From Cephalotus follicularis (Eukaryota > Streptophyta > Magnoliopsida > Oxalidales > Cephalotaceae): a DNA stretch of 64,000 nt. The notes under the pieces were generated by a model. It was not told the origin of the DNA, searched no databases, and saw only the letters and a program-made list of their open reading frames with translations. Position 1 is the stretch's first letter, and every line of letters starts with the position of its first letter. Made by a program: the position numbers and the translations under genes. The stretch is from positions 54,717-118,716 of the forward strand of contig BDDD01001358.1 in assembly GCA_001972305.1 (NCBI GenBank). The letters are read 5' to 3'. Shown one piece after another: positions 1 through 64,000 of this stretch.

Positions 1-389
1 GCTACATTGGTCCTTTCGAGATTTTGGAGAGAGTTGGGGAGGTAGCCTACCAGCTTGCCTTACCTCCTGCACTGTCGAACGTGTATGATGTCTTTCATAT
101 ATCTATGCTTAGGAGATATATCCCGGACCCGTCACATGTCCTGAATTATGATGTTGTTCCGGTACAAGATGACCTATCTTGTGAAGAGTTGCCTGTACGG
201 ATTCTATATTGGGAGACGCAGATTTTGAGGAACCGAGCCATCCCCATGGTCAAGGTTCAATGGCAGTTCCACCGACCGGATGAAGCAACTTGGGAGCGTG
301 AGGAGGATATCCGAGAACTCTACCCGTACTTCTTCTACTCTCGTTTTGAATTTCGAGGACGAAATTCTTTGAAGGAGGAGTGGATGTAA
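1..389 (+). pseudogene. pol: G1 pol, integrase C-terminal end with chromodomain-like tail (5' cut by window)
   Basis: The frame is open from base 3 and ends with TAA at 387-389. It begins with YIGPFEILERVGEVAYQLALP, the integrase C-terminal motif of Ty3/gypsy elements, and ends with a chromodomain-like segment (VKVQW ... EATWE ... ELYPYFF) typical of Tekay/Del chromoviruses, where the tail is thought to help target integration to chromatin. A purine-rich tract (about 369-384) follows and the 3' LTR starts at 385, so the stop codon lies just inside the LTR. No internal stop is seen here, but the rest of the gene lies outside the window, so whether the element is active cannot be judged. Confidence 0.88.
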
Positions 390-582
390 CGCCAGGGATT
401 TTTATATGTGTTGTAATTTCACAATATAAGGGTACTTTTAATTGTGGAATTAATTAAATGATGGATTTTTCTGACTTTGATGGTGTTTTCCAAACCCTTG
501 TAATGTCAATTTGTAGAAAAAATGCTAAAGAAATGTTAAGAGAGTAAGATTAAATCGGAAACGGCACAGTTTGGAGGTTAAA

Positions 583-695
583 GCACTGGCGCCTGGATTT
601 AGAGCGTTGATGCTTAAGCCGTTGAAACGCGCGCTTAAATTCAAACACATAAGCGCCGACGCCTGCATGTAAATGTTGACGCTTTGCAGCGTGTT
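583..695. repeat. GCGTCGACGC-type palindrome array, degenerate
   Basis: Degenerate units such as GCGTTGATGCTT, AAGCGCCGACGCC and TGTTGACGCTTT lie in the first part of the G1 LTR. The homologous array in the G3 LTR is at 38370-38485. Confidence 0.75.
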
Positions 696-1126
696 CTTCA
701 TACACATAACAGCAGATGGACGTGTCGCAGGGAGGTGATTTGGTGACACTTTTCAAGCATCGTAGCAAGCGCTTTAAGAACGTGGCATGCATGCCCTTAA
801 TGCCAGAATTACCTGCAACAAAAAGGGCATGGGACAGAGGGACAACCTCAGAGTGCATGTGTCACACCCCGTTTTCGGTTCCATACCATAAGACAACATA
901 TATGGTGATTAAGTAGTTCTTGTGAATAATAATTCTTCATTTGAAAATCGTGTTTAAAACCATAAATTTGTGCATATAGCACATAGTTTCATTCGATCAG
1001 TGAAATATCAGTAGTAATGATGTTAAATAACATCAAACAGTATATACTAGGTGGTGGTAGCATATACAATCAATAACAATTCAAATCAGTAACAATTCAA
1101 TCCATGGTATGCAATTTCTGCCCAGA

Positions 1127-1197
1127 CAGTCGACTGCCTTCAAGAACCAGTCGACTATTGGGTTGTGTAGTCGACTGTTTTCAATGCCAGTCGACTG
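1127..1197. repeat. CAGTCGACTG palindrome array, 4 units
   Basis: Units start at 1127, 1148, 1168 and 1188, a spacing of 21, 20 and 20 bp. Two are perfect CAGTCGACTG; the others read CAGTCGACTA and TAGTCGACTG. It is the partner of the array at 9810-9880 in the other G2 LTR. Confidence 0.9.
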
Positions 1198-2387
1198 TTT
1201 TTGCCCAGAATGCAGGCAGAACAATGTAAATGAAATGCAAATTAAATGCCAATCAGTTCAATGCAAGTAGAAATTAACATACATGAAATGCATGAACATA
1301 TCTTCCAAAACATAACACTACCCCTACCTCAATTTGCTATCCCAAGATCAATTGAGTGATCTATCTCTTTAAGCTTCCAAGTCACTTTTACACCAACATT
1401 CTTCAATCCAGCAGGTTCAATCAATGCATGCATGTTTATGGACACATGCATTAGCACAGGGAGTTCAACTAGATTACACAGCTACAATTACCACTTTTAT
1501 AGTAGCTTTTTACCAATCCTTTAAGTCTTAACATCCATTTTACAACTTCCTTTGCATTCTATGTCAACCATTAGTCAATCTCGGATTCAATGATGTTATT
1601 GTTAACAGAAGATGTATGTATATACTTAGGAGAATCTGTAGGCATAACAACTAACAACAACAATTCGAAATGGAATCATTTAAACTCTCTAAGCTTCATA
1701 GCTTCTTTCTTTTACCATTCCAAATCAATTCTCAAGTTGTTAACTTAATCATGTTTGACAGAAAGTATATGCATACTTAAGGAATCAAGAAGCATATATT
1801 AAGTCATAACAGCAACTATAGATTGATTAGAGTTGTTAAGATTCTCTAAGTTGTCCATATTCTTACTTCCATTTACCAATTCAATTCCATAATTCTAGAA
1901 GATGTTAAACATAACCATGTTAACAGAAGATTAACATCCTTATAGTTACCTTATCAACACATATCAGGGGGTTCGGATTTGGAACTTACCAGGAGAAGTC
2001 CAAGCTTCCAAGTTTCTCTTTGAGCTCTAAACCCTCCACATGCAAGCTCCTCCAATCTTCTAGCAATTCTCTTCAAATCAGTGGTTTTTAACACTCAGTT
2101 TCAGCCCCTGGACAGCTGATATAGAGGTTAGGAACCTTTGAATTCGCCAGAGCATTTACTCAGCCTTCGTCCTTCCTTCTCTCTCTCACATGCATTCTTC
2201 TTTCCTTGTCATTTCTCACCTTTCTCTCTTTGATTTTGCAGGTGCCAGGTCTGTGACTTGCAGAGCACATGCAAGCATGTCTTTGCATGTTCTGGCAGCT
2301 TGTGTCGCCTTCCAACACTTGTCCCTTCATGCAAAGCCCCGTCATTCAGCTTACAGGCATGCACAGACACCTGTTCTGTCGAATTTC

Positions 2388-2467
2388 CAGTCGACTGAAT
2401 GCATCTGCCAGTCAACTGTCCTCAACACGCACTAGGCAGTCGGCTGTTCCCCTGTGACAGTCGACCG
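2388..2467. repeat. CAGTCGACTG palindrome array, 4 units
   Basis: Units start at 2388, 2409, 2437 and 2458 (spacing 21, 28, 21). Variants CAGTCAACTG, CAGTCGGCTG and CAGTCGACCG are present; the first looks like CpG decay. It lies about 170-250 bp from the LTR 5' end on the minus strand. Confidence 0.9.
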
Positions 2468-2688
2468 TCCAAGGCTGTTTTAGGGTTTCATGAGTCCGGT
2501 TTTCACCAAACGAACCTCCCATCAATCCAAACAATTATCAATCACAAAATTATGATAATTTGGCAGATAATTCAATTAAAATGTATATTTATTTTAAACA
2601 TGGAAATGAATATACATTAATTGAATTTGCGGTTATTACATTCCACCCTCCTTAAAGAAAATTCGTCCTCGAATTTAGCTCTTACATC

Positions 2689-2815
2689 ACATCTCAAAAA
2701 GGTGGGGAAAAATCTCCCTCATTCTGTCTTCACGTTCCCACGTAGCTTCCTCAGCTCCGTGGAAACACAAAAGCATTTTTACCATAGGAATGGTCTTGTT
2801 CCTCAATACCCTTTC
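2689..2815 (-). pseudogene. pol: G2 pol chromodomain-like tail
   Basis: The minus strand reads VLRNKTIPMVKMLLCFHG, then EEATWERE and a REIFPHLF end, matching the chromodomain-like tail of Tekay-type integrases (compare the G1 gene at 1-389). It lies directly before the purine tract and 3' LTR of G2, its expected place. It is joined almost directly to the integrase N-terminal part by a deletion that removed the catalytic core. Confidence 0.75.
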
Positions 2816-2936
2816 CATTCGATCCATTGTCACCTCGGCAATTCCGATACAAAGTCCATGGTCACATGTTCCAATTTCTATTCAACCACTGGTAACGGTT
2901 GTAACATTCCAGCAGATTTCTGATGTTCAGCTTTCG

Positions 2937-3374
2937 TTCGCTGACAGATCAACATCTTGCCACATCTTCAGTAGTTTCCTGTTTCCTACCGCTCCACCCG
3001 AAACTCTTTTCCAGGTCGTGTCACATCTTGGTACTCCTTGGGTGGACACTGTAGCTCGACTGGTGAGCTTGTTGCAGTAGCTCATCCTTGATAGTCTCAT
3101 CATCAGGGACACATATCCTTCCTCGGAACCTCAATATGACATCCGTATGAATGGAGAACTCAGGCTTAGTGTCTAGGTTCTCACGGATACTCCACAATTC
3201 AGAGTCGCTATTCTGAGCAATCAGAATACGCTCCAGAAGTTCCGGTTGTGCTCTCATATGTGTCACCATAACCCCTCAGAAACCGTGAACGGATTCCATC
3301 TCTGAAACTCCTTCAATAGCTCCCACTGTGAAACCATTGCTCCAGCAATCATTGCCTTGTGACTCAGCGCAATG
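2937..3374 (-). pseudogene. pol: G2 integrase N-terminal zinc-binding region
   Basis: The minus frame from 3269 contains LRFRGRICVPDDE, then HQSSYSVHPRSTKM. This is the segment before and within the HHCC zinc domain of gypsy integrases (H-x-H..., then CQxxKAEHQ, which can be read with stops further left near 2960-2940). Upstream, 3270-3374 holds the linker from RNase H. Stops and frameshifts break it, and the DDE catalytic core is missing. The copia solo LTR S1 sits directly upstream (3380-3697). Confidence 0.75.
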
Positions 3375-3379
3375 GTCAC

Positions 3380-3697
3380 TGAAATAAAACACTCTTGCAA
3401 TATACAAGAGGGGGGGTGAATTGAATATTGAGGAATATGCGGAAATTTAAAAACTTTAAATGTAAAGAGATAAGGAAAGAAAGACTTCTCCGAGTTTTAG
3501 AGTGGTTCGGCTAACTCTTGCCTACGTCCACTTTTCCCAAGGGAGCTCCTTGAGTTTCCACTAGCTCGATTTGATTAAGGCAGCAAATCGTTACACCTTA
3601 CATTGATATTCAACTTGTAATTCCCTGCACATCAAGTAACTTAGTTAGATGCAAATATGTTATCATCAAAACAAGGATTGGGACTTAATCGTCAACA
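3380..3697 (-). mobile_element. S1: short copia-type solo LTR
   Basis: A 318-bp insertion flanked by the duplication GTCAC (3375-3379 and 3698-3702). Its right end (ATGTTATCATCAAAAC ... GTCAACA) and the segment AGTGGTTCGGCTAACTCTTG followed by CCTACGTCCACTTTTCCCAA match the LTRs of C1 and C2, so it belongs to the same copia group. It is only about a quarter of their length and lacks the whole GTCGAC array region. It may be a short-LTR relative or an internally deleted copy. Confidence 0.85.
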
Positions 3698-3699
3698 GT

Positions 3700-4021
3700 C
3701 ACTACATCCGTATTTTCGGGGTGGTATTGAATGTGGCAGTTGTAGTCATTGAAGAATTCCACCATCACCTTTGTCTCATGTTAAGCTCCTTCTGGGAAAA
3801 CAAACATTTCAAGCTGAGCCTCATAAAGATAGTGCCTGCAAAGCAAACACTATGGCTGCCAGTTCTAGATCGTGTACGGAATAGTTTCCTTCGTACGGTT
3901 TTAGCTTCCTTGACGCGTATGCAATCACCCTACCATGTTGCATAAGAACGCATCCCAATCCCTTCCCAGAATTATCGGAATAGACAGTAAATCCCTCATT
4001 ACCTTCCGGTAATGCCAACAC
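3700..4021 (-). pseudogene. pol: G2 RNase H fragment
   Basis: The minus strand encodes [20 protein letters not shown] followed by an [31 protein letters not shown] segment, the RT-linked RNase H of Ty3/gypsy pol (YSDNSGKG corresponds to YSDASxxG in the siblings). RNase H degrades genomic RNA during reverse transcription. After about 3821 the frame is lost but pieces of the following linker (VEFFNDYN, QYHPEN) are still readable before S1 interrupts. Other copies in this window lie at 43408-43760 and 62890-63250. Confidence 0.82.
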
Positions 4022-4063
4022 TGGAGTCGAACCAATCGACTCTTCATCTCTTGGAAACTTGCC

Positions 4064-4870
4064 TCACAAGCATCGTCCCACACAGAACTTCACTTCTTCT
4101 GAGTCAACTGTGTCAGTGGTGTAGCAAGCTTTGCAACTCCTTGATGAATCTGCGGTAATAGCCAGCCAATCCCAAGAACCACGCATCTTTGTAACGTTCC
4201 TCGGTTGGGGCAAGTTAATAATGCTTTCAATCTTCGAAGGATCCACTGACAATCCTTCACTCGACACTATGTGAACTAGGAACGTCACATGATCCAGCCA
4301 GGATTCACACTTGCTGAATTTGGCATACAGTTGTTCCTTCCGTAATATCTGCAACACAGTCTGCAAGTGCTGCATGTGTTCCTCAACGCTCTCTGAGTAG
4401 ATCAGAGTGTCATCTAAAATATCACGACGAACTGATCAAGATAGGGTTGGGACACTCTGTTCATCAGACATGTAGGTTGCAGGTGCATTAGTCAAACCAA
4501 CGGCAGTATTAAATTTCGTAGTGTCCATGTCTGGTTCGAAATGCGGTTTCCTCCACATCACTTTCTCTGATTCTCAACTGATGGTAACCTGTCCTCAGGT
4601 CAAGTTTGGAGGATACAGTTGAGCCTTGCAATTGGTCGAACAACTCCTCAATATGTGGTAGAGGATACTTGTTCTTTACCGTCACTTGATTCAGCAACCT
4701 GTAGTCAATGCACAGACGCATTGTCCCATCCTTTCTTTTCACGAACAGGACCGGTGTTCTCCTCGGAGACACGCTCGGTCTAATAAGGTCTTTATCAAGG
4801 AAATCCTGAAATTGAACCTTCAGCTCTTCCTGTTCAGCAGAAACCATTCGGTATGGTGCTCTGGATATAG
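4064..4870 (-). pseudogene. pol: G2 reverse transcriptase fragment
   Basis: The minus strand carries RT motifs in order. [59 protein letters not shown] and [14 protein letters not shown] lie in an open stretch at 4509-4847. After a frame break, IFDDTL (the active-site region) and LYAKFSKCE, then FLVHIVSSEGLSVDPSKIE, follow at 4064-4440. This is the Ty3/gypsy RT that copies the element RNA in virus-like particles. The frame break, and the missing palm part between the two stretches, show it is dead. Confidence 0.85.
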
Positions 4871-5211
4871 GAGCAGTCCCAGATCATCTTTTGATAAGGA
4901 ACTCTGACTACCGGAATCGCACTCTCATCTATTCTCGCATCAGTCAGCAAGCGTTTACTAGTTGGAGCACTTGCCTCCAAACATGTGTACACACACAGTG
5001 ATGTAATGCAAGTTGTGCAGAGCATGATGCAATGAATGAGTATGTGGTTATGGAGTCAATCGATACACAAGAAATTATAACTTCATATTAGTTATATCTT
5101 CTCTAGATGAGTATAACTTTACCTTGCATGATTCATTTGCCGGTATCACCTCGCGATTGTGTAGCCGCTCCACACCTACCAGCTCCATCATTACCGGGTC
5201 AAGCTTTCACT

Positions 5212-5735
5212 AAAGGACATCCATTCATGCGATGATCCGATGAACCACATCTCAGGCACTTCCAAGCTTTCTTCCAGCACTTAGACTCCTCATGATTCGA
5301 ACGACCACAGAAATTGCATCGGGGAAGGGTCCTTGAACAAGAGGTATCTCGGGTAGCAGTCTATCGAGGCTGTTTGAAAGCTTGCCTAGACCGTCCCGAA
5401 GGTTGCCTAACCTGTTGCACTTGAACGTACAATCGTTGCATTTCCCCCATGTGAGCTGCACTAGCAGTCATCTGTTGTCGGAGGAAATCAGTCATCCGCT
5501 CCATATTTGCCGCGTTGGCTTGAATCTGTTGTTGAAAGAGGTCAGCCATGTGGTCAAAGTTACTCTTCTCATCATGCGCTGGAGGAACGTTCATTCCTTC
5601 ATCCACTACCGGATCATTTCCAGGTACTGGCGGTGCATTGACACTTCCGTCGGCTCTATGCCTTACTCTTCTACCACTTCGCAAGTCCATTCGGTTTCCT
5701 ATATGGAATGACATAATCGTCAGGAAACAATTCAC
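5212..5735 (-). pseudogene. gag: G2 gag fragment with one CCHC zinc knuckle
   Basis: The minus strand starts near the PBS with a gag-like N-terminus (MDLRSGRRVR, then an acidic, Gln-rich stretch with FLRQQMTASAAHMGEMQRL). Near 5340-5230 it has a zinc knuckle CNFCGRSNHEESKC, then KCLRCGSSDHRMNG. The central capsid-like region (RWW motif seen in G3 and G4) is missing between them, so gag is internally deleted. The protease that should follow is not recognisable. Confidence 0.72.
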
Positions 5736-5778
5736 TTAATTTTCGAGAAACTTATCCTAGCTAGCATATATGGAATAT

Positions 5779-5790
5779 GCTCTGATACCA
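5779..5790 (-). promoter_or_regulatory. G2 primer-binding site
   Basis: The reverse complement reads TGGTATCAGAGC, the 3' end complement of plant initiator tRNA-Met. It lies three bases inside the 5' LTR of G2, on the minus strand, where minus-strand DNA synthesis would start. Confidence 0.9.
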
Positions 5791-7981
5791 TGTTGTCACA
5801 CCCCGTTTTCGGTTCCATAACATAAGACAACATCTATGGTCATATCAGTATTAAACATACATTCCAGCATTTCATTTAACAGAAAAAAAATAACAATATG
5901 CGAAAGCAGTCAATAAGCCAGAATATAAAATTTCAACCATCCGCACGCATCCCATACTACGTGCGGGTACAATTCAACATTATCCTTAACATAAGGAAAA
6001 CAACATAACGAGGTATGATTCGTTCATTACATTACAATACATCAAAAGAAAAACAACAACCTTAAAACGACAAAAGTAGAAGCTCTCCAAGCTTCAGCCA
6101 CAACTCCCAGTCTTCGCTTAATCTGAAACTGTAAAGGGGGGTTAGCCGTTGTCTTCACTTGGCTAAGTAGGAAGATAAAGTATGCTGAGGACTATATGAA
6201 TGCATCATGTATGACAGTTTATATAAAATAATGTTTCAGTGTGCCAATATATAAGCAATCATGCCAAGTGGCCATAAACAATCCATATGCAAGAATACCG
6301 CACAAGGGTACAATCAATTCATACAGTGGTTTCGGTGACGCATATCGCTAACTCCTAGCACAAACTGCGCACCACCTAATTCGTCACCCTACATTGCGGC
6401 TGATAGATCAGGTACGTTGACTACCGGCGTCGGCAGGTAGTTTAACAGTAAGTTCTGCAATTGCAGACAGTGTGGGTGATACTGTCACGCCCCGTTATTT
6501 CATTACCATCTTTGACCAGCATATGTGGTGATATCAGTATTAAACATACATTCCAGCATATCATAATAATAATATATAACAGTATGCGGAAGCAGTCAAT
6601 AAGCCAGAATATATAAAAAAAAATACAAGTCTTCGCACGTATCCCATACTACGTGCGGTTACAAGCCAAAACATCCTTATCATAAGGAATACAACAGTAA
6701 AACGAGGCATGATTCGTTCGTTCATTACAGTACGTAACAACATAAAAAAATAACAACCTTAAAACGGTAAACAGAAGCTTCCAAAGCTTCAGCAGCAAGC
6801 TCCTAATGTCCTTGCTCAATCTGTAATGGTAGGGGTTAGCCGTTGTCCTCACTTGGCTAAGCAGCAAGATAGTGTATGCAAGAGAATATATGAATGCAAT
6901 TATGTATGACAGTTTATATCAAAATATCATTTCAGTGTGCCAATAGATAAGCAATCATGCCAATTGGCCATAAACAGTACATATGCATAGATACCGCTCA
7001 AGGGTACAATCAATTCAATCGTTCAGTGGTTTGGGTGTCACATGTCGCTAACTCCTAGCCCCCAACTGTGCACCACCTAACTATCACCCTACACTCCGAG
7101 AATGATAGAAAAGGTATCAGTTACTACCGGCGTTAGCGGGTAGTTTAACAGTAATTCTGCAATGGCAGACAGTAGGTGATACTCTGGCCAACTCCTGGCA
7201 CCCAGAATCACATCCATAGCCAGTGATAACCTCCATCACCGAACTACGGCAGTAAGCATAGACAATCAATTCAATCAGTACAATCAGTAGTAATATTACA
7301 TATATAATCAATATGCAATATCAAGATGGTTTCTTTAAGAAACATATAACAGTTCAGTAATCATGCATCTCATGTGAGGAAACGATATCAGTACAGTAGT
7401 GGTTTCCGATTTGGAAACAAAACAGTCGGTACCTCTCATGTGGAGGAAAATAGTAGTTCATTTAACAATAAACGTTATTTTGAAAATGATAGTAAATATC
7501 ATAAATCGTGCATGTAGCACTTGGTTGATTCAATAATTAGAATCTAAAACAGTAGGTGAAAACAGTATTTCACAAATCATTAGTTAAGAAATCAGTGGTT
7601 ATCTTAACAATAAGCTTCTTTTGAAAATGATAGTGAATTATCATGATTTTGGGTTCAAGTCCCATAAATGGTTTTGATCTTTGAAATTATCAGTAGAAGT
7701 GGTGTTCATATCACCAAACAGTTGATATATACTAACATAAGTAGCATATACCGTATCTTTAATCAAATCGGCAGTTCTTGCAAATAGTAGTTTGCATTTG
7801 AACGAAGGTTTAAAACCATAATTGTGCATATAGCACATAATTCATTCAATCCGTGAAATATCAGTAGAAATGATGTAAACTAACATCATACAGTATGTGC
7901 ATTATGTTGGTAACATATACAAATCATCAACAATGCAAAACAGTAGCAATTCAGTGATCATTATGCAGTTCCAGCCCAGAA

Positions 7982-8052
7982 CAGTCGGCTGCCTTCAAGA
8001 ACCAGCCGGCTGTTGGGTTTAGCAGTCGACTGCAATACATGGCAGTCGACTG
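7982..8052. repeat. CAGTCGACTG palindrome array, 4 units
   Basis: Units start at 7982, 8003, 8023 and 8043 (21, 20, 20), the same spacing as in the G2 LTRs. The second unit is CAGCCGGCTG, a perfect palindrome with both halves changed. Confidence 0.9.
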
Positions 8053-9076
8053 TTCTTGCCCAGAAATGCAGGCATAACAGTTTTGTGTAATGCAATTTCA
8101 GTGCTAAATCATTCCAATGCAAAGAGAAAATTAACATACACATATGCATGATCATATCTTCCAATACATAACACTACCCCTACCTCAAAACGCTATCCCA
8201 AGATCAATTACAATGATCTTTCTCTTTAAAGCTTCCAAGCCTTTTTTTCCAACCAATCCTTTAATCTCAGCAATTCAGTCTAGGCATGCATGTTATAACA
8301 TATGCATCAGTTCAGTTTGTTCAGTAACATTTATAATTATTCAAATCAGTAGCTTAATCCATTAGTTCATTAAGCTTTATATCCCTCCATTTTACTACTT
8401 CTTATGCATGTTCAACTATTTTAATTCCTAATCTCTGAGTGGATAGCAGGTGTACATGCATACTATGAAGGAAAACAGTAGTCTATTATGGAACTATCAA
8501 CAACCTTCTAATCCAATTAGAGGTTACCTACTCATTTACTTGAGTTGAGTGCTACATTCCATATAAATCCACCGTCTTAAGATGTTAACTCATCAATCTT
8601 ACTGTAGGTTAAACAATTTCCTAACCCCATTATCAGTTTACAACAACACAGAAGTTAGAATTCGAACTTACCAGGAAGATTCAAGATCCCAAGTTCCCAC
8701 TTTGAGCTTCAAGCTCCAACTCTCCAATGCAAGCTTTCAATCAATCCAGCAACAAACCTTTCTTCTTTTAGTGTTTAACAACACTCACAATCAGTCCATT
8801 CACAGATGATATAGGCTCATCAATCTAGAATTTCGTTAGAGTCATTTACTTCAGAAATTTCTCATTCTCTCACTCACATGCATCTCTTCGTCTTGTCATT
8901 TCTCTTATCTTACCTTCTTGATTCTTGTAATTGCAGGGTCTGGAATCTTGCAGGGGTGCAGAGGACATGCAAGGCATCACTTTGCATGTCATGGCTGCTT
9001 AGGACACTTGTCCCATTAATTTCCACGCCTCAAGTTCAGTTTGACACCTGCACAGACCCATGTTCTGTCGAAATTA

Positions 9077-9156
9077 CAGTCGACTGGATTCATGGGGCAG
9101 TCGACTGGACATTACACGAGTCAGGCAGTCGACTGATACCCTGTGTCAGTCGGCTG
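9077..9156. repeat. CAGTCGACTG palindrome array, 4 units
   Basis: Units start at 9077, 9098, 9126 and 9147 (21, 28, 21). Three are perfect and the last is CAGTCGGCTG. The spacing pattern equals that at 2388-2467 and 11071-11150. Confidence 0.9.
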
Positions 9157-9809
9157 TCAAGAGGGAAATTAGGGTTTCTTAGGTTCGGTTTTCATCAAAC
9201 GAACCGCCATTCATTCCAAGTAAAATTACCAATCATAAATTGAAATAATTGGACATTAAATTCAAATAAGTGCACATTTTATTAATCGTTATTACAATGT
9301 ACACGAATTGAATTTGCGGTTCTTACAGATACTCGGGCCAACTCCTGGCACACAGGACCACCATCCGTAGCTAGTGATATCCTCCATCACTAAACTCCGG
9401 CAGTAACATAGACAAACAATTCAATCAGTACAATCAATAACAATATTACATATATAATTAATATGCAATATCAAGTGTTTTCTTTAGAAACATATAACAT
9501 TTCAGTAATCGTACATCTCATGTGAGGAAACTATATCAGTACAGCAGTGGTTTCCAAATCGGAAGCAAACAGTAGGTACCTCATGTGTAGGAGGCAAATA
9601 AGTAGTTCTTGTGAATTCTTCATTTGAAAATGGTGTTTAAAACCATAAAATTGTGCATATAGCACATAGTTTCATTCGATCAGTGAAATATCAGTAGTAA
9701 TGATGTTAAATAACATCAAACAGTATATACTAGGTGGTGGTAGCATATACAATCAATAACAATTCAAATCAGTAACAATTCAATCCATGGTATGCAATTT
9801 CTGCCCAGA

Positions 9810-9880
9810 CAGTCGACTGCCTTCAAGAACCAGTCGACTGTTGGGTTGTGTAGTCGACTGTTTTCAATGCCAGTCGACTG
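9810..9880. repeat. CAGTCGACTG palindrome array, 4 units
   Basis: Units start at 9810, 9831, 9851 and 9871 (21, 20, 20). Three are perfect; the third is TAGTCGACTG, as in the other G2 LTR. Confidence 0.9.
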
Positions 9881-11070
9881 TTTTTGCCCAGAATGCAGGC
9901 AGAACAATGTAAATGAAATGCAAATTAAATGCCAATCAGTTCAATACAAGTAGAAATTAACATACATGAAATACATGAACATAACTACCAAAACATAACA
10001 CTACCCCTACCTCAATTTGCTATCCCAAGATCAATTGAGTGATCTATCTCTTTAAGCTTCCAAGTCACTTTTACACCAACAATCTTCAATCCAGCAGGTT
10101 CAATCAATGCATGCATGTTTATGGACACATGCATTAGCACAGGGAGTTCAAATAGATTACACAGCTACAATTACCACTTTTATAGTAGCTTTTTACCAAT
10201 CCTTTAAGTCTTAACATCCATTTTACAACTTCCTTTGCATACTATGTCAACCATTAGTCAATCTCGGATTCAATGATGTTATTGTTGACAGAAGATGTAT
10301 GTATATACTTAGGAGAATCTGTAGGCATAACAACTAACAACAACAATTCGAAATGGAATCATTTAAACTCTCTAAGCTTCATAGCTTCTTTCTTTTACCA
10401 TTCCAAATCAATTCTCAAGTTGTTAACTTAATCATGTTTGACAGAAAGTATATGCATACTTAAGGAATCAAGAAGCATATATTAAGTCATAACAGCAACT
10501 ATAGATCGATTAGAGTTGTTAAGATTCTCTAAGTTGTCCATATTCTTACTTCCATTTACCAATTCAATTCCATAATTCTAGAAGATGTTAAACATAACCA
10601 TGTTAACAGAAGATTAACATCCTTATAGTTACCTTATCAACACATATCAGGGGGTTCAGATTTGGAACTTACCAGGAGAAGTCCAAGCTTCCAAGTTCCT
10701 CTTTGAGCTCTAAACCCTCCACATGCAAGCTCCTCCAATCTTCTAGCAATTCTCTTCAAATCAGTGGTTTTTAACACTCAGTTTCAGCCCCTGGACAACT
10801 GATATAGAGGTTAGGAACCTTTGAATACGCCAGAGCATTTACTCAGCCTTCCTCCTTCCTTCTCCCTCTCACATGCATTCTTCTTTCCTTGTCATTTCTC
10901 ACCTTTCTCTCTTTGATTTTGCAGGTGACAGGTCTGTGACTTGCAGAGCACATGCAAGCATGTCTTTGCATGTTCTGGCAGCTTGTGTCGCCTCCCAACA
11001 CTTGTCCCTTCATGCAAAGCCCCGTCATTCAGCTTACAGGCATGCACAGACACCTGTTCTGTCGAATTTC

Positions 11071-11150
11071 CAGTCGACTGGATGCATCTGCCAGTCGACT
11101 GTCCTCAACACGCACTAGGCAGTCGGCTGTTCCCCTGTGATAGTCGACTG
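11071..11150. repeat. CAGTCGACTG palindrome array, 4 units
   Basis: Units start at 11071, 11092, 11120 and 11141 (21, 28, 21). In the LTR's own orientation it lies about 175-250 bp from the LTR start, that is upstream of the putative TATA box. Confidence 0.9.
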
Positions 11151-11933
11151 TCCAAGGCTGTTTTAGGGTTTCATGAGTCCGGTTTTCACCAAACGAACCT
11201 CCCATCAATCCAAACAATTATCAATCACAAAATTATGATAATTGGAAAGATAATTCAATTAAAATGTATATTTATTTTAAACATGGAAATTAATATACAT
11301 TAATTGAATTTGCGGTTATTACAGCATGGTCTGTGAAAGGGGAGGTTTGGGCACCTGTCGCACCAGGCTGCTAGTTTGAGAGAGGAAAAGAAGTTTGGAG
11401 AACATGCAGAGAAGACACAAAGAAATCTGCATAAAAAGTCGACAGCTCTCACCCTTCTCATCTGTTACAGAAAGCTAGAGGGCCAGTGACACTGTGAGTG
11501 ACAAAAGAGAGCAGGAGAACTTTAGAGAGGAAGCTCAACCACCATTGTTGAGCAAAGGGAGCTGGGAGCTTGCACACCAACTGCTGGGACGAACTAGGGA
11601 GCTTTCAAGCCGTACCTGGGGACTCAAAGTGACTAATTGGATACTAAAAGAGATGGACTTTCAGCTTCTAACTTGAGGCCAGAGGTAGGCGAAGCCATAT
11701 CTATATTTTTTGGATCCACTAATTGATGTTTGTTCAGTGATGTTTTGCATAGATTGCATGGCTTGTTGGACTATTTTTGAGTTAATGAAATGTTGCTATG
11801 CTATGCTGGATGTATGATGTGATATTGCATGCCAGTTTTCTGGGCTTTATACATGTTGGAATGCATGTTATGGGCATGGAAATGTCACTGTTTGCCCATG
11901 TTGTGAGGAAGATGACGACCCCTGCTTGAAACC

Positions 11934-12120
11934 GTCGACGCCTTGGATAAGCGTCGACGCTTAATACTGTGAACTGCGTTTTATATGTTGAAATGCGTTA
12001 AAACTTCAACGTCTAAGGGAGGAGATATCGACGCCCAGACACTGAAAGCGTTGACGCTATGAAACTGAACGTCGACGCTTAAGGGACATAAGTGTCGACA
12101 CCTAAGGAATAAACGCCGAC
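11934..12120. repeat. GCGTCGACGC palindrome array in the G1 LTR
   Basis: GTCGAC-type cores start at 11934, 11953, 12026 (ATCGAC), 12049 (GTTGAC), 12070, 12093 and 12114 (GCCGAC). Neighbouring cores are 19-23 bp apart. The array lies downstream of the putative TATA box, so it would be in the transcript leader. Confidence 0.85.
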
Positions 12121-13423
12121 GCTTTAGAGTCCTGTTTGGACAGTTTTTACGGTTTTGATACCCGACGATCCCGATTTCTCTTAGGATGCATTAGAGCATT
12201 TGTATGCATTGCATATACACTGTTTACTGCTTGTTTGGTTACTGCTTATAAATCGTTTATGATTTCTAAAGTTGCGATGTTTAGAACTGCACATGCGAAC
12301 TCGGAATGTGCTATTTTGAATATGAAAATATGTATTGGTTAATAACGTATTTTCGAACGAACTGGTAAACGATTTACACCACTGTTTTGTTCAAGGTATT
12401 TCTACTACTGAAATTACATGTTTCAAATATTTATTACTTTCAGAAATATTTGAAAATGAACTGCCTGTTATCGATATAAACGATCACCACTGTGCCGTTT
12501 ACTGTTTAATTCACTGTTTGCTCTGTGAATTTCAATGTGGTTGTGTTTGAACCATTGGTTGCATGGCGGAGGCTGCCAGCGTCGGCTAGTGGTAGGGTTG
12601 ACCTAGGGGCCAGGAGTTGGCTGGGTGACTCACTGTACTGTACTGTTGCCTTGCTTGGTTGCTTGGAGCAGGGACCGAAGTGGGAGAGTAGCGTGGGGCC
12701 AAGAGTTGGCGGCGTTACATATACTGCCTGACTGTTGTGGTCCTTTATGGACATATTGTACTGCCTGTTGGTCCTTTTCAGACATTACTGTGATTGTGGA
12801 TGTGATCATGGCCGGATCACTACTGTACTGTTCTTGCATACATATGTTTTCTTATATATGTACCCACTGTCATCCTTACTGTACTGCTTAAATATATATG
12901 TTTTTCGTATATATATATAAACTGGTATTTCCTACACTGCATCATTTATGCATACATTACATGACATGCATTTATTGTTGTTCCTGAGCTACTTTTATGA
13001 CTTAGCCAAGTGAGGACAAAGGCTAACCCCCTACTTTATAGATTGATGCAGTGGACCGGTTGGACTGGCATGAGCGAAGAACAAGATGTTATGTTGTTTT
13101 TTTCCTAGTTTTACTTTTCTCATGTTTTGTAATAAACCGAGTTTTATTTAAGGACTAATGTACTGTACTATGGTTTGTTTAATGATGGGATTTAATATTG
13201 TACTGTGATCACGCTCCGTTTGAGGGCTATTAACAACGACGAACTTGTATTGGGTAGCGTGCAGTATGGGATGCACATTACATGTTTTTCAACTTATGAA
13301 TCTTATGCTTCCGCAATTGATGTATTGTTTATGAGTTTAAATTTTATGGTATTTGCATAAGCTGAATTTATATGTAAATTGCCTTACCGCCTTAATGTTG
13401 TCTTACCAAAACGGGGTGTGACA

Positions 13424-14204
13424 TTTCCCTTCTCTTATGAGACATAAACTTATCTCGCATTTGCAAAAGCTGGGCCGGCCACTGTAATGTCACGGACCGG
13501 TTCTAGATTTTTTTTCCATCCAAGAAATTCCATAAATAAACGGTTTAGCCCCTTTCTATACTCACTTCATTCATTCAGCACTGAATGTTATAGAGAGAGA
13601 CGATGAAAGAGTGAGAGAGTGTGAGAAATATTGAATTGGAGCAAAGAAGGGGTCGCTGGACTCATAGCAGTGTGTAGATCTCAAAGGAGGAATCAGATGT
13701 CGATTGTGGCAGCTAATTAATCAGTATTGCAAGTGGTTTTAACAGCAAGTTCTCTTAGATCTATAACTCGACATCTATCAAGGTAGGCTTTACTTATATG
13801 CTTGAACTATTGTGTATTTCTACCTTGAATGACGAATGCCATTATGATCTGATGAGTTGTGCTGCTGTGAACTGCTAGATCGGGATTTGATGAATGGATT
13901 AAGAATTTCTTTAAGTTGATCCTGTTATAATCGACCACTGGGGCTTATGGCTCCCTTGGATCGAGTGTTAGATTGCCTGGTTTGGACTTGAGCCGCTGAT
14001 GAGATGATAACAACCATATGTTGTTGTTTTGCTAAGTCTGAAAAGCGTTGGTGCTTTGCTTAAGAAATTATAGTTGGTGTCTAAAGCTCAGAATGCTAAG
14101 TAAGAACTCGGACAGCTGAAGGGAGACCTCGTACAAGAGGTATACCTCGTACAAGAAGGCAGACCTCGTACCAGAAGGCAGACCTCGTACTAGAGGAATA
14201 CCTT
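13424..14204. other. Unassigned DNA ending in an 18-19-bp minisatellite
   Basis: No gene is seen. It contains a promoter-like stretch (CCATAAATAAACGG near 13530, then a GA-rich leader) that may be part of an old LTR. From 14126 to 14204 an 18-19-bp tandem repeat of the form ACCTCGTACNAGAAGGCAG starts at 14126, 14144, 14163, 14182 and 14200. Confidence 0.6.
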
Positions 14205-16131
14205 TGTAACGTCCCCGACCCGAGCCTGCTAATAGCTCAAAACGGACCTCGAGGATCGGTTGCGTTACGTTGGGTGTGAATCGTTACACTCTTTAGCATT
14301 GTTGTCTCATGCTAACATACATCATCTACTCATGCTTTTCTCCATAGACAAATCACATGATCAAATTCATACTATTAAACATCTTCCATAACCATAAATT
14401 TAAACCTTAAACATAATCATCTTATATAAAGATGTCATAACCATATTGTTGTTATACATTTACAAAGGATCATCATTTATCATAACATATAATACAGCGG
14501 AAAATATTATCTGATTACATATCAAATCATTTATGCAAACATCATTGCATAGTACATATCCTCTGCAAAGTTTCTTCTAAAGAGCTCCCTTTAAGCTCGT
14601 AATCTCCATTCAATCATTTCCTGAAAACATTTTATCTGAAAACAAACATTGAAAGTAATGAGCTCATAATAGCTCAGTAAGGTGTTTTTATTGTAAACAC
14701 ATTTCATCGTAACCTTTTTTTTGTCAATACATATAACTAGAACATTTCATAAAACATATCACTTTTCTAATTACAAATTTGTAACTAGAACATTTCATAA
14801 ACATAGAAGTCATAAGAACCTTAATGAACCCTTTTACATCGCTTCACCGGGGCATTGTACACTCCCCGACTACTATCCTTACATCACATGCATGTCCGTG
14901 AGCATCTCGCTCCATTAACATTGAGCACTCGCTCCATTCCCCTTGGATCGCAATCCAAGGGTGGTTCATTCATCATTTCATCAAACATTTTTTCAATACT
15001 TTGAGTGATCAGCTCAAAGCATTCATAAAAATCATTTCATAACATTGCTTTAACAATTCATAAACCTTTCTCTTCATTTGAGTAATTAACTCAAATGTAT
15101 TCATAAAACAATTTTGCATAGCTTTGCTAAAACTGATAATTCATATAGAAATAATAATTTTCAGAGAAAACTTATAACGTAAACATTAAAGTAGACATCT
15201 TCACGAATTCAGAAAGCTCAAGATCATAAAAATTGGTTGAGGATTGAATCCGTTATGAATTTTTAAATTGGGTGGTTCCCTGTTATATCAGTATAGGAGT
15301 AGTAAAATGACACAGGGATTTTCATCAAGAATTCGATAGAATTTCAAATTGTACAAAGCATAGAAGTTAAAGTAGACATATAAGGTTTTCAAAACATCAA
15401 GCCATTTCAATTCATCAAGAAATGAGCAAGATATTAATAGAACAATTTGTTATAAAACTGGGAGTAAAACAGGGGATACTTTGGAGAAAATGGGTATAGA
15501 ATTTCCTTACTTTGCTATAGAATTCCTTTCTTTCTTCTCTAGCTAAATTCTCCTCTTCAATCTCAGTAACCAATACTCTCTTCTCAGCTGAACTACACTT
15601 ATAAATAGGCTGAATTGGTTGGCTTGGAGAGTAAGCTTCTCTCTCTCTTGTGAGTCATCTCTCCAAAATAGCCCATGTGCCTAAATTCAATCCAATCCAA
15701 TGGTGACACTTATTATAACATCTGATAATATCTCAAATTCTTCTCTCCTGGCCTACCACATGTCAATAATTAATAAAAATTATCCCACAAAAGGACAAAA
15801 GTCAGATTTGGGCAACTAGCCTGCAGAACAAAGCGTCAGCGCTTTTATCCAAGCGTCGCCGCTTACGGGTCTCGTACAAGTCAACTGACACACTTGACTT
15901 CAAAGCATCGACGTTTACATTTAGAGAATCGTTGGTTGCCTCCAAAGTGCTGACGCTTTCTCGTAAGCGTCGCCGGTGTAAGGGGTTGTCCAGTTTTCTG
16001 TTGCACTGGTTTAAAGCTCCGTTAGAAGGGGTCCAAGCGTCGCCGGTTTACCACCAAAGCATCAACTCTTTACCACCAAAGCAATCATCTTTCCATAATT
16101 AATATCTTTAATGGAAATTCGGGTCATTACA
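14205..16131 (-). mobile_element. S3: gypsy solo LTR of the G6 family
   Basis: It starts TGTAACGTCCCC and ends GGTCATTACA, and is flanked by ACCTT (14200-14204 and 16132-16136). It is the reverse complement of the G6 LTR family: both have the segment giving CACCGGGGCATTG and ACTCCCCGA, and its right end mirrors TGTAAGGACCC. A TATA-like box (minus strand TATTTATAAG) lies near 15600, and a degenerate GCGTCGACGC array at 15833-16075 lies upstream of it. The insertion landed inside one unit of the minisatellite. Confidence 0.92.
15833..16075. repeat. GCGTCGACGC-type palindrome array, degenerate
   Basis: Units include AAGCGTCAGCGCTT at about 15831, AAGCGTCGCCGCTT at about 15851, AAGCATCGACGTTT, AAGTGCTGACGCTTT, AAGCGTCGCCGG (twice) and AAGCATCAACTC. 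Pairs are about 20-21 bp apart. Confidence 0.8.
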
Positions 16132-17470
16132 ACCTTGTACTAGATGGCAGACCTCCTACTTGAGGCAGACGTACTAGAAGGCAAACCTTGGAGGTAGATG
16201 TCAGGTGCAAAGCTCGCCGTCTGACATCGGGACTTAGGAAAGTTCTAAGACTGTGTAGCCTAGGTGAACCACCTCTAATACACCTCAGTGAGCCCTTCTC
16301 TAACCAAAAGGGTTTATAGCTAAAGACCTATGAGGTCTCAGACTTTGCCCGACATTGTTGAGCCTTGACGAGATAGCCACTACCGTTATCTTCTATGTCA
16401 TGGGGGATCAGGGTGGTAGTCGCTTAGTCTGCCAGATTGAGAGCAATGGAACTCTCTTAAGAGAGATTTATAATCATGGAGAAAAGAGCTGAAGGAACCG
16501 CAGGAACCACTTTAGGGAAACCTAAGGGTAGACACCTCATTGTGAATGACCGTGAGGACCCCGCATGACTTTGAAAAACCCTGTCTAGCATTACTTGAAG
16601 AACCGCAAGAATCACTTTGGGGTGACCCTAAGGGTAAAACCTCTTTGTGAAGGACCGCGAGAACCTTGTATGCTTAGATTAACCATGTCTAGCATTACTG
16701 GAGGAACCACAAGAACCACTTTGGGGTGAGCCCAAGGGCAGACACCGCATTGTGAAGGACCTCGTATGACTAGATCAACCCAGACTACTCCAGTATGCTT
16801 TATCCTAAGGAGACGAGCATTAAGGAGAGGAGTGATCAGACCAGCACTATCTCAACTATATTCTCTACAGTACAAGCAGTGCACAGATTAGAGCGATGCT
16901 ACCTTGGGTAGAGGAGGTTGAGGAGCACTTACTGCTCTCCCTATGTCACCTTGAGTGCGTAGAAGGATGGAAGTCCTCTACCAGTAGAGTGTAGACTGGC
17001 AGAGTAGAGTGCAGACCGGTAGAGTAGTGCATAGAAGGATGAAAGTCCTCTACCTATAATTATCTTGTGGATATATGTATTCCTAGACGATTATGGATTG
17101 GGCTATGAAACGCCTGTAGGCTTATGGTGTATAAATGATGATCTTTTGATATGGGTAATTACTAAAACAGGCATTCATGCATATCCTGCCATGCACACAT
17201 CTACTATAATTGTACACTTCATTATATATGGTATCGCCTACACAACCATTAGTTGCTGACTCATTCTCTGAATGGGTTTGGTACAGTTGACCCATCGAAG
17301 TAACCAAATGGGCCAGATTGTAGAGCAATGATTCTAGTAGCAGTGCAGCTCCTCTACCTACCTTATTGTATAAGAGACTTAGTGTATAAGAATAATAGTG
17401 CATCTAATATGAGATGTTGATGTATACATTTTTGTTTATCCACATGAGTTAATTAATTGGTTATTTTCTA
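16132..17470. repeat. Unassigned DNA with tandem repeats of about 105 bp and 18 bp
   Basis: The minisatellite resumes at 16132 after S3. At 16491-16790 there are three tandem copies of a unit of about 104-106 bp, starting at 16491, 16597 and 16701, each beginning GGAACC(G/A)C-like and containing CACTTTGGGGTGA and GTCTAGCATTACT. At about 16970-17050 short repeats of GTAGAGTG(T/C)AGAC(T/C)GG occur. I recognise no gene or element. Confidence 0.6.
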
Positions 17471-17485
17471 TGAATAAACTACAAA

Positions 17486-17820
17486 GGGGGGGGGGGGGGG
17501 GGGGGGGGCNNNNNNNNNNNNNNNNNNNNNNNNNNNNNNNNNNNNNNNNNNNNNNNNNNNNNNNNNNNNNNNNNNNNNNNNNNNNNNNNNNNNNNNNNNN
17601 NNNNNNNNNNNNNNNNNNNNNNNNNNNNNNNNNNNNNNNNNNNNNNNNNNNNNNNNNNNNNNNNNNNNNNNNNNNNNNNNNNNNNNNNNNNNNNNNNNNN
17701 NNNNNNNNNNNNNNNNNNNNNNNNNNNNNNNNNNNNNNNNNNNNNNNNNNNNNNNNNNNNNNNNNNNNNNNNNNNNNNNNNNNNNNNNNNNNNNNNNNNN
17801 NNNNNNNNNNNNNNNNNNNN
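17486..17820. other. Homopolymer G run and 311-base N gap
   Basis: Bases 17486-17508 are all G and 17510-17820 are N. The matching LTR in C2 has CATCCCCCCTCCCCTTGTAG on its plus strand, so a genuine G-rich tract exists here, but its length is not reliable. Confidence 0.95.
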
Positions 17821-18192
17821 CTCTTGGGTTCACTCCCCAATTTCTCTTAGGGTTCACTCCCCTATTACAATCAAAATTGATAGAAGATGTGTTTCGATCT
17901 AAACCTCTCACAAGGTTGGATTTTACAAGATAAGTTTGCTGAATGTAATTGAATACAAAGATAGGCTAAGATATGAAAATGAAAACTCTTGAGATAAGCT
18001 TTTAATTTGAATGCTTGTTGTGTATTTCTTTTGAATGATGTTTGTGCTTGTGTTTCTCTAATTGTTTTTCTTCAAAACATTCGTGTATATATATCTCCTT
18101 GCCTCATAGATCCGTTGGGAATGTATTGGGATTTGTTCCATCATGGAATGTCCACTAAAACTCTGTCAGAAATGTTTCCAGCCGTCCAAAGC

Positions 18193-18552
18193 TTCGACTG
18201 TCACGCTCAAATCGTCGACGCTTATGTGACCGTTAGGGATCTCAAATTCAAATTGTCGAGTCAAAGCGCATACGTTCTGTCTTCAAAAGTCGACCGGCAG
18301 CTCAAAGCGCTGACGCTTAAGGTTGGGCGTCAACGCTTAGGCCAAATTGAATTCCAATTGGGCTCACTGGTTTAGTCGACGTACGCTTTGCACAAAGAGC
18401 AGACGCTTTGTGTTAAAGTGCCGACGCTTGAATCTTGGGCATCGACGGTTTGAGGTCTTGTTCCTCTTTTCAAAGTGCTTCACCGGTAGACGCTTTGTTC
18501 CTTGTCTCGACTGCCTCTCAAAGCGCTGACGCTTTATCTTTGAGCATCAACG
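18193..18552. repeat. GCGTCGACGC palindrome array in the C1 3' LTR
   Basis: Cores include TTCGAC 18193, GTCGAC 18213, 18289 and 18375, GCTGAC 18309, GTCAAC 18329, ATCGAC 18441, and further degenerate units to about 18552. Pairs are about 20 bp apart (18193/18213, 18289/18309/18329). It lies in U3, upstream of the TATA box. Confidence 0.85.
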
Positions 18553-18680
18553 GTTTGCCCTGTATCTGCAGAATTCTTGTGCTGTTTTGTGCATTCCATG
18601 GGTTTTCTTGCACATCAAGAAACTTTGTTAAACACAAATATGTTATCATCAAAACTAGGATTGAGACATAAATGTCAACA

Positions 18681-19440
18681 ATCTCCCCCGTTTTGATGAT
18701 AACAAAATTTGTTTCATTTTAAGCATAATAATCGAAATAAGTTAAAACATTTAACGGATAATGCACAAATGTAAAGTTTAAGAACTTAATTGATGCACAA
18801 TTACATTTGCTCCCCCTGAATTTATTTACCTCCTCCTTAGTTAAGCAAGGGGTAATTTACTTTGTCATTAATTCCTTGTATTATTATGCTATCTCCCACA
18901 ATTATCTCACAAATTTCTCCCCCTTTTTGTTATCATTTCAAAAAAGGGATTAAAAAGCTATATCCAAACCCATAAACAATGTAATTTGACCATACGTTCC
19001 ATGTTCCAATTTTAAAAAATCCAAAGATAGTGCTACCATTGTGAAAAAGCTACAAAACCAAACATTTCAAAGCCAGAACACCAACACACATTCTGCATAT
19101 TGAATTTTAAAAGTAATATTTCGTCATTTCATATAACAAGCTGCAAATTACAAATTTCAAGTCCAAGCATTCCAAATCCATAATGTTTAAACCAGTACAC
19201 ATTGAAATTAAAACAAAACATTGTCATTTCACATTACACAATAATACTTCCAATTACACAAGCTATAAATCACATAAAAGTTGTCTATAGCAGATACATA
19301 AAATGCAAATGAAAATGAGATGCATATGCTCATTCGTCCATGTGGGTGTCCTCGTCGTCACCCCAGACCTCTCCCTCAAAGTCATCAGTTCCTGCATCAT
19401 CAAGGGGAATGTCATCGTGGCTAGAGGATGAAGAGATAAG
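18681..19440 (-). promoter_or_regulatory. C1 spacer with repeated polypurine-like tracts
   Basis: Between the envelope-like ORF and the 3' LTR, C-rich tracts (purine on the element strand) occur at 18681-18694 next to the LTR, at 18810-18820 and at 18916-18928. The first is the normal polypurine tract for plus-strand DNA synthesis. The repeats are associated with GATAACAAAA-like text, as in C2. No gene is seen. Confidence 0.7.
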
Positions 19441-20283
19441 TCATTCATATTCAATAACGCCCGTTTTAGCGAACTTTTTGGCTATTCTCTTTTGTCGCCT
19501 CTTCATTGATTGCATATTCATCTTCATCTCCTCAACATTTTGCTGTAGTCCTTTGATAGCATCAAAGATCTCATCCAGCCTACTCCTCGAAAGATGGACA
19601 TCAGGAACTTGAGGTTCGATTTGCAGTGGTACATTTTCAGCTTCTTCCCCCAACTCAGCTTCTCCTTCCTCTTCAACTACTCGATTGGAGTCCTCTTTCC
19701 TAGGAATCCACGTACCAAGCCTTTTATGCTTTTTGAACCTCATCCTCCCAAGGGTTCCTTTCCCAAGCTTGTCAGCACTTTGAAGAGGATGGTTTACTTC
19801 TCCAGTTAGGTCGACATCAAAAAAGTGGAGAATCTTGGTTATTACATTTCTATAACCCAATCTTGCGTTTTCTCGGTCGTGAATCGAATGCATATGATTT
19901 ATAATGAGGAAGAGAACATTGATCTTTCTCCCAGTAATCAAGTGATACATCCTGTAGGCTTCCAAGTGCATCACCTCATCGAACCCACCAGCTTTTGGCA
20001 AAATGTACGTACATACCACACGGTGTAGGAATCGATAATGCAAAGGGAGATTCCTAGTATACATTCACTGAACATGATCAGTGTTCTCACCAAACAACAC
20101 TCTCACACAGTCCTGTTGATCAAAACTTGGGCTAGCCACCCAAGTACGTTGGTTCCAACCCATAGCACCAACGTTCGGAACATTGAAAATAGTGTTTAGT
20201 CTGTCTAAGTCCAAGTCAATAATCGCCGATTTCTTCCTTGTCTTGGAGCCTTGTCCTGCCTCAATATTCTTAGCTCTAGGCAT
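19441..20283 (-). pseudogene. C1 envelope-like ORF (internally deleted)
   Basis: The ORF starts at 20283 with MPRAKNIEAG, has a stop at 20065-20067, then continues in frame from 20064 to 19441. The second part carries a moderately hydrophobic helix before ILPKAGGFDEV, then a LGTWIPR(K)EDSNR motif, an acidic stretch and a C-terminal coiled coil (LDEIFDAIKGLQQNVEEMKM). It aligns along its length with the C2 ORF at 34026 but lacks the N-terminal third between residues 20 and about 30. Such third ORFs are called envelope-like in SIRE-type elements and appear in databases as putative plant transposon protein. No signal peptide or clear membrane anchor is seen, so an envelope role is doubtful. Confidence 0.75.
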
Positions 20284-20380
20284 GATTGAAGTATGGTGAA
20301 GGTTAAACTTTGATTTTCGACAGGAATCGCCCAGAAAATCGTCGGAGATAAAGATTTTTGGAGTTTAGGGTTTGTTTTGT

Positions 20381-20390
20381 GCATTTAAAA
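20381..20390 (-). promoter_or_regulatory. TATA-like box before the C1 envelope-like ORF
   Basis: The minus strand reads TTTTAAATGC about 100 bp before the ATG at 20283, between it and the palindrome array (20434-20534). Position and composition resemble the boxes at 33891 (C2) and 55911 (C3). Promoter function is an inference. Confidence 0.4.
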
Positions 20391-20433
20391 GCCTTTGCAG
20401 ACGGCGCTTTCTGCCTTAAAGCGCGATTAAAGC

Positions 20434-20534
20434 GTCGACAGATTGGGGTTAAGCGTCGACACTTAGACAAATTCCCCCAATTTCGAACCCTAATTTTGCT
20501 TTAAAGCGCTGACGCTTTAAAAGCAACAGTCGGC
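20434..20534. repeat. GCGTCGACGC palindrome array upstream of the C1 envelope-like ORF
   Basis: Cores GTCGAC 20434, GTCGAC 20455, GCTGAC 20508 and GTCGGC 20529 form two pairs, each 21 bp apart and 74 bp from pair to pair. The C2 spacer has the same geometry. The array lies between pol and the third ORF, outside the LTRs. The pol frame reads through into it as far as 20449. Confidence 0.88.
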
Positions 20535-22985
20535 GCTTTGCTCTGTTTTCTGCAGATTTTCTGTTAATGCGCGAGGATGAATGCAAATGATGCATAAATG
20601 AGAAAACAAGCATTTTGAGCAAGCATACATATTCACAACAATCATAGAAACATGTCAACCAGTCAATTTCACACAAACCTAATTCCAATCTAAATTTTGA
20701 ATATGTTTGTTCATCTAACGGTTTAGTGAATATGTCCGCGACTTGTTCTTGGGTCGGGACGAAAACTAATTCAATATCACCTTTTTCTATGTGGTCTTTT
20801 ACGAAGTGATATCTTATGTCAATGTGCTTAGTTCTAGAGTGATGAACGGGGTTTTTCCCTAAGCATATTGCATTAGTGTTATCACACCTAATTGGCACTT
20901 TTACAAAGTTAAACCCATAATCAAGGAGTTGTTGCTTCATCCACATGATTTGAGCGCAACAACTGCCCGCGGCAATATATTCGGCTTCGGTAGTCGAAAG
21001 TGCTACCGAAGTTTGTTTCTTGCTAAACCAAGAAATGAGCATATTGCCTAAAAATTGACATGTGCCACTTGTGCTTTTTCTATCTACCTTAAATCCTCCG
21101 AAGTCGGCATCGGAGTAAGTGTTTAGGTCAAAGGATGATTTCCTAGGATACCATAGTCCTAAGGACGGTGTATATGCTAAATACTTAAAGATGCGTTTTA
21201 CGGCATGCAAATGGGATTCTTTGGGACATGCTTGAAATCTAGCACACAAGCATACACTAAACAAGATGTCCGACCTACTAGCCGTTAAGTAAAGCAGTGA
21301 TCCTATCATGCTTCTATACAAATTTTGATCAATGGACTTACCTTGCTCATCCTTATCAAGCTTTGTAGTTGTGCTCATAGGGGTCTTGCTCTTTTTGGCG
21401 TTCTCCATCCCAAATCTTTTGAGTAAGTCCTTGACATACTTTGATTGGTTGATGAAGATTCCTTCCTCTAGTTGTTTGACTTGAAGTCCAAGGAAGTAGT
21501 TGAGCTCACCCATCATGCTCATTTCAAATTCTACCTGCATGATCTTAACAAAACTCTTGCACAAGTCTTTGTTAGTAGAACCGAAAATAATATCACCTAC
21601 ATATACTTGAACAATTAAAATTTTACTATTGACAGTTTTTGTAAAGAGGGTAATATCAATAGTGCCTCTTTTAAAACCATTTTCAAGTAGATATCCACTC
21701 AATTTTTCATAGCAAGCTCTAGGAGCTTGTTTCAAGCCATATAATGCCTTTGAAAGTTTAAAGACATGGTCGGGATAATGAGGGTTTTCAAACCCGGGAG
21801 GTTGTTCCACATAAACTTCCTCCTTTATTAACCCATTTAAGAATGTACTTTTTACATCCATTTGAAAAAGAGTAAAATCCTTAAATGATGCATATGCAAG
21901 TAACATGCGTATAGACTCTAATCTAGATACAGGTGCATATGACTCATCAAAGTCGATTCCCTCTTCTTGGGAGTATCCCTTAGCAACTAGTCTAGCCTTG
22001 TTCCTAATTACTATACCTTGGTCATCTACCTTGTTCCTATAAACCCATTTGTGCCTATTATGTTTTGGTTACTAGGTCTAGGTACTAGGTTCCATACTTT
22101 ACTCCTTTCAAATTGATTCAATTCTTCTTGCATGGCATTAATCCAATTTTCATCCTTTTCGGCCTCATTTATATTTTTAGGCTCAATTTGAGATAAGAAA
22201 GCAATGTAATTGTGATTAATGCTAGATCTAGTAGAAACACCTAATCTAGGATTACCTATTATAGCTTCATGAGGATGTCCTCTTACCACCTTCAAGGTTT
22301 TGTCATGAAGAGCTTCTTGATAGCTTTCTTGAGGGGTTTCTTCTATGGTGGACCCCTCCTTTTTGGCTTCATCTAGATTAAGCTTGTTAACACCATTCTC
22401 AATAAAATCTACACAATCATCAACAATAACTTCTTTTGGAAGTTTAGGGTTAGATTCATCAAAAATAACATGCATTGATTCTTCAACAAGTAAGGTTCTT
22501 TTATTAAAGCATCTATAAGCCCTACTATGAGAAGAATAAGCAAGAAAAATACCTTGATCGACTTTGGAGTCAAATTTTCCAAGATGCTCTTTTCCATCAT
22601 TGTGGATAAAGCACTTACAACTGAAGGTATGAAAATAACTATTGTTCGGCTTTCTCCCCCTCCATAATTCATATGGAGTCTTTTTGAGAATAGGCCTAAC
22701 TGATATACGATTTAGGATATAACATGAAGTATTTATTGCTTCGGCCCAAAAGTATTTTGGTAAATTATTTTCGTTTAAATGTGTTCTACACATTTCTTGT
22801 AATGTTCTATTCTTCTTTTCAACAACCCCATTTTGTTGAGGTGTTCTAGGAGTGGAGAACTCATGTATAAAACCATTTTCATTGCAAAAGTTTTCAAACA
22901 AATGATTTTCAAATTCTTTTCCATGATCACTTCTAATTTTAGAAATTGAAGTGTCTTTTTCATTTTGAACGGTTTTGCAAAAGCA
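20449..22985 (-). pseudogene. pol: C1 pol: integrase part, RT and RNase H
   Basis: The minus strand reads, from right to left, IRSDHGKEFEN and TPRTPQQNGVVEKKNRTLQE (second and third integrase catalytic positions, D and E). After the integrase tail comes [15 protein letters not shown], then a frameshift near 22030. RT and RNase H are open from 21906 to 20449: [66 protein letters not shown]. The RT active site is YVGD instead of YVDD, so a catalytic Asp is lost. Protease and the first half of integrase are deleted, with the junction near 22985 next to gag. The final stop seen in C2 is missing, so the frame runs 75 codons further. Confidence 0.88.
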
Positions 22986-23003
22986 TACCTACAAGCATAA
23001 ATT

Positions 23004-24604
23004 TCAAATATTCGTTTGAGGTACCCAACAAACCTTGGGTCCTTTGGGGTTAGTCAAAATGGTTCCTTTGGGAACCCAACTCCTTTTAATCCTAGAGAAG
23101 TTCAAGTCATTCAATACATTTTGTTTATAAAAGAATGATGTAGAAGTGTGTCCATTATTACCACAAATATTGCAAGACACAATTATACTTCTTTTATGCA
23201 TATTACTTCTTCTATAAAAGCAAGATGAGAATGCATGACCATATTTACTACAATGTGTACACAAGACATTCATCCTTTTCTTATTTATGGCATTTTTCTT
23301 ATGATAGCATTGTGAGGATGTGTGTCCATGTTTGCCACAAAAATTGCATGAATTAGTCAAATTCTTCCTAAACATGGCATTCTTTTTATGGAAGCAAGTA
23401 AAAGATGTATGTCCAATTCTCCCACAATAGTCACATGCGGTTTTTACAATTTTCCTTTTAATTTTAGCCTTTTCAACCTTTTCTTTTTCGAATTTTTCTT
23501 TCCTTTCAAAAAATGCTTGATAAAGCTTAACATTGTTCATTTCTTCATATCCTAGTCCGGCTTTATCAAATACACATCTTTGCATCCCAAGGAGATTTTC
23601 AAGCTTCTTACTACTATTAGAAAACTTTGAGAAAGTTTTCTTTAAAGCTTCTATTTCCTCCTTCAGATTTTTATTTTCTTTTACAAGATATGCCACTTCA
23701 TTTTCTAAAAGATCTACCACAATTTCATTTGAGGTTTCTTCCTTGGCCAATTTAAGTTCATCATTTTCATTTGCCAAAGACTTAACCTTTTTCTTTAATG
23801 ATGCAATTATAGAACTATATTTTTCTACTACTAAAATGAGTTCGTCATATGTTACCTCATCGCCTTCTTCTTCTAAAGCCATCAAGGCTATTTGAGCCAC
23901 TTCTTCATTTGAGTCTTCATCCGAGCTAGACTCATCACTATCGTCCCATGTTGCAATCATGGCCTTCTTCTTCTTCTTAGGTCCTTCTTCTTGAGGCGAG
24001 GGCAATCGCTTTTGTAATGCCCTGGTTTGTTGCACTCGAAGCATATGATTTCTTCAAGTTTACTTGACTCTCCTTTTTGGTAGAATTTCTTATTTGGCTT
24101 TCAACCAAATTTCTTTTTGCTAGCAAGGAACTTTTTGAACCTCCGAGTGATAAATGCTAGCTCTTCATCATCATCATCATCATCATCATCCTCGGAATCT
24201 TCGGTTTGGGATGATTTTAAGGCAACTATATTCTTCTTCTTCTTCTTCTTCTCCTTTTCTTCATCGTCATCCTTCTTTTACATAGATAGTTCACGAGTCA
24301 TTAATGACCCAAGAAGATCTTCCAATGCAAGGACATTGAGGTTCTTCGCTTCCTCAATTGCGGTGACCTTTGGCATCCAAGTCCTTGGTAAGCACCTAAG
24401 AATTTTTCTTACCATTTCACTGTTAGAATATGTCTTATCTAAAGCTTGTAAAGCATTAATGATGTTTGTAAATCTAGAGAACATGGATTTAATATCTTCG
24501 TTCTCATTCATAGTAAACATTTCATATTCATGTACAAGCATGCTGATTTTGGCTTCCTTAACTTGATTAGTCCCTTCATAGGTGACCTCAAGTCTATCCC
24601 ACAT
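23004..24604 (-). pseudogene. gag: C1 gag with five zinc knuckles
   Basis: The minus strand begins inside a UBN2-like gag (MWDRLEVTYEGTNQVKEAK); the N-terminal part is gone. After an acidic, Lys-rich linker a first knuckle CFECNKPGHYKSDC lies near 24040-24000. A coiled-coil-rich stretch (LKKKVKSLANENDELKLA) follows, then four more knuckles in tandem (CDYCGRIGHTSFTC, CNFCGKHGHTSSQC, CTHCSKYGHAFSSC, CNICGNNGHTSTSF). The last has lost its final Cys. Gag packages element RNA. The end motif CWVPQTNI is followed by TGA, as in C2. A stop at 24278 and a frame change near 24045 break the gene. Confidence 0.85.
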
Positions 24605-24618
24605 TTCCTTGGCGGGGG

Positions 24619-25737
24619 TGAATTGTAGTTTCTAAAAATTATCTAAACTTTTCGCAATTTAAAACAATGAACAACAAAATCAAGCAATAGCAATTTAACC
24701 AACAATAAAAAGAGAGAGAGTTGGAGAGATTGCAAACACTAGTTTAGAGTGGTTCCGCGTAACTTTTGCCTACGTCCACTTTTCCCAAGGATCTCCTTGA
24801 GTTTCCACTAGTTCTCCGAACACAATTCCGGGTGCTATTCGGTACACCTTTGTGATTGAACTCAATCACTTACAACACTCTTGGGTTCACTCCCCAATTT
24901 CTCTTAGGGTTCACTCCCCTATTACAATCAAAATAGATAGAAGATGTGTTTCGATCTAAACCTCTCACAAGGTTGGATTTTACAAGATAAGTTTGCTGAA
25001 TGTAATTGAATACAAAGATAGGCTAAGATATGAACATGAAAACTCTTGAGATAAGCTTTTAATTTGAATGCTTGTTGTGTATTTCTTTTGAATGATCTTT
25101 GTGCTTGTGTTTCTCTACTTGTTTTTCTTGAAAACATTCGTGTATATATATCTTCTTGCCTCATAGATCCGTTGGGAATGTATTGGGATTTGTTCCATCA
25201 TGGAATGTCCACTAAAACTCTGTTAGAAATGTTTCAAGCCGTCCAAAGCGTCGACTGTCACGCTCAAAGCGTCGACGCTTATGTGACCATTAGGGATCTC
25301 AAATTCAAATTGTCGAGTCAAAGCGCAGGCGTTCTGTCTTCAAAAGTTGATCGGCAGCTCAAAGCGCTGACGCTTAAGGTTGGGTGTCGACGCTTAGGAC
25401 AAATTGAATTCCAATTGGGCTCGCTGGTTTTGTCGGCAGACGCTTTGCACAAAGAGCAGACGCTTTGTGTTAAAACGCCGACGCTTGAATCTTGGGCGTC
25501 GATGGTTTGAGGTATTGTTCCTCTTTTCAAAGTGCTTCACCGGTAGACGCTTTGTTCCTTGTCTCGACTTCCTCTCAATGCGCTGACGCTTTATCTTTGA
25601 GCGTCGACGGTTTGCCCTGTATCTGCAGAATTCTTGTGCTGTTTTGTGCATTCCATGGGTTTTCTTGAACATCAAGAAACTTTGTTAAACTCAAATATGT
25701 TATCATCAAAACTAGGATTGAGACATAAATGTCAACA
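24619..25737 (-). repeat. C1 5' LTR fused to gag
   Basis: It runs from AATTGTAGTTTCTAA to AAATGTCAACA at 25737. Its inner end joins gag directly at a C-run microhomology near 24615-24620, so the tRNA-binding site and about 110 gag codons are gone. It carries the array 25248-25612 and a TATATATA box near 25143, about 100 bp downstream on the minus strand. Confidence 0.85.
25248..25612. repeat. GCGTCGACGC palindrome array in the C1 5' LTR
   Basis: It is the partner of 18193-18552 and better preserved: GTCGAC cores at about 25250, 25270 and 25388, plus GCCGAC, GCTGAC and a terminal GTCGAC at 25603. Several neighbours are 20-21 bp apart. Confidence 0.87.
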
Positions 25738-26111
25738 TTTTGCATGCATGACTTCGATTGAAGTTTAAGTTTATTGCATATTTTTGGATGATGATGAATG
25801 AATTGTGTAGACGGAATGTCATGTGTTAGGCTGTGGGGCCCTCCTAATAGTTCGTGGCGTGAAATTTTAACTGGTATCAGAGAGACGCAGTGGGATCAGC
25901 CTCATTTATTGGAGGTACCATTTCTATATTCCAGCATTTGGCATGGACCCTTACAAATCCGGGTTCATCTCATTCATATGTTGCCATGCATTTTCTATGT
26001 CATATTGAGGTGGAACCCCAGCCCTTATCTTTTATAATGGAGGTTAGCACCCCAGTAGGAGAACCTGTTTACTTAGAATGGATGTGTAAGTCTTGTGCCC
26101 TAGTGATTGTC
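25738..26111 (+). mobile_element. R1: gypsy remnant, LTR end, PBS and protease piece
   Basis: GGCGTGAAATTTTAAC resembles a gypsy LTR end and is followed by TGGTATCAGAG at 25872-25882, a tRNA-Met primer site. Directly after, the plus frame 26018-26111 reads a stretch with EVSTPVGEPVYLEWMCKSC. It resembles the gypsy protease segment seen in G3 (DVSTPTGTSMYTDSIYRSC). Gag is missing between them, so this is a deleted remnant. It is cut at 26112 by R2. Confidence 0.6.
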
Positions 26112-26690
26112 TGTAACACCCCTAGTGATCATCTGACAGGACCCGTTCCCTTACAATTCTGGGAGATGTGCCCTACCGGGGATGGTGCTCCTGCCAACAA
26201 CCCTTCTCTACTAAAACTGCTTGCTCAAACTACAAGGGATCTCTCCAAGGATTTGTTATGCAAAGGCCCGACAAGGAAGTCAGGGCTGGGCACGCAAATG
26301 TTGCGGGAAAAAGGCAGGGGACAAATGAACGGAGGACTCAAACTCCCCGTTTCATTAAGTCACCAACTGCTCATGTCCAAGAACCCCAAAACGCGCCGCT
26401 TCACTTAAAACATCCGAGGAGAAACACTCGCGTGCTCCTGACGTGATCACTTAAACACCAAGGTCTGCTTATATCCAGAGGTCACACTTCCTCCACGGGC
26501 TTCTTCTCCTCTGCCCTTCTCTCAAGAGCTCCTAACATAAACTTACCGAGCATCAAAAAGGCACAGCTTAAATAATAGAAACATTGCAGTGCTAGAAACT
26601 ATTATTTTAATCTGCCGCATGAAACCTCAAGTCATCCTCGGACCTCTCTCTTTATCTCCTCTGGCCACGCATCTGAGGACTCAACATCAA

Positions 26691-26763
<73 letters not shown>

Positions 26764-27587
26764 CCATCCAAGGTCTCCCTCTCTCCCTAGACTTAAGATA
26801 TATCTACATCCATCCATCTAAGCAACCATCTATCCGAGGACTCCCTAGCGGCTCGGATGTAACTACAAACACAAAGCTTTAAATATAAAACTACTAACAT
26901 ATCATAACATAAAGCTAGTCCACGAACTAAAAACATCTATTGCTTTCATCAATGTACTTTTACATAACATGCTAGTCCTCAGACTAGAACAACCTCTGAT
27001 TTTTTTCCATACTTCAAAAGAATCAACATAAGCTTTCTTACTTTAACATATCTTATACAAAACATATGTACCAAGGGTACTCCACAAAACAAAATAAAGG
27101 TAAAGGAACCCAAAAGAATTCCCAATGCTATGCATGCTATATGCCCGAGCTGCTTCCTGAGGTGCTGAGCACAAAAACTACCTTTGCTTAAGCTTCCTAC
27201 TACTGGGCTGGAGGATCTCCTCCTGCTGGATGGTCTGAAAAATAATCTATGAGGGGGTTAGTCAACTTGACTAAGTGACTGAGAACAAATCATCATCTGG
27301 TGAATTCTTTTAAAATGAATACGCTGAAGAAAGCATACCATGAACATGAGGAAATATCCCAACTGGGGAAAAGAACTATGAACAACATATATGTCATGGC
27401 ATACAATAAAGAAACGCTCGAAGTACTTTGAAAGACTTACTCTTTTCTTTGCTTAGCTGTTACTTTAGAATGCTCATGAAAACTGAATAAAACTTAAGAT
27501 TTCAACTGTTAGCAAGAGTGCTCGGAAAAAGGTCCGACTAGGCTAAAATGCCGAGGAGGACAAGAACTGATCTCGGAACTTACTTTG
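26112..27587 (-). repeat. R2: gypsy LTR fragment cut by C2
   Basis: It starts TGTAACACCCC inside the R1 protease piece and has the LTR hairpin TTAGTC/GACTAA at 27258-27274, the counterpart of TTAGCC/GGCTAA elsewhere. C2 inserts at 27588 and the rest of this LTR is lost at the C2/G3 junction. A CA/TA microsatellite lies at about 26695-26762. No coding sequence is seen. Confidence 0.6.
26695..26762. repeat. (CA)n(TA)n microsatellite
   Basis: A run of CA/AC dinucleotides followed by TATATATATA. A similar CA-TA run lies at 48824-48858 in S5. Confidence 0.95.
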
Positions 27588-27713
27588 TGTTGACATTTAT
27601 GTCTCAATCCTAGTTTTGATGATAACATATTTTTATTTTAACAAAGTTTCTTTATGTGCAAGAAAAGAAAGAATGTTGCAAAAAAAACCAGAAAATTGGA
27701 ATTACAGGTTAAA

Positions 27714-28075
27714 GCGTCGATGCTTTAAATGTAAGCGTCAGCGCTTAAGGGAACCGTCGAAAGTTGGGAACAAAGCGCCAATAGTTGGAGCATTACAAGC
27801 AAAGAAGAAATTGTCCAACCATTGATGCTCTAAGGAAAGCGTCAACGCTTTGAGGCTAAGCACCAGCGCTTAAGAGGGCTACATCAGCGGTTAAAAATAG
27901 GGACTTTTGGGCCAATCAAAATTGCCCAAAGCGTCAACGCTCAACGCAAACCGTCAACGCTTTGAGGACAACCGTCGACCCCAAAATTCAAGACAGCCAA
28001 CGCTTAGAGCAAAGATTCAAATTCAAACTTCCAACGGTCATATAAGTGTCGATGCTTTGAAGAACACCGTCGACA
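27714..28075. repeat. GCGTCGACGC palindrome array in the C2 5' LTR
   Basis: Core positions: GTCGAT 27716, GTCAGC 27737, GTCGAA 27756, GCCAAT 27777, then about 27820, 27841, 27862 and 27883, then GTCAAC 27933 and 27953, GTCGAC 27973, then GTCGAT 28048 and GTCGAC 28069. Successive neighbours are 19-21 bp apart. Confidence 0.9.
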
Positions 28076-28176
28076 CTTTGCGCACTAGAGACAATTTCTG
28101 GTGGATTTTTAATGCGCTGTCTTTGAAGCAACTAGCCCCAAGACACTACCAACGGATCTTTCAAGTCAAAAATAGC

Positions 28177-28182
28177 TATAAA
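28177..28182 (+). promoter_or_regulatory. C2 LTR TATA box
   Basis: TATAAA in AGCTATAAACAAAAAG, downstream of the U3 array. The same box is at 38045-38050 in the 3' LTR. Confidence 0.65.
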
Positions 28183-28745
28183 CAAAAAGAGAACAAGAAG
28201 AACAAATAACAAGAATTCAAGTGAGCAATATACAAAGAGAAAACAACATCAAATTAACAAGAGCAACCAAGATCATCAAAAAGCTTCATATCAAGCTCTA
28301 TTTTGTGCCTTAGCTTATATTTTGTTCATATTAGTTTGAGAGCATCTATCTTGTAAAATCCAACCTTTGAGAGGTTAAGATCAAACACAAACTCCTCATT
28401 ATACACCTTGATTGTAATAGGGGAGTGAACCCAAAGAATTGTAAGTGATTGAGGTCAATCACGAACAAAGTGTAAAGGTGCACTGAATAATGCTTGCAAA
28501 TTTATTCAGAGACTAGTGGAAATTAAAGGAGATCCTTGGGAAAAGTGGACGTAGGCAAGAGTTAAGCCGAACAACTGTAAAACAGTGTTTGCAACTCTCT
28601 TACTCTCTCTCCTTAATTATTTTATTTATTTTACTTTGATATCATATATACATTGTGTTCATAGTATTAACTTAAATTTGCGAAAAAGTTAACCAGATTA
28701 TTAGAAACTACAATACATCCCCCCTCCCCTTGTAGTTTATTCAAT

Positions 28746-28757
28746 TGGTATCAGAGC
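28746..28757 (+). promoter_or_regulatory. C2 primer-binding site
   Basis: TGGTATCAGAGC, complementary to the 3' end of initiator tRNA-Met, two bases after the 5' LTR. Confidence 0.93.
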
Positions 28758-28792
28758 GGTAGGCTTATAATTCTTAAGTGCTAGGGCCTTTA

Positions 28793-30457
28793 ATGATCTA
28801 GGATGACAATGAACATGAACACCAGAGAGAGCCAAAACATATCAAAACCCCTTTCTTCGATGGCAATAACTATAGCCATTGGAAGGCTAAGATGACTATC
28901 TTTATTCAATCCCTCGATCATAACTTGTGGGACCTCATTGTTGTTGGTCCAAATCTTCCTACTGTCACACTTGAAAATGGGAATGTCATTCCTAAACCTA
29001 GGAATACTTATGATGATAATGATGAAAGAAGAGTTCAAATAAATGCTAAAGCTAAACACATTATCATTTGTGCTATAAACTCAAATGAATGCAATAGGAT
29101 TTCGTCTAGCATTTCCGCCAAAGAAATGTGGGATAGACTTGAGGTCACCTATGAAGGGACAAATCAAGTCAAAGAAGCTAAGATTAGCATGTTGGTTCAT
29201 GATTATGAAATGTTCACTATGAATGAGAACGAAGATATTAAATCTATGCTTTCTAGATTTACAAATATTATTAATGCATTGCAAGCTTTGGATAAAACCT
29301 ATTCTAACAGTGAAATGGTGAGAAAAATTTTTAGGTGCTTGCCAAAGCTGTGGATGCCGAAAGTCATCTCCATTGAAGAAGCAAAGAACCTCAACATCCT
29401 TCCACTAGAAGATCTTCTAGGGTCACTAATGACTCATGAGCTTTCGATACAAAAGAAAGATGACGATGAGGAGAAGGAGAAAAAGAAGAAGAAGATAGTT
29501 GCATTGAAATCAACTTTAATTGAAGACTCAAGTGAAGAAGTGACTCAATTAGCTTTGATGGCTTTGGAGGAAGAAGAAGAGGAAGAAAACGATGAGGTAA
29601 CTTATGATGAACTTGGCTTAGTTGTAGAAAAATATAGTTCTATGATAGCTTCTTTAAAGAAAAAGGTCAAGACCTTAGTAAATGAAAATGAGTAACTAAA
29701 ATCAATTAATTTAGCTAAGGAAGATAACTCAAATGAAATTGCAGTAGATCTTTTAGAAAATGAAGTAGCTTTTCTAGAAAAGGAAAATAGAAATCTTAAG
29801 GAAGAGATAGACGCTTTAAAGAAGACTTTTTCAAAGTTTTCTAATAGTAGGGAAAAGCTTGAACATCTTCTTGGTATGCAAAGGTGTGTATTTGATAAGG
29901 CCGAACTAGGATACGAACAAATGAACAATGTTAAGCTTTATCAAAACTTCTTTGAAAGGAAAGAAAGGATAGAAAAAGAGAAGGTTGAAAAAGTTCATAT
30001 TAAGAAGAAAATTGTAAAGATTTCTTGTGACTATTGTAGTAAGATTGGACATACATCTTTTTCTTACTTTCATAAAAAGAATGCCATATTTAAGAAAAAT
30101 ATGAATGACTCTTGTAATTTTTGTGGGAAACGTCGACATGTATCTTCATTATGCTATCATAAGAAAAATACTATATTCAAGAAAAAGATAAATATTTCAT
30201 GTAGCCATTGTGGTAAATATGGTCATACTTCATCATCTTGTTTTTATAAAAGAAACATTTTTTATAAAGGAAAAATGATTGTATCTTGTAATAATTGTGG
30301 TAATGATGGCCATATCTCTACTTCATGTTTTTATAAAGAAAATATTTTGAATGATTCAAATTTCACTAGAATAAAGAAAAGTTGGGTTCCCAAAGGAACC
30401 ATTGTGACTAACCCCAAAGGACCCAAAATTTGTTGGGTACCTCAAACAAAAATTTGA
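28793..30457 (+). pseudogene. gag: C2 gag with four tandem zinc knuckles
   Basis: The ATG at 28793 is in frame, but codon 3 is TAG (28799-28801). A UBN2-like gag domain follows (PFFDGNNYSHWKAKMT ... MWDRLEVTYEGTNQVKEAK ... NSEMVRKIFRCLP). Then come an acidic linker, a stop TAA at 29693-29695 and a coiled-coil stretch in the same frame. Four CCHC-type knuckles start at 30026, 30113, 30200 and 30287, exactly 29 codons apart: CDYCSKIGHTSFSY (last Cys lost), CNFCGKRRHVSSLC, CSHCGKYGHTSSSC, CNNCGNDGHISTSC. The canonical first knuckle found in C1 and C3 is deleted. Gag ends WVPQTKI then TGA. It would form the particle and bind RNA. Confidence 0.9.
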
Positions 30458-33400
30458 AATCTAATTTTGTAGGTGTGCTTGAAGGCACTATCCAAGAAGA
30501 CGCAATGGTACTTGGATAGTGGGTGCACCAAGCATATGACGGGCGACAGAAGCCTCTTCATCAAATTCAAATCAAAGGAAGGATGAGATGTAACCTTTGG
30601 AGACAATGCAAAAGGAAAGATCAAAGGCTTTGGCTCCATAGGTAACAATAAAACCTCTATTCATAATGTTCTATTTGTTGATGGACTCAAACACAATCTC
30701 TTGAGCATAAGTCAATTATGTGACAAGCATTGTAGAGTCACCTTTGAAAATGACTCTTGTAAAGTGATAGACATAAATAATAATTAAATTAAGTTTGTAG
30801 GATATAGACATGGGAATGTATATATGGTAGATATAGATGACTTGAATAATGCTAAATGTCTAGTGTCTATAAATGAAGATAGTTGGATATGGCATAGAAG
30901 ATTAGGTCACGTAGGTATGTCAACTATTTCAAAGCTTCTAAAACATGAACTAGTTAAAGGTCTTCCCAAAAATAGTTTTGAAAAAGATAAAGTTTGTGAC
31001 GCATGTCAATATGGGAAACAAACAAGAGCATCATTTAAAAGCAAAGACATTGTTTCCACAACTAGGCCATTGCAACTGTTGCATATAGATTTATTTGGTC
31101 CAATAGATATTATAAGTCTAGGTGGTAAATCTTATGTCATGGTCATCGTAGATGATTATTCTAGATATACATGGACTATTTTCCTTGCCCACACAAATGA
31201 AGCTTTTAAAGAATTTCAAACTTTTGTAAAATTGTTCAAAAAGAGAAGGAAACTTCTATTGTAAAAATTAGGAGTGATCATGGAAAGGAATTTGGAAATA
31301 ACCTTTTTGAAGGAGTGATCATGGAAAGGAATTTTGAAATAATCTTTTTGAAAGCTTTTGCAATGAAAACGGTTACACACATGAGTTCTCCACTCCTAGA
31401 ACACCTCAAAAAAATGGGGTTGTTGAAAGGAAAAATAGAACTCTACAAGAAATGTGTAGAACCCTTTTGAACGAAAATAACTTACCAAAATATTTTTGGG
31501 TGGAAACTATAAATACTTCATGCTATATTCTAAATCGTATATCTATAAGGCCAATTCTCAAAAAGATTCCATATGAATTTTGGAGGGGGAGAAAGCCTAA
31601 CATTGGTTATTTTCACACATTCGGATGCAAGTGCTTCATCCCCAACAATGTAAAAGAGCATGTTGGTAATTTCAACTCCAAAGTCGACGAAGGTATCTTT
31701 CTTGGTTCTTCATCTAGTAGTAGAGATTGTAGATGTTTAAATAAAAGAACATTACTTGTTGAAGAATCAATGCAATGTTGTTTTTGATGAAACTAACCCG
31801 AAACTTTCAAAAGAAGTTATCGATGTTGATTCTTTAGATTTTTTAGAAAATAAGGTTGAGGAGTTATACATAGATGACGGAAAAAAGGAGGAGTTCAAAA
31901 ATGAAGAATCCCCTCAAGAAAGTTATCAAGAAGCTCTCCACGACAAGACTTTGAAGGTGGTAAGAGGACACCCTCATGAAGCTATAATAGGTAGTCCTAG
32001 ATTAGGAGTATCTACTAGGTCTAATATTAATAATAATTATATTGCATTTTTTTCACAAATAGAACCTAGGAATATAGAAGAATCCGAAAAGGATGAAAAT
32101 TGGATTAATTCCATGCAAGAGGAATTAAACCAAATTGAAAAAAATAAAGTATGGAATCTAGTTCCTAGACCAAATGACCAAAACATAATTGGTGCTAAAT
32201 GGGTATTTCAAAATAAAGTAGATGATCAATGACTATTGATTAGAAATAAAGCTAGGTTAGTTGCTAAGGGATATTCCCAAGAATAGAGAATTGACTTCGA
32301 TGAATCATTTGCTCCCGTAGCAAGACTAGAATCCATACGTATGTTATTAGCATATGCATCCTTTAAGGATTTCACGTTTTACCAAATGGATGTAAAAAGT
32401 GCTTTTCTAAATGGTGAAATAAAGGAGGAAGTATATGTGAAACAACCTCCCGGGTCTGAAAACCCTCATTCGCCAAAACATGGGGATAAACTTTCTAAAG
32501 CCTTATATGGCTTGAAACAAGCTCCTAGAGCATGGTATGAAAAACTAAGTAGTTACTTACTTGAAAAGGGATTTAAGAGAGGAACAACTGATATAACTTT
32601 CTTTACAAATACCTTCAATGAAGAAATTTTGATTATTCAAATTTATGTTGATGATATCATTTTTAGGTCTACTAATGAAAAGTTGTTCAAGAATTTTGCT
32701 AAGATCATGCAGGACGAATTTGAGAAGAGCATGATGGGAGAGCTAAACTATTTCCTTGGACTTCAAGTCAAACAACTAGAAGAAGGAATCTTCATCAACC
32801 AATCCAAGTATGTCAAAGACCTACTCAAAGGATTTGGATTGGAAAACTCCAAGAAAAGTAAAACCCCGACGAGCACAACTACTAAGCTAGATAAGGACGA
32901 ACAAGGTAAACCTATAGACCAAAAAGTTTATAGAAGCATGATAGGTTCGTTGCTTTATTTAACGGCTAGTTGGTTGGATATATTGTTTAGTGTGTGTTTA
33001 TGAGCTAGATTTCAAGCATGCCCTAAGGAATCCCACTTGCATGCGGTAAAAAGAATTTTTAAGTATCTAGCTTATACACCCTCATTCGGGCTATGGTATC
33101 CTAGGAATTCATCATTTGACTTGCACACATACTCCGATGCCATTTCGGAGGCTACAAAGTAGATAGAAAAAGTACAAGTGGCACTTGTCAATTCTTAGGC
33201 AATATGCTCATTTCTTGGTTTAGAAAGAAACAAATTTTGGTAGCACTTTCTACTACCGAAGTTGAGTACATTGTTGTTGGACGTTGTTGCACACAAATAA
33301 TGTGGATGAAACAACAACTTCTTGATTATGGCTTTAATTTTGAAAAAGTGTCAATTAGGTGTGACAACACTAGCGCAATTTGTCTAGGAAAAAATCTCAT

Positions 33401-33587
33401 ACATCATTCTAGGACAAAACACATTGATATTAGGTATCATTTTATAAAAGACCATATTGAGAAAGGTGACATTGAATTAGTCTTCGTTCCGACTCAAGAA
33501 CAAGTCGCGAACATCTTCACAAAACCATTAGACGAACAAACCTTCTCAAAATTTATATTGGAATTAGGTTTATGTGAAATTGAATGA
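30458..33587 (+). pseudogene. pol: C2 pol: protease, integrase, RT and RNase H
   Basis: Pol is in the same frame as gag, after TGA and a second stop (TAG, about 30467). Protease is recognised by WYLDSGCTKHMTGD at 30506. Then come the integrase zinc region (WHRRLGHVGMSTISKL ... CDACQYGKQ), DLFGP and VDDYSRYTW (first catalytic Asp), a frameshifting 41-bp tandem duplication at 31271-31352, and the integrase tail. RT has [25 protein letters not shown] and the intact YVDD box (QIYVDDIIF, about 32640). RNase H has TTEVEYIVVG and [19 protein letters not shown]. It ends LCEIE then TGA at 33587. Frameshifts near 31265, 31790 and 33140 and several stops make it inactive. Confidence 0.9.
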
Positions 33588-33702
33588 TTAATATGTTTAT
33601 GTGCTTGTATGTTTTTTGCTTGATATGCTTATTTGTTCATTTATGCATCATTTGCACTCATTCATGCGCGAATTCGTAAAATCAGCAGAAAAACAGAGAA
33701 AA

Positions 33703-33880
33703 GCGCCGACGCGCAGAATCTAAGCGTCAGCGCTTAACACTGCACCTAGAATTAGAACTTTGCAAAACATGCAAAGCACCGACGCCAAGAATTCAAGCGT
33801 TAGCGCTTTAACACTAAAATTGGGGCTCGAAATTTAAAATTGCACATAGCGACGCCGCTTTAAGAAAAAGTGTCGACGCT
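33703..33880. repeat. GCGTCGACGC palindrome array upstream of the C2 envelope-like ORF
   Basis: Cores GCCGAC 33705, GTCAGC 33726, ACCGAC 33778, GTTAGC 33799, AGCGAC 33848 and GTCGAC 33872. They form pairs 21-24 bp apart, with pair-to-pair distances of 73 and 70 bp, matching the C1 spacer. The array lies in the pol to third-ORF spacer, not in an LTR. Confidence 0.9.
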
Positions 33881-33890
33881 TTAGTCAGAC

Positions 33891-33898
33891 TATAAGAC
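33891..33898 (+). promoter_or_regulatory. TATA-like box before the C2 envelope-like ORF
   Basis: CTATAAGA lies 14 bp after the last palindrome core (33872-33877) and about 130 bp before the ATG at 34026. An internal promoter is an inference, supported by similar boxes in C1 and C3. Confidence 0.45.
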
Positions 33899-34025
33899 AT
33901 ATTTCTTCGTCGGTCAATCTTTCTATCGTAAAAATTAGAACCCTAAACCCCCCAAAACCAATTTCCGGCGATTTTGAATCGATTCCTCTCCGATAAACAC
34001 ATATACATCACTAAAATCACTAAAC

Positions 34026-36830
34026 ATGCCGAAAACAAAGAACATTGAAGCTGGGTACTCATCCGGAAAGAAAGTAAAGCACATGGGACAAAAGAACAAG
34101 AAAGCAACTGCAACTGTCGATCCACCCATGCCAGAAGAGATTCCTCAGGTCATAAGGTATCCCGAAGCTTACTTTAACCGCCAAATTCTTGTAGGAAAGA
34201 CACTAGACTCTGACTTTTACAATAGAGAAGGGTTCCCCATTGTAGGATGGTTGGAGAAACTATGTTTATCTCCTTTGTTTAGCATAAATCTGCCTCGTTA
34301 TCCCGATTTAACAAAGGAATTTTATGTTAATATCCTCCTTAGTTCTAGTGTAAGCTTGAGCACTAGTGTTCAGAACAAGGAGATAAAATTCACTTATGCA
34401 ACCTTAACTTCAATTTTAGAGATTCCATGTGAAGGTGCTAGGGGATGGAATCAACAATACTGGATTATTAACGATGAATGTAACAAAGAAGAATGTGTGC
34501 GAATGTTGTTTGGAGAAAATGCTAATGTGATGCAACTAATGTATACTAGGAAACTTAGTTTGCTTCATATATTTTTACACCTTGCCGTAGCCACACATAT
34601 ATTACCAAAGGCCGGGGGTTTTGATGAAGTGACCCACATGGAGGCTTATACCATCTTCCATATCATCACGGGTCAAAAGATAAATGTACCTACTCTAATC
34701 ATCAACCATATGCACGCTATGCACAATAGGGAGAATGCACGCTTACCCTATAGCAATATCATCACAAAAATCCTCATGCATTTTGGAGTAGACTTCAGTG
34801 GAGAACTACATCATACACTCCAAAGTACAGATAAGTTAGGAAAGGGGACTCTAAGAAGAATGGGCTTTAAGAAGCACAAGAGACTAGGAACTTGGATCCC
34901 GAGAGAAGAGGATTCAAATAGGATGATTGAAGATGTGGAAGGGGAAGAAATGGGTGATGAAGCTCAAGGAGAAGTTGCACATGAGCCTTAAGTTGATCCG
35001 CCACAAAATGTCAACATGCCAAACAATCAATTCGAAGCACTCTTGGAAGCGATCAAAGGCATACAGCAAGAGGTCAAAGACATCAAGCTCGATGTTCAAA
35101 CCATCAAGAGAAGACAAGAGAGAATGGCAAGAAGACTTGTGGCAAAAGAAATGGTTGGGGATGAAAGCTTAATCACATCCTGTAACACCCCCGATTTGGA
35201 GGGAGTCGTTACGGTTCCTGATCTGAGACTAAACATAACCTATCCTGAAATATGGCCTAATTTTATTCTTTTTATTAAAATATTAAGTCATCTTTTATTC
35301 AAATTGCGTGATGGTCTAAACATAACATTTATAATCTAAGACATAGTCTGAACCTTTATTCATAATCCAAAAACTTAAACATAATCCAAAACTGAAACAT
35401 AATCCAAAGTCATAAACTGAAAGACATAATATTACTCAAATAGGGGTTCTAACATGACCATAAAATAACTAAGCATAAACGAGTCCATCTCCTAAGTGAT
35501 CCTTATCATAGGTGTCATCTCGCTCATCACACATTGCCCGGATGCTGTCCCAGAATACCTGCCGCATAGAAACAAAAACGAGGCTGAGCAAACCTCAGTA
35601 CGGATATAGAATCACAAAACATAAAACGATGATTTAAAAGATAGAAAATACCTGAACCTTGAAATATCATACGACACATGCATAAATAATTATAAACAGT
35701 TCTATCAATTCAAAACCACAATCCGAATTTCAAAACGTTAACAAATTTCAAAAACGATATCTGAAAGCAAAATCTGATTTTCAAAGTATAATCCAAGTTT
35801 CAAGGCAAATTGAAAATCCCAAAACGATATTCAAACGATACTCAAAATCTCTTTAACATTGTCCGAGTTAAAAAGGATTTCAAAACAAAACAAAACATAT
35901 CCGATTCCGATATCTCATAATAGAGATCCAAAGTATATATACATAAGTGCAAGTGGTTTGCAAGGCCCACATGCTCCGACAGAAAGGTGTGTACGGCACT
36001 ACACAATCAATCCCCAAAATCCAAATCCTTATCATATCCTAGGATCGACCCATACGCCTCTATCACATAGCGGATCCATAAGTCCACCTCATGGGACTTA
36101 TTCAAAACATAGAGAGACGCCATAGACTAATCACATCGCTACGGAAGTGTCATGTCTCCGTGCCAGGCCTACGACATGCCTATGGTACACCCCATAGGTG
36201 GGAAAATATCTCTGTATATCCTTATCCAAAGTTAACATACTTTCTAATGTGAAAGTCATGTTCGTTTAACACACTTCGATAGTAGAAGTCATGTTCCTTT
36301 AACATATCCAAAATCCGTATACTTTCGTATGGGAAAGTCATACTTAGTTTACAAAACTGGTGACATTAAACTTTAGTAGTAAAAACAGATTTTATAAAAC
36401 ATCCGAGGTTGTACAACATTTCGTAAACCTTTCATAGTCAAAATATAAAGTCAGAAATTATTTATTTTCACAAAATACAATATTTGTTCCCTTTTTAAAA
36501 TCCTTTTTATTTGTTTGTATTAAAAACCAATTTTGATCACTTTAAAATACCCACAACAATTATTACCTATCTACAATTACATTTTATTAATTATCCAAAA
36601 GGCAACATAATTGGTATTATAAAGCCCAAAACATAAAGGTCCAAATAAAATTTTAAAAATAGACCAACATAATATAACAAAATGAATAAAATTAAATAAA
36701 AATTCGAAAATAAGCACACGAACGAACGGGGTATTACACATCCTCGAGCGACGAGCCTGAAGCTACTCAAAGAGAGGATGAAGGAGCTACTGATGAGCTA
36801 GGAGACTTGGATACTCCCATGGACGACTGA
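34026..36830 (+). pseudogene. C2 envelope-like ORF, split by solo LTR S4
   Basis: It starts MPKTKNIEAGYSSGKK, with a basic N-terminus, and has a core with RYPDLTKEFYVN and TLTSILEIPCEG, a hydrophobic helix before ILPKAGGFDEV, then LGTWIPREEDSNR. A TAA stop lies at 34989-34991. The same frame continues through a coiled coil (35016-35130; FEALLEAIKGIQQEVKDIKL) to 35180. S4 interrupts it there, and the frame resumes at 36744 with an acidic tail ending in TGA at 36828-36830. The family is the third ORF of SIRE-type elements. I see no signal peptide, so entry or envelope function is not supported by the sequence itself. Confidence 0.82.
35181..36738 (-). mobile_element. S4: gypsy solo LTR inside the C2 third ORF
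   Basis: 1558 bp from TGTAACACCCCCG to GGGGTATTACA, flanked by CATCC (35176-35180 and 36739-36743). It contains no coding region. A short inverted repeat CTGAG/CTCAG (about 35583-35600) occupies the place of the LTR hairpin. It carries no GTCGAC array. The minus orientation is inferred from similarity of that hairpin region to S3. Confidence 0.92.
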
Positions 36831-37455
36831 GCGTCATGCATTTCATTTTTCATTGTGCATTATGGTTTTATGATGTGCTTTTTTAAAAATAGCTTGTTAA
36901 ACTTGTAATGAGGTTTGTTTGATTAACATTGTGATAGTTTGCAATATATTTCTATGTTTGAACTGCGAAAACAATATCTGTAAGATTGATATTTTGATTG
37001 TGAGTTGAATGATTGTCAATGGTTTAATCTCTTTATGCAATTTGAACTTATGATGTTGTTATGTTTAATGTCCTGAATTGAATGATATTGTTAGTTGAAT
37101 GTGTTAATATTCAAGTAGATATTAAGTTATACACTAGATATCTTGAAATAGGATATTAATTTGAATGGAACAATTATAAGTGTATTGATTGAAATTAGTT
37201 CAATCCTTTTTGAAATGATAACAAAAAGGGGGAGATATATATTGTGAGAAAATATAAAAAGAAATTGGGAGATAATTGATAGGAAGAAAGCAATGACAAG
37301 TTAAAGATACCCTTTGTCACTCTAAGGGGGAGGTTATGAATTGAGGGGGGGTTAAAACTTTGTTTAACTTATGAGCTTAGTAATATTATGCATTATAATA
37401 CTCTTAACATGTCTAAATGTATAGAAAATTTTTTCATCATCAAAAAGGGGGAGAT
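36831..37455 (+). promoter_or_regulatory. C2 spacer with repeated polypurine tracts
   Basis: There is no gene after the third ORF. Purine tracts lie at 37221-37236 (AACAAAAAGGGGGAGA), 37323-37333, 37342-37353 and 37442-37454 (AAAAAGGGGGAGA). The last abuts the 3' LTR and is the functional-looking primer for plus-strand synthesis. Confidence 0.8.
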
Positions 37456-38296
37456 TGTTGACATTTATGTCTCAATCCTAGTTTTGATGATAACATATTT
37501 GTATTTTAACAAAGTTTTTGTTTGTGCAAGAAAAGAAAGAATGTTGCAAAACAAACCAAAAAATTGGAATTACAGGTTAAAGCGTCGACGCTTTAAATGT
37601 AAGCGTCAGCGCTTAAGGGAACCGTCGAAAGCTGGGAACAAAGCGCCAACAGTTGGAGCATTACAAGCAAAGAAGAAATTGTCCAACCGTCGATGCTCTG
37701 AGGAAAGCGCCAGCGCTTTGAGGCTAAGTGCCAGCGCTTAAGAGGGCTACATCAGCGGTTAAAAATAGGAACTTTTGGGCCAATCAAAGTTGCCCAAAGC
37801 GTCGCCACTCAACGCAAACCGTCAGCGATTTGAGGACAACCGTCGACCCCAAAATTCAAGACTGCCAGTGCTTAAAACAAAGATTCAAATTCAAACTTCA
37901 AACGGTCATATAAGCGCCGACGCTTTGAAGAACACTGTAGATGCTTTGCGCACTGGAGACAATTTCTAGCAGATTTTTAATGCACCGTCTTTGAAGCAAC
38001 TAGCCCCAAGACACTACCAATGGATCTTTCAAGTAAAAAACGGCTATAAACACAAAGAGAACAAGAAGACAAATAACAAGAATACAAGTGATCAATATAC
38101 AAAGAGAAAACAACATCAAATTAACAAGAGCAACAAGGATCATCTAAAAGCTTCATATCAAGTTCTATTTTGTGCCTTAGCTTATATTTTGTTCATATTT
38201 GTTTGAGAGCATCTACCTTGTAAAATCCAACCTTTGAGAGGTTAAGATCAAACACAAACTCTTCATTACACACCATGATTGTAATAGGAGAGTGAA
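37456..38296 (+). repeat. C2 3' LTR, truncated
   Basis: It starts TGTTGACATTTATG and matches the 5' LTR up to GTAATAGGAGAGTGAA, where G3 LTR sequence takes over. About 315 bp of its 3' end are missing. It carries a copy of the palindrome array at 37582-37945 and TATAAA at 38045-38050. Confidence 0.9.
37582..37945. repeat. GCGTCGACGC palindrome array in the C2 3' LTR
   Basis: The same array as at 27714-28075, slightly better preserved. The first unit is the perfect AAAGCGTCGACGCTTT, with the next core (GTCAGC, 37605) 21 bp on. Confidence 0.9.
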
Positions 38297-38369
38297 TGTT
38301 GATTTTGGAGTAGAAGTGTAAAAGAATGTTAGAGTGCAATTTGGAGTCAAAACGACATAGTTTTGAGGC

Positions 38370-38485
38370 TAAAGCGACGATGCCTTAAGTAAAAGCGTCG
38401 ACGCCTAAGTAATTGAAACGCGCGTTTACTTCAAACACATAAGCGTCGATGCCTGCATGTAACCGTTGATGCTTTGCGTCGTGAT
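38370..38485. repeat. GCGTCGACGC-type palindrome array
   Basis: Units such as AAAGCGACGATGCC, AAAGCGTCGACGCC, AAGCGTCGATGCC and CGTTGATGCTTT. Homologous to 583-695 in G1. Confidence 0.8.
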
Positions 38486-39248
38486 TCTTGTACGCACAAA
38501 TAGCAGATGGACGTGTGGCATGGAGGTGAGTTTGTGCCACTTAACCGGCACTTGGATAGGCTCTCTGGAGATGTGGCATGCATGCTTTTGATGCCAGACT
38601 TACCTGTAACAAAAAGGGCATTGAGCAGATAGTGAATCTCTGAATGCATGGACTGAGAAAATGGGGGGAAGGACACCTGCTGCACCAGGTTTGCATGGGT
38701 AAGAGAGCAAATACCATGGAGGGTGCATGCAGGGGCAAAACTAAATAATGCCTACGTAAAAACTGTTAGCCTCATCTCTATTCTCTGCTGCCAAAAAGAA
38801 AGGGAAAACAAAAGAGAGAGCCTGAGAATAAGAGAGACACACTGAGAGAAAGCTCAAACCACCATTGTTGAGCAAGTGGAAACTTGGAGATTGACAGCAA
38901 CAGTTGGAATGAACCAAGGAGTCTCAAGCAGTACTTGGGGACTCAAAGTGACCTGTTGGATGCTAAAACAGGTGGACTTTCAGCTTCTAACTTAAGGCCA
39001 GAGGTAGGGGAAGCCATACTTGTATTTTGTGTTCTATAATTGGTGTCTGTTTAGTGATGTTTATGCATGGATTTCATGGCCAGTTAAACTATTTTTGATC
39101 ACTGAAATGATTCTATGTTATGTTGGATATGTAAAATGATGTTGCATGTCAGTTTTCTGGGCTTTATACATGTTGGATTGCATACTAATGTTTTGGAAAT
39201 GTCACTGTTTGGTCATGTCGTGAGGAACAAGACGACTGCTGCTTGAAA

Positions 39249-39445
39249 CCGTCGACGCCTTTGGGTAAGCGTCGACGCTTAGTACTGTGAACTACGTTTT
39301 ATATGTTGAATGCGTTTTAAACATCGACGTCTGTGGGAGGAGACATCGATGCCCAGGTGCTGAAAGCACTGACGCTATGGGACTGAACGTCGACGCTAAA
39401 AGGGCATAAGGGTCGACGTCCAAGGAATAAACGTCGACGCTTTAG
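39249..39445. repeat. GCGTCGACGC palindrome array
   Basis: Contains ACCGTCGACGCC, AAGCGTCGACGCTT, ACATCGATGCCC, AACGTCGACGCT, GGTCGACGTCC and AACGTCGACGCTTT. Homologous to 11934-12120 in G1 and located downstream of the promoter region. Confidence 0.88.
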
Positions 39446-40744
39446 GGTCCTGTTTAGACAATTTTCATGATTTTGACACCTGACAACCCTGATTCCTCTT
39501 AGGATGCATTCGATCATTTGTATGCATTGCAAATGTACTGTTTACTGCCTATTTATTAACTGTTTATAAGTTAATTATGATTTCTAAGCATTGTTACATT
39601 GTAAACGTATTTATGAGTTGAAAACTACTATGTTTTGGTACATAAATATACAATGAGTATTGTTATATTTTTGATTATACTGGGAAAGTAATTTCCACCT
39701 CCTGAACAGTCTAAAAGTATTTTCCACTACTGAAAATACATGTTTCAAATGTTTATGACTTTCGAAAACAATTTGAAATAAACTTCCTGATGTTGATCCA
39801 ACGATCATTACTGAACTGTTCACTATACTGTTTACTGTGATTAGTCACTGTTTGCTCTGTGAATTTACTGTGTTTATGATTAGCCACTAGTTGCATGGTG
39901 GAGACTGCCAGCGCTGGCTAGTGGTAGGGTTGACCTAGGAGCTAGGAGTTGGCTAGGTAACTCACTGTACTGTACTGTTGCCTAGCTTGGTTGCCTGGAG
40001 AAGGGACCGAAGTGGGAGTGTAATGTGGGGCCAAGAGTTGGCAGCGTTACACATACTGCCTACCTGTTGTGGTCCCCTTGTGGACTTACTGTACTTTTTA
40101 TTGGTCCTGTTCAGACATTACTGTGCCGGTTGATGTAGCCCTGGCTGGGCTACTACTGTACTGTTACTGCATACAAATGTTTTTATATATATGTCCCTAA
40201 TGTTATTTTACTGTACTGCTAATATATATATATATTTTTTCTATGCCACTGCATCATCTACGCTTACATTTCATGACATGCATGCAATGTTAACCACAAA
40301 CTACTTTTATAACTTAGCCAAGTGAGGACAAAGGCTGACCCCCTACTTTACAGATTGATGCAGTGGACCGGTGTTAGACCAGTAGGGATGATTAACAAGC
40401 TTTTATCTTATTGTTGTTTTATGTTCTTCTGGATTGTAATAAACTAGTTTTGCTTTATGGACTACTGATGTACCATACATTTGGATTTGTTTAACGATGG
40501 GACTTGTTAATGTATTATGATTTCACGCTCCATTTATGGGATTTTAACAATGATAGACTTGTATTGAGTAGCGTGCAGTATGGGATGCACGTTATGTGTC
40601 TTCAGTTTATGAGTTTTTGATGCTTCCGCAACTGATGTGCTATTTGAAAGTTTAAATTTTATGGTATGTGCATAAGCTGATCCTTAATGTTAATTGCCTT
40701 TACCACCTTTATGTGCGTTTATGAAAAACGGGGTGTGACAAGAG

Positions 40745-40756
40745 TGGTATCAGAGT
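40745..40756 (+). promoter_or_regulatory. G3 primer-binding site
   Basis: TGGTATCAGAGT, four bases after the LTR; 11 of 12 bases match the tRNA-Met consensus site. Confidence 0.88.
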
Positions 40757-40853
40757 ATATTCCATATATGCTTAGCTTGGATATTTTCCTTGGCAATTAA
40801 TGAATTGTTTTTCCTAAAGTCGTGACTAATCATCATCCTTCTTATAGTAACCA

Positions 40854-42407
40854 ATGGACTGAAGGAGAACACGCGCTAGGGCTAGAGCTGTTGGAGCCAA
40901 TGCCCCTGAGGAAGCAAATGTTCCGCAAGGAATGAATGTCCCCCAGGACGATAGAGATCCGATGACCCGAATTGCGGATTATTTTCATCAACAGATGGCC
41001 TTTAATATGGCCAATGCGGAGGAGATGCGCCAATATTGCACACAAGCTCGGCCGCAACATAGAGCTCCTGACCATTGCCCAGGAGAGGATAGTAACCAGT
41101 TTGGGAGGGACATTGAAAGGTTCATGAGGCAGAATCCACCCAGTTTCCGGGGGGAACTTGATGCCACTGTTGCTGAGAGATGGCAGCAGGATTTGGAGAA
41201 AATCTTTGAAGTGATGGACTGTACTGACAATCAAAAACTGAAGTTTGTTGTATACCGTCTATGGGGTGAGGCCACTCATTGGTGGGAAATGGTCAAAGCA
41301 AAGTGGGAATCTCAGAGGCTTGACAGCACTTGGGGCAGATTCCAAACAGAGTTCTTGGAGACCTATGTTCCAAGGATTAAACAAGAGCGACGGGAGACGG
41401 AGCTCTTGGAGTTGCGACAGGGAGAGATGATGGAGACAGAGTATCAAGCAAGGTTCATGGAGCCAGCCAGAAATTCACCCTATCTGGTAGCTGATGAAGT
41501 GAAGAAGATACGGAGGTTTCTGAGAGGTCTGCGGACATACCTTCGATCAAGAATTAGGGATATGGAACCGGGGACTTTTATGGATGTGGCATAGAAAGCA
41601 AGATTATTGGAGACCATATCCAGTGAAGACCGAGCTGAGAGAGCTCGGGCACAATAGAATAAACAGAGTCCTACACAGTCCAGACCAACATCGTTGAAAT
41701 AGCAAGATGGTGGTTCTCCGACGAAGTCGTCTAAGAACAAATCTCAGTAGACAGCTTCACAGGGTTCTCCCAGCCAAGGGAGTAATTCTAGATCTGGAGG
41801 TTGTTACTATTGTGGTCGTACGGGACACCAACAAAAATATTGCTGGAGGTTTAATGGCTGGTGCTTAAGGTGCGGGGCACCTGGCCATTCGGTGAAGGAC
41901 TGTCCGAAGAGTACAGCTACAGTTCCTACTGGGCCAGGAAGTAGTAGTGGTATGGCAATGGGACCGTCACAGAGGAAGGACACCGACTAGGGCGTCGCAA
42001 AAGGTAGAGTTTTTGTACTTGCTCAGACAGAGGTTCCAGAGTCGACTTCTGTGGTTGGAGGTACTCTGTATATATATGGTTTTTCTGCTAGAGTATTAAT
42101 GGATTCTGGAGCATCGCATTCTTTTATATCTACACGTTTTGCCTCTTGCTTAGATGTCACCCCTGACTGCATGTCATATATACTTGATGTGAGTACACCG
42201 ACTGGGACTTCTATGTACACTGACTCGATATATAGGAGTTGTGAGATGTCTATGGCAGGCATTACTTTGTATGCAGATTTGATAGTACTACCTATCCGTG
42301 ACTTCGATGTTATACTGGGGATGGACAGGCTTTCAGCACACCGTGCTCGCATGGATTGTTATAATAAAACTGTGGATTTTTTTCTACCCTACGGAATGAC
42401 ATTTTAG
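40854..42407 (+). pseudogene. gag: G3 gag and protease
   Basis: The frame starts ATG at 40854 with a TGA at codon 3, then RRTRARARAVGANAPEE, a gag N-terminus. The capsid part has RWQQDLEKIFEVMDCTDNQK, WWEMVKAKWE and FLETYVPRIKQERRETELLE. Further stops (for example TAG 41592-41594) follow in the same frame. Zinc knuckle CYYCGRTGHQQKYC starts at 41802 and a second, CLRCGAPGHSVKDC, follows. Protease has VLMDSGASHSFIS (active DSG near 42100) and DFDVILGMDRLS. It ends TAG 42405-42407. No frameshift is seen, only stops, so decay looks recent and mutational. Confidence 0.88.
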
Positions 42408-44885
42408 TTCAAGGAAGACAAAGGGTTCTAGACACCAATCATATCCTTTATTCGAGTATCGAGATATCTAAAGAAGGGGTGCGAGGGATACTTGGCTTAT
42501 GTAATTGATCGAAGGAAAGAGAAGGGTTTGAGCATGGAGGAGATTTCGGTTGTGTGTGAATTTTCAGATGTATTTCCTGATGACTTGGGATCTTTACCAC
42601 CGAGGAGGAGTATGAAGTTCGTTATTGATCTTGTTCCGGGAACAGCTCCTATCTCTAAATCACCTTATCGGATGGCTCCTGCCGAGTTACGAGAGCTGAA
42701 ACTACAATTACAAGACTTGATTGATAAGGGTTTTGTTAGACCCAGTGTTTCTCCGTGGGGTGCACCTGTACTATTTTTCAAGAAGAAGGATGGGTCGATG
42801 AGGCTTTGCATCGACTACAGAATGCTGAACAAGGCAACTATCAAGAACAAGTATCCTTTACCCCACATCGAGGATTTGTTTGACCAGTTGCAAGGATCAA
42901 GGGTGTTTTCCAAGCTCGATTTGAGATCGGGTTATCACCAACTGAGAGTAAGGGAAGAAGACATTGAGAAGACTGCCTTCCTGACATGGTATGGTCACTA
43001 CGAGTTCCTGGTGATGCCGTTTGGTCTTACCAATGCACCTGCAGCTTTCATGTCGTTGATGAATGACGTATTCCGGCATACCTAGATCAGTTCATCATAG
43101 TGTTTATTGATGACATACTGGTATATTCAAGGAGTGACGAGGGACACACTCACCATCTGAGGCTGGTATTGCAGGTTCTTAGAGAGCATCGGTTGTATGT
43201 CAAGTTCGGCAAGTGTGAAATCTTGCTTGATCATGTGATCTTTCTCGGTCACATCGTATCTAGACAAGGCTTGACAGTGGATCCATCAAACACCGAGGTG
43301 GTGCGAGACTGGCCATAACCAAAGAATGTGATGGAGGTACGTAGTTTTCTCGGCTTGGTGGGGTATTACAGAAGGTTTATCTAGAAGTTTTCAAGGATAG
43401 CTGACCCTTGACTAGACTAACCCAGAAAAAGACCTTATTTGTCTGGAACGAAGATTATGAAGCTAGTTTCCGTGAACTGAAGGATCGGTTAGTTTCCACT
43501 CCTATCTTGGCATTACCTGATGGTAATGAGGGCTTTGCAGTCTACAGTGATGCATCGGGCAAGGGCTTGGGCTGCATGCTGATTCAGCAAGGAAGAGCCA
43601 TCACTTATGCTTCCAGGAAGCTAAAGTCGTATGAAGAAAACTATCTGACACATGACCTTGCACTCGCAGCTATTATCTTCGCCCTTTAGAAGTGGAGACA
43701 CTACCTTTATGGGGCGCAGTTTGAGATCTTTACAGATCATAAGAGTTTGAGGTACTTGTTTTGTTAGGATACACTGAACATGAGGTAACGAAGATGGGTA
43801 GAATTCTTTAATGATTATGATTGCAGTGTTCAGTCCCACCCAGGGAAATCGAATGTGGTCGCTAATGCCTTGAGTCGTAAGGCTATGGTTGCCAGTACGA
43901 TGGTGTCGCAATGGAAGATGTTAGAAGATTTCCAAGAGTGGTTTCCGTTTAACCAGTCACTTGGAGTCTTTATGGCTAGCATGAGAGTACAGCCAGTTTT
44001 GCTTGATGAAATAAGGAACGCTCAAGCACACGATCCTGAATTGCAAAAGATTCAAGAGAATCTGGACTTGGAGTCTGATTTTTGGGTACATGCCGATGGT
44101 GTCTTAAGATTTCGGGGACGGGTGTGTCTTCCGAATGAGCATCGGTTGAAAAGTGAGTTGCTTTACGGGGCTCATAGATCTCAGTACAACATTCACCCTG
44201 GTAGCACAAAAATGTACCAAGACATGAAGAGGGATTACTGGTGGCCTCGAATGAAACGAGAGATCGCCGAGTATGTGGCAAGGTGTTTGACTTGCCAGAC
44301 AGTTAAGGCCGAGCACCAGAAACCGCCAGATTTGCTACAACCTTTACCAATCCCATTGTGGAAGTGGGAACATGTTACGATGGATTTTGTTTCGGGTTTT
44401 CCTCTGACTCTTAACCGTCACAACGCTGTGTGGGTTATCGTGGATAGACTCACCAAATCAACGCACTTTCTACCTACACACGTTACTGATTCTGCGAGCA
44501 ACTAGCTTGTTTGTATGTGAAGGAGATAGTGAGGCTACACGGTGTTCCAGTCAGCATCGTATGTGATACAGATGCCATCTTCACTTCCAACTTTTGGAAG
44601 AGGTTTCAGATAGCTTTCGGGACGAAGCTAAACCTGAGTACTGCCTTTCACCCTCAGACCGATGGGCAGTCTGAGCGTACTATTCAGACCTTGGAGGATA
44701 TGCTACGGGCTTGCATTTTTGACTTTGCTGGTACATGGAAGGATCACATTCATTTGATAGAGTTGTCTTATAATAACAGCTATCATTCCAGTATCGGCAT
44801 GGCACCGTTTGAACCAATCTATGGGAGGAAGTGCAAATCTCCTGTTTGTTGGGATGAGGTCGAGGAGCGACCTTTACCCCCTTAA
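42408..44885 (+). pseudogene. pol: G3 pol: RT, RNase H and integrase
   Basis: [54 protein letters not shown] and [13 protein letters not shown], then a frameshift near 43080 and FIDDILVYS with both active-site Asp. RNase [15 protein letters not shown] and [15 protein letters not shown] (43408-43760). Integrase: HRSQYNIHPGSTKMY and CLTCQTVKAEHQ (zinc domain), VTMDFVSGFPL (first Asp), a frameshift near 44505, CDTDAIFTS (second Asp; usual CDRD) and [18 protein letters not shown] (Glu). The gene stops abruptly at VEERPLPP where G4 begins, so the C-terminal domain and chromodomain are missing. Confidence 0.9.
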
Positions 44886-45103
44886 GAAGATTTCGTCCCG
44901 AAATCTAAACAACTACCGACCTCCAACTCCCAAACCTTACTTCGAAATCGTGCATCTCTATCAAAAGAAAATCCACATTACGAAATTTTATCGTCAAACA
45001 TAATAGCGCTATTCACAATATACTCCAGCATAACAAAACACAAAGCCTGACGGTTATCAGAAAAAGAAAACTCGAAACAGTACCTTAAGCATCTTTGGCC
45101 TGA

Positions 45104-46283
45104 TTATTGGCCAAAACACTCTGCCTCCTGCATTTCATTGCCTAACATCACTACCATAATTTCTTCTTCTAGCCTTAGCACGAGGGTCAATACATTCTCT
45201 AGCAAAATGACCCACTTGACAACACAAGAAACAAGCCCCAATAGGTTTATAACACAGTTGGCTCGGATGTTGCTTTCAACAAGTCTCACAACTGGCCACT
45301 GGAATAAAATTGGGGTTATCCCTGTCTGCCTATCCGCCACCACGGCCCTTATCCTGTTGTCCTGAGCTCTGATCTTGATGATCATCTATAGTCCGTTTCC
45401 TTCCTCCATTTTGTCTGGCCACCTGAAAATCCAGCCTTTCCATCTCAATGTTTTTGGCCGCATTGGCCACATCAGACACATCCACAAATCTTTCATTAAC
45501 TAACTTTCCCCTAAGCTGATAATGAAGCTCCCACTTGAACTTCTCCGCTTTCTCAGCTGCAGTCCCCGCCTCATATCCAGCAAAACCCGCCAATCTCGTA
45601 AACAGGTTTAGGAATTCTGTGACTGTCTCATCATCCTTCTATCTGGTAGTCACAAACTCCCGGGCATACGCCTCCTTATCAGCAGTTGGGAAGTATTGCT
45701 GATAAAAGGCCTCACAGAACCCAGTCCACGATAGAGCAGTAATGAACTCTTCACCCTTTGTTATCATCAGAGTCTTCCACCAACGTTGACCATCCCCTTT
45801 CATCTTGTAGGCATCCAACTTCACTTTTATAATATCACTACACCCTAGTACTTCAAAAATTTTCTCCATATGGGCTATCCAATATTCAGCATCTACAGGG
45901 GTCGATGTTGAACTGAATGCCTGAGGCCTCTGTTTCTGGAACCTCTCTAACCAGATGTACACTAAAATATAGGGTTGATCCTCCACTATTTCATCCACCC
46001 ATGCATTTCCCCGCACATTTTCCTCTCCCACATTCCTTCACTGCTCTTGATCCATATTCGACTGTTGCATGGCTTGAACCACTTGGGTTACCACTTGAGG
46101 GATAGCCTGTGCAATAGCTTGCCTCACCATCTCATCCAAAGTCGGCTGATTCGGTGCACCCTCTCGCGCAGTAGCTGGCTCAGCTTCCCGATTAAAATTC
46201 TTTGGTCATCCACCTCTACGTGCCATAGCCTGCCTCAATAGTTCATCCAAAGTAGGCTCAATACGTGCACCTCTAGGTGCCAT
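45104..46283 (-). pseudogene. gag: G4 gag
   Basis: The minus strand starts MAPRGARIEPTLDELLRQAM and repeats a similar TLDEMVRQAIAQ segment. The capsid-like part has YWIAHMEKIFEVLGCSDI and GDGQRWWKTL, a typical gypsy retrotransposon gag motif, then WTGFCEAFYQQYFP. After a break at 45639 it continues with FKWELHYQLRGKLVNERF. A zinc knuckle CFLCCQVGHFAREC lies near 45240-45190. Several stops are present. It is clearly different from the G3 gag, so G4 is another chromovirus lineage or subfamily. Confidence 0.8.
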
Positions 46284-46437
46284 CTACAAACAAGAAACCT
46301 GGACATAACAAAACGAATAGAAACAGAATACTGAAACAAAGACATACCGAATCAACTATTATGAAATAGCCCTAACCCAATTTCTACCAATCTCACAGGT
46401 CAAACCTCGATAGGCTTTCTAAGGAACGTAAACCTAC

Positions 46438-46449
46438 TGTCTGATACCA
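46438..46449 (-). promoter_or_regulatory. G4 primer-binding site
   Basis: The reverse complement is TGGTATCAGACA, close to the tRNA-Met site TGGTATCAGAGC, four bases inside the LTR. Confidence 0.82.
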
Positions 46450-47585
46450 TAACTGTAGCACCCCTGATTGAGGACCGGGATGTCACACTAAACTAACTTA
46501 CATATTCATATAAAAATATCTTAATCTTATTCAATTTATCAGTACGTGGTGGTTCAAAAATCTGAAAATTATATATATATAAGTTCACAAACTTTCATAA
46601 AGTAGATATACGATTTCTTACATATACGATTCCAAAACTTTTTCATAACAGTGGTTCATACTGAGATATGCAATACGGTTTAAATACATATACATATGCA
46701 AGGGATCCTGCAGAATCCACATGTCACACCCCTTTCCCATTAACGATATGTAAGTCATGGCAATCAACATAAATCCAGCTTATACAAAAATATGATAAAT
46801 TTAAAACTTGATTCCATTAACATCTTGCGGAAGGATTTAATAATAAGCTGAATAAGTAACCAAATCATGCGTCCCATGCCACATGATTCCATCATTTAAT
46901 ATCATTATGCCACTATCAATTTCCCTCAAACGGAGCGTGATCAAAAGTTGATCAACATCATTAATACAGTAATCCAAAATAAAACATGTCTTAATACATC
47001 GTTTAACATTTATTTAAGTAAATATGTCACACCCCGTTTTCCAAATACGTTAGACAAGCATAAATGGTGATATCAGAAATAAGCATAATAATATTCCAGC
47101 AACAATTCATAAATAAATCTGCGGAAGCATTCGATAAGCCGGAATATAAATTCAAGTCGTCCGCACGCATTCCATACTACGTGCAGGTACAAATTAAATA
47201 AAATATCCTTACATGCAGAAGTACAACATTAACGAGGTATGAACCGTTCCATTACAAAATACAATACATCATAAATAACAACCTTAAATTGACAATTGGA
47301 AGCTCTCCAAGCTTCAGCAGCAATCTCCAAGTCTTCGCTTAATCTGAAACTGTGGGGGGGTTAGCCTTTGTCCTCACTCGGCTAAGTAGGGAACATGTAT
47401 GAAAATGAATATATAAATGTATCCATGCAAGGTAGTTAAATCTGAACAGTAAAAACATATACATGCCAAAATATATATACGAGCAATCATGCCAACTGGC
47501 TAAAATGAATCATTCAATCAATCATGTCGTAAAGGACCAATCAATTCTATCTTTAGGGATGCGTACACTCATATGTTTTGCATTC

Positions 47586-47776
47586 GGTTCCATGACACTC
47601 CGTGATTAGTAACCTCGTTACATCACACTCCATGATTGTAACTAACAATTTGACAATGTAGGGACGCGTACACTCATATGTTTAGCATCCGGTTACATAA
47701 CACACCGTGATTAGTAACCTTGTTACATCACACTCCATGATTGTAACCAAGTTAAATTACACTCTATGATTATAAC
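47586..47776. repeat. Array of GTTAC/GTAAC hairpins in S5
   Basis: About five units in which GTTAC and GTAAC arms flank a 16-base loop close to ATCACACTCCATGATT. The clearest are 47617-47642, 47691-47719 (GGTTAC/GTAACC) and 47722-47747. The element is structural and not coding. Confidence 0.75.
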
Positions 47777-48433
47777 GGAAAATTAGTTCAATCAGTCATT
47801 TCAAGTAGTTTATAGAAGTAAAATACTTGATTTATACATTTTCAAAATGTATAGCAATAACATTCAATCTATCAAAGATATGCACTTCCGTATAATGACT
47901 TCATCAAGGATACTTTTCCTCAAAGAAGCAAACAATTCGATAACATTGAGTTTCAATGAAGACAAAACGTAAGAAGTCTCACTTTGGGAGAAATCTAATC
48001 AACAACGCTTAACAATCACACAGCATAACGCATCAGTAGCAGTATGAACAACTAAACTGATTTCATACTTATTCGGTCTCGAAATCCGGGTTCCACCACA
48101 TAGGGTGTATAAGACATTCAATCTCCTGTGTTTTCATTACATTTAGTAGGGATTGATTTTGGAAATCATCCTCTATGGAAGCTAGTGTAATTACAGGAAT
48201 TTGGTCCAAATGGTGGAATCGAATTACTCTAGGAATCAAACAGTACACTTTGAAGTTCGATTCGGCATTAACAATAATAGTACACTATTGTCAATTATAC
48301 GAGAGGAATTGATCCTTAGAAGTATGAATCCAATAATCCCGTACGAATCAATAACTGTCAAGCTTAAACAGTAGGATCAAATTCCAGTACTGATCGTCCG
48401 TAAAACCGGACAATTTCCTCTAACAGCCCAGAA

Positions 48434-48546
48434 CAGTCGGCTGCCTCCCTGTGGCAGTCGGCTGTTTATCCTAGCAGTCGACTGTTTTCCTTAGCAGTCG
48501 ACTATCTAGGTTGAGTAGTCGGATGTTCCTTATGAACAGTCGACTG
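48434..48546. repeat. CAGTCGACTG palindrome array, 6 units
   Basis: Units start at 48434, 48455, 48475, 48495, 48516 and 48537 (21, 20, 20, 21, 21). Variants CAGTCGGCTG, CAGTCGACTA and TAGTCGGATG occur. Confidence 0.9.
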
Positions 48547-48822
48547 CTTTTGTCCAGAAGTTTATCCCGCAGAACAGAGCATGCAGGTTCTGAATCCAAA
48601 TCATTCAATCAATAACATCCAATCGGTATAACTATCAAAACATGACATGCATAATACATATTTCAAGATCATATCATAGCCCCTACCTCTGTAGCAATTC
48701 CCAGAATCAATTGCTTGATTCTTCACCTTTAAGTTCCAATACTCTTCCACTCTATCAACCTTTCAGTTCAGTAAATCAATCGATATTTGCATGTTCGACA
48801 GTGGACATACGCATGCATCAGT

Positions 48823-48859
<37 letters not shown>

Positions 48860-49627
48860 ACTGGTACAAACATTTAACAGTACAGAACTCAAATTAGAAG
48901 TTTACCAACTTAGATTGAGCTTCTTAAATTCACTCTTTGAACACAATATCCAAAATGCAATATCTCCACCATTCAATCTATGGATTGTATGTTTAACAGT
49001 AGGTACTAAAATGATTAGTAACCTTAATTAACTGATCAACACTAATTTCAATACTATAAATCGGATTAGAAGCTTACCACCCTTTGGAGCGTCAAAACCT
49101 TACTTTGAGTCCCAATTCCAATTGAAATTAACACCGTATACGATTCTCTATCTTCCAGTAGCATTCCAATTCTCCAAATCCATTACAGCTGATATAAGGA
49201 TTCGAGATTCAGCAACCAGTTCAAGTCATTTACTCAAGGGTCAAGCTTTCCTTTTCTTCTTGAACCAACCTCTAACATGCAAGCACCAAAATTCCTCAGC
49301 AAGAGTTTCTCCTCTCCTCAGTGTTTCTAGTATTCAAATCCAATCTCTCACAGCTGGTATAGAGATTTAAAGGTCTAGGAATTTGTCAGATTCCATTAAC
49401 TCCAATCCTTAGCATTTTTCCATTCTCTCTCCCTCATGCATGCTTTCTTTCTCTTCTTTTCTCTCACTGACTTCTGCTATGTTTCAGACTTGCAGGAGTA
49501 AAGATCACATGCAAGACACTACTATTGCATGTGACACATTTGGTGACACCTCTCAGCTTGGCATGGTACAGTTTCAACACTTGGCATGCACTGTCACACG
49601 TAGCCGAGAAGCCTGTCCAGACCAGAC

Positions 49628-49707
49628 CAGTCGACTGTTTTTATCTTGCAGTCGACTGTCCCTTTTTAATGGGCTAACAGTCGACTGTTCCCTGCGACAG
49701 TTGACTG
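49628..49707. repeat. CAGTCGACTG palindrome array, 4 units
   Basis: Units start at 49628, 49649, 49678 and 49698 (21, 29, 20); the last is CAGTTGACTG. The spacing is close to the 21-28-21 pattern of G2 and S2. Confidence 0.9.
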
Positions 49708-50808
49708 TCCTGCCCAATTTCTGATCCCTTAATTTTATTCCTCCAACTTCTTTTCAGTTCTATTTAGTCATTTAAGACTTGCAATTTAAATCTTTAAAAC
49801 AACAATTAACTGAATTTAAAGGAAAAATTTACATCAATATTTAACCAACATATATTTTATGCATCAATCCGTACGATATACATTGATTAAAAATTACGGT
49901 TGTTACAAAATAAAACTCCATCTCCCCTCCGATACAGCCGTGCTCAGGTGATATCCATAACACTGTATCAATCTGAAAAACTAGGGGGTTAGCCTTTGTC
50001 CTCACTCGGCTAAATTATAAGTGTAATTCAGGGTCAATGAAAATGAATGTCATGAAATGAATACATTCATGATGTAATATATAATATATCGTAATACGTA
50101 CATATATATATATATATATATATATATGTATCTATGCCAAGTGGTGCAACCATGCCAAGTGGCTACAACCATCAAATCATCCACCATGTCTCAAGCGACA
50201 ATCAAATCAAATCAAATCAAATCAAACCAATTCAAATCAAATCAATTCAAATAAACTGTACGAAGAGCGCCACCATCTCCTGGCCCCGACGTCGTACTCT
50301 TACTTCGGCCCCTGACTCCGGGGTCACGAAGCAAGGCAACAAATCAAACTCATGATGCTAGCACTCTGTGTTCAAAAATCATGGTATCCTGTGTTACTCG
50401 CACTCAGTGTTTAGTAACATTGTATTTGGACTTCCCTAGCCATCTCCTGGCCCCTAGGTGGACATCCCGCCACCAGCAATCGGCGACACTCCGTCACCCC
50501 AGCCGGTACGACATCAATCACAATCAACAAATCAATTCAAATCTAATCATTTCCAAGTAATTTATAAAATACTGGAAATAATACATTTATTTTAAAATGT
50601 ATTCCATGTTTGAAACCATGTTTCAATCCGCCGAAAACATACATTTATAAAAATATACATTTTCGTATCAGATAGTGATTTGTATAAAATCATGTACACA
50701 TTTCTAAAATGAATAAACACTTTAGAATCATTCATATTCCAATAAGAAGTTCATTTTATATCAAAATGCAATGCAAACATATGTTCAAAGTGCAGGTTAG
50801 TCCCAAAC

Positions 50809-50922
50809 CAGCCGACTGTCTCCCCTTGATAGTCGGCTGTTTTCTTTCAACAGTCAGCTGTCCCATTTTTGGCAGTCGGCTACCCCCATAACAGTCGGCT
50901 GTCTCCTCATGACAGTCGGCTG
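50809..50922. repeat. CAGTCGACTG palindrome array, 6 units
   Basis: Units start at 50809, 50830, 50851, 50873, 50892 and 50913 (21, 21, 22, 19, 21). Most are CAGTCGGCTG-type variants. Confidence 0.88.
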
Positions 50923-51005
50923 CTTCATAAACAGTACGCATCTTCTACATCACTACTCACCCCAGCTTCGCCACCTCAGCGAATCCGGGTAAGGGGACAC
51001 GTGGA

Positions 51006-51229
51006 CAGTCGACTATAATCCCAAACAGTCGGTTGTGCCATCTACAGTCGACTGCCCTTACTCGACAGTCGACTACACAACCAGCAGGAGGTGACCTCCA
51101 TTAAATCGCATGAACAGTCGACTGGCTCCTTAGCACAGTCGGTTGTTTCCCTCGAGTAGTCGGTTGTTCGCACTGAATAGTCGACTGGTATCCTCAAACA
51201 GTTGACTATCCTCCTGAGACAGTCGGCTG
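51006..51229. repeat. CAGTCGACTG palindrome array, 10 units
   Basis: Units start at 51006, 51026, 51045, 51066, 51115, 51136, 51157, 51178, 51199 and 51220. Steps are 19-21 bp except one of 49, consistent with lost units. Confidence 0.9.
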
Positions 51230-51778
51230 CTCCTACGAGCAGTGCACAAAAACAACATAAAATACATGCAATTCTCAGCCCAATCCAAACACAATAGAGC
51301 ATTCATCAACAATAACACATTTCATGCTCATATCACAGTGTATTGGATGCATTTCATCTACGAACATCCATTATAACTAAACTCAAACCACAATTATAAA
51401 ATCCCCTACCTTTGAATTCCAAGTTAGGAATTGCAATCCACCTCTTTATGTCCCGGATCCGAGGCGTTAAAAGGTCCCTGGTCCGTGTAACAACTCCACC
51501 AAGCTCGATTCATCCACTGGTTCGAGCATCCAAGCCCCTGGTTCACGTATAGAGCATTTGGGGTTCACTTCTCTCTCTCTTTTCTTTCATTTTTCCTTCA
51601 CAATCTCTCTATCTCTTTTCTCTCTTTCAAATGTTGATGAAAAGAGGAGAAGAGGGTGTGTTTTTATGGAGAAAACTCGTCTCCCTTTCTCTCTCCTCAC
51701 CTTCCCACATATCATCTCAATCACCTCTCCCACTGCCATGACAGGTCTGGCGCGCACGTTATGCTCTTTGACCCATGG

Positions 51779-51903
51779 CAGTCGACTGTTTTCCTTGGCA
51801 GTCGGCTTTCTCTGCCGACAGTTCCAGTAGGTTGTTTCCCTCAGTAGTCGGCTGGTTCCACGTTAGGGGGTCCAGTCGACTGTCTCTCTCTGACAGTCGG
51901 CTG
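51779..51903. repeat. CAGTCGACTG palindrome array, 5 units
   Basis: Units start at 51779, 51799, 51845, 51873 and 51894 (20, 46, 28, 21). The 28-21 end of the pattern recurs in G2 and S2. Confidence 0.85.
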
Positions 51904-52058
51904 CCCGCCCTGTTTCCACACTTCCCATAATTTCCTTTATCCTTTTCGTTCAAGTCTTAAAATTACAAAGTGGGAAAAGTCATGATTCTCATTAATTCAA
52001 AGCATAGATTACATCGGGAAACACAATATTACAGTCGATTAAAATTTTGGGCGTTACA

Positions 52059-52592
52059 TCCACCCCTCCTTCGAGGAATTTTGTCCTCGAAATTAAAACA
52101 GTACTAAAACAAATGAGGGTAACGCTCTCTAATATCCTCTTCGCATTCCCATGTCGCCTTATCGGGTCGATGGAACTGGCACTGAACCTTTACCATGGGA
52201 ATGGTTCAGTTCCTCAATACCCGCGTCTTCCAATGCATAATCTGTATCGGTAACTCCTTGCAAGAAAGGTCATCTCGCACAGGAATTGAATCATAATCCA
52301 AGACATGTGACGGGTCTCGGATATATCTCCTCAGCATCGACACATCGAAGACATCATGCACAGTTGATAGTGCAGGAGGTAAAGCAAGCTGATAAGCCAC
52401 CTCCCCAACTCTCTCTAAGATCTTGAAAGGACCAATATAGCGCTGAGATAACTTGCCCTTCTTCCCAAATCTCTACACTCCCTTCCATGGAGAAACCTTC
52501 ATAAACACATGGTCACCAACGTCGAAGGTCAGAGGCCTCCTTTTGATGCTATCCACATAGCTCTTCTGCCGACTCTGAGCAGCAAGCAGTCT
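52059..52592 (-). pseudogene. pol: G5 integrase C-terminus and chromodomain-like tail
   Basis: The minus strand reads from 52592: SRQKSYVDSIKRRPLTF, VGDHVFMKVSPWKGV, KLSQRYIGPFKILERVGEV and QLALPPALSTVHDVFDVSML. Then come DPSHVLDYDSIPVRDDLSC, VLRN and, after a stop, PMVKVQCQFHRPDKATWE. It is close to G1 at 1-389, with about three stops. It ends just before the purine tract and LTR at 52058. Confidence 0.87.
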
Positions 52593-53316
52593 TGTCACAC
52601 CCCGTTTTCCAAACGACATATAAGTGGTAGCAATTAACATTAATAATCCGGCTTATCAATTTTTACGATAAATTTAAACCTTTTTAAACAGATACATCAG
52701 TTGCGGAAGCCTTTAATACAAGCCGAGCTAACAACGTAACACGCATCCCATACTACGTGTTACAACAAAACAGCATCATCGTTAATTTCTCACGAAACGG
52801 AGCGTGATATAATCTTCATTTAAAACCATAAATATCTCTCATGGAGAAGTTCACATATATAAATCAAACCCAAAACATTGTTTCAATACCCAAATACAAA
52901 TTATCCAAATGAACAAGTACAATTTGTCATCCTCTCCACACGAGCAGGATTATCATAATACATGATTAGCTTAAACAACCTTTAGATAGCAGCTCCCAAA
53001 TGTCCTTAACCGCACTTGTCTGACTGTCTCTGTCAATCTGAAATAGTATGGGGTTAGCCTTTGTCCTCACTCGGCTAAGTATAAATACATTTTGGGACCA
53101 AGAAATGAATGACATGAAATGAATGCATTCATGATGCAGTATATAGATAACACAGGATATACATGAATATATATATATATATCCACAAGCAGGTATCACC
53201 CGAGGGTCACAATAACACAAGCACGAGACTATCCCCGAAGGAGCTAGATAAAACGATCAGGTCACTAAGGACCCGTCAAGCCAGATCAAAGTTGTTGACA
53301 CCCACGCTCAACAACC

Positions 53317-53641
53317 GGTTACTTACACAACAGTGCTTAGCAACCCAAGAGGGAGTCCCTGGTTACTTTCCCAACAGAGCTCAGTAACCATTTTGTGGGA
53401 AACCCTAGCTACTTACTCAACAGAGCTTAGTGGCTACCTTATACTGAACTTCCAACTACTTTCCCAACAGAGCTCAGTGGTGGAATTCCTGGCTACTTAC
53501 CCAATAGAGTATAGTAACCCAAACAAGCCATCACAAGCAGTTAACACATAAGAAATACTTGCAACCAAAACATCCCAATGGGCATCAGTCCTTTTAACAT
53601 AGTTTACCGTCTAAGCTACTCACCCAACAGAGTTTAGTAGT
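53317..53641. repeat. Array of GGTTACT/AGTAACC-type hairpins in S6
   Basis: About six units with a loop close to TTCCCAACAGAGCTC. The best is 53361-53389 (GGTTACT/AGTAACC, 7-bp perfect stem). Others are near 53317, 53408 (GCTACT/AGTGGC), 53455, 53491 (GGCTACT/AGTAACC) and 53616 (CTACT/AGTAG). Stem bases change on both sides while the loop is kept. Confidence 0.75.
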
Positions 53642-53870
53642 TATCGAAATTTCACAGTACTTTTCAAGTAATTTATAAGTATAAACTCTTGAAACATATA
53701 TATATTTTGCTCAAATATACAAGGGTCCCTTTTCAATCCTTTTCAAGTAGTTTTAGTGTTTCATAAAATACAAACAATACATCAAAAATGTACTCCGATC
53801 TTTCAAAAATACTCATATCCGTATAACAAAATTTTAATTATGTGAAACCTTTTCGCAATCCTTTTTGGAA

Positions 53871-54102
53871 TGCGGAAAATACAATTTAAGCAATGAACAT
53901 AAACAATCACACAATAACAAATAAATAAGGAGTTAAGGGATAGAGAGTGCAAACAAATTTATAGTTCAACAATACAACCAAGTGAGTATATGAAATTGTA
54001 ATAAATCAAAACATGTATACAAGTATTTATTGATAGTTACTTGTTTGTTAATCATCGAAAAATAATCTTTAACACGATTAAAGGAGTGGCAAAAAGCCAA
54101 CA
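53871..54102 (-). repeat. C3 3' LTR
   Basis: It ends AAAAAGCCAACA at 54102 next to the purine-tract complement. The inner 94 bp are shared with the other LTR, the rest is unique to this copy, and the left limit is uncertain. It is short, and no GTCGAC array is present in it. Confidence 0.75.
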
Positions 54103-54710
54103 ATCTCCCCCTTTTTGATGATTGACAAAACAAGCCTAATATTGCATGATTTTGACATTTAATTAACTGAAAATAACTCACTTACAAATTATCCTGTCTA
54201 AGCATATGTCCAAGTCATTTAACAATAATTCTCCCCCTTTTTGTATGCATAGACTTAAAAAAGATAGTTTTAAAACCAATGTATACCTAAGCACTTTTGC
54301 AAATGCAAAACTCAATTTTACTAATGAAAAGAGAAATCAATCTATCAATACCAATTCATTAATGCAATACCAATAAACATCTCCCCCTTTTTGTCAAGCA
54401 ACAAAAAGTCGGAAAGAGACTCCCCCTTAACCATAGCATATGTGTAAGCCTTTGACATTTTTAACTAAGCCATACTCAAATTGAAACCTATGGAGAGGAA
54501 TCAATATAAACAAGCATAATCCATATATATATTGAACTCCATCAACATAATATAAAAGCTTCATAAAATAGCAATGCACTTTCATTACATAACATTTCAA
54601 ATTCATTTTACAATAAAAACACCAACTTAACCACAAACAACAAGATAAAAACTCATAAAAAGTTCATTACACACAACAAAATGAAAATGTGATATGCATA
54701 AGATGTTTGC
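54103..54710 (-). promoter_or_regulatory. C3 spacer with repeated polypurine-like tracts
   Basis: C-rich complements of purine tracts lie at 54103-54116 (next to the LTR), 54229-54242, 54379-54391 and 54420-54428. There is no coding sequence. The repetition parallels C1 and C2. Confidence 0.75.
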
Positions 54711-55817
54711 TCAAGAAGATCCGGGAGGTGGTGGTTGAGGGTAAGCATTTTGGAGCATTTGGATCACTTGCGCCATTTGCGCGTCTTGGGAGTCTAGGGG
54801 ATCATAAATTTGATCCACCCTTCCTTGAATGTAGTCCATCTTCGCTTGTAGAGATTCCATTGTTGGCCGACTACTACCACTTCCACTTCCACTTCCACTT
54901 CCTCTTTCACTTGGCCTCATTTCGAATCTATCTCCGTCATCATCATCTTCCTCTTCTTCTCCAACATCTCCACCAACATCTACATCCGGTGCCCTCACCG
55001 GTGCTCTTCCCGCAACTGGTATCTTTACCCATAGATCATCTTCAAACTCGATATTACAACTCTTTAAACCGGCTTTATTGATCAATTGTTTGGATTTCGG
55101 TTTGACATTGTGTTCATCACTTAGGTCAATGTCTAGGGTAGTTAAAATTCTACTTAGGAGCATGGGGTATGGGAGGTGATTAGGTCTTGACAAGATATGG
55201 TTGACAATAAGATATGGAAGATTGACAAGGGTTCCATTCTTAATGCAAGCTATTAATTTTAGGTCTCGCTCGGATGGAAGAGTATGCGAGTGTTCCTTTG
55301 GCAACAAAGTGTTTGTAACTAGCAATAAGAGAATACGGGTAGCTATGGGCAAATGGCTACTCGTGACGGTCATAATAGGATTGACATTAGGCCGTTCTAA
55401 GCAAATTTCTAATGCATCAGATCTTGTGATATCGTTGAAGTTTGTGATACCGGTGCAAGGAATGCCTAGGGTTTCTCCTATGAATTCAGGGGTTATATTG
55501 ACAGCAACACCAAGAACAAAAGTGGTGGTTTTCTCTAGGTTAGCATAAAAAAGTTTCACAATCCTAGGTTAAATTGGGTGAGACGAACACAAATAATCAA
55601 ACCATCCCAATTGTTCAAGCCATTGTCTAATAGAGGCAATATTACAAGTTAAAACAGCCCTATCTAACCACTTCTCATTGTGTAATTTGACAGAAATTAG
55701 AGAGAAGTTATACTTATCCTCATTTTCCTTTGAAAGGAACAAGTCACCATCATAATCCTTTCTTGCACTTGAGCTTGCTTGCTTTGCTCCCGTAGTTTTC
55801 CTCTTCCTTGATGCCAT
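54711..55817 (-). pseudogene. C3 envelope-like ORF, one stop
   Basis: It starts MASRKRKTTGAKQASSS at 55817 (basic, possibly nuclear). A single TAA at 55569-55571 interrupts the frame, which then continues to 54711 (about 368 codons). The core has VKLFYANLEKTTTFVLGV, IGETLGIPCTG and a hydrophobic helix RILLLLVTNTLLPKE. Then follow an acidic stretch, a Gly-Ser repeat and a C-terminal helix (MESLQAKMDYIQGRVDQIYD), ending in Pro-rich PQPPPPGSS. The layout matches C1 and C2 but the sequence is distant. I see no signal peptide. Confidence 0.8.
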
Positions 55818-55910
55818 TGATGAGAGAGGGATGATTTTGGGGCGATTTTTAGGGTTTTGCAGGTTTTTTTGGAGAGAGAGATGTGAGAGAGACAGGGAGA
55901 AAACGCGTGT

Positions 55911-55920
55911 TTTAAAGTCT
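55911..55920 (-). promoter_or_regulatory. TATA-like box before the C3 envelope-like ORF
   Basis: The minus strand reads AGACTTTAAAACACG about 95-105 bp before the ATG at 55817 and just after the palindrome array. An internal promoter is inferred. Confidence 0.4.
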
Positions 55921-55934
55921 GTTCTGTGTAAAAA

Positions 55935-56118
55935 TAGTCGACTGGTGTCATTGGACAGTCGACTGGATCACAGACAGTCGACTGGACCAGGACACCAGTC
56001 GACTGGAATCTGCAGAAATAGAAATTGGCAGATTCAACTTGAAAGACGCCGATGTCTTATGAAAGGGGTCGACTTCTTTTGTAACAACAGTCGACTGGAC
56101 CAGGACACCAGTCGACTG
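55935..56118. repeat. CAGTCGACTG palindrome array upstream of the C3 envelope-like ORF
   Basis: Units start at 55935, 55956, 55975, 55996, 56088 and 56109, in pairs 21 bp apart, nearly all followed by G (CAGTCGACTGG). They take the same place as the GCGTCGACGC arrays in C1 and C2, but with the other motif flavour. Confidence 0.9.
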
Positions 56119-56451
56119 GAATCTGCAGAAGAAGAATTTGGCAGATTCGAGTCTTTTCTTTGATCCGAAGAAATCGTGGTCAGCTATTATTGATTAATAG
56201 TGACTTAGATATATGAGCATTTTGATGTGACTGAGTTGAAAACTCAATGTATGATGCAAGGCATGTTTAAAAAACAAATATACAATCAATCATGTAATTG
56301 CATTCAAAAGAAAATCATAGCACATACACACATACCAATTTTCATGACATGCACAAAAACAAAAAGAAACTTACTACACATGTGCTCACATATATATAGC
56401 TTGATGTTCCATAATATCATTTCTTTTGAGCACACCTACAAAGTAAGAGAT

Positions 56452-58137
56452 TTAAACTTTTGGTACCCAAATAAATTTGGGTCCTTGAGTGTTAGTCACG
56501 AAAGTTCCTTTCGGAACCCAAATTTTCCTAGTTTTTCCATAATAACGATTATTTCTATAAAAGCATGAAGTAGATACATGGCCTATTCTACCACAATAAT
56601 TACAAGACATTTTAGGCTCACTTTTCTTGATAAAGAAATTTTGAAAATGCTTGACATTTTTCATTTCATCGTAGCCGAGACCGGCTTTGTCAAACACACA
56701 TCTTCGGAGACCTAACAATTTATCCAACTTGTCACTACTATTAGAAAATTTGGAAAACGTTTTCTTCAAAGCATCAATTTCAATTTTTAGTTTTTCATTT
56801 TCTTCCAAAGAATCAATTGATAGTTTTGAAGAAACATTTTGAATTTAGATCTCATTTATGTAAAAACTATTTTTATCTTTTAGAGATTCAATTTCATTTA
56901 AAAACTTGCCATTCTCATTTTTTAAAACATTAATTTCTTTTGACATAGAGATAGCATTTTTCTTTAAAGTCTTATTTTTCAAACACATATTCTCATATTC
57001 AACATATAGATTTTCATAAGCACTTTGCAATTCATCAAAAGTAAAGTTTACCTCATCTTCTTCCTCATCCTCAATTGCCATGTAAGCAATGTGTGCAACC
57101 TCTTCATCACTTTCCTCTTCGGAGCTCGAGGAGTCGCTATCCGACCATGTGGCTACCATTCCTTTCTTCTTCTTGAAGTATTCATTCTTTTTCTTGAATT
57201 GCTCTTTCTTTTAGAGGTTTGGACATTTGTTCTTCAAGTGGCCGGGCTTCTTGCATTCATAGCAAGTTGGTTCTTCCCGTTTGCTTGGTTTTTCATCTTG
57301 AAGGTAATTCTTTTTGAAATTCTTTTTACCTCTTTGATTCTTGAGGAACCTTTTGAATTGGGAGGTAATAAGCGCAACATCTCCATCTTCATCACTTTCA
57401 CTATCTTCCTTTGAAGCTGTGAATGCGATTGCCTTTTTCTTCTTGACTTCCACATTCTCATGATTCTTCATTGTTGTCTCATGTGTCATCAAGGAGCCAA
57501 GTAATTGTTCGAGAGGAAGAGTGGAGAGATCTTTGGCCTCCTCAATAGCCGTCACCTTAGGCGTCTAACTCTTTGGCAAGCACCTTAAGATTTTCCTTAC
57601 AAGTTCATGGTTAGGATAGGATTTGCCAAGATTTTTGAGAGAGTTGATAATTGTAGTAAAGCGAGTAAACATATCACTAATACTCTCATTATCATGCATT
57701 ACAAACAATTCATACTCATGTACAAGCATGCTAATTTTAGATTCCTTAACTTGATTCGTGCCTTCGTATGTGACTTCTAACAAATCCCACATTTGCTTAG
57801 CCAAATCACAAGAGGACATGCGATTAAATTCATTAGGGCCAACGGCACAAAATAGAACATGTTTGGCCTTAGAATTCAATTGGAGCATTCTAAAGTCATT
57901 GTCATTATACTCATTTTCGGGTTTAGGCGATACTACTCCATCTATAGTTCTAGTGGGCATCCTAGGACCATTAACAATTATATGCCACAATTGATAGTCA
58001 GGGGATTGTAAAAATATAGTCATTCTAGTCTTCCAAAAGCTATAATTAATTCCGTCAAAGAACGGAGGTCTAGTGATGGGGGAGCCTTCTAATCCTATGT
58101 TCATTTGGTTTGCCATGGATCTTTGTATCTCTAACAA
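56452..58137 (-). pseudogene. gag: C3 gag, three stops, two zinc knuckles
   Basis: The minus frame is unshifted from 58137 to 56452 (about 560 codons), with stops at 57565, 57211 and 56845 only. UBN2-like domain: PPFFDGINYSFWKTRMTIFL, QMWDLLEVTYEGTNQVKESK, NHELVRKILRCLP. First knuckle CYECKKPGHLKNKC near 57260. An acidic and coiled-coil stretch follows, then a second knuckle CNYCGRIGHVSTSC and the end WVPKGTFVTNTQGPKFIWV. Only one copy of the second knuckle exists, where C1 and C2 have four. The start may be the later ATG (MANQMN) at 58116. Confidence 0.88.
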
Positions 58138-58158
58138 TTAAGAATAATGAGATAACCC

Positions 58159-58170
58159 GCTCTGATACCA
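58159..58170 (-). promoter_or_regulatory. C3 primer-binding site
   Basis: The reverse complement is TGGTATCAGAGC (tRNA-Met site), two bases from the 5' LTR. Confidence 0.92.
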
Positions 58171-58552
58171 ACTGAAAATTAAATGTATGGCAACCTTTAA
58201 CTACTAACTTTGTATGCGGAAAATACAATTTAAGCAATGAACATAAACAATCACACAATAACAAATAAATAAGGAGTTAAGGGATAGAGAGTGCAAACAA
58301 ATTTATAGATCATTCCTTCTTCCAAAATCTAACCTTTTAAATTTTGGAAAGCATCATTTAAGTCAAAATTTATGCCATTCTCATTAACTCAATAATAATA
58401 TTTCAATAAAATTGAAATATTACATCGTGCAAAAATCTCTGGCGTTACAAGTCTCTCCTTGATAAACCTGACTTTCTCGGAAGTCTCCTCCACCAGATCC
58501 GACCCAAGCAACTGTAAGGACCCAAATTTCCATGTAAGATATTAATTACATG

Positions 58553-59910
58553 AGAGCTTCAACTTGGGAGCCGACAACGTATTGAGATTCGATACGAGAT
58601 TATGTGTTCCAGCTCAGGTAGAATTGAAAGAGGAACTAATGACGGAAGCACATAGTTCAAATTTCTCTATACACCCTGGAAGTACAAAGATGTATAGAGA
58701 TTTGCGAGATCTCTATTGGTGGAATAATATGAAAAGAGAAATAGCGGACTTTGTGTCAAGGTGTCTTGTTTGTCAACAAGTGAAAGCTGAGCATCAGCTG
58801 CCGAAAGGAACCTTACAGTCGCTTCCCATACCAGAATGGAAGTGGGAGCATATTATTATGGACTTCGTGACAGGACTGCCGAGGACCACAAAAGGGAATA
58901 ATGCAATATGGGTGATTGTGGATCATTTAACGAAATCTGCTTATTTTCTACCAATCAAAGACAGCCATTCATTGAGTCAACTAGCAAATATTTATGAACA
59001 AGAGATTATCAGATTACATGTTGTACCAGTATCGATCATTTCGGATCGAGACCCCCGTTTCACGTCACGCTTTTGGAAGAGTTTACAGAATGCTTTGGGT
59101 ACAAGGTTGAATTTCAGTACGGCAAATCATCCGCAAACAGACGGACAATCAGAACGGACTATACAGACTTTGGAAGACATGTTACGTGCTTGTGTTATAG
59201 ATTTCCAAGGGAATTGGGAACAACATGTTACTCTAATTGAGTTTGCTTACAACAACTGTTTCCAAGCAAGCATACAGATGGCACCTTTTGAGGCTCTCTA
59301 TGGACGAAGATGTCGAACACCTATCTGTTGGGAAGAGGTAGGAGAACAGAAGTTATTGGGACCAGAAATGGTACAAGTAACTACCGAAAAAGTAAAACTA
59401 ATTCGGAAACGCCTTTTAACGGCCCAAAGTAGACAGAAGAGCTATGCGGACAAGAGACGAAGAGAGCTACAGTCTGAAGTGGGAGATCACGTTTTTCTTA
59501 AAGTATCACAATGGAAGGGAGTGATGCGGTTTGGCAAGAAGGGAAAGCTTAGTCCCCGATACATTGGACCATATGAGATTTTGGAAAAGATAGGAGAAGT
59601 TGCGTATAGGCTTGCCTTGCCACCAAATCTATCTCATGTACACAACGTATTCCATGTATCGCTACTACGGAAATATATGGCCAACCCATCTCATGTTCTA
59701 AGAGTTGAGCCTATTCAAGTGCATGAAGATTTGTCATACAACGAACAACCAGTGGAGATCCTGGATTACAAAGAACAAGTTCTGCGAACCAAGACGGTTC
59801 CGTTAGTAAAAGTTTTATGGAAAAAACCATGAAGTCGAAGAAGCCACATGGGAATTGGAAAACACCATGAGAAAAGAGTACCCTCATCTTTTTAAGTCTA
59901 ATGTATAACA
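58553..59910 (+). pseudogene. pol: G6 integrase with chromodomain-like tail
   Basis: Open from 58564 to 59832. It contains the linker VLRFDTRLCVPAQVE, the zinc domain (HSSNFSIHPGSTKMYRDL ... CLVCQQVKAEHQ), IIMDFVTGLPR (first Asp), ISDRDPRFTSRFW (second Asp) and [18 protein letters not shown] (Glu). Then come the C-terminal GKLSPRYIGPYEILEKIGEV and a tail with VPLVKVLW. All three catalytic residues and the zinc residues are present. One extra A in a 7-A run near 59820 shifts the frame just before the end of the tail (EEATWELE). The 5' part of pol is missing, so no start of its own is apparent. Confidence 0.9.
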
Positions 59911-60057
59911 AATTTTGAGGACAAAATTTTTGTAAGGAGGGTAGATTGTAAGGACCCAAATTTCCATGTAAGATATTAATTATGGAAAATGATTGCTATT
60001 GTGTTTTGGCAGATATTTCAGGGGACCCGTAGTATGACCCTACGCTCGGGGAGTACG

Positions 60058-60318
60058 GTCGACGCTTAAAACCCTTCTATCTGCGTTTTAAACCAGTGCA
60101 AACAGTCGATGCTTAGGGCTAAAGAGTCGACGCTTTGGGTAACGGTCGACGCTTTAAATGTAAAGGTCGACGCTTTAGGGTCAGGTAGGTCTGTTGACGT
60201 TGACGTTGACGTTGACGTTGACGAAGACTTGAAAGCGGCGACGCTTTGTAATAAAGCGTCAGCGCTTTAGTCGGGATACCCTTAACCGCCGACGCTTAGA
60301 GAGAAACCGTCAACGCTT
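60058..60318. repeat. GCGTCGACGC palindrome array abutting the G6 TATA box
   Basis: GTCGAC-type cores at 60058, 60105, 60126, 60145, 60166, about 60237, 60258, 60287 and 60309, with many steps of 19-21 bp. Between them a (GTTGAC)5 hexamer run lies at 60193-60222. Confidence 0.9.
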
Positions 60319-60328
60319 TGACATTTTC

Positions 60329-60336
60329 TATAAATA
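60329..60336 (+). promoter_or_regulatory. G6 LTR TATA box
   Basis: TATAAATA directly after the palindrome array and about 25-30 bp before the likely transcript start. The GA-rich leader follows. Confidence 0.7.
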
Positions 60337-61800
60337 CCAGTGATCAGTAGAAGAAAAATTTGAAGAAACATTTGAGAGAAAGAGAAAGAAGAGAAGGAAG
60401 AGAGAAAAAGAAAGAAGAGAGGGAAGAGAGGAAGAGAGAAAGAAGGAAAGAGGAGATAAGAGAATTTTGTTGGGATTTTAGCATAGAAATTTCTTCAGTG
60501 TGGAGAAGGAGATAAAGCAAAGTAAGGATCCCTAGTCTTTTTCTAAAAATACTTTATGTTAAGAATTTCTACTCATTCTTTTAAAGTATTTTATTTTAGT
60601 ATTCATCTCAATTTAATTTCACTTTCCCACCGATATGATCGGTATATCCGTCTGACCGAGTGGAGGAAGTTAATTTTAATTTAATATTTCAATTAAGCAT
60701 TTTATGCTCGTTCCAACTGTTTACTTTATCAACTCAATTTAATTTAACTTTCCCATCGATATGATCGGTATATCCGTCTGACCGAGTGGAGGAAGTTAAT
60801 TTTTAATTTGATATTTCAATTCAGCAAATTTATGCTCAATATTTAAATAATTTATTTTTATATATCCTTTATAATTATTACGTTCCTGTATTTTAAATTT
60901 CTGCCAATATTTGTGGTAAAATGTCTATTTTAAATTTATGTAAATTCTTAAATTCTACGTAGAATTGCTGCCAATTTCTTTACGAAAATTCTATACTACT
61001 ATTTTAAAATATTTCCGTTTGAAATATAAACTCTAGAAAATGTTTTACAAAATTATTTATGGATGCTTTAAGCTGATCACTCGAAGTATCAAGAAATGAT
61101 TATTTTTACAAATGAGAAAATGCAACATGCTGAGATGAACAACGACTGGATTGCGATCCAGGGTGGATTAATCTAGTAAAAGATTAATGTGATTAATATG
61201 TGCGGAGAGTGCTCTCGGGCTTGCAATGCTTAGTAATGATAGTAATCGGGGAGTGCACAATGCCCCGGTGAAGCAAAGGTTCAGAAAAGAAATGAATAAA
61301 TGTGAAATGTTTTCGTTTTACAAAAATACCAGAAAATGAATTTCAATAATGTTTTATTACGATAATTCTTAGTGAGCTATTTTGGTGCTCACTCCTTTCA
61401 ATGTTTTTGTTTTCAACTAAAATTTTTGCAGGAAAAGATTGAACGAGGAAAGTCGAGCTTTGGCAGGAGCTCATATGTGATATTTCGGAAGGAAATTATT
61501 TTACGAATTATGTTACGAATATAGTTTGTGTAATAGCTTATGACATTATAAACTAATATTTTCCGCTGTATTATGTCCTTTGATAGATCCTGTGAAGATG
61601 TAAGATGTTGACTATAATTATTATGATGTATGATGATTTAAAAATGAGTATAAAATTTTATGGTTTAGTATATCAAGTTATTTATAGATTTTAGCAATTA
61701 GTAGGATTGTTAAAAGATTAGATGTTTCACCCCCACGTAACGCACCGAATCCTCGATGTTCGCTTTGAGCATAAAGTGGACTCGGATCTGGGACGTTACA

Positions 61801-62600
61801 GCAACGGTCGCTCACCAACCTCATCCAAACAAATGGGTGATCTACACTTTCTTCCATACAGAGCCTCATATGGTGCCATGCCTATACTGGAATGATAGCT
61901 GTTATTATTAGAAAACTCTATCAGGGGAATGTGGTCCTCCCAAGTACCAGCAAAGTCTATAATACAAGCTCATAGCATATCCTCCAAGGTCTGGATGGTA
62001 CGCTCTGACTGGCCATCTGTCTGTGGGTGAAAGGCAGTGCTAAGGTTCAGCTTTGTCCCAAAAGCTATCTGGAACCTCTTCCAAAAGTTGGAAGTGAAGA
62101 TCAAATCTCTGTCACAAACTATACTCACAGGAACACCGTGCAGTCTCACGATCTCCTTTACATATAAACGAGCCAACTTGCTCGTTGAATCTGTGACATG
62201 CGATGGCAAAAAGTGAGCCAATTTGGTAAGTCGATCCACAATGACCCATACCGCATTGTGAAGGTTTCGAGTCAGAGGAAAACCCAAAACAAAATCCATC
62301 GTCACATGCTCCCATTTCCACTATGGAATCGGTAAAGGCTGTAACAAACCCGTTGGCCTCTGATGTTCGGCCTTAACTGTCTGACAAGTATAACACTTCG
62401 CAACATAGTGAAAAATCTCCCTCTTCATGCCAGCCCACCAGTCGTTCCTCCTCATGTCTTGATACATTTTTGTGCTACTAGGATGTATGCTATACGGTGA
62501 CTTATGCGCTGCATTTAATAATGCACTTTTTATCTCAGGATCATCCATAAGACACACTCGTCCCCGGAATCTCAGAATGCATCTAAAAATCTAACTCCGG
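61801..62600 (-). pseudogene. pol: G5 integrase core and zinc domain
   Basis: The minus strand reads VCLMDDPEIKSALLNAAH, HKSPYSIHPSSTKMYQDM and CYTCQTVKAEHQR (zinc domain), then VTMDFVLGFPLTR (first Asp). [16 protein letters not shown] (second Asp) and [19 protein letters not shown] (Glu) follow, with a stop after DML at about 61970. Downstream sequence to 61801 still reads [20 protein letters not shown]. All catalytic residues remain. It continues into 58512-58455 and 52592 once the inserts are removed. Confidence 0.88.
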
Positions 62601-62649
62601 ACCCAGATTCTCGCGAATCACCAATAGTATAGGATCACACAACTGTGGA

Positions 62650-63476
62650 TCCTTTATATGGTCCAATAGCGCTGGCTCGCATTGCAAGCCACAAAGACCC
62701 CCGATGACTGATTAAATGGAGACAACCTTTGGAAGCCCTCTAACATCTTCCACAGAGATATTATCGTCCAAGCAATCATAGCCTTACGGCTTAAGCCATC
62801 CGCGACCACATTCGCTTTCCCGGGATGGTACTGAATACTGTAGTCATAGTCATTAAAGAACTCAACCCATCCTCGTTGCCTTATGTTCATGTATCTTGAC
62901 AGAAAAGATACCTCAAACTCTTGTGGTCAGTGAAAATCTCAAACTGTGCCTCGTACAAATAATGTCTCCATTTCTGAAGAGCAAAAATAATTGTGGCAAA
63001 TTCAAGATCATGCGTCGGGTAGTTCTCCTCATACGGCTGTAGCTTCCGTGAAGCACAAGCGATTACTCTGCCTCGTTGCTTCAACACGTAACCCAACCCC
63101 TTACCCGAAGCATCACTGTAAACTGCAAAGCCCTCATTACCCTCAAGTAACGTCAAAACAGGAGCGAAAACCAACCGATCCTTCAGATCATAGAAACTGG
63201 CCTCACAGTCATCATCCAAAATAAACAAGGTCTTCTTCTGGGTAAGCTTCGTCAATGGTGCAGCTATCCTTGAGAAGTCCTGAATGAACCTTCGATAATA
63301 ACCAGCCAAACCAAGAAAGCTGCGCACCTCGGTAACATTCCTTGGTTGCGGCCAATCTCCCGCCACTTCAGTCTTCGACGGGTCCACCGCCAAACCCTCT
63401 CCAGATACAATGTGACCAAGAAAGATCACATGATCAAGCCAGAACTCACACTGGCCAAACTTGGCATACAACTGAT
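62650..63476 (-). pseudogene. pol: G5 RT end and RNase H
   Basis: The minus strand reads [40 protein letters not shown] and [13 protein letters not shown] (RT thumb and connection), then [19 protein letters not shown] and [19 protein letters not shown] (RNase H), then [14 protein letters not shown] frameshift near 62890 separates the last part, [19 protein letters not shown] and [12 protein letters not shown]3 cuts it at 63477, so the RT palm lies beyond the window or in the unseen part. Confidence 0.88.
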
Positions 63477-64000
63477 TGTCACACCCCGTTTACAAAAATG
63501 CAGCATTAAAGCGGTAAAGGCAATTAACACAAACATACAGCTCATGCCAAACCATAAAAATTAAAACTTAAACCTTTAACAAGGTACAACAGTTGCGGAA
63601 GCACAAAACCATAAGCTGTAAACCGTAACGTGTGTCCCATACCACACGCTACTCAAGAACAAAACATCAAGCTAATCGCCCATAAACGGAGCGTGAAAAA
63701 CAGTACAGGTTTAAAATCTGTCAAGAACAAGATTATTACAACAGTACAACCGGGAACTATAACCAACATCGGTTTAAGACAAAGCAAAAGCACAAGCAGA
63801 AGCAAGATCATGACAACTTGATCCTCCTTCATGTCGGTCCCACAGGTCCACGGCATCAATCTGTAAAGTAGGGGGTTAGCCGTTGTCCTCACTTGGCTAA
63901 AGCATAACAGCAGTTCGGAATTAAAATCAATGCATGTTATGATATGAATGCATAAATGATGCAGTACAGTGGAACCCAGTTTATACGTGTATAAAAATAT
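63477..64000 (-). repeat. R3: start of another gypsy LTR, cut by window edge
   Basis: TGTCACACCCCG begins inside the G5 RT. It contains a GCGGAAGC box near 63596, hairpin CGTGTG/CACACG with loop TCCCATAC at 63629-63648, AACGGAGCGTGA near 63686 and hairpin TTAGCC/GGCTAA at 63876-63900. These are in the same order as the other gypsy LTRs read from this end. It continues past 64000. Confidence 0.8.

Follow-up and report, generated by a model that had tools for sequence, protein, structure and literature searches.

Arrays of GTCGAC-core palindromes in copia and gypsy LTRs of a Cephalotus follicularis contig

Long terminal repeats (LTRs) of two retrotransposon superfamilies in a stretch of Cephalotus follicularis DNA carry clusters of the same short palindromes. 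The question raised by this locus is what these palindromes are and why copia and gypsy elements should both contain them. Here, the window is the whole stretch of contig BDDD01001358.1 that was analyzed (64,000 nucleotides), and all positions are numbered from its first nucleotide.

Two palindromes in regularly spaced arrays

GTCGAC occurs 71 times in the 64-kb window, against 4.9 copies expected from dinucleotide frequencies and at most 10 in 30 Markov shuffles. It is the most overrepresented of the 64 six-base palindromes (14-fold; the runner-up reaches 3.7-fold). These copies belong to two palindromes of 10 and 14 bp, designated A (CAGTCGACTG) and B (AAGCGTCGACGCTT), respectively. A was found in 27 exact copies and in 23 copies with one mismatch (shuffle means, 0 and 1.1), and B was found in 4 exact copies, 11 with one mismatch, and 28 with two (shuffle means of 0 throughout), as well as in 27 with three mismatches (shuffle mean, 1.0). 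A preliminary description of the window had referred to single-base variants, which is too mild for B, because few B copies are exact and most carry two or three mismatches.

The palindromes are real features of this DNA, as both the GTCGAC excess and the arrays were confirmed. There are 23 arrays, spanning positions 581 to 60318 (about 24, starting at 583, had been proposed), and they contain 119 of the 120 stringent units. As had been claimed, they reside in LTRs of both gypsy and copia elements, with 104 of the 120 units in LTRs (22,248 bp) and another 15 before env-like open reading frames (ORFs) (1,082 bp); since the LTR and linker borders were set after the arrays had been seen, some of them approximately, and most of the window is retrotransposon, this placement is a description rather than a test of enrichment. 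The sole stringent unit elsewhere, at 14043, has three mismatches and is at about chance level. Three arrays located outside LTRs and upstream of env-like ORFs (20430 to 20538, 33701 to 33881, and 55935 to 56118) were absent from the preliminary description.

Spacing within the arrays is regular. Among the 77 distances of up to 110 bp between adjacent unit centers (units of three second LTRs excluded), 45 are 18 to 24 bp and 40 are 20 to 21 bp. When relaxed units were used in 15 arrays, each representing a different homologous set, 57 of the 68 short steps measured 20 to 21 bp, and the 24 larger gaps ranged from 26 to 93 bp. Strong helical phasing of the larger gaps was considered and rejected: all pairwise distances gave an R of 0.49 at 10.5 bp, based on 89 nonindependent distances above 25 bp, and the independent gaps showed only weak 10.5-bp phasing (R = 0.42, P = 0.016) that was not centered on whole turns (P = 0.24).

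Copia elements and the published RM boxes

Three copia elements carry arrays. The most informative, C2, lies on the forward strand and has a Sirevirus-like layout, in which a copia-type gag (28802 to 29692, E = 1e-28) and reverse transcriptase (RVT_2, 32287 to 33000, E = 4e-57) are followed by an env-like gene (ORF at 34029 to 34991; PF20167 match at 34029 to 34988, E = 4e-20). Its G-rich tracts at 37223, 37324, and 37343, in addition to a terminal tract at 37442, fit the multiple polypurine tracts that precede the 3' LTR in Sireviruses. CCCCCCTCCCC is located a short way ahead of the PBS-like TGGTATCAGAGC at 28746. B arrays occupy the 5' LTR (27712 to 28078, with TATAAA at 28177) and the 3' LTR (37580 to 37946, with TATAAA at 38045), and a third B array, between pol and the env-like ORF, consists of three pairs with steps of 21/52/21/52/21 bp (33701 to 33881) directly upstream of that ORF.

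The Sirevirus-like element C1, on the reverse strand, is similarly organized, with B arrays in its 5' LTR (25246 to 25612; TATATATA at 25143 to 25150), in its 3' LTR (18189 to 18555), and between pol and the env-like ORF (20430 to 20538), although its PF20167 match is under the cutoff (40.8 versus 45 bits). The truncated element C3, also on the reverse strand, has an A array with six clear units upstream of its env-like ORF (55935 to 56118). Thus, a pre-env array is present in all three copia elements with a PF20167 ORF. TATA-like boxes follow the last unit at 95 to 98 bp in the four C1 and C2 LTRs, at 10 bp in the gypsy LTR Gg, and at 110 bp in the gypsy LTR Gf; scores like those of the C1 and C2 boxes (7.4 to 8.7) were found in 7 to 10% of random 120-bp stretches of the window. 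All three pre-env arrays are associated with only weak TATA-like matches (3.3 to 4.6).

The preliminary description knew of no LTR module like this, but one was published in 2010. Bousios et al. described palindromic "RM boxes" in the LTRs of Sirevirus (Ty1/copia) elements, upstream of TATA and ENV, and termed them Sirevirus-specific relative to other Ty1/copia elements (PMC2829016). According to that account, CpG islands occur at RM clusters, with about 45 bp between an RM unit and the end of the island and, on average, another 37 bp from there to the TATA box, comparison with PLACE returned mainly stress-related sites, and the binding factor could not be named (PMC2829016). The palindromes studied here resemble RM boxes as described there in being dyad symmetric, CpG-rich, and present in many copies that cluster ahead of TATA within the upper half of the LTR, with extra clusters before ENV (PMC2829016). 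One Vitis RM box, CGGTCGACCG, also has a GTCGAC core, and those of Osr10 and Osr8 are GTC-N-GAC (PMC2829016). C1 and C2 match this layout in both respects, a cluster upstream of the LTR TATA box and extra copies upstream of ENV, and C2 has 13 relaxed units in its 5' LTR plus 6 before env, compared with the at least 8 per element of the RM-box definition. Judged by their sequence organization, the copia arrays fit the published RM boxes.

Several differences from RM boxes were also observed. A and B have CAG/CTG or AAGCG/CGCTT as their outer bases and lack the CGG-CCG core signature, which is likewise missing from the Tnd-1 RM box as reported (PMC2829016). Clusters in C1 and C2 begin about 125 bp into the LTR, compared with 200 to 400 bp in the RM-box paper (PMC2829016), and a 20- to 21-bp step was measured here. 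Two flavors coexist in one genome, and A and B units are also found in Ty3/gypsy LTRs.

Maize elements provide a second comparison. Maize Sirevirus LTRs similarly contain palindrome clusters in their cis-regions, which are predicted to fold strongly and were reported to be structured small-RNA hot spots (Bousios et al. 2016, as discussed in PMC10760457 and PMC5311732), although the maize motif, CACCGGAC-N3-GTCCGGTG, is different. In the same literature, structured Helitron regions likewise have the maize palindrome as their commonest motif, and cis-regions of various transposable element families often consist of arrays of repeats that are sometimes palindromic (PMC10760457); these are precedents for one palindrome occurring in different element classes of one host.

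Gypsy LTRs and what the superfamilies share

The gypsy pieces encode RVT_1, Retrotrans_gag, and Integrase_H2C2 domains above the cutoff, with matches under the cutoff to rve (30.5 and 22.5 versus 32.6 bits) and Chromo (20.2 versus 25.1 bits). Judged by these domains, their gypsy nature is clear, and they may belong to the Tekay/Del chromovirus lineage. One further LTR, the solo Gx (14207 to 16131), flanked on both sides by ACCTT, is assigned to gypsy through its similarity to Gg, which its first 58 bp resemble.

A arrays are found on the reverse strand in five gypsy LTR copies, each of which has one array in U3 and a second array farther downstream. These are the left copy of Gb (2388 to 2467 and, in the distal half, 1127 to 1197; TATA-like sequence at 2116 to 2123), its right copy (11071 to 11150 and 9810 to 9880), and Gb3 (9077 to 9156 and 7982 to 8052), all with four units per array, together with Ge (49628 to 49707 and 48434 to 48546) and Gf (51779 to 51903, with a TATA-like sequence at 51661 to 51668, and 50809 to 51229, with 16 relaxed units). 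B arrays are found on the forward strand in U3 of Ga (581 to 684; LTR starting near 385 and truncated near 859), in Gc (11930 to 12124; LTR end at 13423), twice in Gd (38372 to 38474 and 39247 to 39442; LTR end at 40740, followed by PBS-like sequence), and in U3 of Gg (60054 to 60318; TATAAATA at 60329 to 60336), and on the reverse strand in U3 of Gx (15831 to 16070). In alignment, the Gc array corresponds to the distal one of the two Gd arrays.

A second array far downstream is thus present in 6 of the 10 gypsy LTR copies. Distal arrays also precede strong TATA-like matches in Gf (9.9) and Gc (8.0), no good TATA-like match was found in the LTRs of Gd and Ga, and Gb, Gb3, and Ge have only a TATATC/TATACC motif about 265 bp away. 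The distal arrays are perhaps in the transcribed leader, and a role as upstream boxes leaves them unexplained.

Del (Tekay) elements of the Ty3/gypsy superfamily were reported to have CpG islands in their LTRs (Cruz et al. 2014, PMC4029996). The gypsy LTRs here resemble them in having a CpG-rich 5' part that is more variable than the rest (PMC4029996). However, that paper describes eudicot Del elements as having no CpG island in the 5' part of the LTR, and the word "palindrome" is absent from its text (PMC4029996).

The departure from the published RM boxes is that both palindromes also fill Ty3/gypsy LTRs, namely, Ga, Gb, Gb3, Gc, Gd, Ge, Gf, Gg, and Gx, with both flavors present in both superfamilies. 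Outside the units, five copia regions and nine gypsy LTRs had no blastn match to each other at an E value of ≤0.05 on either strand after masking of the units, which took out 12 to 39% of each region; this bears out the earlier statement that the LTRs share no other sequence. Among the viral contigs searched, in a search that may omit near records, no A-A pair with 6 to 16 bp between units was found and no relative of two pol pieces was confirmed.

Unit evolution and candidate roles

Units behave differently over short and long divergence. Between near-identical LTR pairs (Gb, C1, and C2), they differ at 30 of 304 sites and the rest at 91 of 3,122, a 3.4-fold-faster change, whereas in four comparisons of diverged gypsy copies they differ at 31 of 220 sites and the rest at 776 of 3,180, or 0.58 times as fast (Fisher P = 8e-13 on the four counts of differences; LTR pairs and diverged copies are partly different families). 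Because they change fast in LTR pairs and yet slowly between diverged gypsy copies, the units were constrained while the elements replicated and decayed fast afterwards.

Individual comparisons agree in direction. Units are more divergent than the rest in all three LTR pairs (P = 0.042, 0.015, and 0.059) and less divergent in all nine diverged comparisons, with a mask-shift P value of <0.05 in six. When the four pooled gypsy comparisons are taken one at a time, significance is reached by Gb/Gb3 U3 (P = 0.002) and Gc/Gd (P = 0.024) but not by Gb/Gb3 distal (P = 0.25) or Ga/Gd (P = 0.39). The other five (Gb3/Ge and C1/C2 alignments) were omitted from the pooled table because much of their nonunit sequence barely aligns (0.33 to 0.50 differing); all five point in the same direction, four with P < 0.05, for which the pairing of similar units by the aligner is a possible cause, and the pre-env array of C1/C2 showed no constraint (P = 0.47).

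We consider it probable that the units are upstream boxes of the RM type to which host DNA-binding proteins attach and that both superfamilies use them. Each palindrome would be a dyad site of such a protein, and since the 20- to 21-bp step corresponds to two helical turns, the proteins would stack along the same helix face and jointly act on the downstream TATA box. The second cassette ahead of the copia env-like gene would serve an internal promoter. That the gypsy LTRs carry the same two palindromes, with nothing else detectably common, suggests that the two superfamilies have come to exploit the same pair of host binding specificities. A host DNA-binding factor was among three roles proposed in the preliminary description and fares best.

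RCCGAC, a form of RYCGAC, is the core of DREB/CBF sites. Read in sense, 78 of the 118 curated units match RYCGAC, but only 31 of the 63 B units do. RCCGAC was found 22 times in sense and twice in antisense among the 118 units and 24 versus 5 times across 14 LTR/linker regions, where Gf supplies 11 of the 24 sense copies (13 versus 3 without Gf) and homologous arrays are not independent. The ligand would be a protein, and an activating one; for the GYCGAC core of the units, the DREB/CBF-type AP2/ERF family is the leading candidate. DREB1D sites have been named as associated with plant LTRs, and those of ERF069, another ERF-family site, as mostly absent from them (PMC11656987).

A broader reading, tentative and somewhat short of an even chance, is that the host, not the element, owns the palindrome: each plant genome would have one or two factors that set the box sequence as a promoter code, on which unrelated LTR families of both superfamilies converge, with two codes (A and B) in about seven LTR families here. 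If so, RM boxes would be a readout of the host transcription factor repertoire needed by retrotransposons, gypsy included. With the same two boxes found in gypsy LTRs, what had been a peculiarity of one element type becomes a test of convergent host factor use. The boxes (10 and 14 bp, 21-bp step) make precise bait for the factor, and they bear on how different kinds of plant retrotransposons may be switched on together.

The sharing is probably convergent and not the result of a very short module having been transferred. One superfamily could have captured an array from the other, by template switching or nested insertion, with drift leaving only the palindromes recognizable; the presence of A and B in each superfamily and the rare A/B half hybrids (3 of 118 units, at 20525, 25246, and 27992) would suit such capture. 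We regard it as unlikely, as the masked comparison, which included flanks and spacers, found no copia-gypsy similarity, two flavors would require at least two transfers, and keeping the units alone would still imply selection on them.

Roles in RNA, as stems or as a dimerization, packaging, or cyclization signal, are improbable. Of 22 arrays folded (Gx excluded), 21 do form more stable structures than their dinucleotide shuffles, 18 of them by at least 2 standard deviations (z to −10.2), the distal gypsy arrays may be in an RNA leader, and the maize palindromes coincide with structure and small RNAs (PMC10760457), but such folding is expected of any palindrome array, and the constant 20- to 21-bp step has no obvious RNA reason. 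Stems and dimerization, both suggested earlier, are disfavored because variants are asymmetric between strands: among 716 dyad pairs, imperfect sense-strand pairs are C.A in 96 cases, G.U in 45, and other in 48, the opposite of what RNA pairing would predict. In 17 of 22 arrays, the antisense strand forms the more stable fold, to which spacer base composition may contribute.

A chromatin role, in which CpG-rich clusters keep the promoter unmethylated or place nucleosomes instead of binding activators, seems quite improbable. The CpG observed/expected ratio has a median of 1.14 in arrays (21 arrays with 45-bp flanks, two arrays of the right Gb copy left out) versus 0.55 in the rest of the window, in line with the islands at RM clusters (PMC2829016). 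However, A arrays reach only 0.46 to 0.88 and yet are equally regular, CpG content by itself needs neither a 10- to 14-bp palindrome nor a 21-bp step, and the faster unit change between LTR pairs is behavior expected of methylated CpG.

Finally, neutral tandem duplication, in which a ~21-bp repeat multiplied and the apparent conservation of its palindromic core is accidental, could account for the period of 19 to 21 called by TRF in some arrays and for a duplicated unit pair in C3 but is very improbable, given that spacers vary within and between arrays and that the same two palindromes occur in LTR families without other similarity, and it is largely refuted by the slow change of units between diverged gypsy copies, fast as that change is between LTR pairs.

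GTCGAC palindromes and the elements that carry them

GTCGAC occurs in the window 14-fold above the dinucleotide expectation, all other six-base palindromes being far lower, and it is the center of two larger palindromes. Palindrome A, CAGTCGACTG, has 27 exact occurrences and 50 with at most one mismatch; palindrome B, AAGCGTCGACGCTT, has 4 exact occurrences and 43 with at most two mismatches, versus none in shuffled sequences. In a relaxed, orientation-aware scan, the oriented arrays contain 66 A units and 96 B units, a number of which are doubtful, and the solo LTR Gx adds 8.

LTR retrotransposons are abundant across the window. Two Sirevirus-like copia elements, C1 (about 17.8 to 25.7 kb, minus strand) and C2 (27.6 to 38.3 kb, plus strand), encode a copia-type reverse transcriptase (RT) followed by an env-like open reading frame (ORF), which in C1 matches PF20167 under the cut-off and in C2 is a PF20167 ORF accompanied by a recognized gag; C3 (54.7 to 58.1 kb), related but truncated, has gag and an env-like ORF. 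The env-like ORF of C2 (34029 to 34991) has 129 protein relatives, and all 120 of the matches listed are named as from Cephalotus follicularis, a eudicot of the Oxalidales and the probable host; the top two show 83% identity over 94% of the query and 87% identity over 83%. The 3' LTR of C2 (37456 to 38298) lacks about 310 bp of the complete LTR length and directly adjoins the gypsy LTR Gd; truncation at their border therefore affected one or the other. An assembly gap, 311 N after a long G run (17510 to 17820), lies where the C1 3' LTR ends.

Gypsy elements are represented by pieces of Ty3-type RT, gag, and integrase on both strands. Similar stretches were identified by self-comparison of the window. 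We distinguish 10 gypsy LTR copies (Ga, two Gb, Gb3, Gc, Gd, Ge, Gf, Gg, and Gx); two of these, Ga and Gc, have been truncated. The minus-strand copy Gx (14207 to 16131) is a solo LTR with ACCTT at either side. Over its first 58 bp, it matches the beginning of the Gg LTR at 88%, and 19-bp and 105-bp tandem repeats flank it at 14118 to 14194 and 16489 to 16761. Within 7178 to 11324, the Gb3 and right Gb LTRs lie directly head to tail (junction 9328/9329). The left Gb copy is about 98% like the right one, and the internal region between them holds another LTR with 79% similarity.

With the units masked, which took away 12 to 39% of each compared region, five copia regions gave no match to nine gypsy LTRs at an E value of ≤0.05 on either strand. 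Similarity among gypsy LTRs (E ≤ 1e-3) linked Ga with Gd, Gc with Gd, Gb with Gb3, and Gg with Gx, and Gf had one short link each to Gc and Ge; C1 matched C2, and masked C3 matched neither. By our judgment, these groupings amount to five LTR families in gypsy and two in copia. Flavor tracks the LTR family rather than the superfamily: Gb/Gb3, Ge, Gf, and copia C3 carry A, and Ga/Gc/Gd, Gg/Gx, and copia C1/C2 carry B. Hybrids of an A half and a B half (3 of 118 curated units, a set that leaves out second LTR copies and Gx; positions 20525, 25246, and 27992) suggest that half-sites are the elementary, modular piece. Within the Gg array, about five GTTGAC hexamers, one base from the GTCGAC core, follow one another in a perfect run at 60193 to 60223.

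Spacing and location of the arrays

Short unit-to-unit steps measure 19 to 23 bp (20 to 21 bp in 57 of 68) and are the same for the 10-bp A and 14-bp B units. Units are frequently paired, as in the array before the env-like ORF of C2 (21/52/21/52/21 bp), and larger gaps show a weak 10.5-bp tendency. Under stringent criteria there are 120 units: LTRs hold 104 of them, another 15 immediately precede an env-like ORF, and the unit at 14043 is outside both settings. Where the LTR start can be placed, the first array sits roughly 60 to 500 bp into the LTR; a second lies farther in within 6 of the 10 gypsy copies (both Gb, Gb3, Gd, Ge, and Gf), and C1, C2, and C3 each carry an array after the gag-pol part and before the env-like ORF.

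A TATA-like box follows the last unit by 95 to 98 bp in all four C1/C2 LTRs, by 10 bp in Gg, and by 110 bp in Gf; the arrays of the remaining LTRs are followed by a weak match or none. Matches just as strong also occur downstream of the distal arrays of Gf and Gc. Because scores of at least 7.4 arise in 10% of random 120-bp stretches, the TATA evidence rests on the recurring position in C1 and C2, not on score.

Relation to Sirevirus boxes

The available text of Bousios et al. 2010 (PMC2829016), which compares Sireviruses with other Ty1/copia elements, describes CpG-rich palindromic RM boxes of 10 to 20 bp in 13 Sireviruses, mostly in the LTR upper half upstream of the TATA box. In that text, 77 of the 79 copies in the linker precede ENV, the boxes are taken to support an internal ENV promoter, and no single binding factor is identified. 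As far as that text goes, the arrays of C1, C2, and C3 agree with this pattern, so the claim of the preliminary description that nothing like these boxes had been described does not hold. In C2, several polypurine tracts and a polyC stretch are present as well. However, the window units lack the CGG-CCG signature, and RM boxes were published for copia, whereas the window boxes also occur in Ty3/gypsy LTRs.

Elsewhere, the available text of a 2023 maize study reports Ty3/RLG elements without an obvious structured peak and a Sirevirus palindrome also present in Helitrons (PMC10760457), and that of a study of 2,432 Del elements reports LTR CpG islands, with the word palindrome missing (PMC4029996). 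No earlier report of palindromic boxes in gypsy LTRs appeared among the matches listed from the open-licence literature. In our judgment, the units are boxes of the known Sirevirus type, in two local flavors, employed by copia and gypsy elements alike: ordinary in kind and new in reach. The most interesting question is whether box sequence follows the host or the element.

Preservation of the units and proposed DNA binding

We consider it fairly probable, and the best explanation, that the units are upstream boxes for host DNA-binding proteins used by both superfamilies; the TATA control lowered our confidence very slightly and left the other odds the same. In near-identical LTR pairs (those of C1 and C2 plus the two Gb copies, each pair assigned to a single insertion by identity), 30 of 304 unit sites differ versus 91 of 3,122 sites elsewhere, so that units change 3.4 times faster; these fast-changing units bear CpG. 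In pooled diverged gypsy comparisons (Gb/Gb3 twice, Gc/Gd, and Ga/Gd), the counts are 31 of 220 versus 776 of 3,180, and units change 0.58 times as fast (Fisher P = 8e-13 for the contrast in counts of differences). Singly, two of the four are significant (P = 0.002 and 0.024) and two are not (P = 0.25 and 0.39); five further comparisons, kept out of the pool as their flanks hardly align, run in the same direction. Fast change in LTR pairs together with slow change in diverged copies means that units are preserved during element replication and lose that protection after insertion.

That RNA pairing between units is preserved in the transcript seems improbable. Folding is more stable than in shuffles for 21 of 22 arrays, but stable folding is a necessary property of any palindrome array. 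Preserved pairing should favor G.U above C.A among sense-strand variants, whereas the 716 sense-strand dyad pairs include 45 G.U versus 96 C.A, and the more stable fold is that of the antisense strand in 17 of 22 arrays.

RCCGAC and RYCGAC are DREB/CBF cores. The available text of one study (PMC11656987) links DREB1D sites to plant LTRs and describes ERF069 sites as mostly lacking there. Among the 118 curated units, RCCGAC occurs 22 times in sense and twice in antisense; across 14 regions the counts are 24 versus 5, or 13 versus 3 without Gf. We read this strand asymmetry of the variants as a putative directional DNA core.
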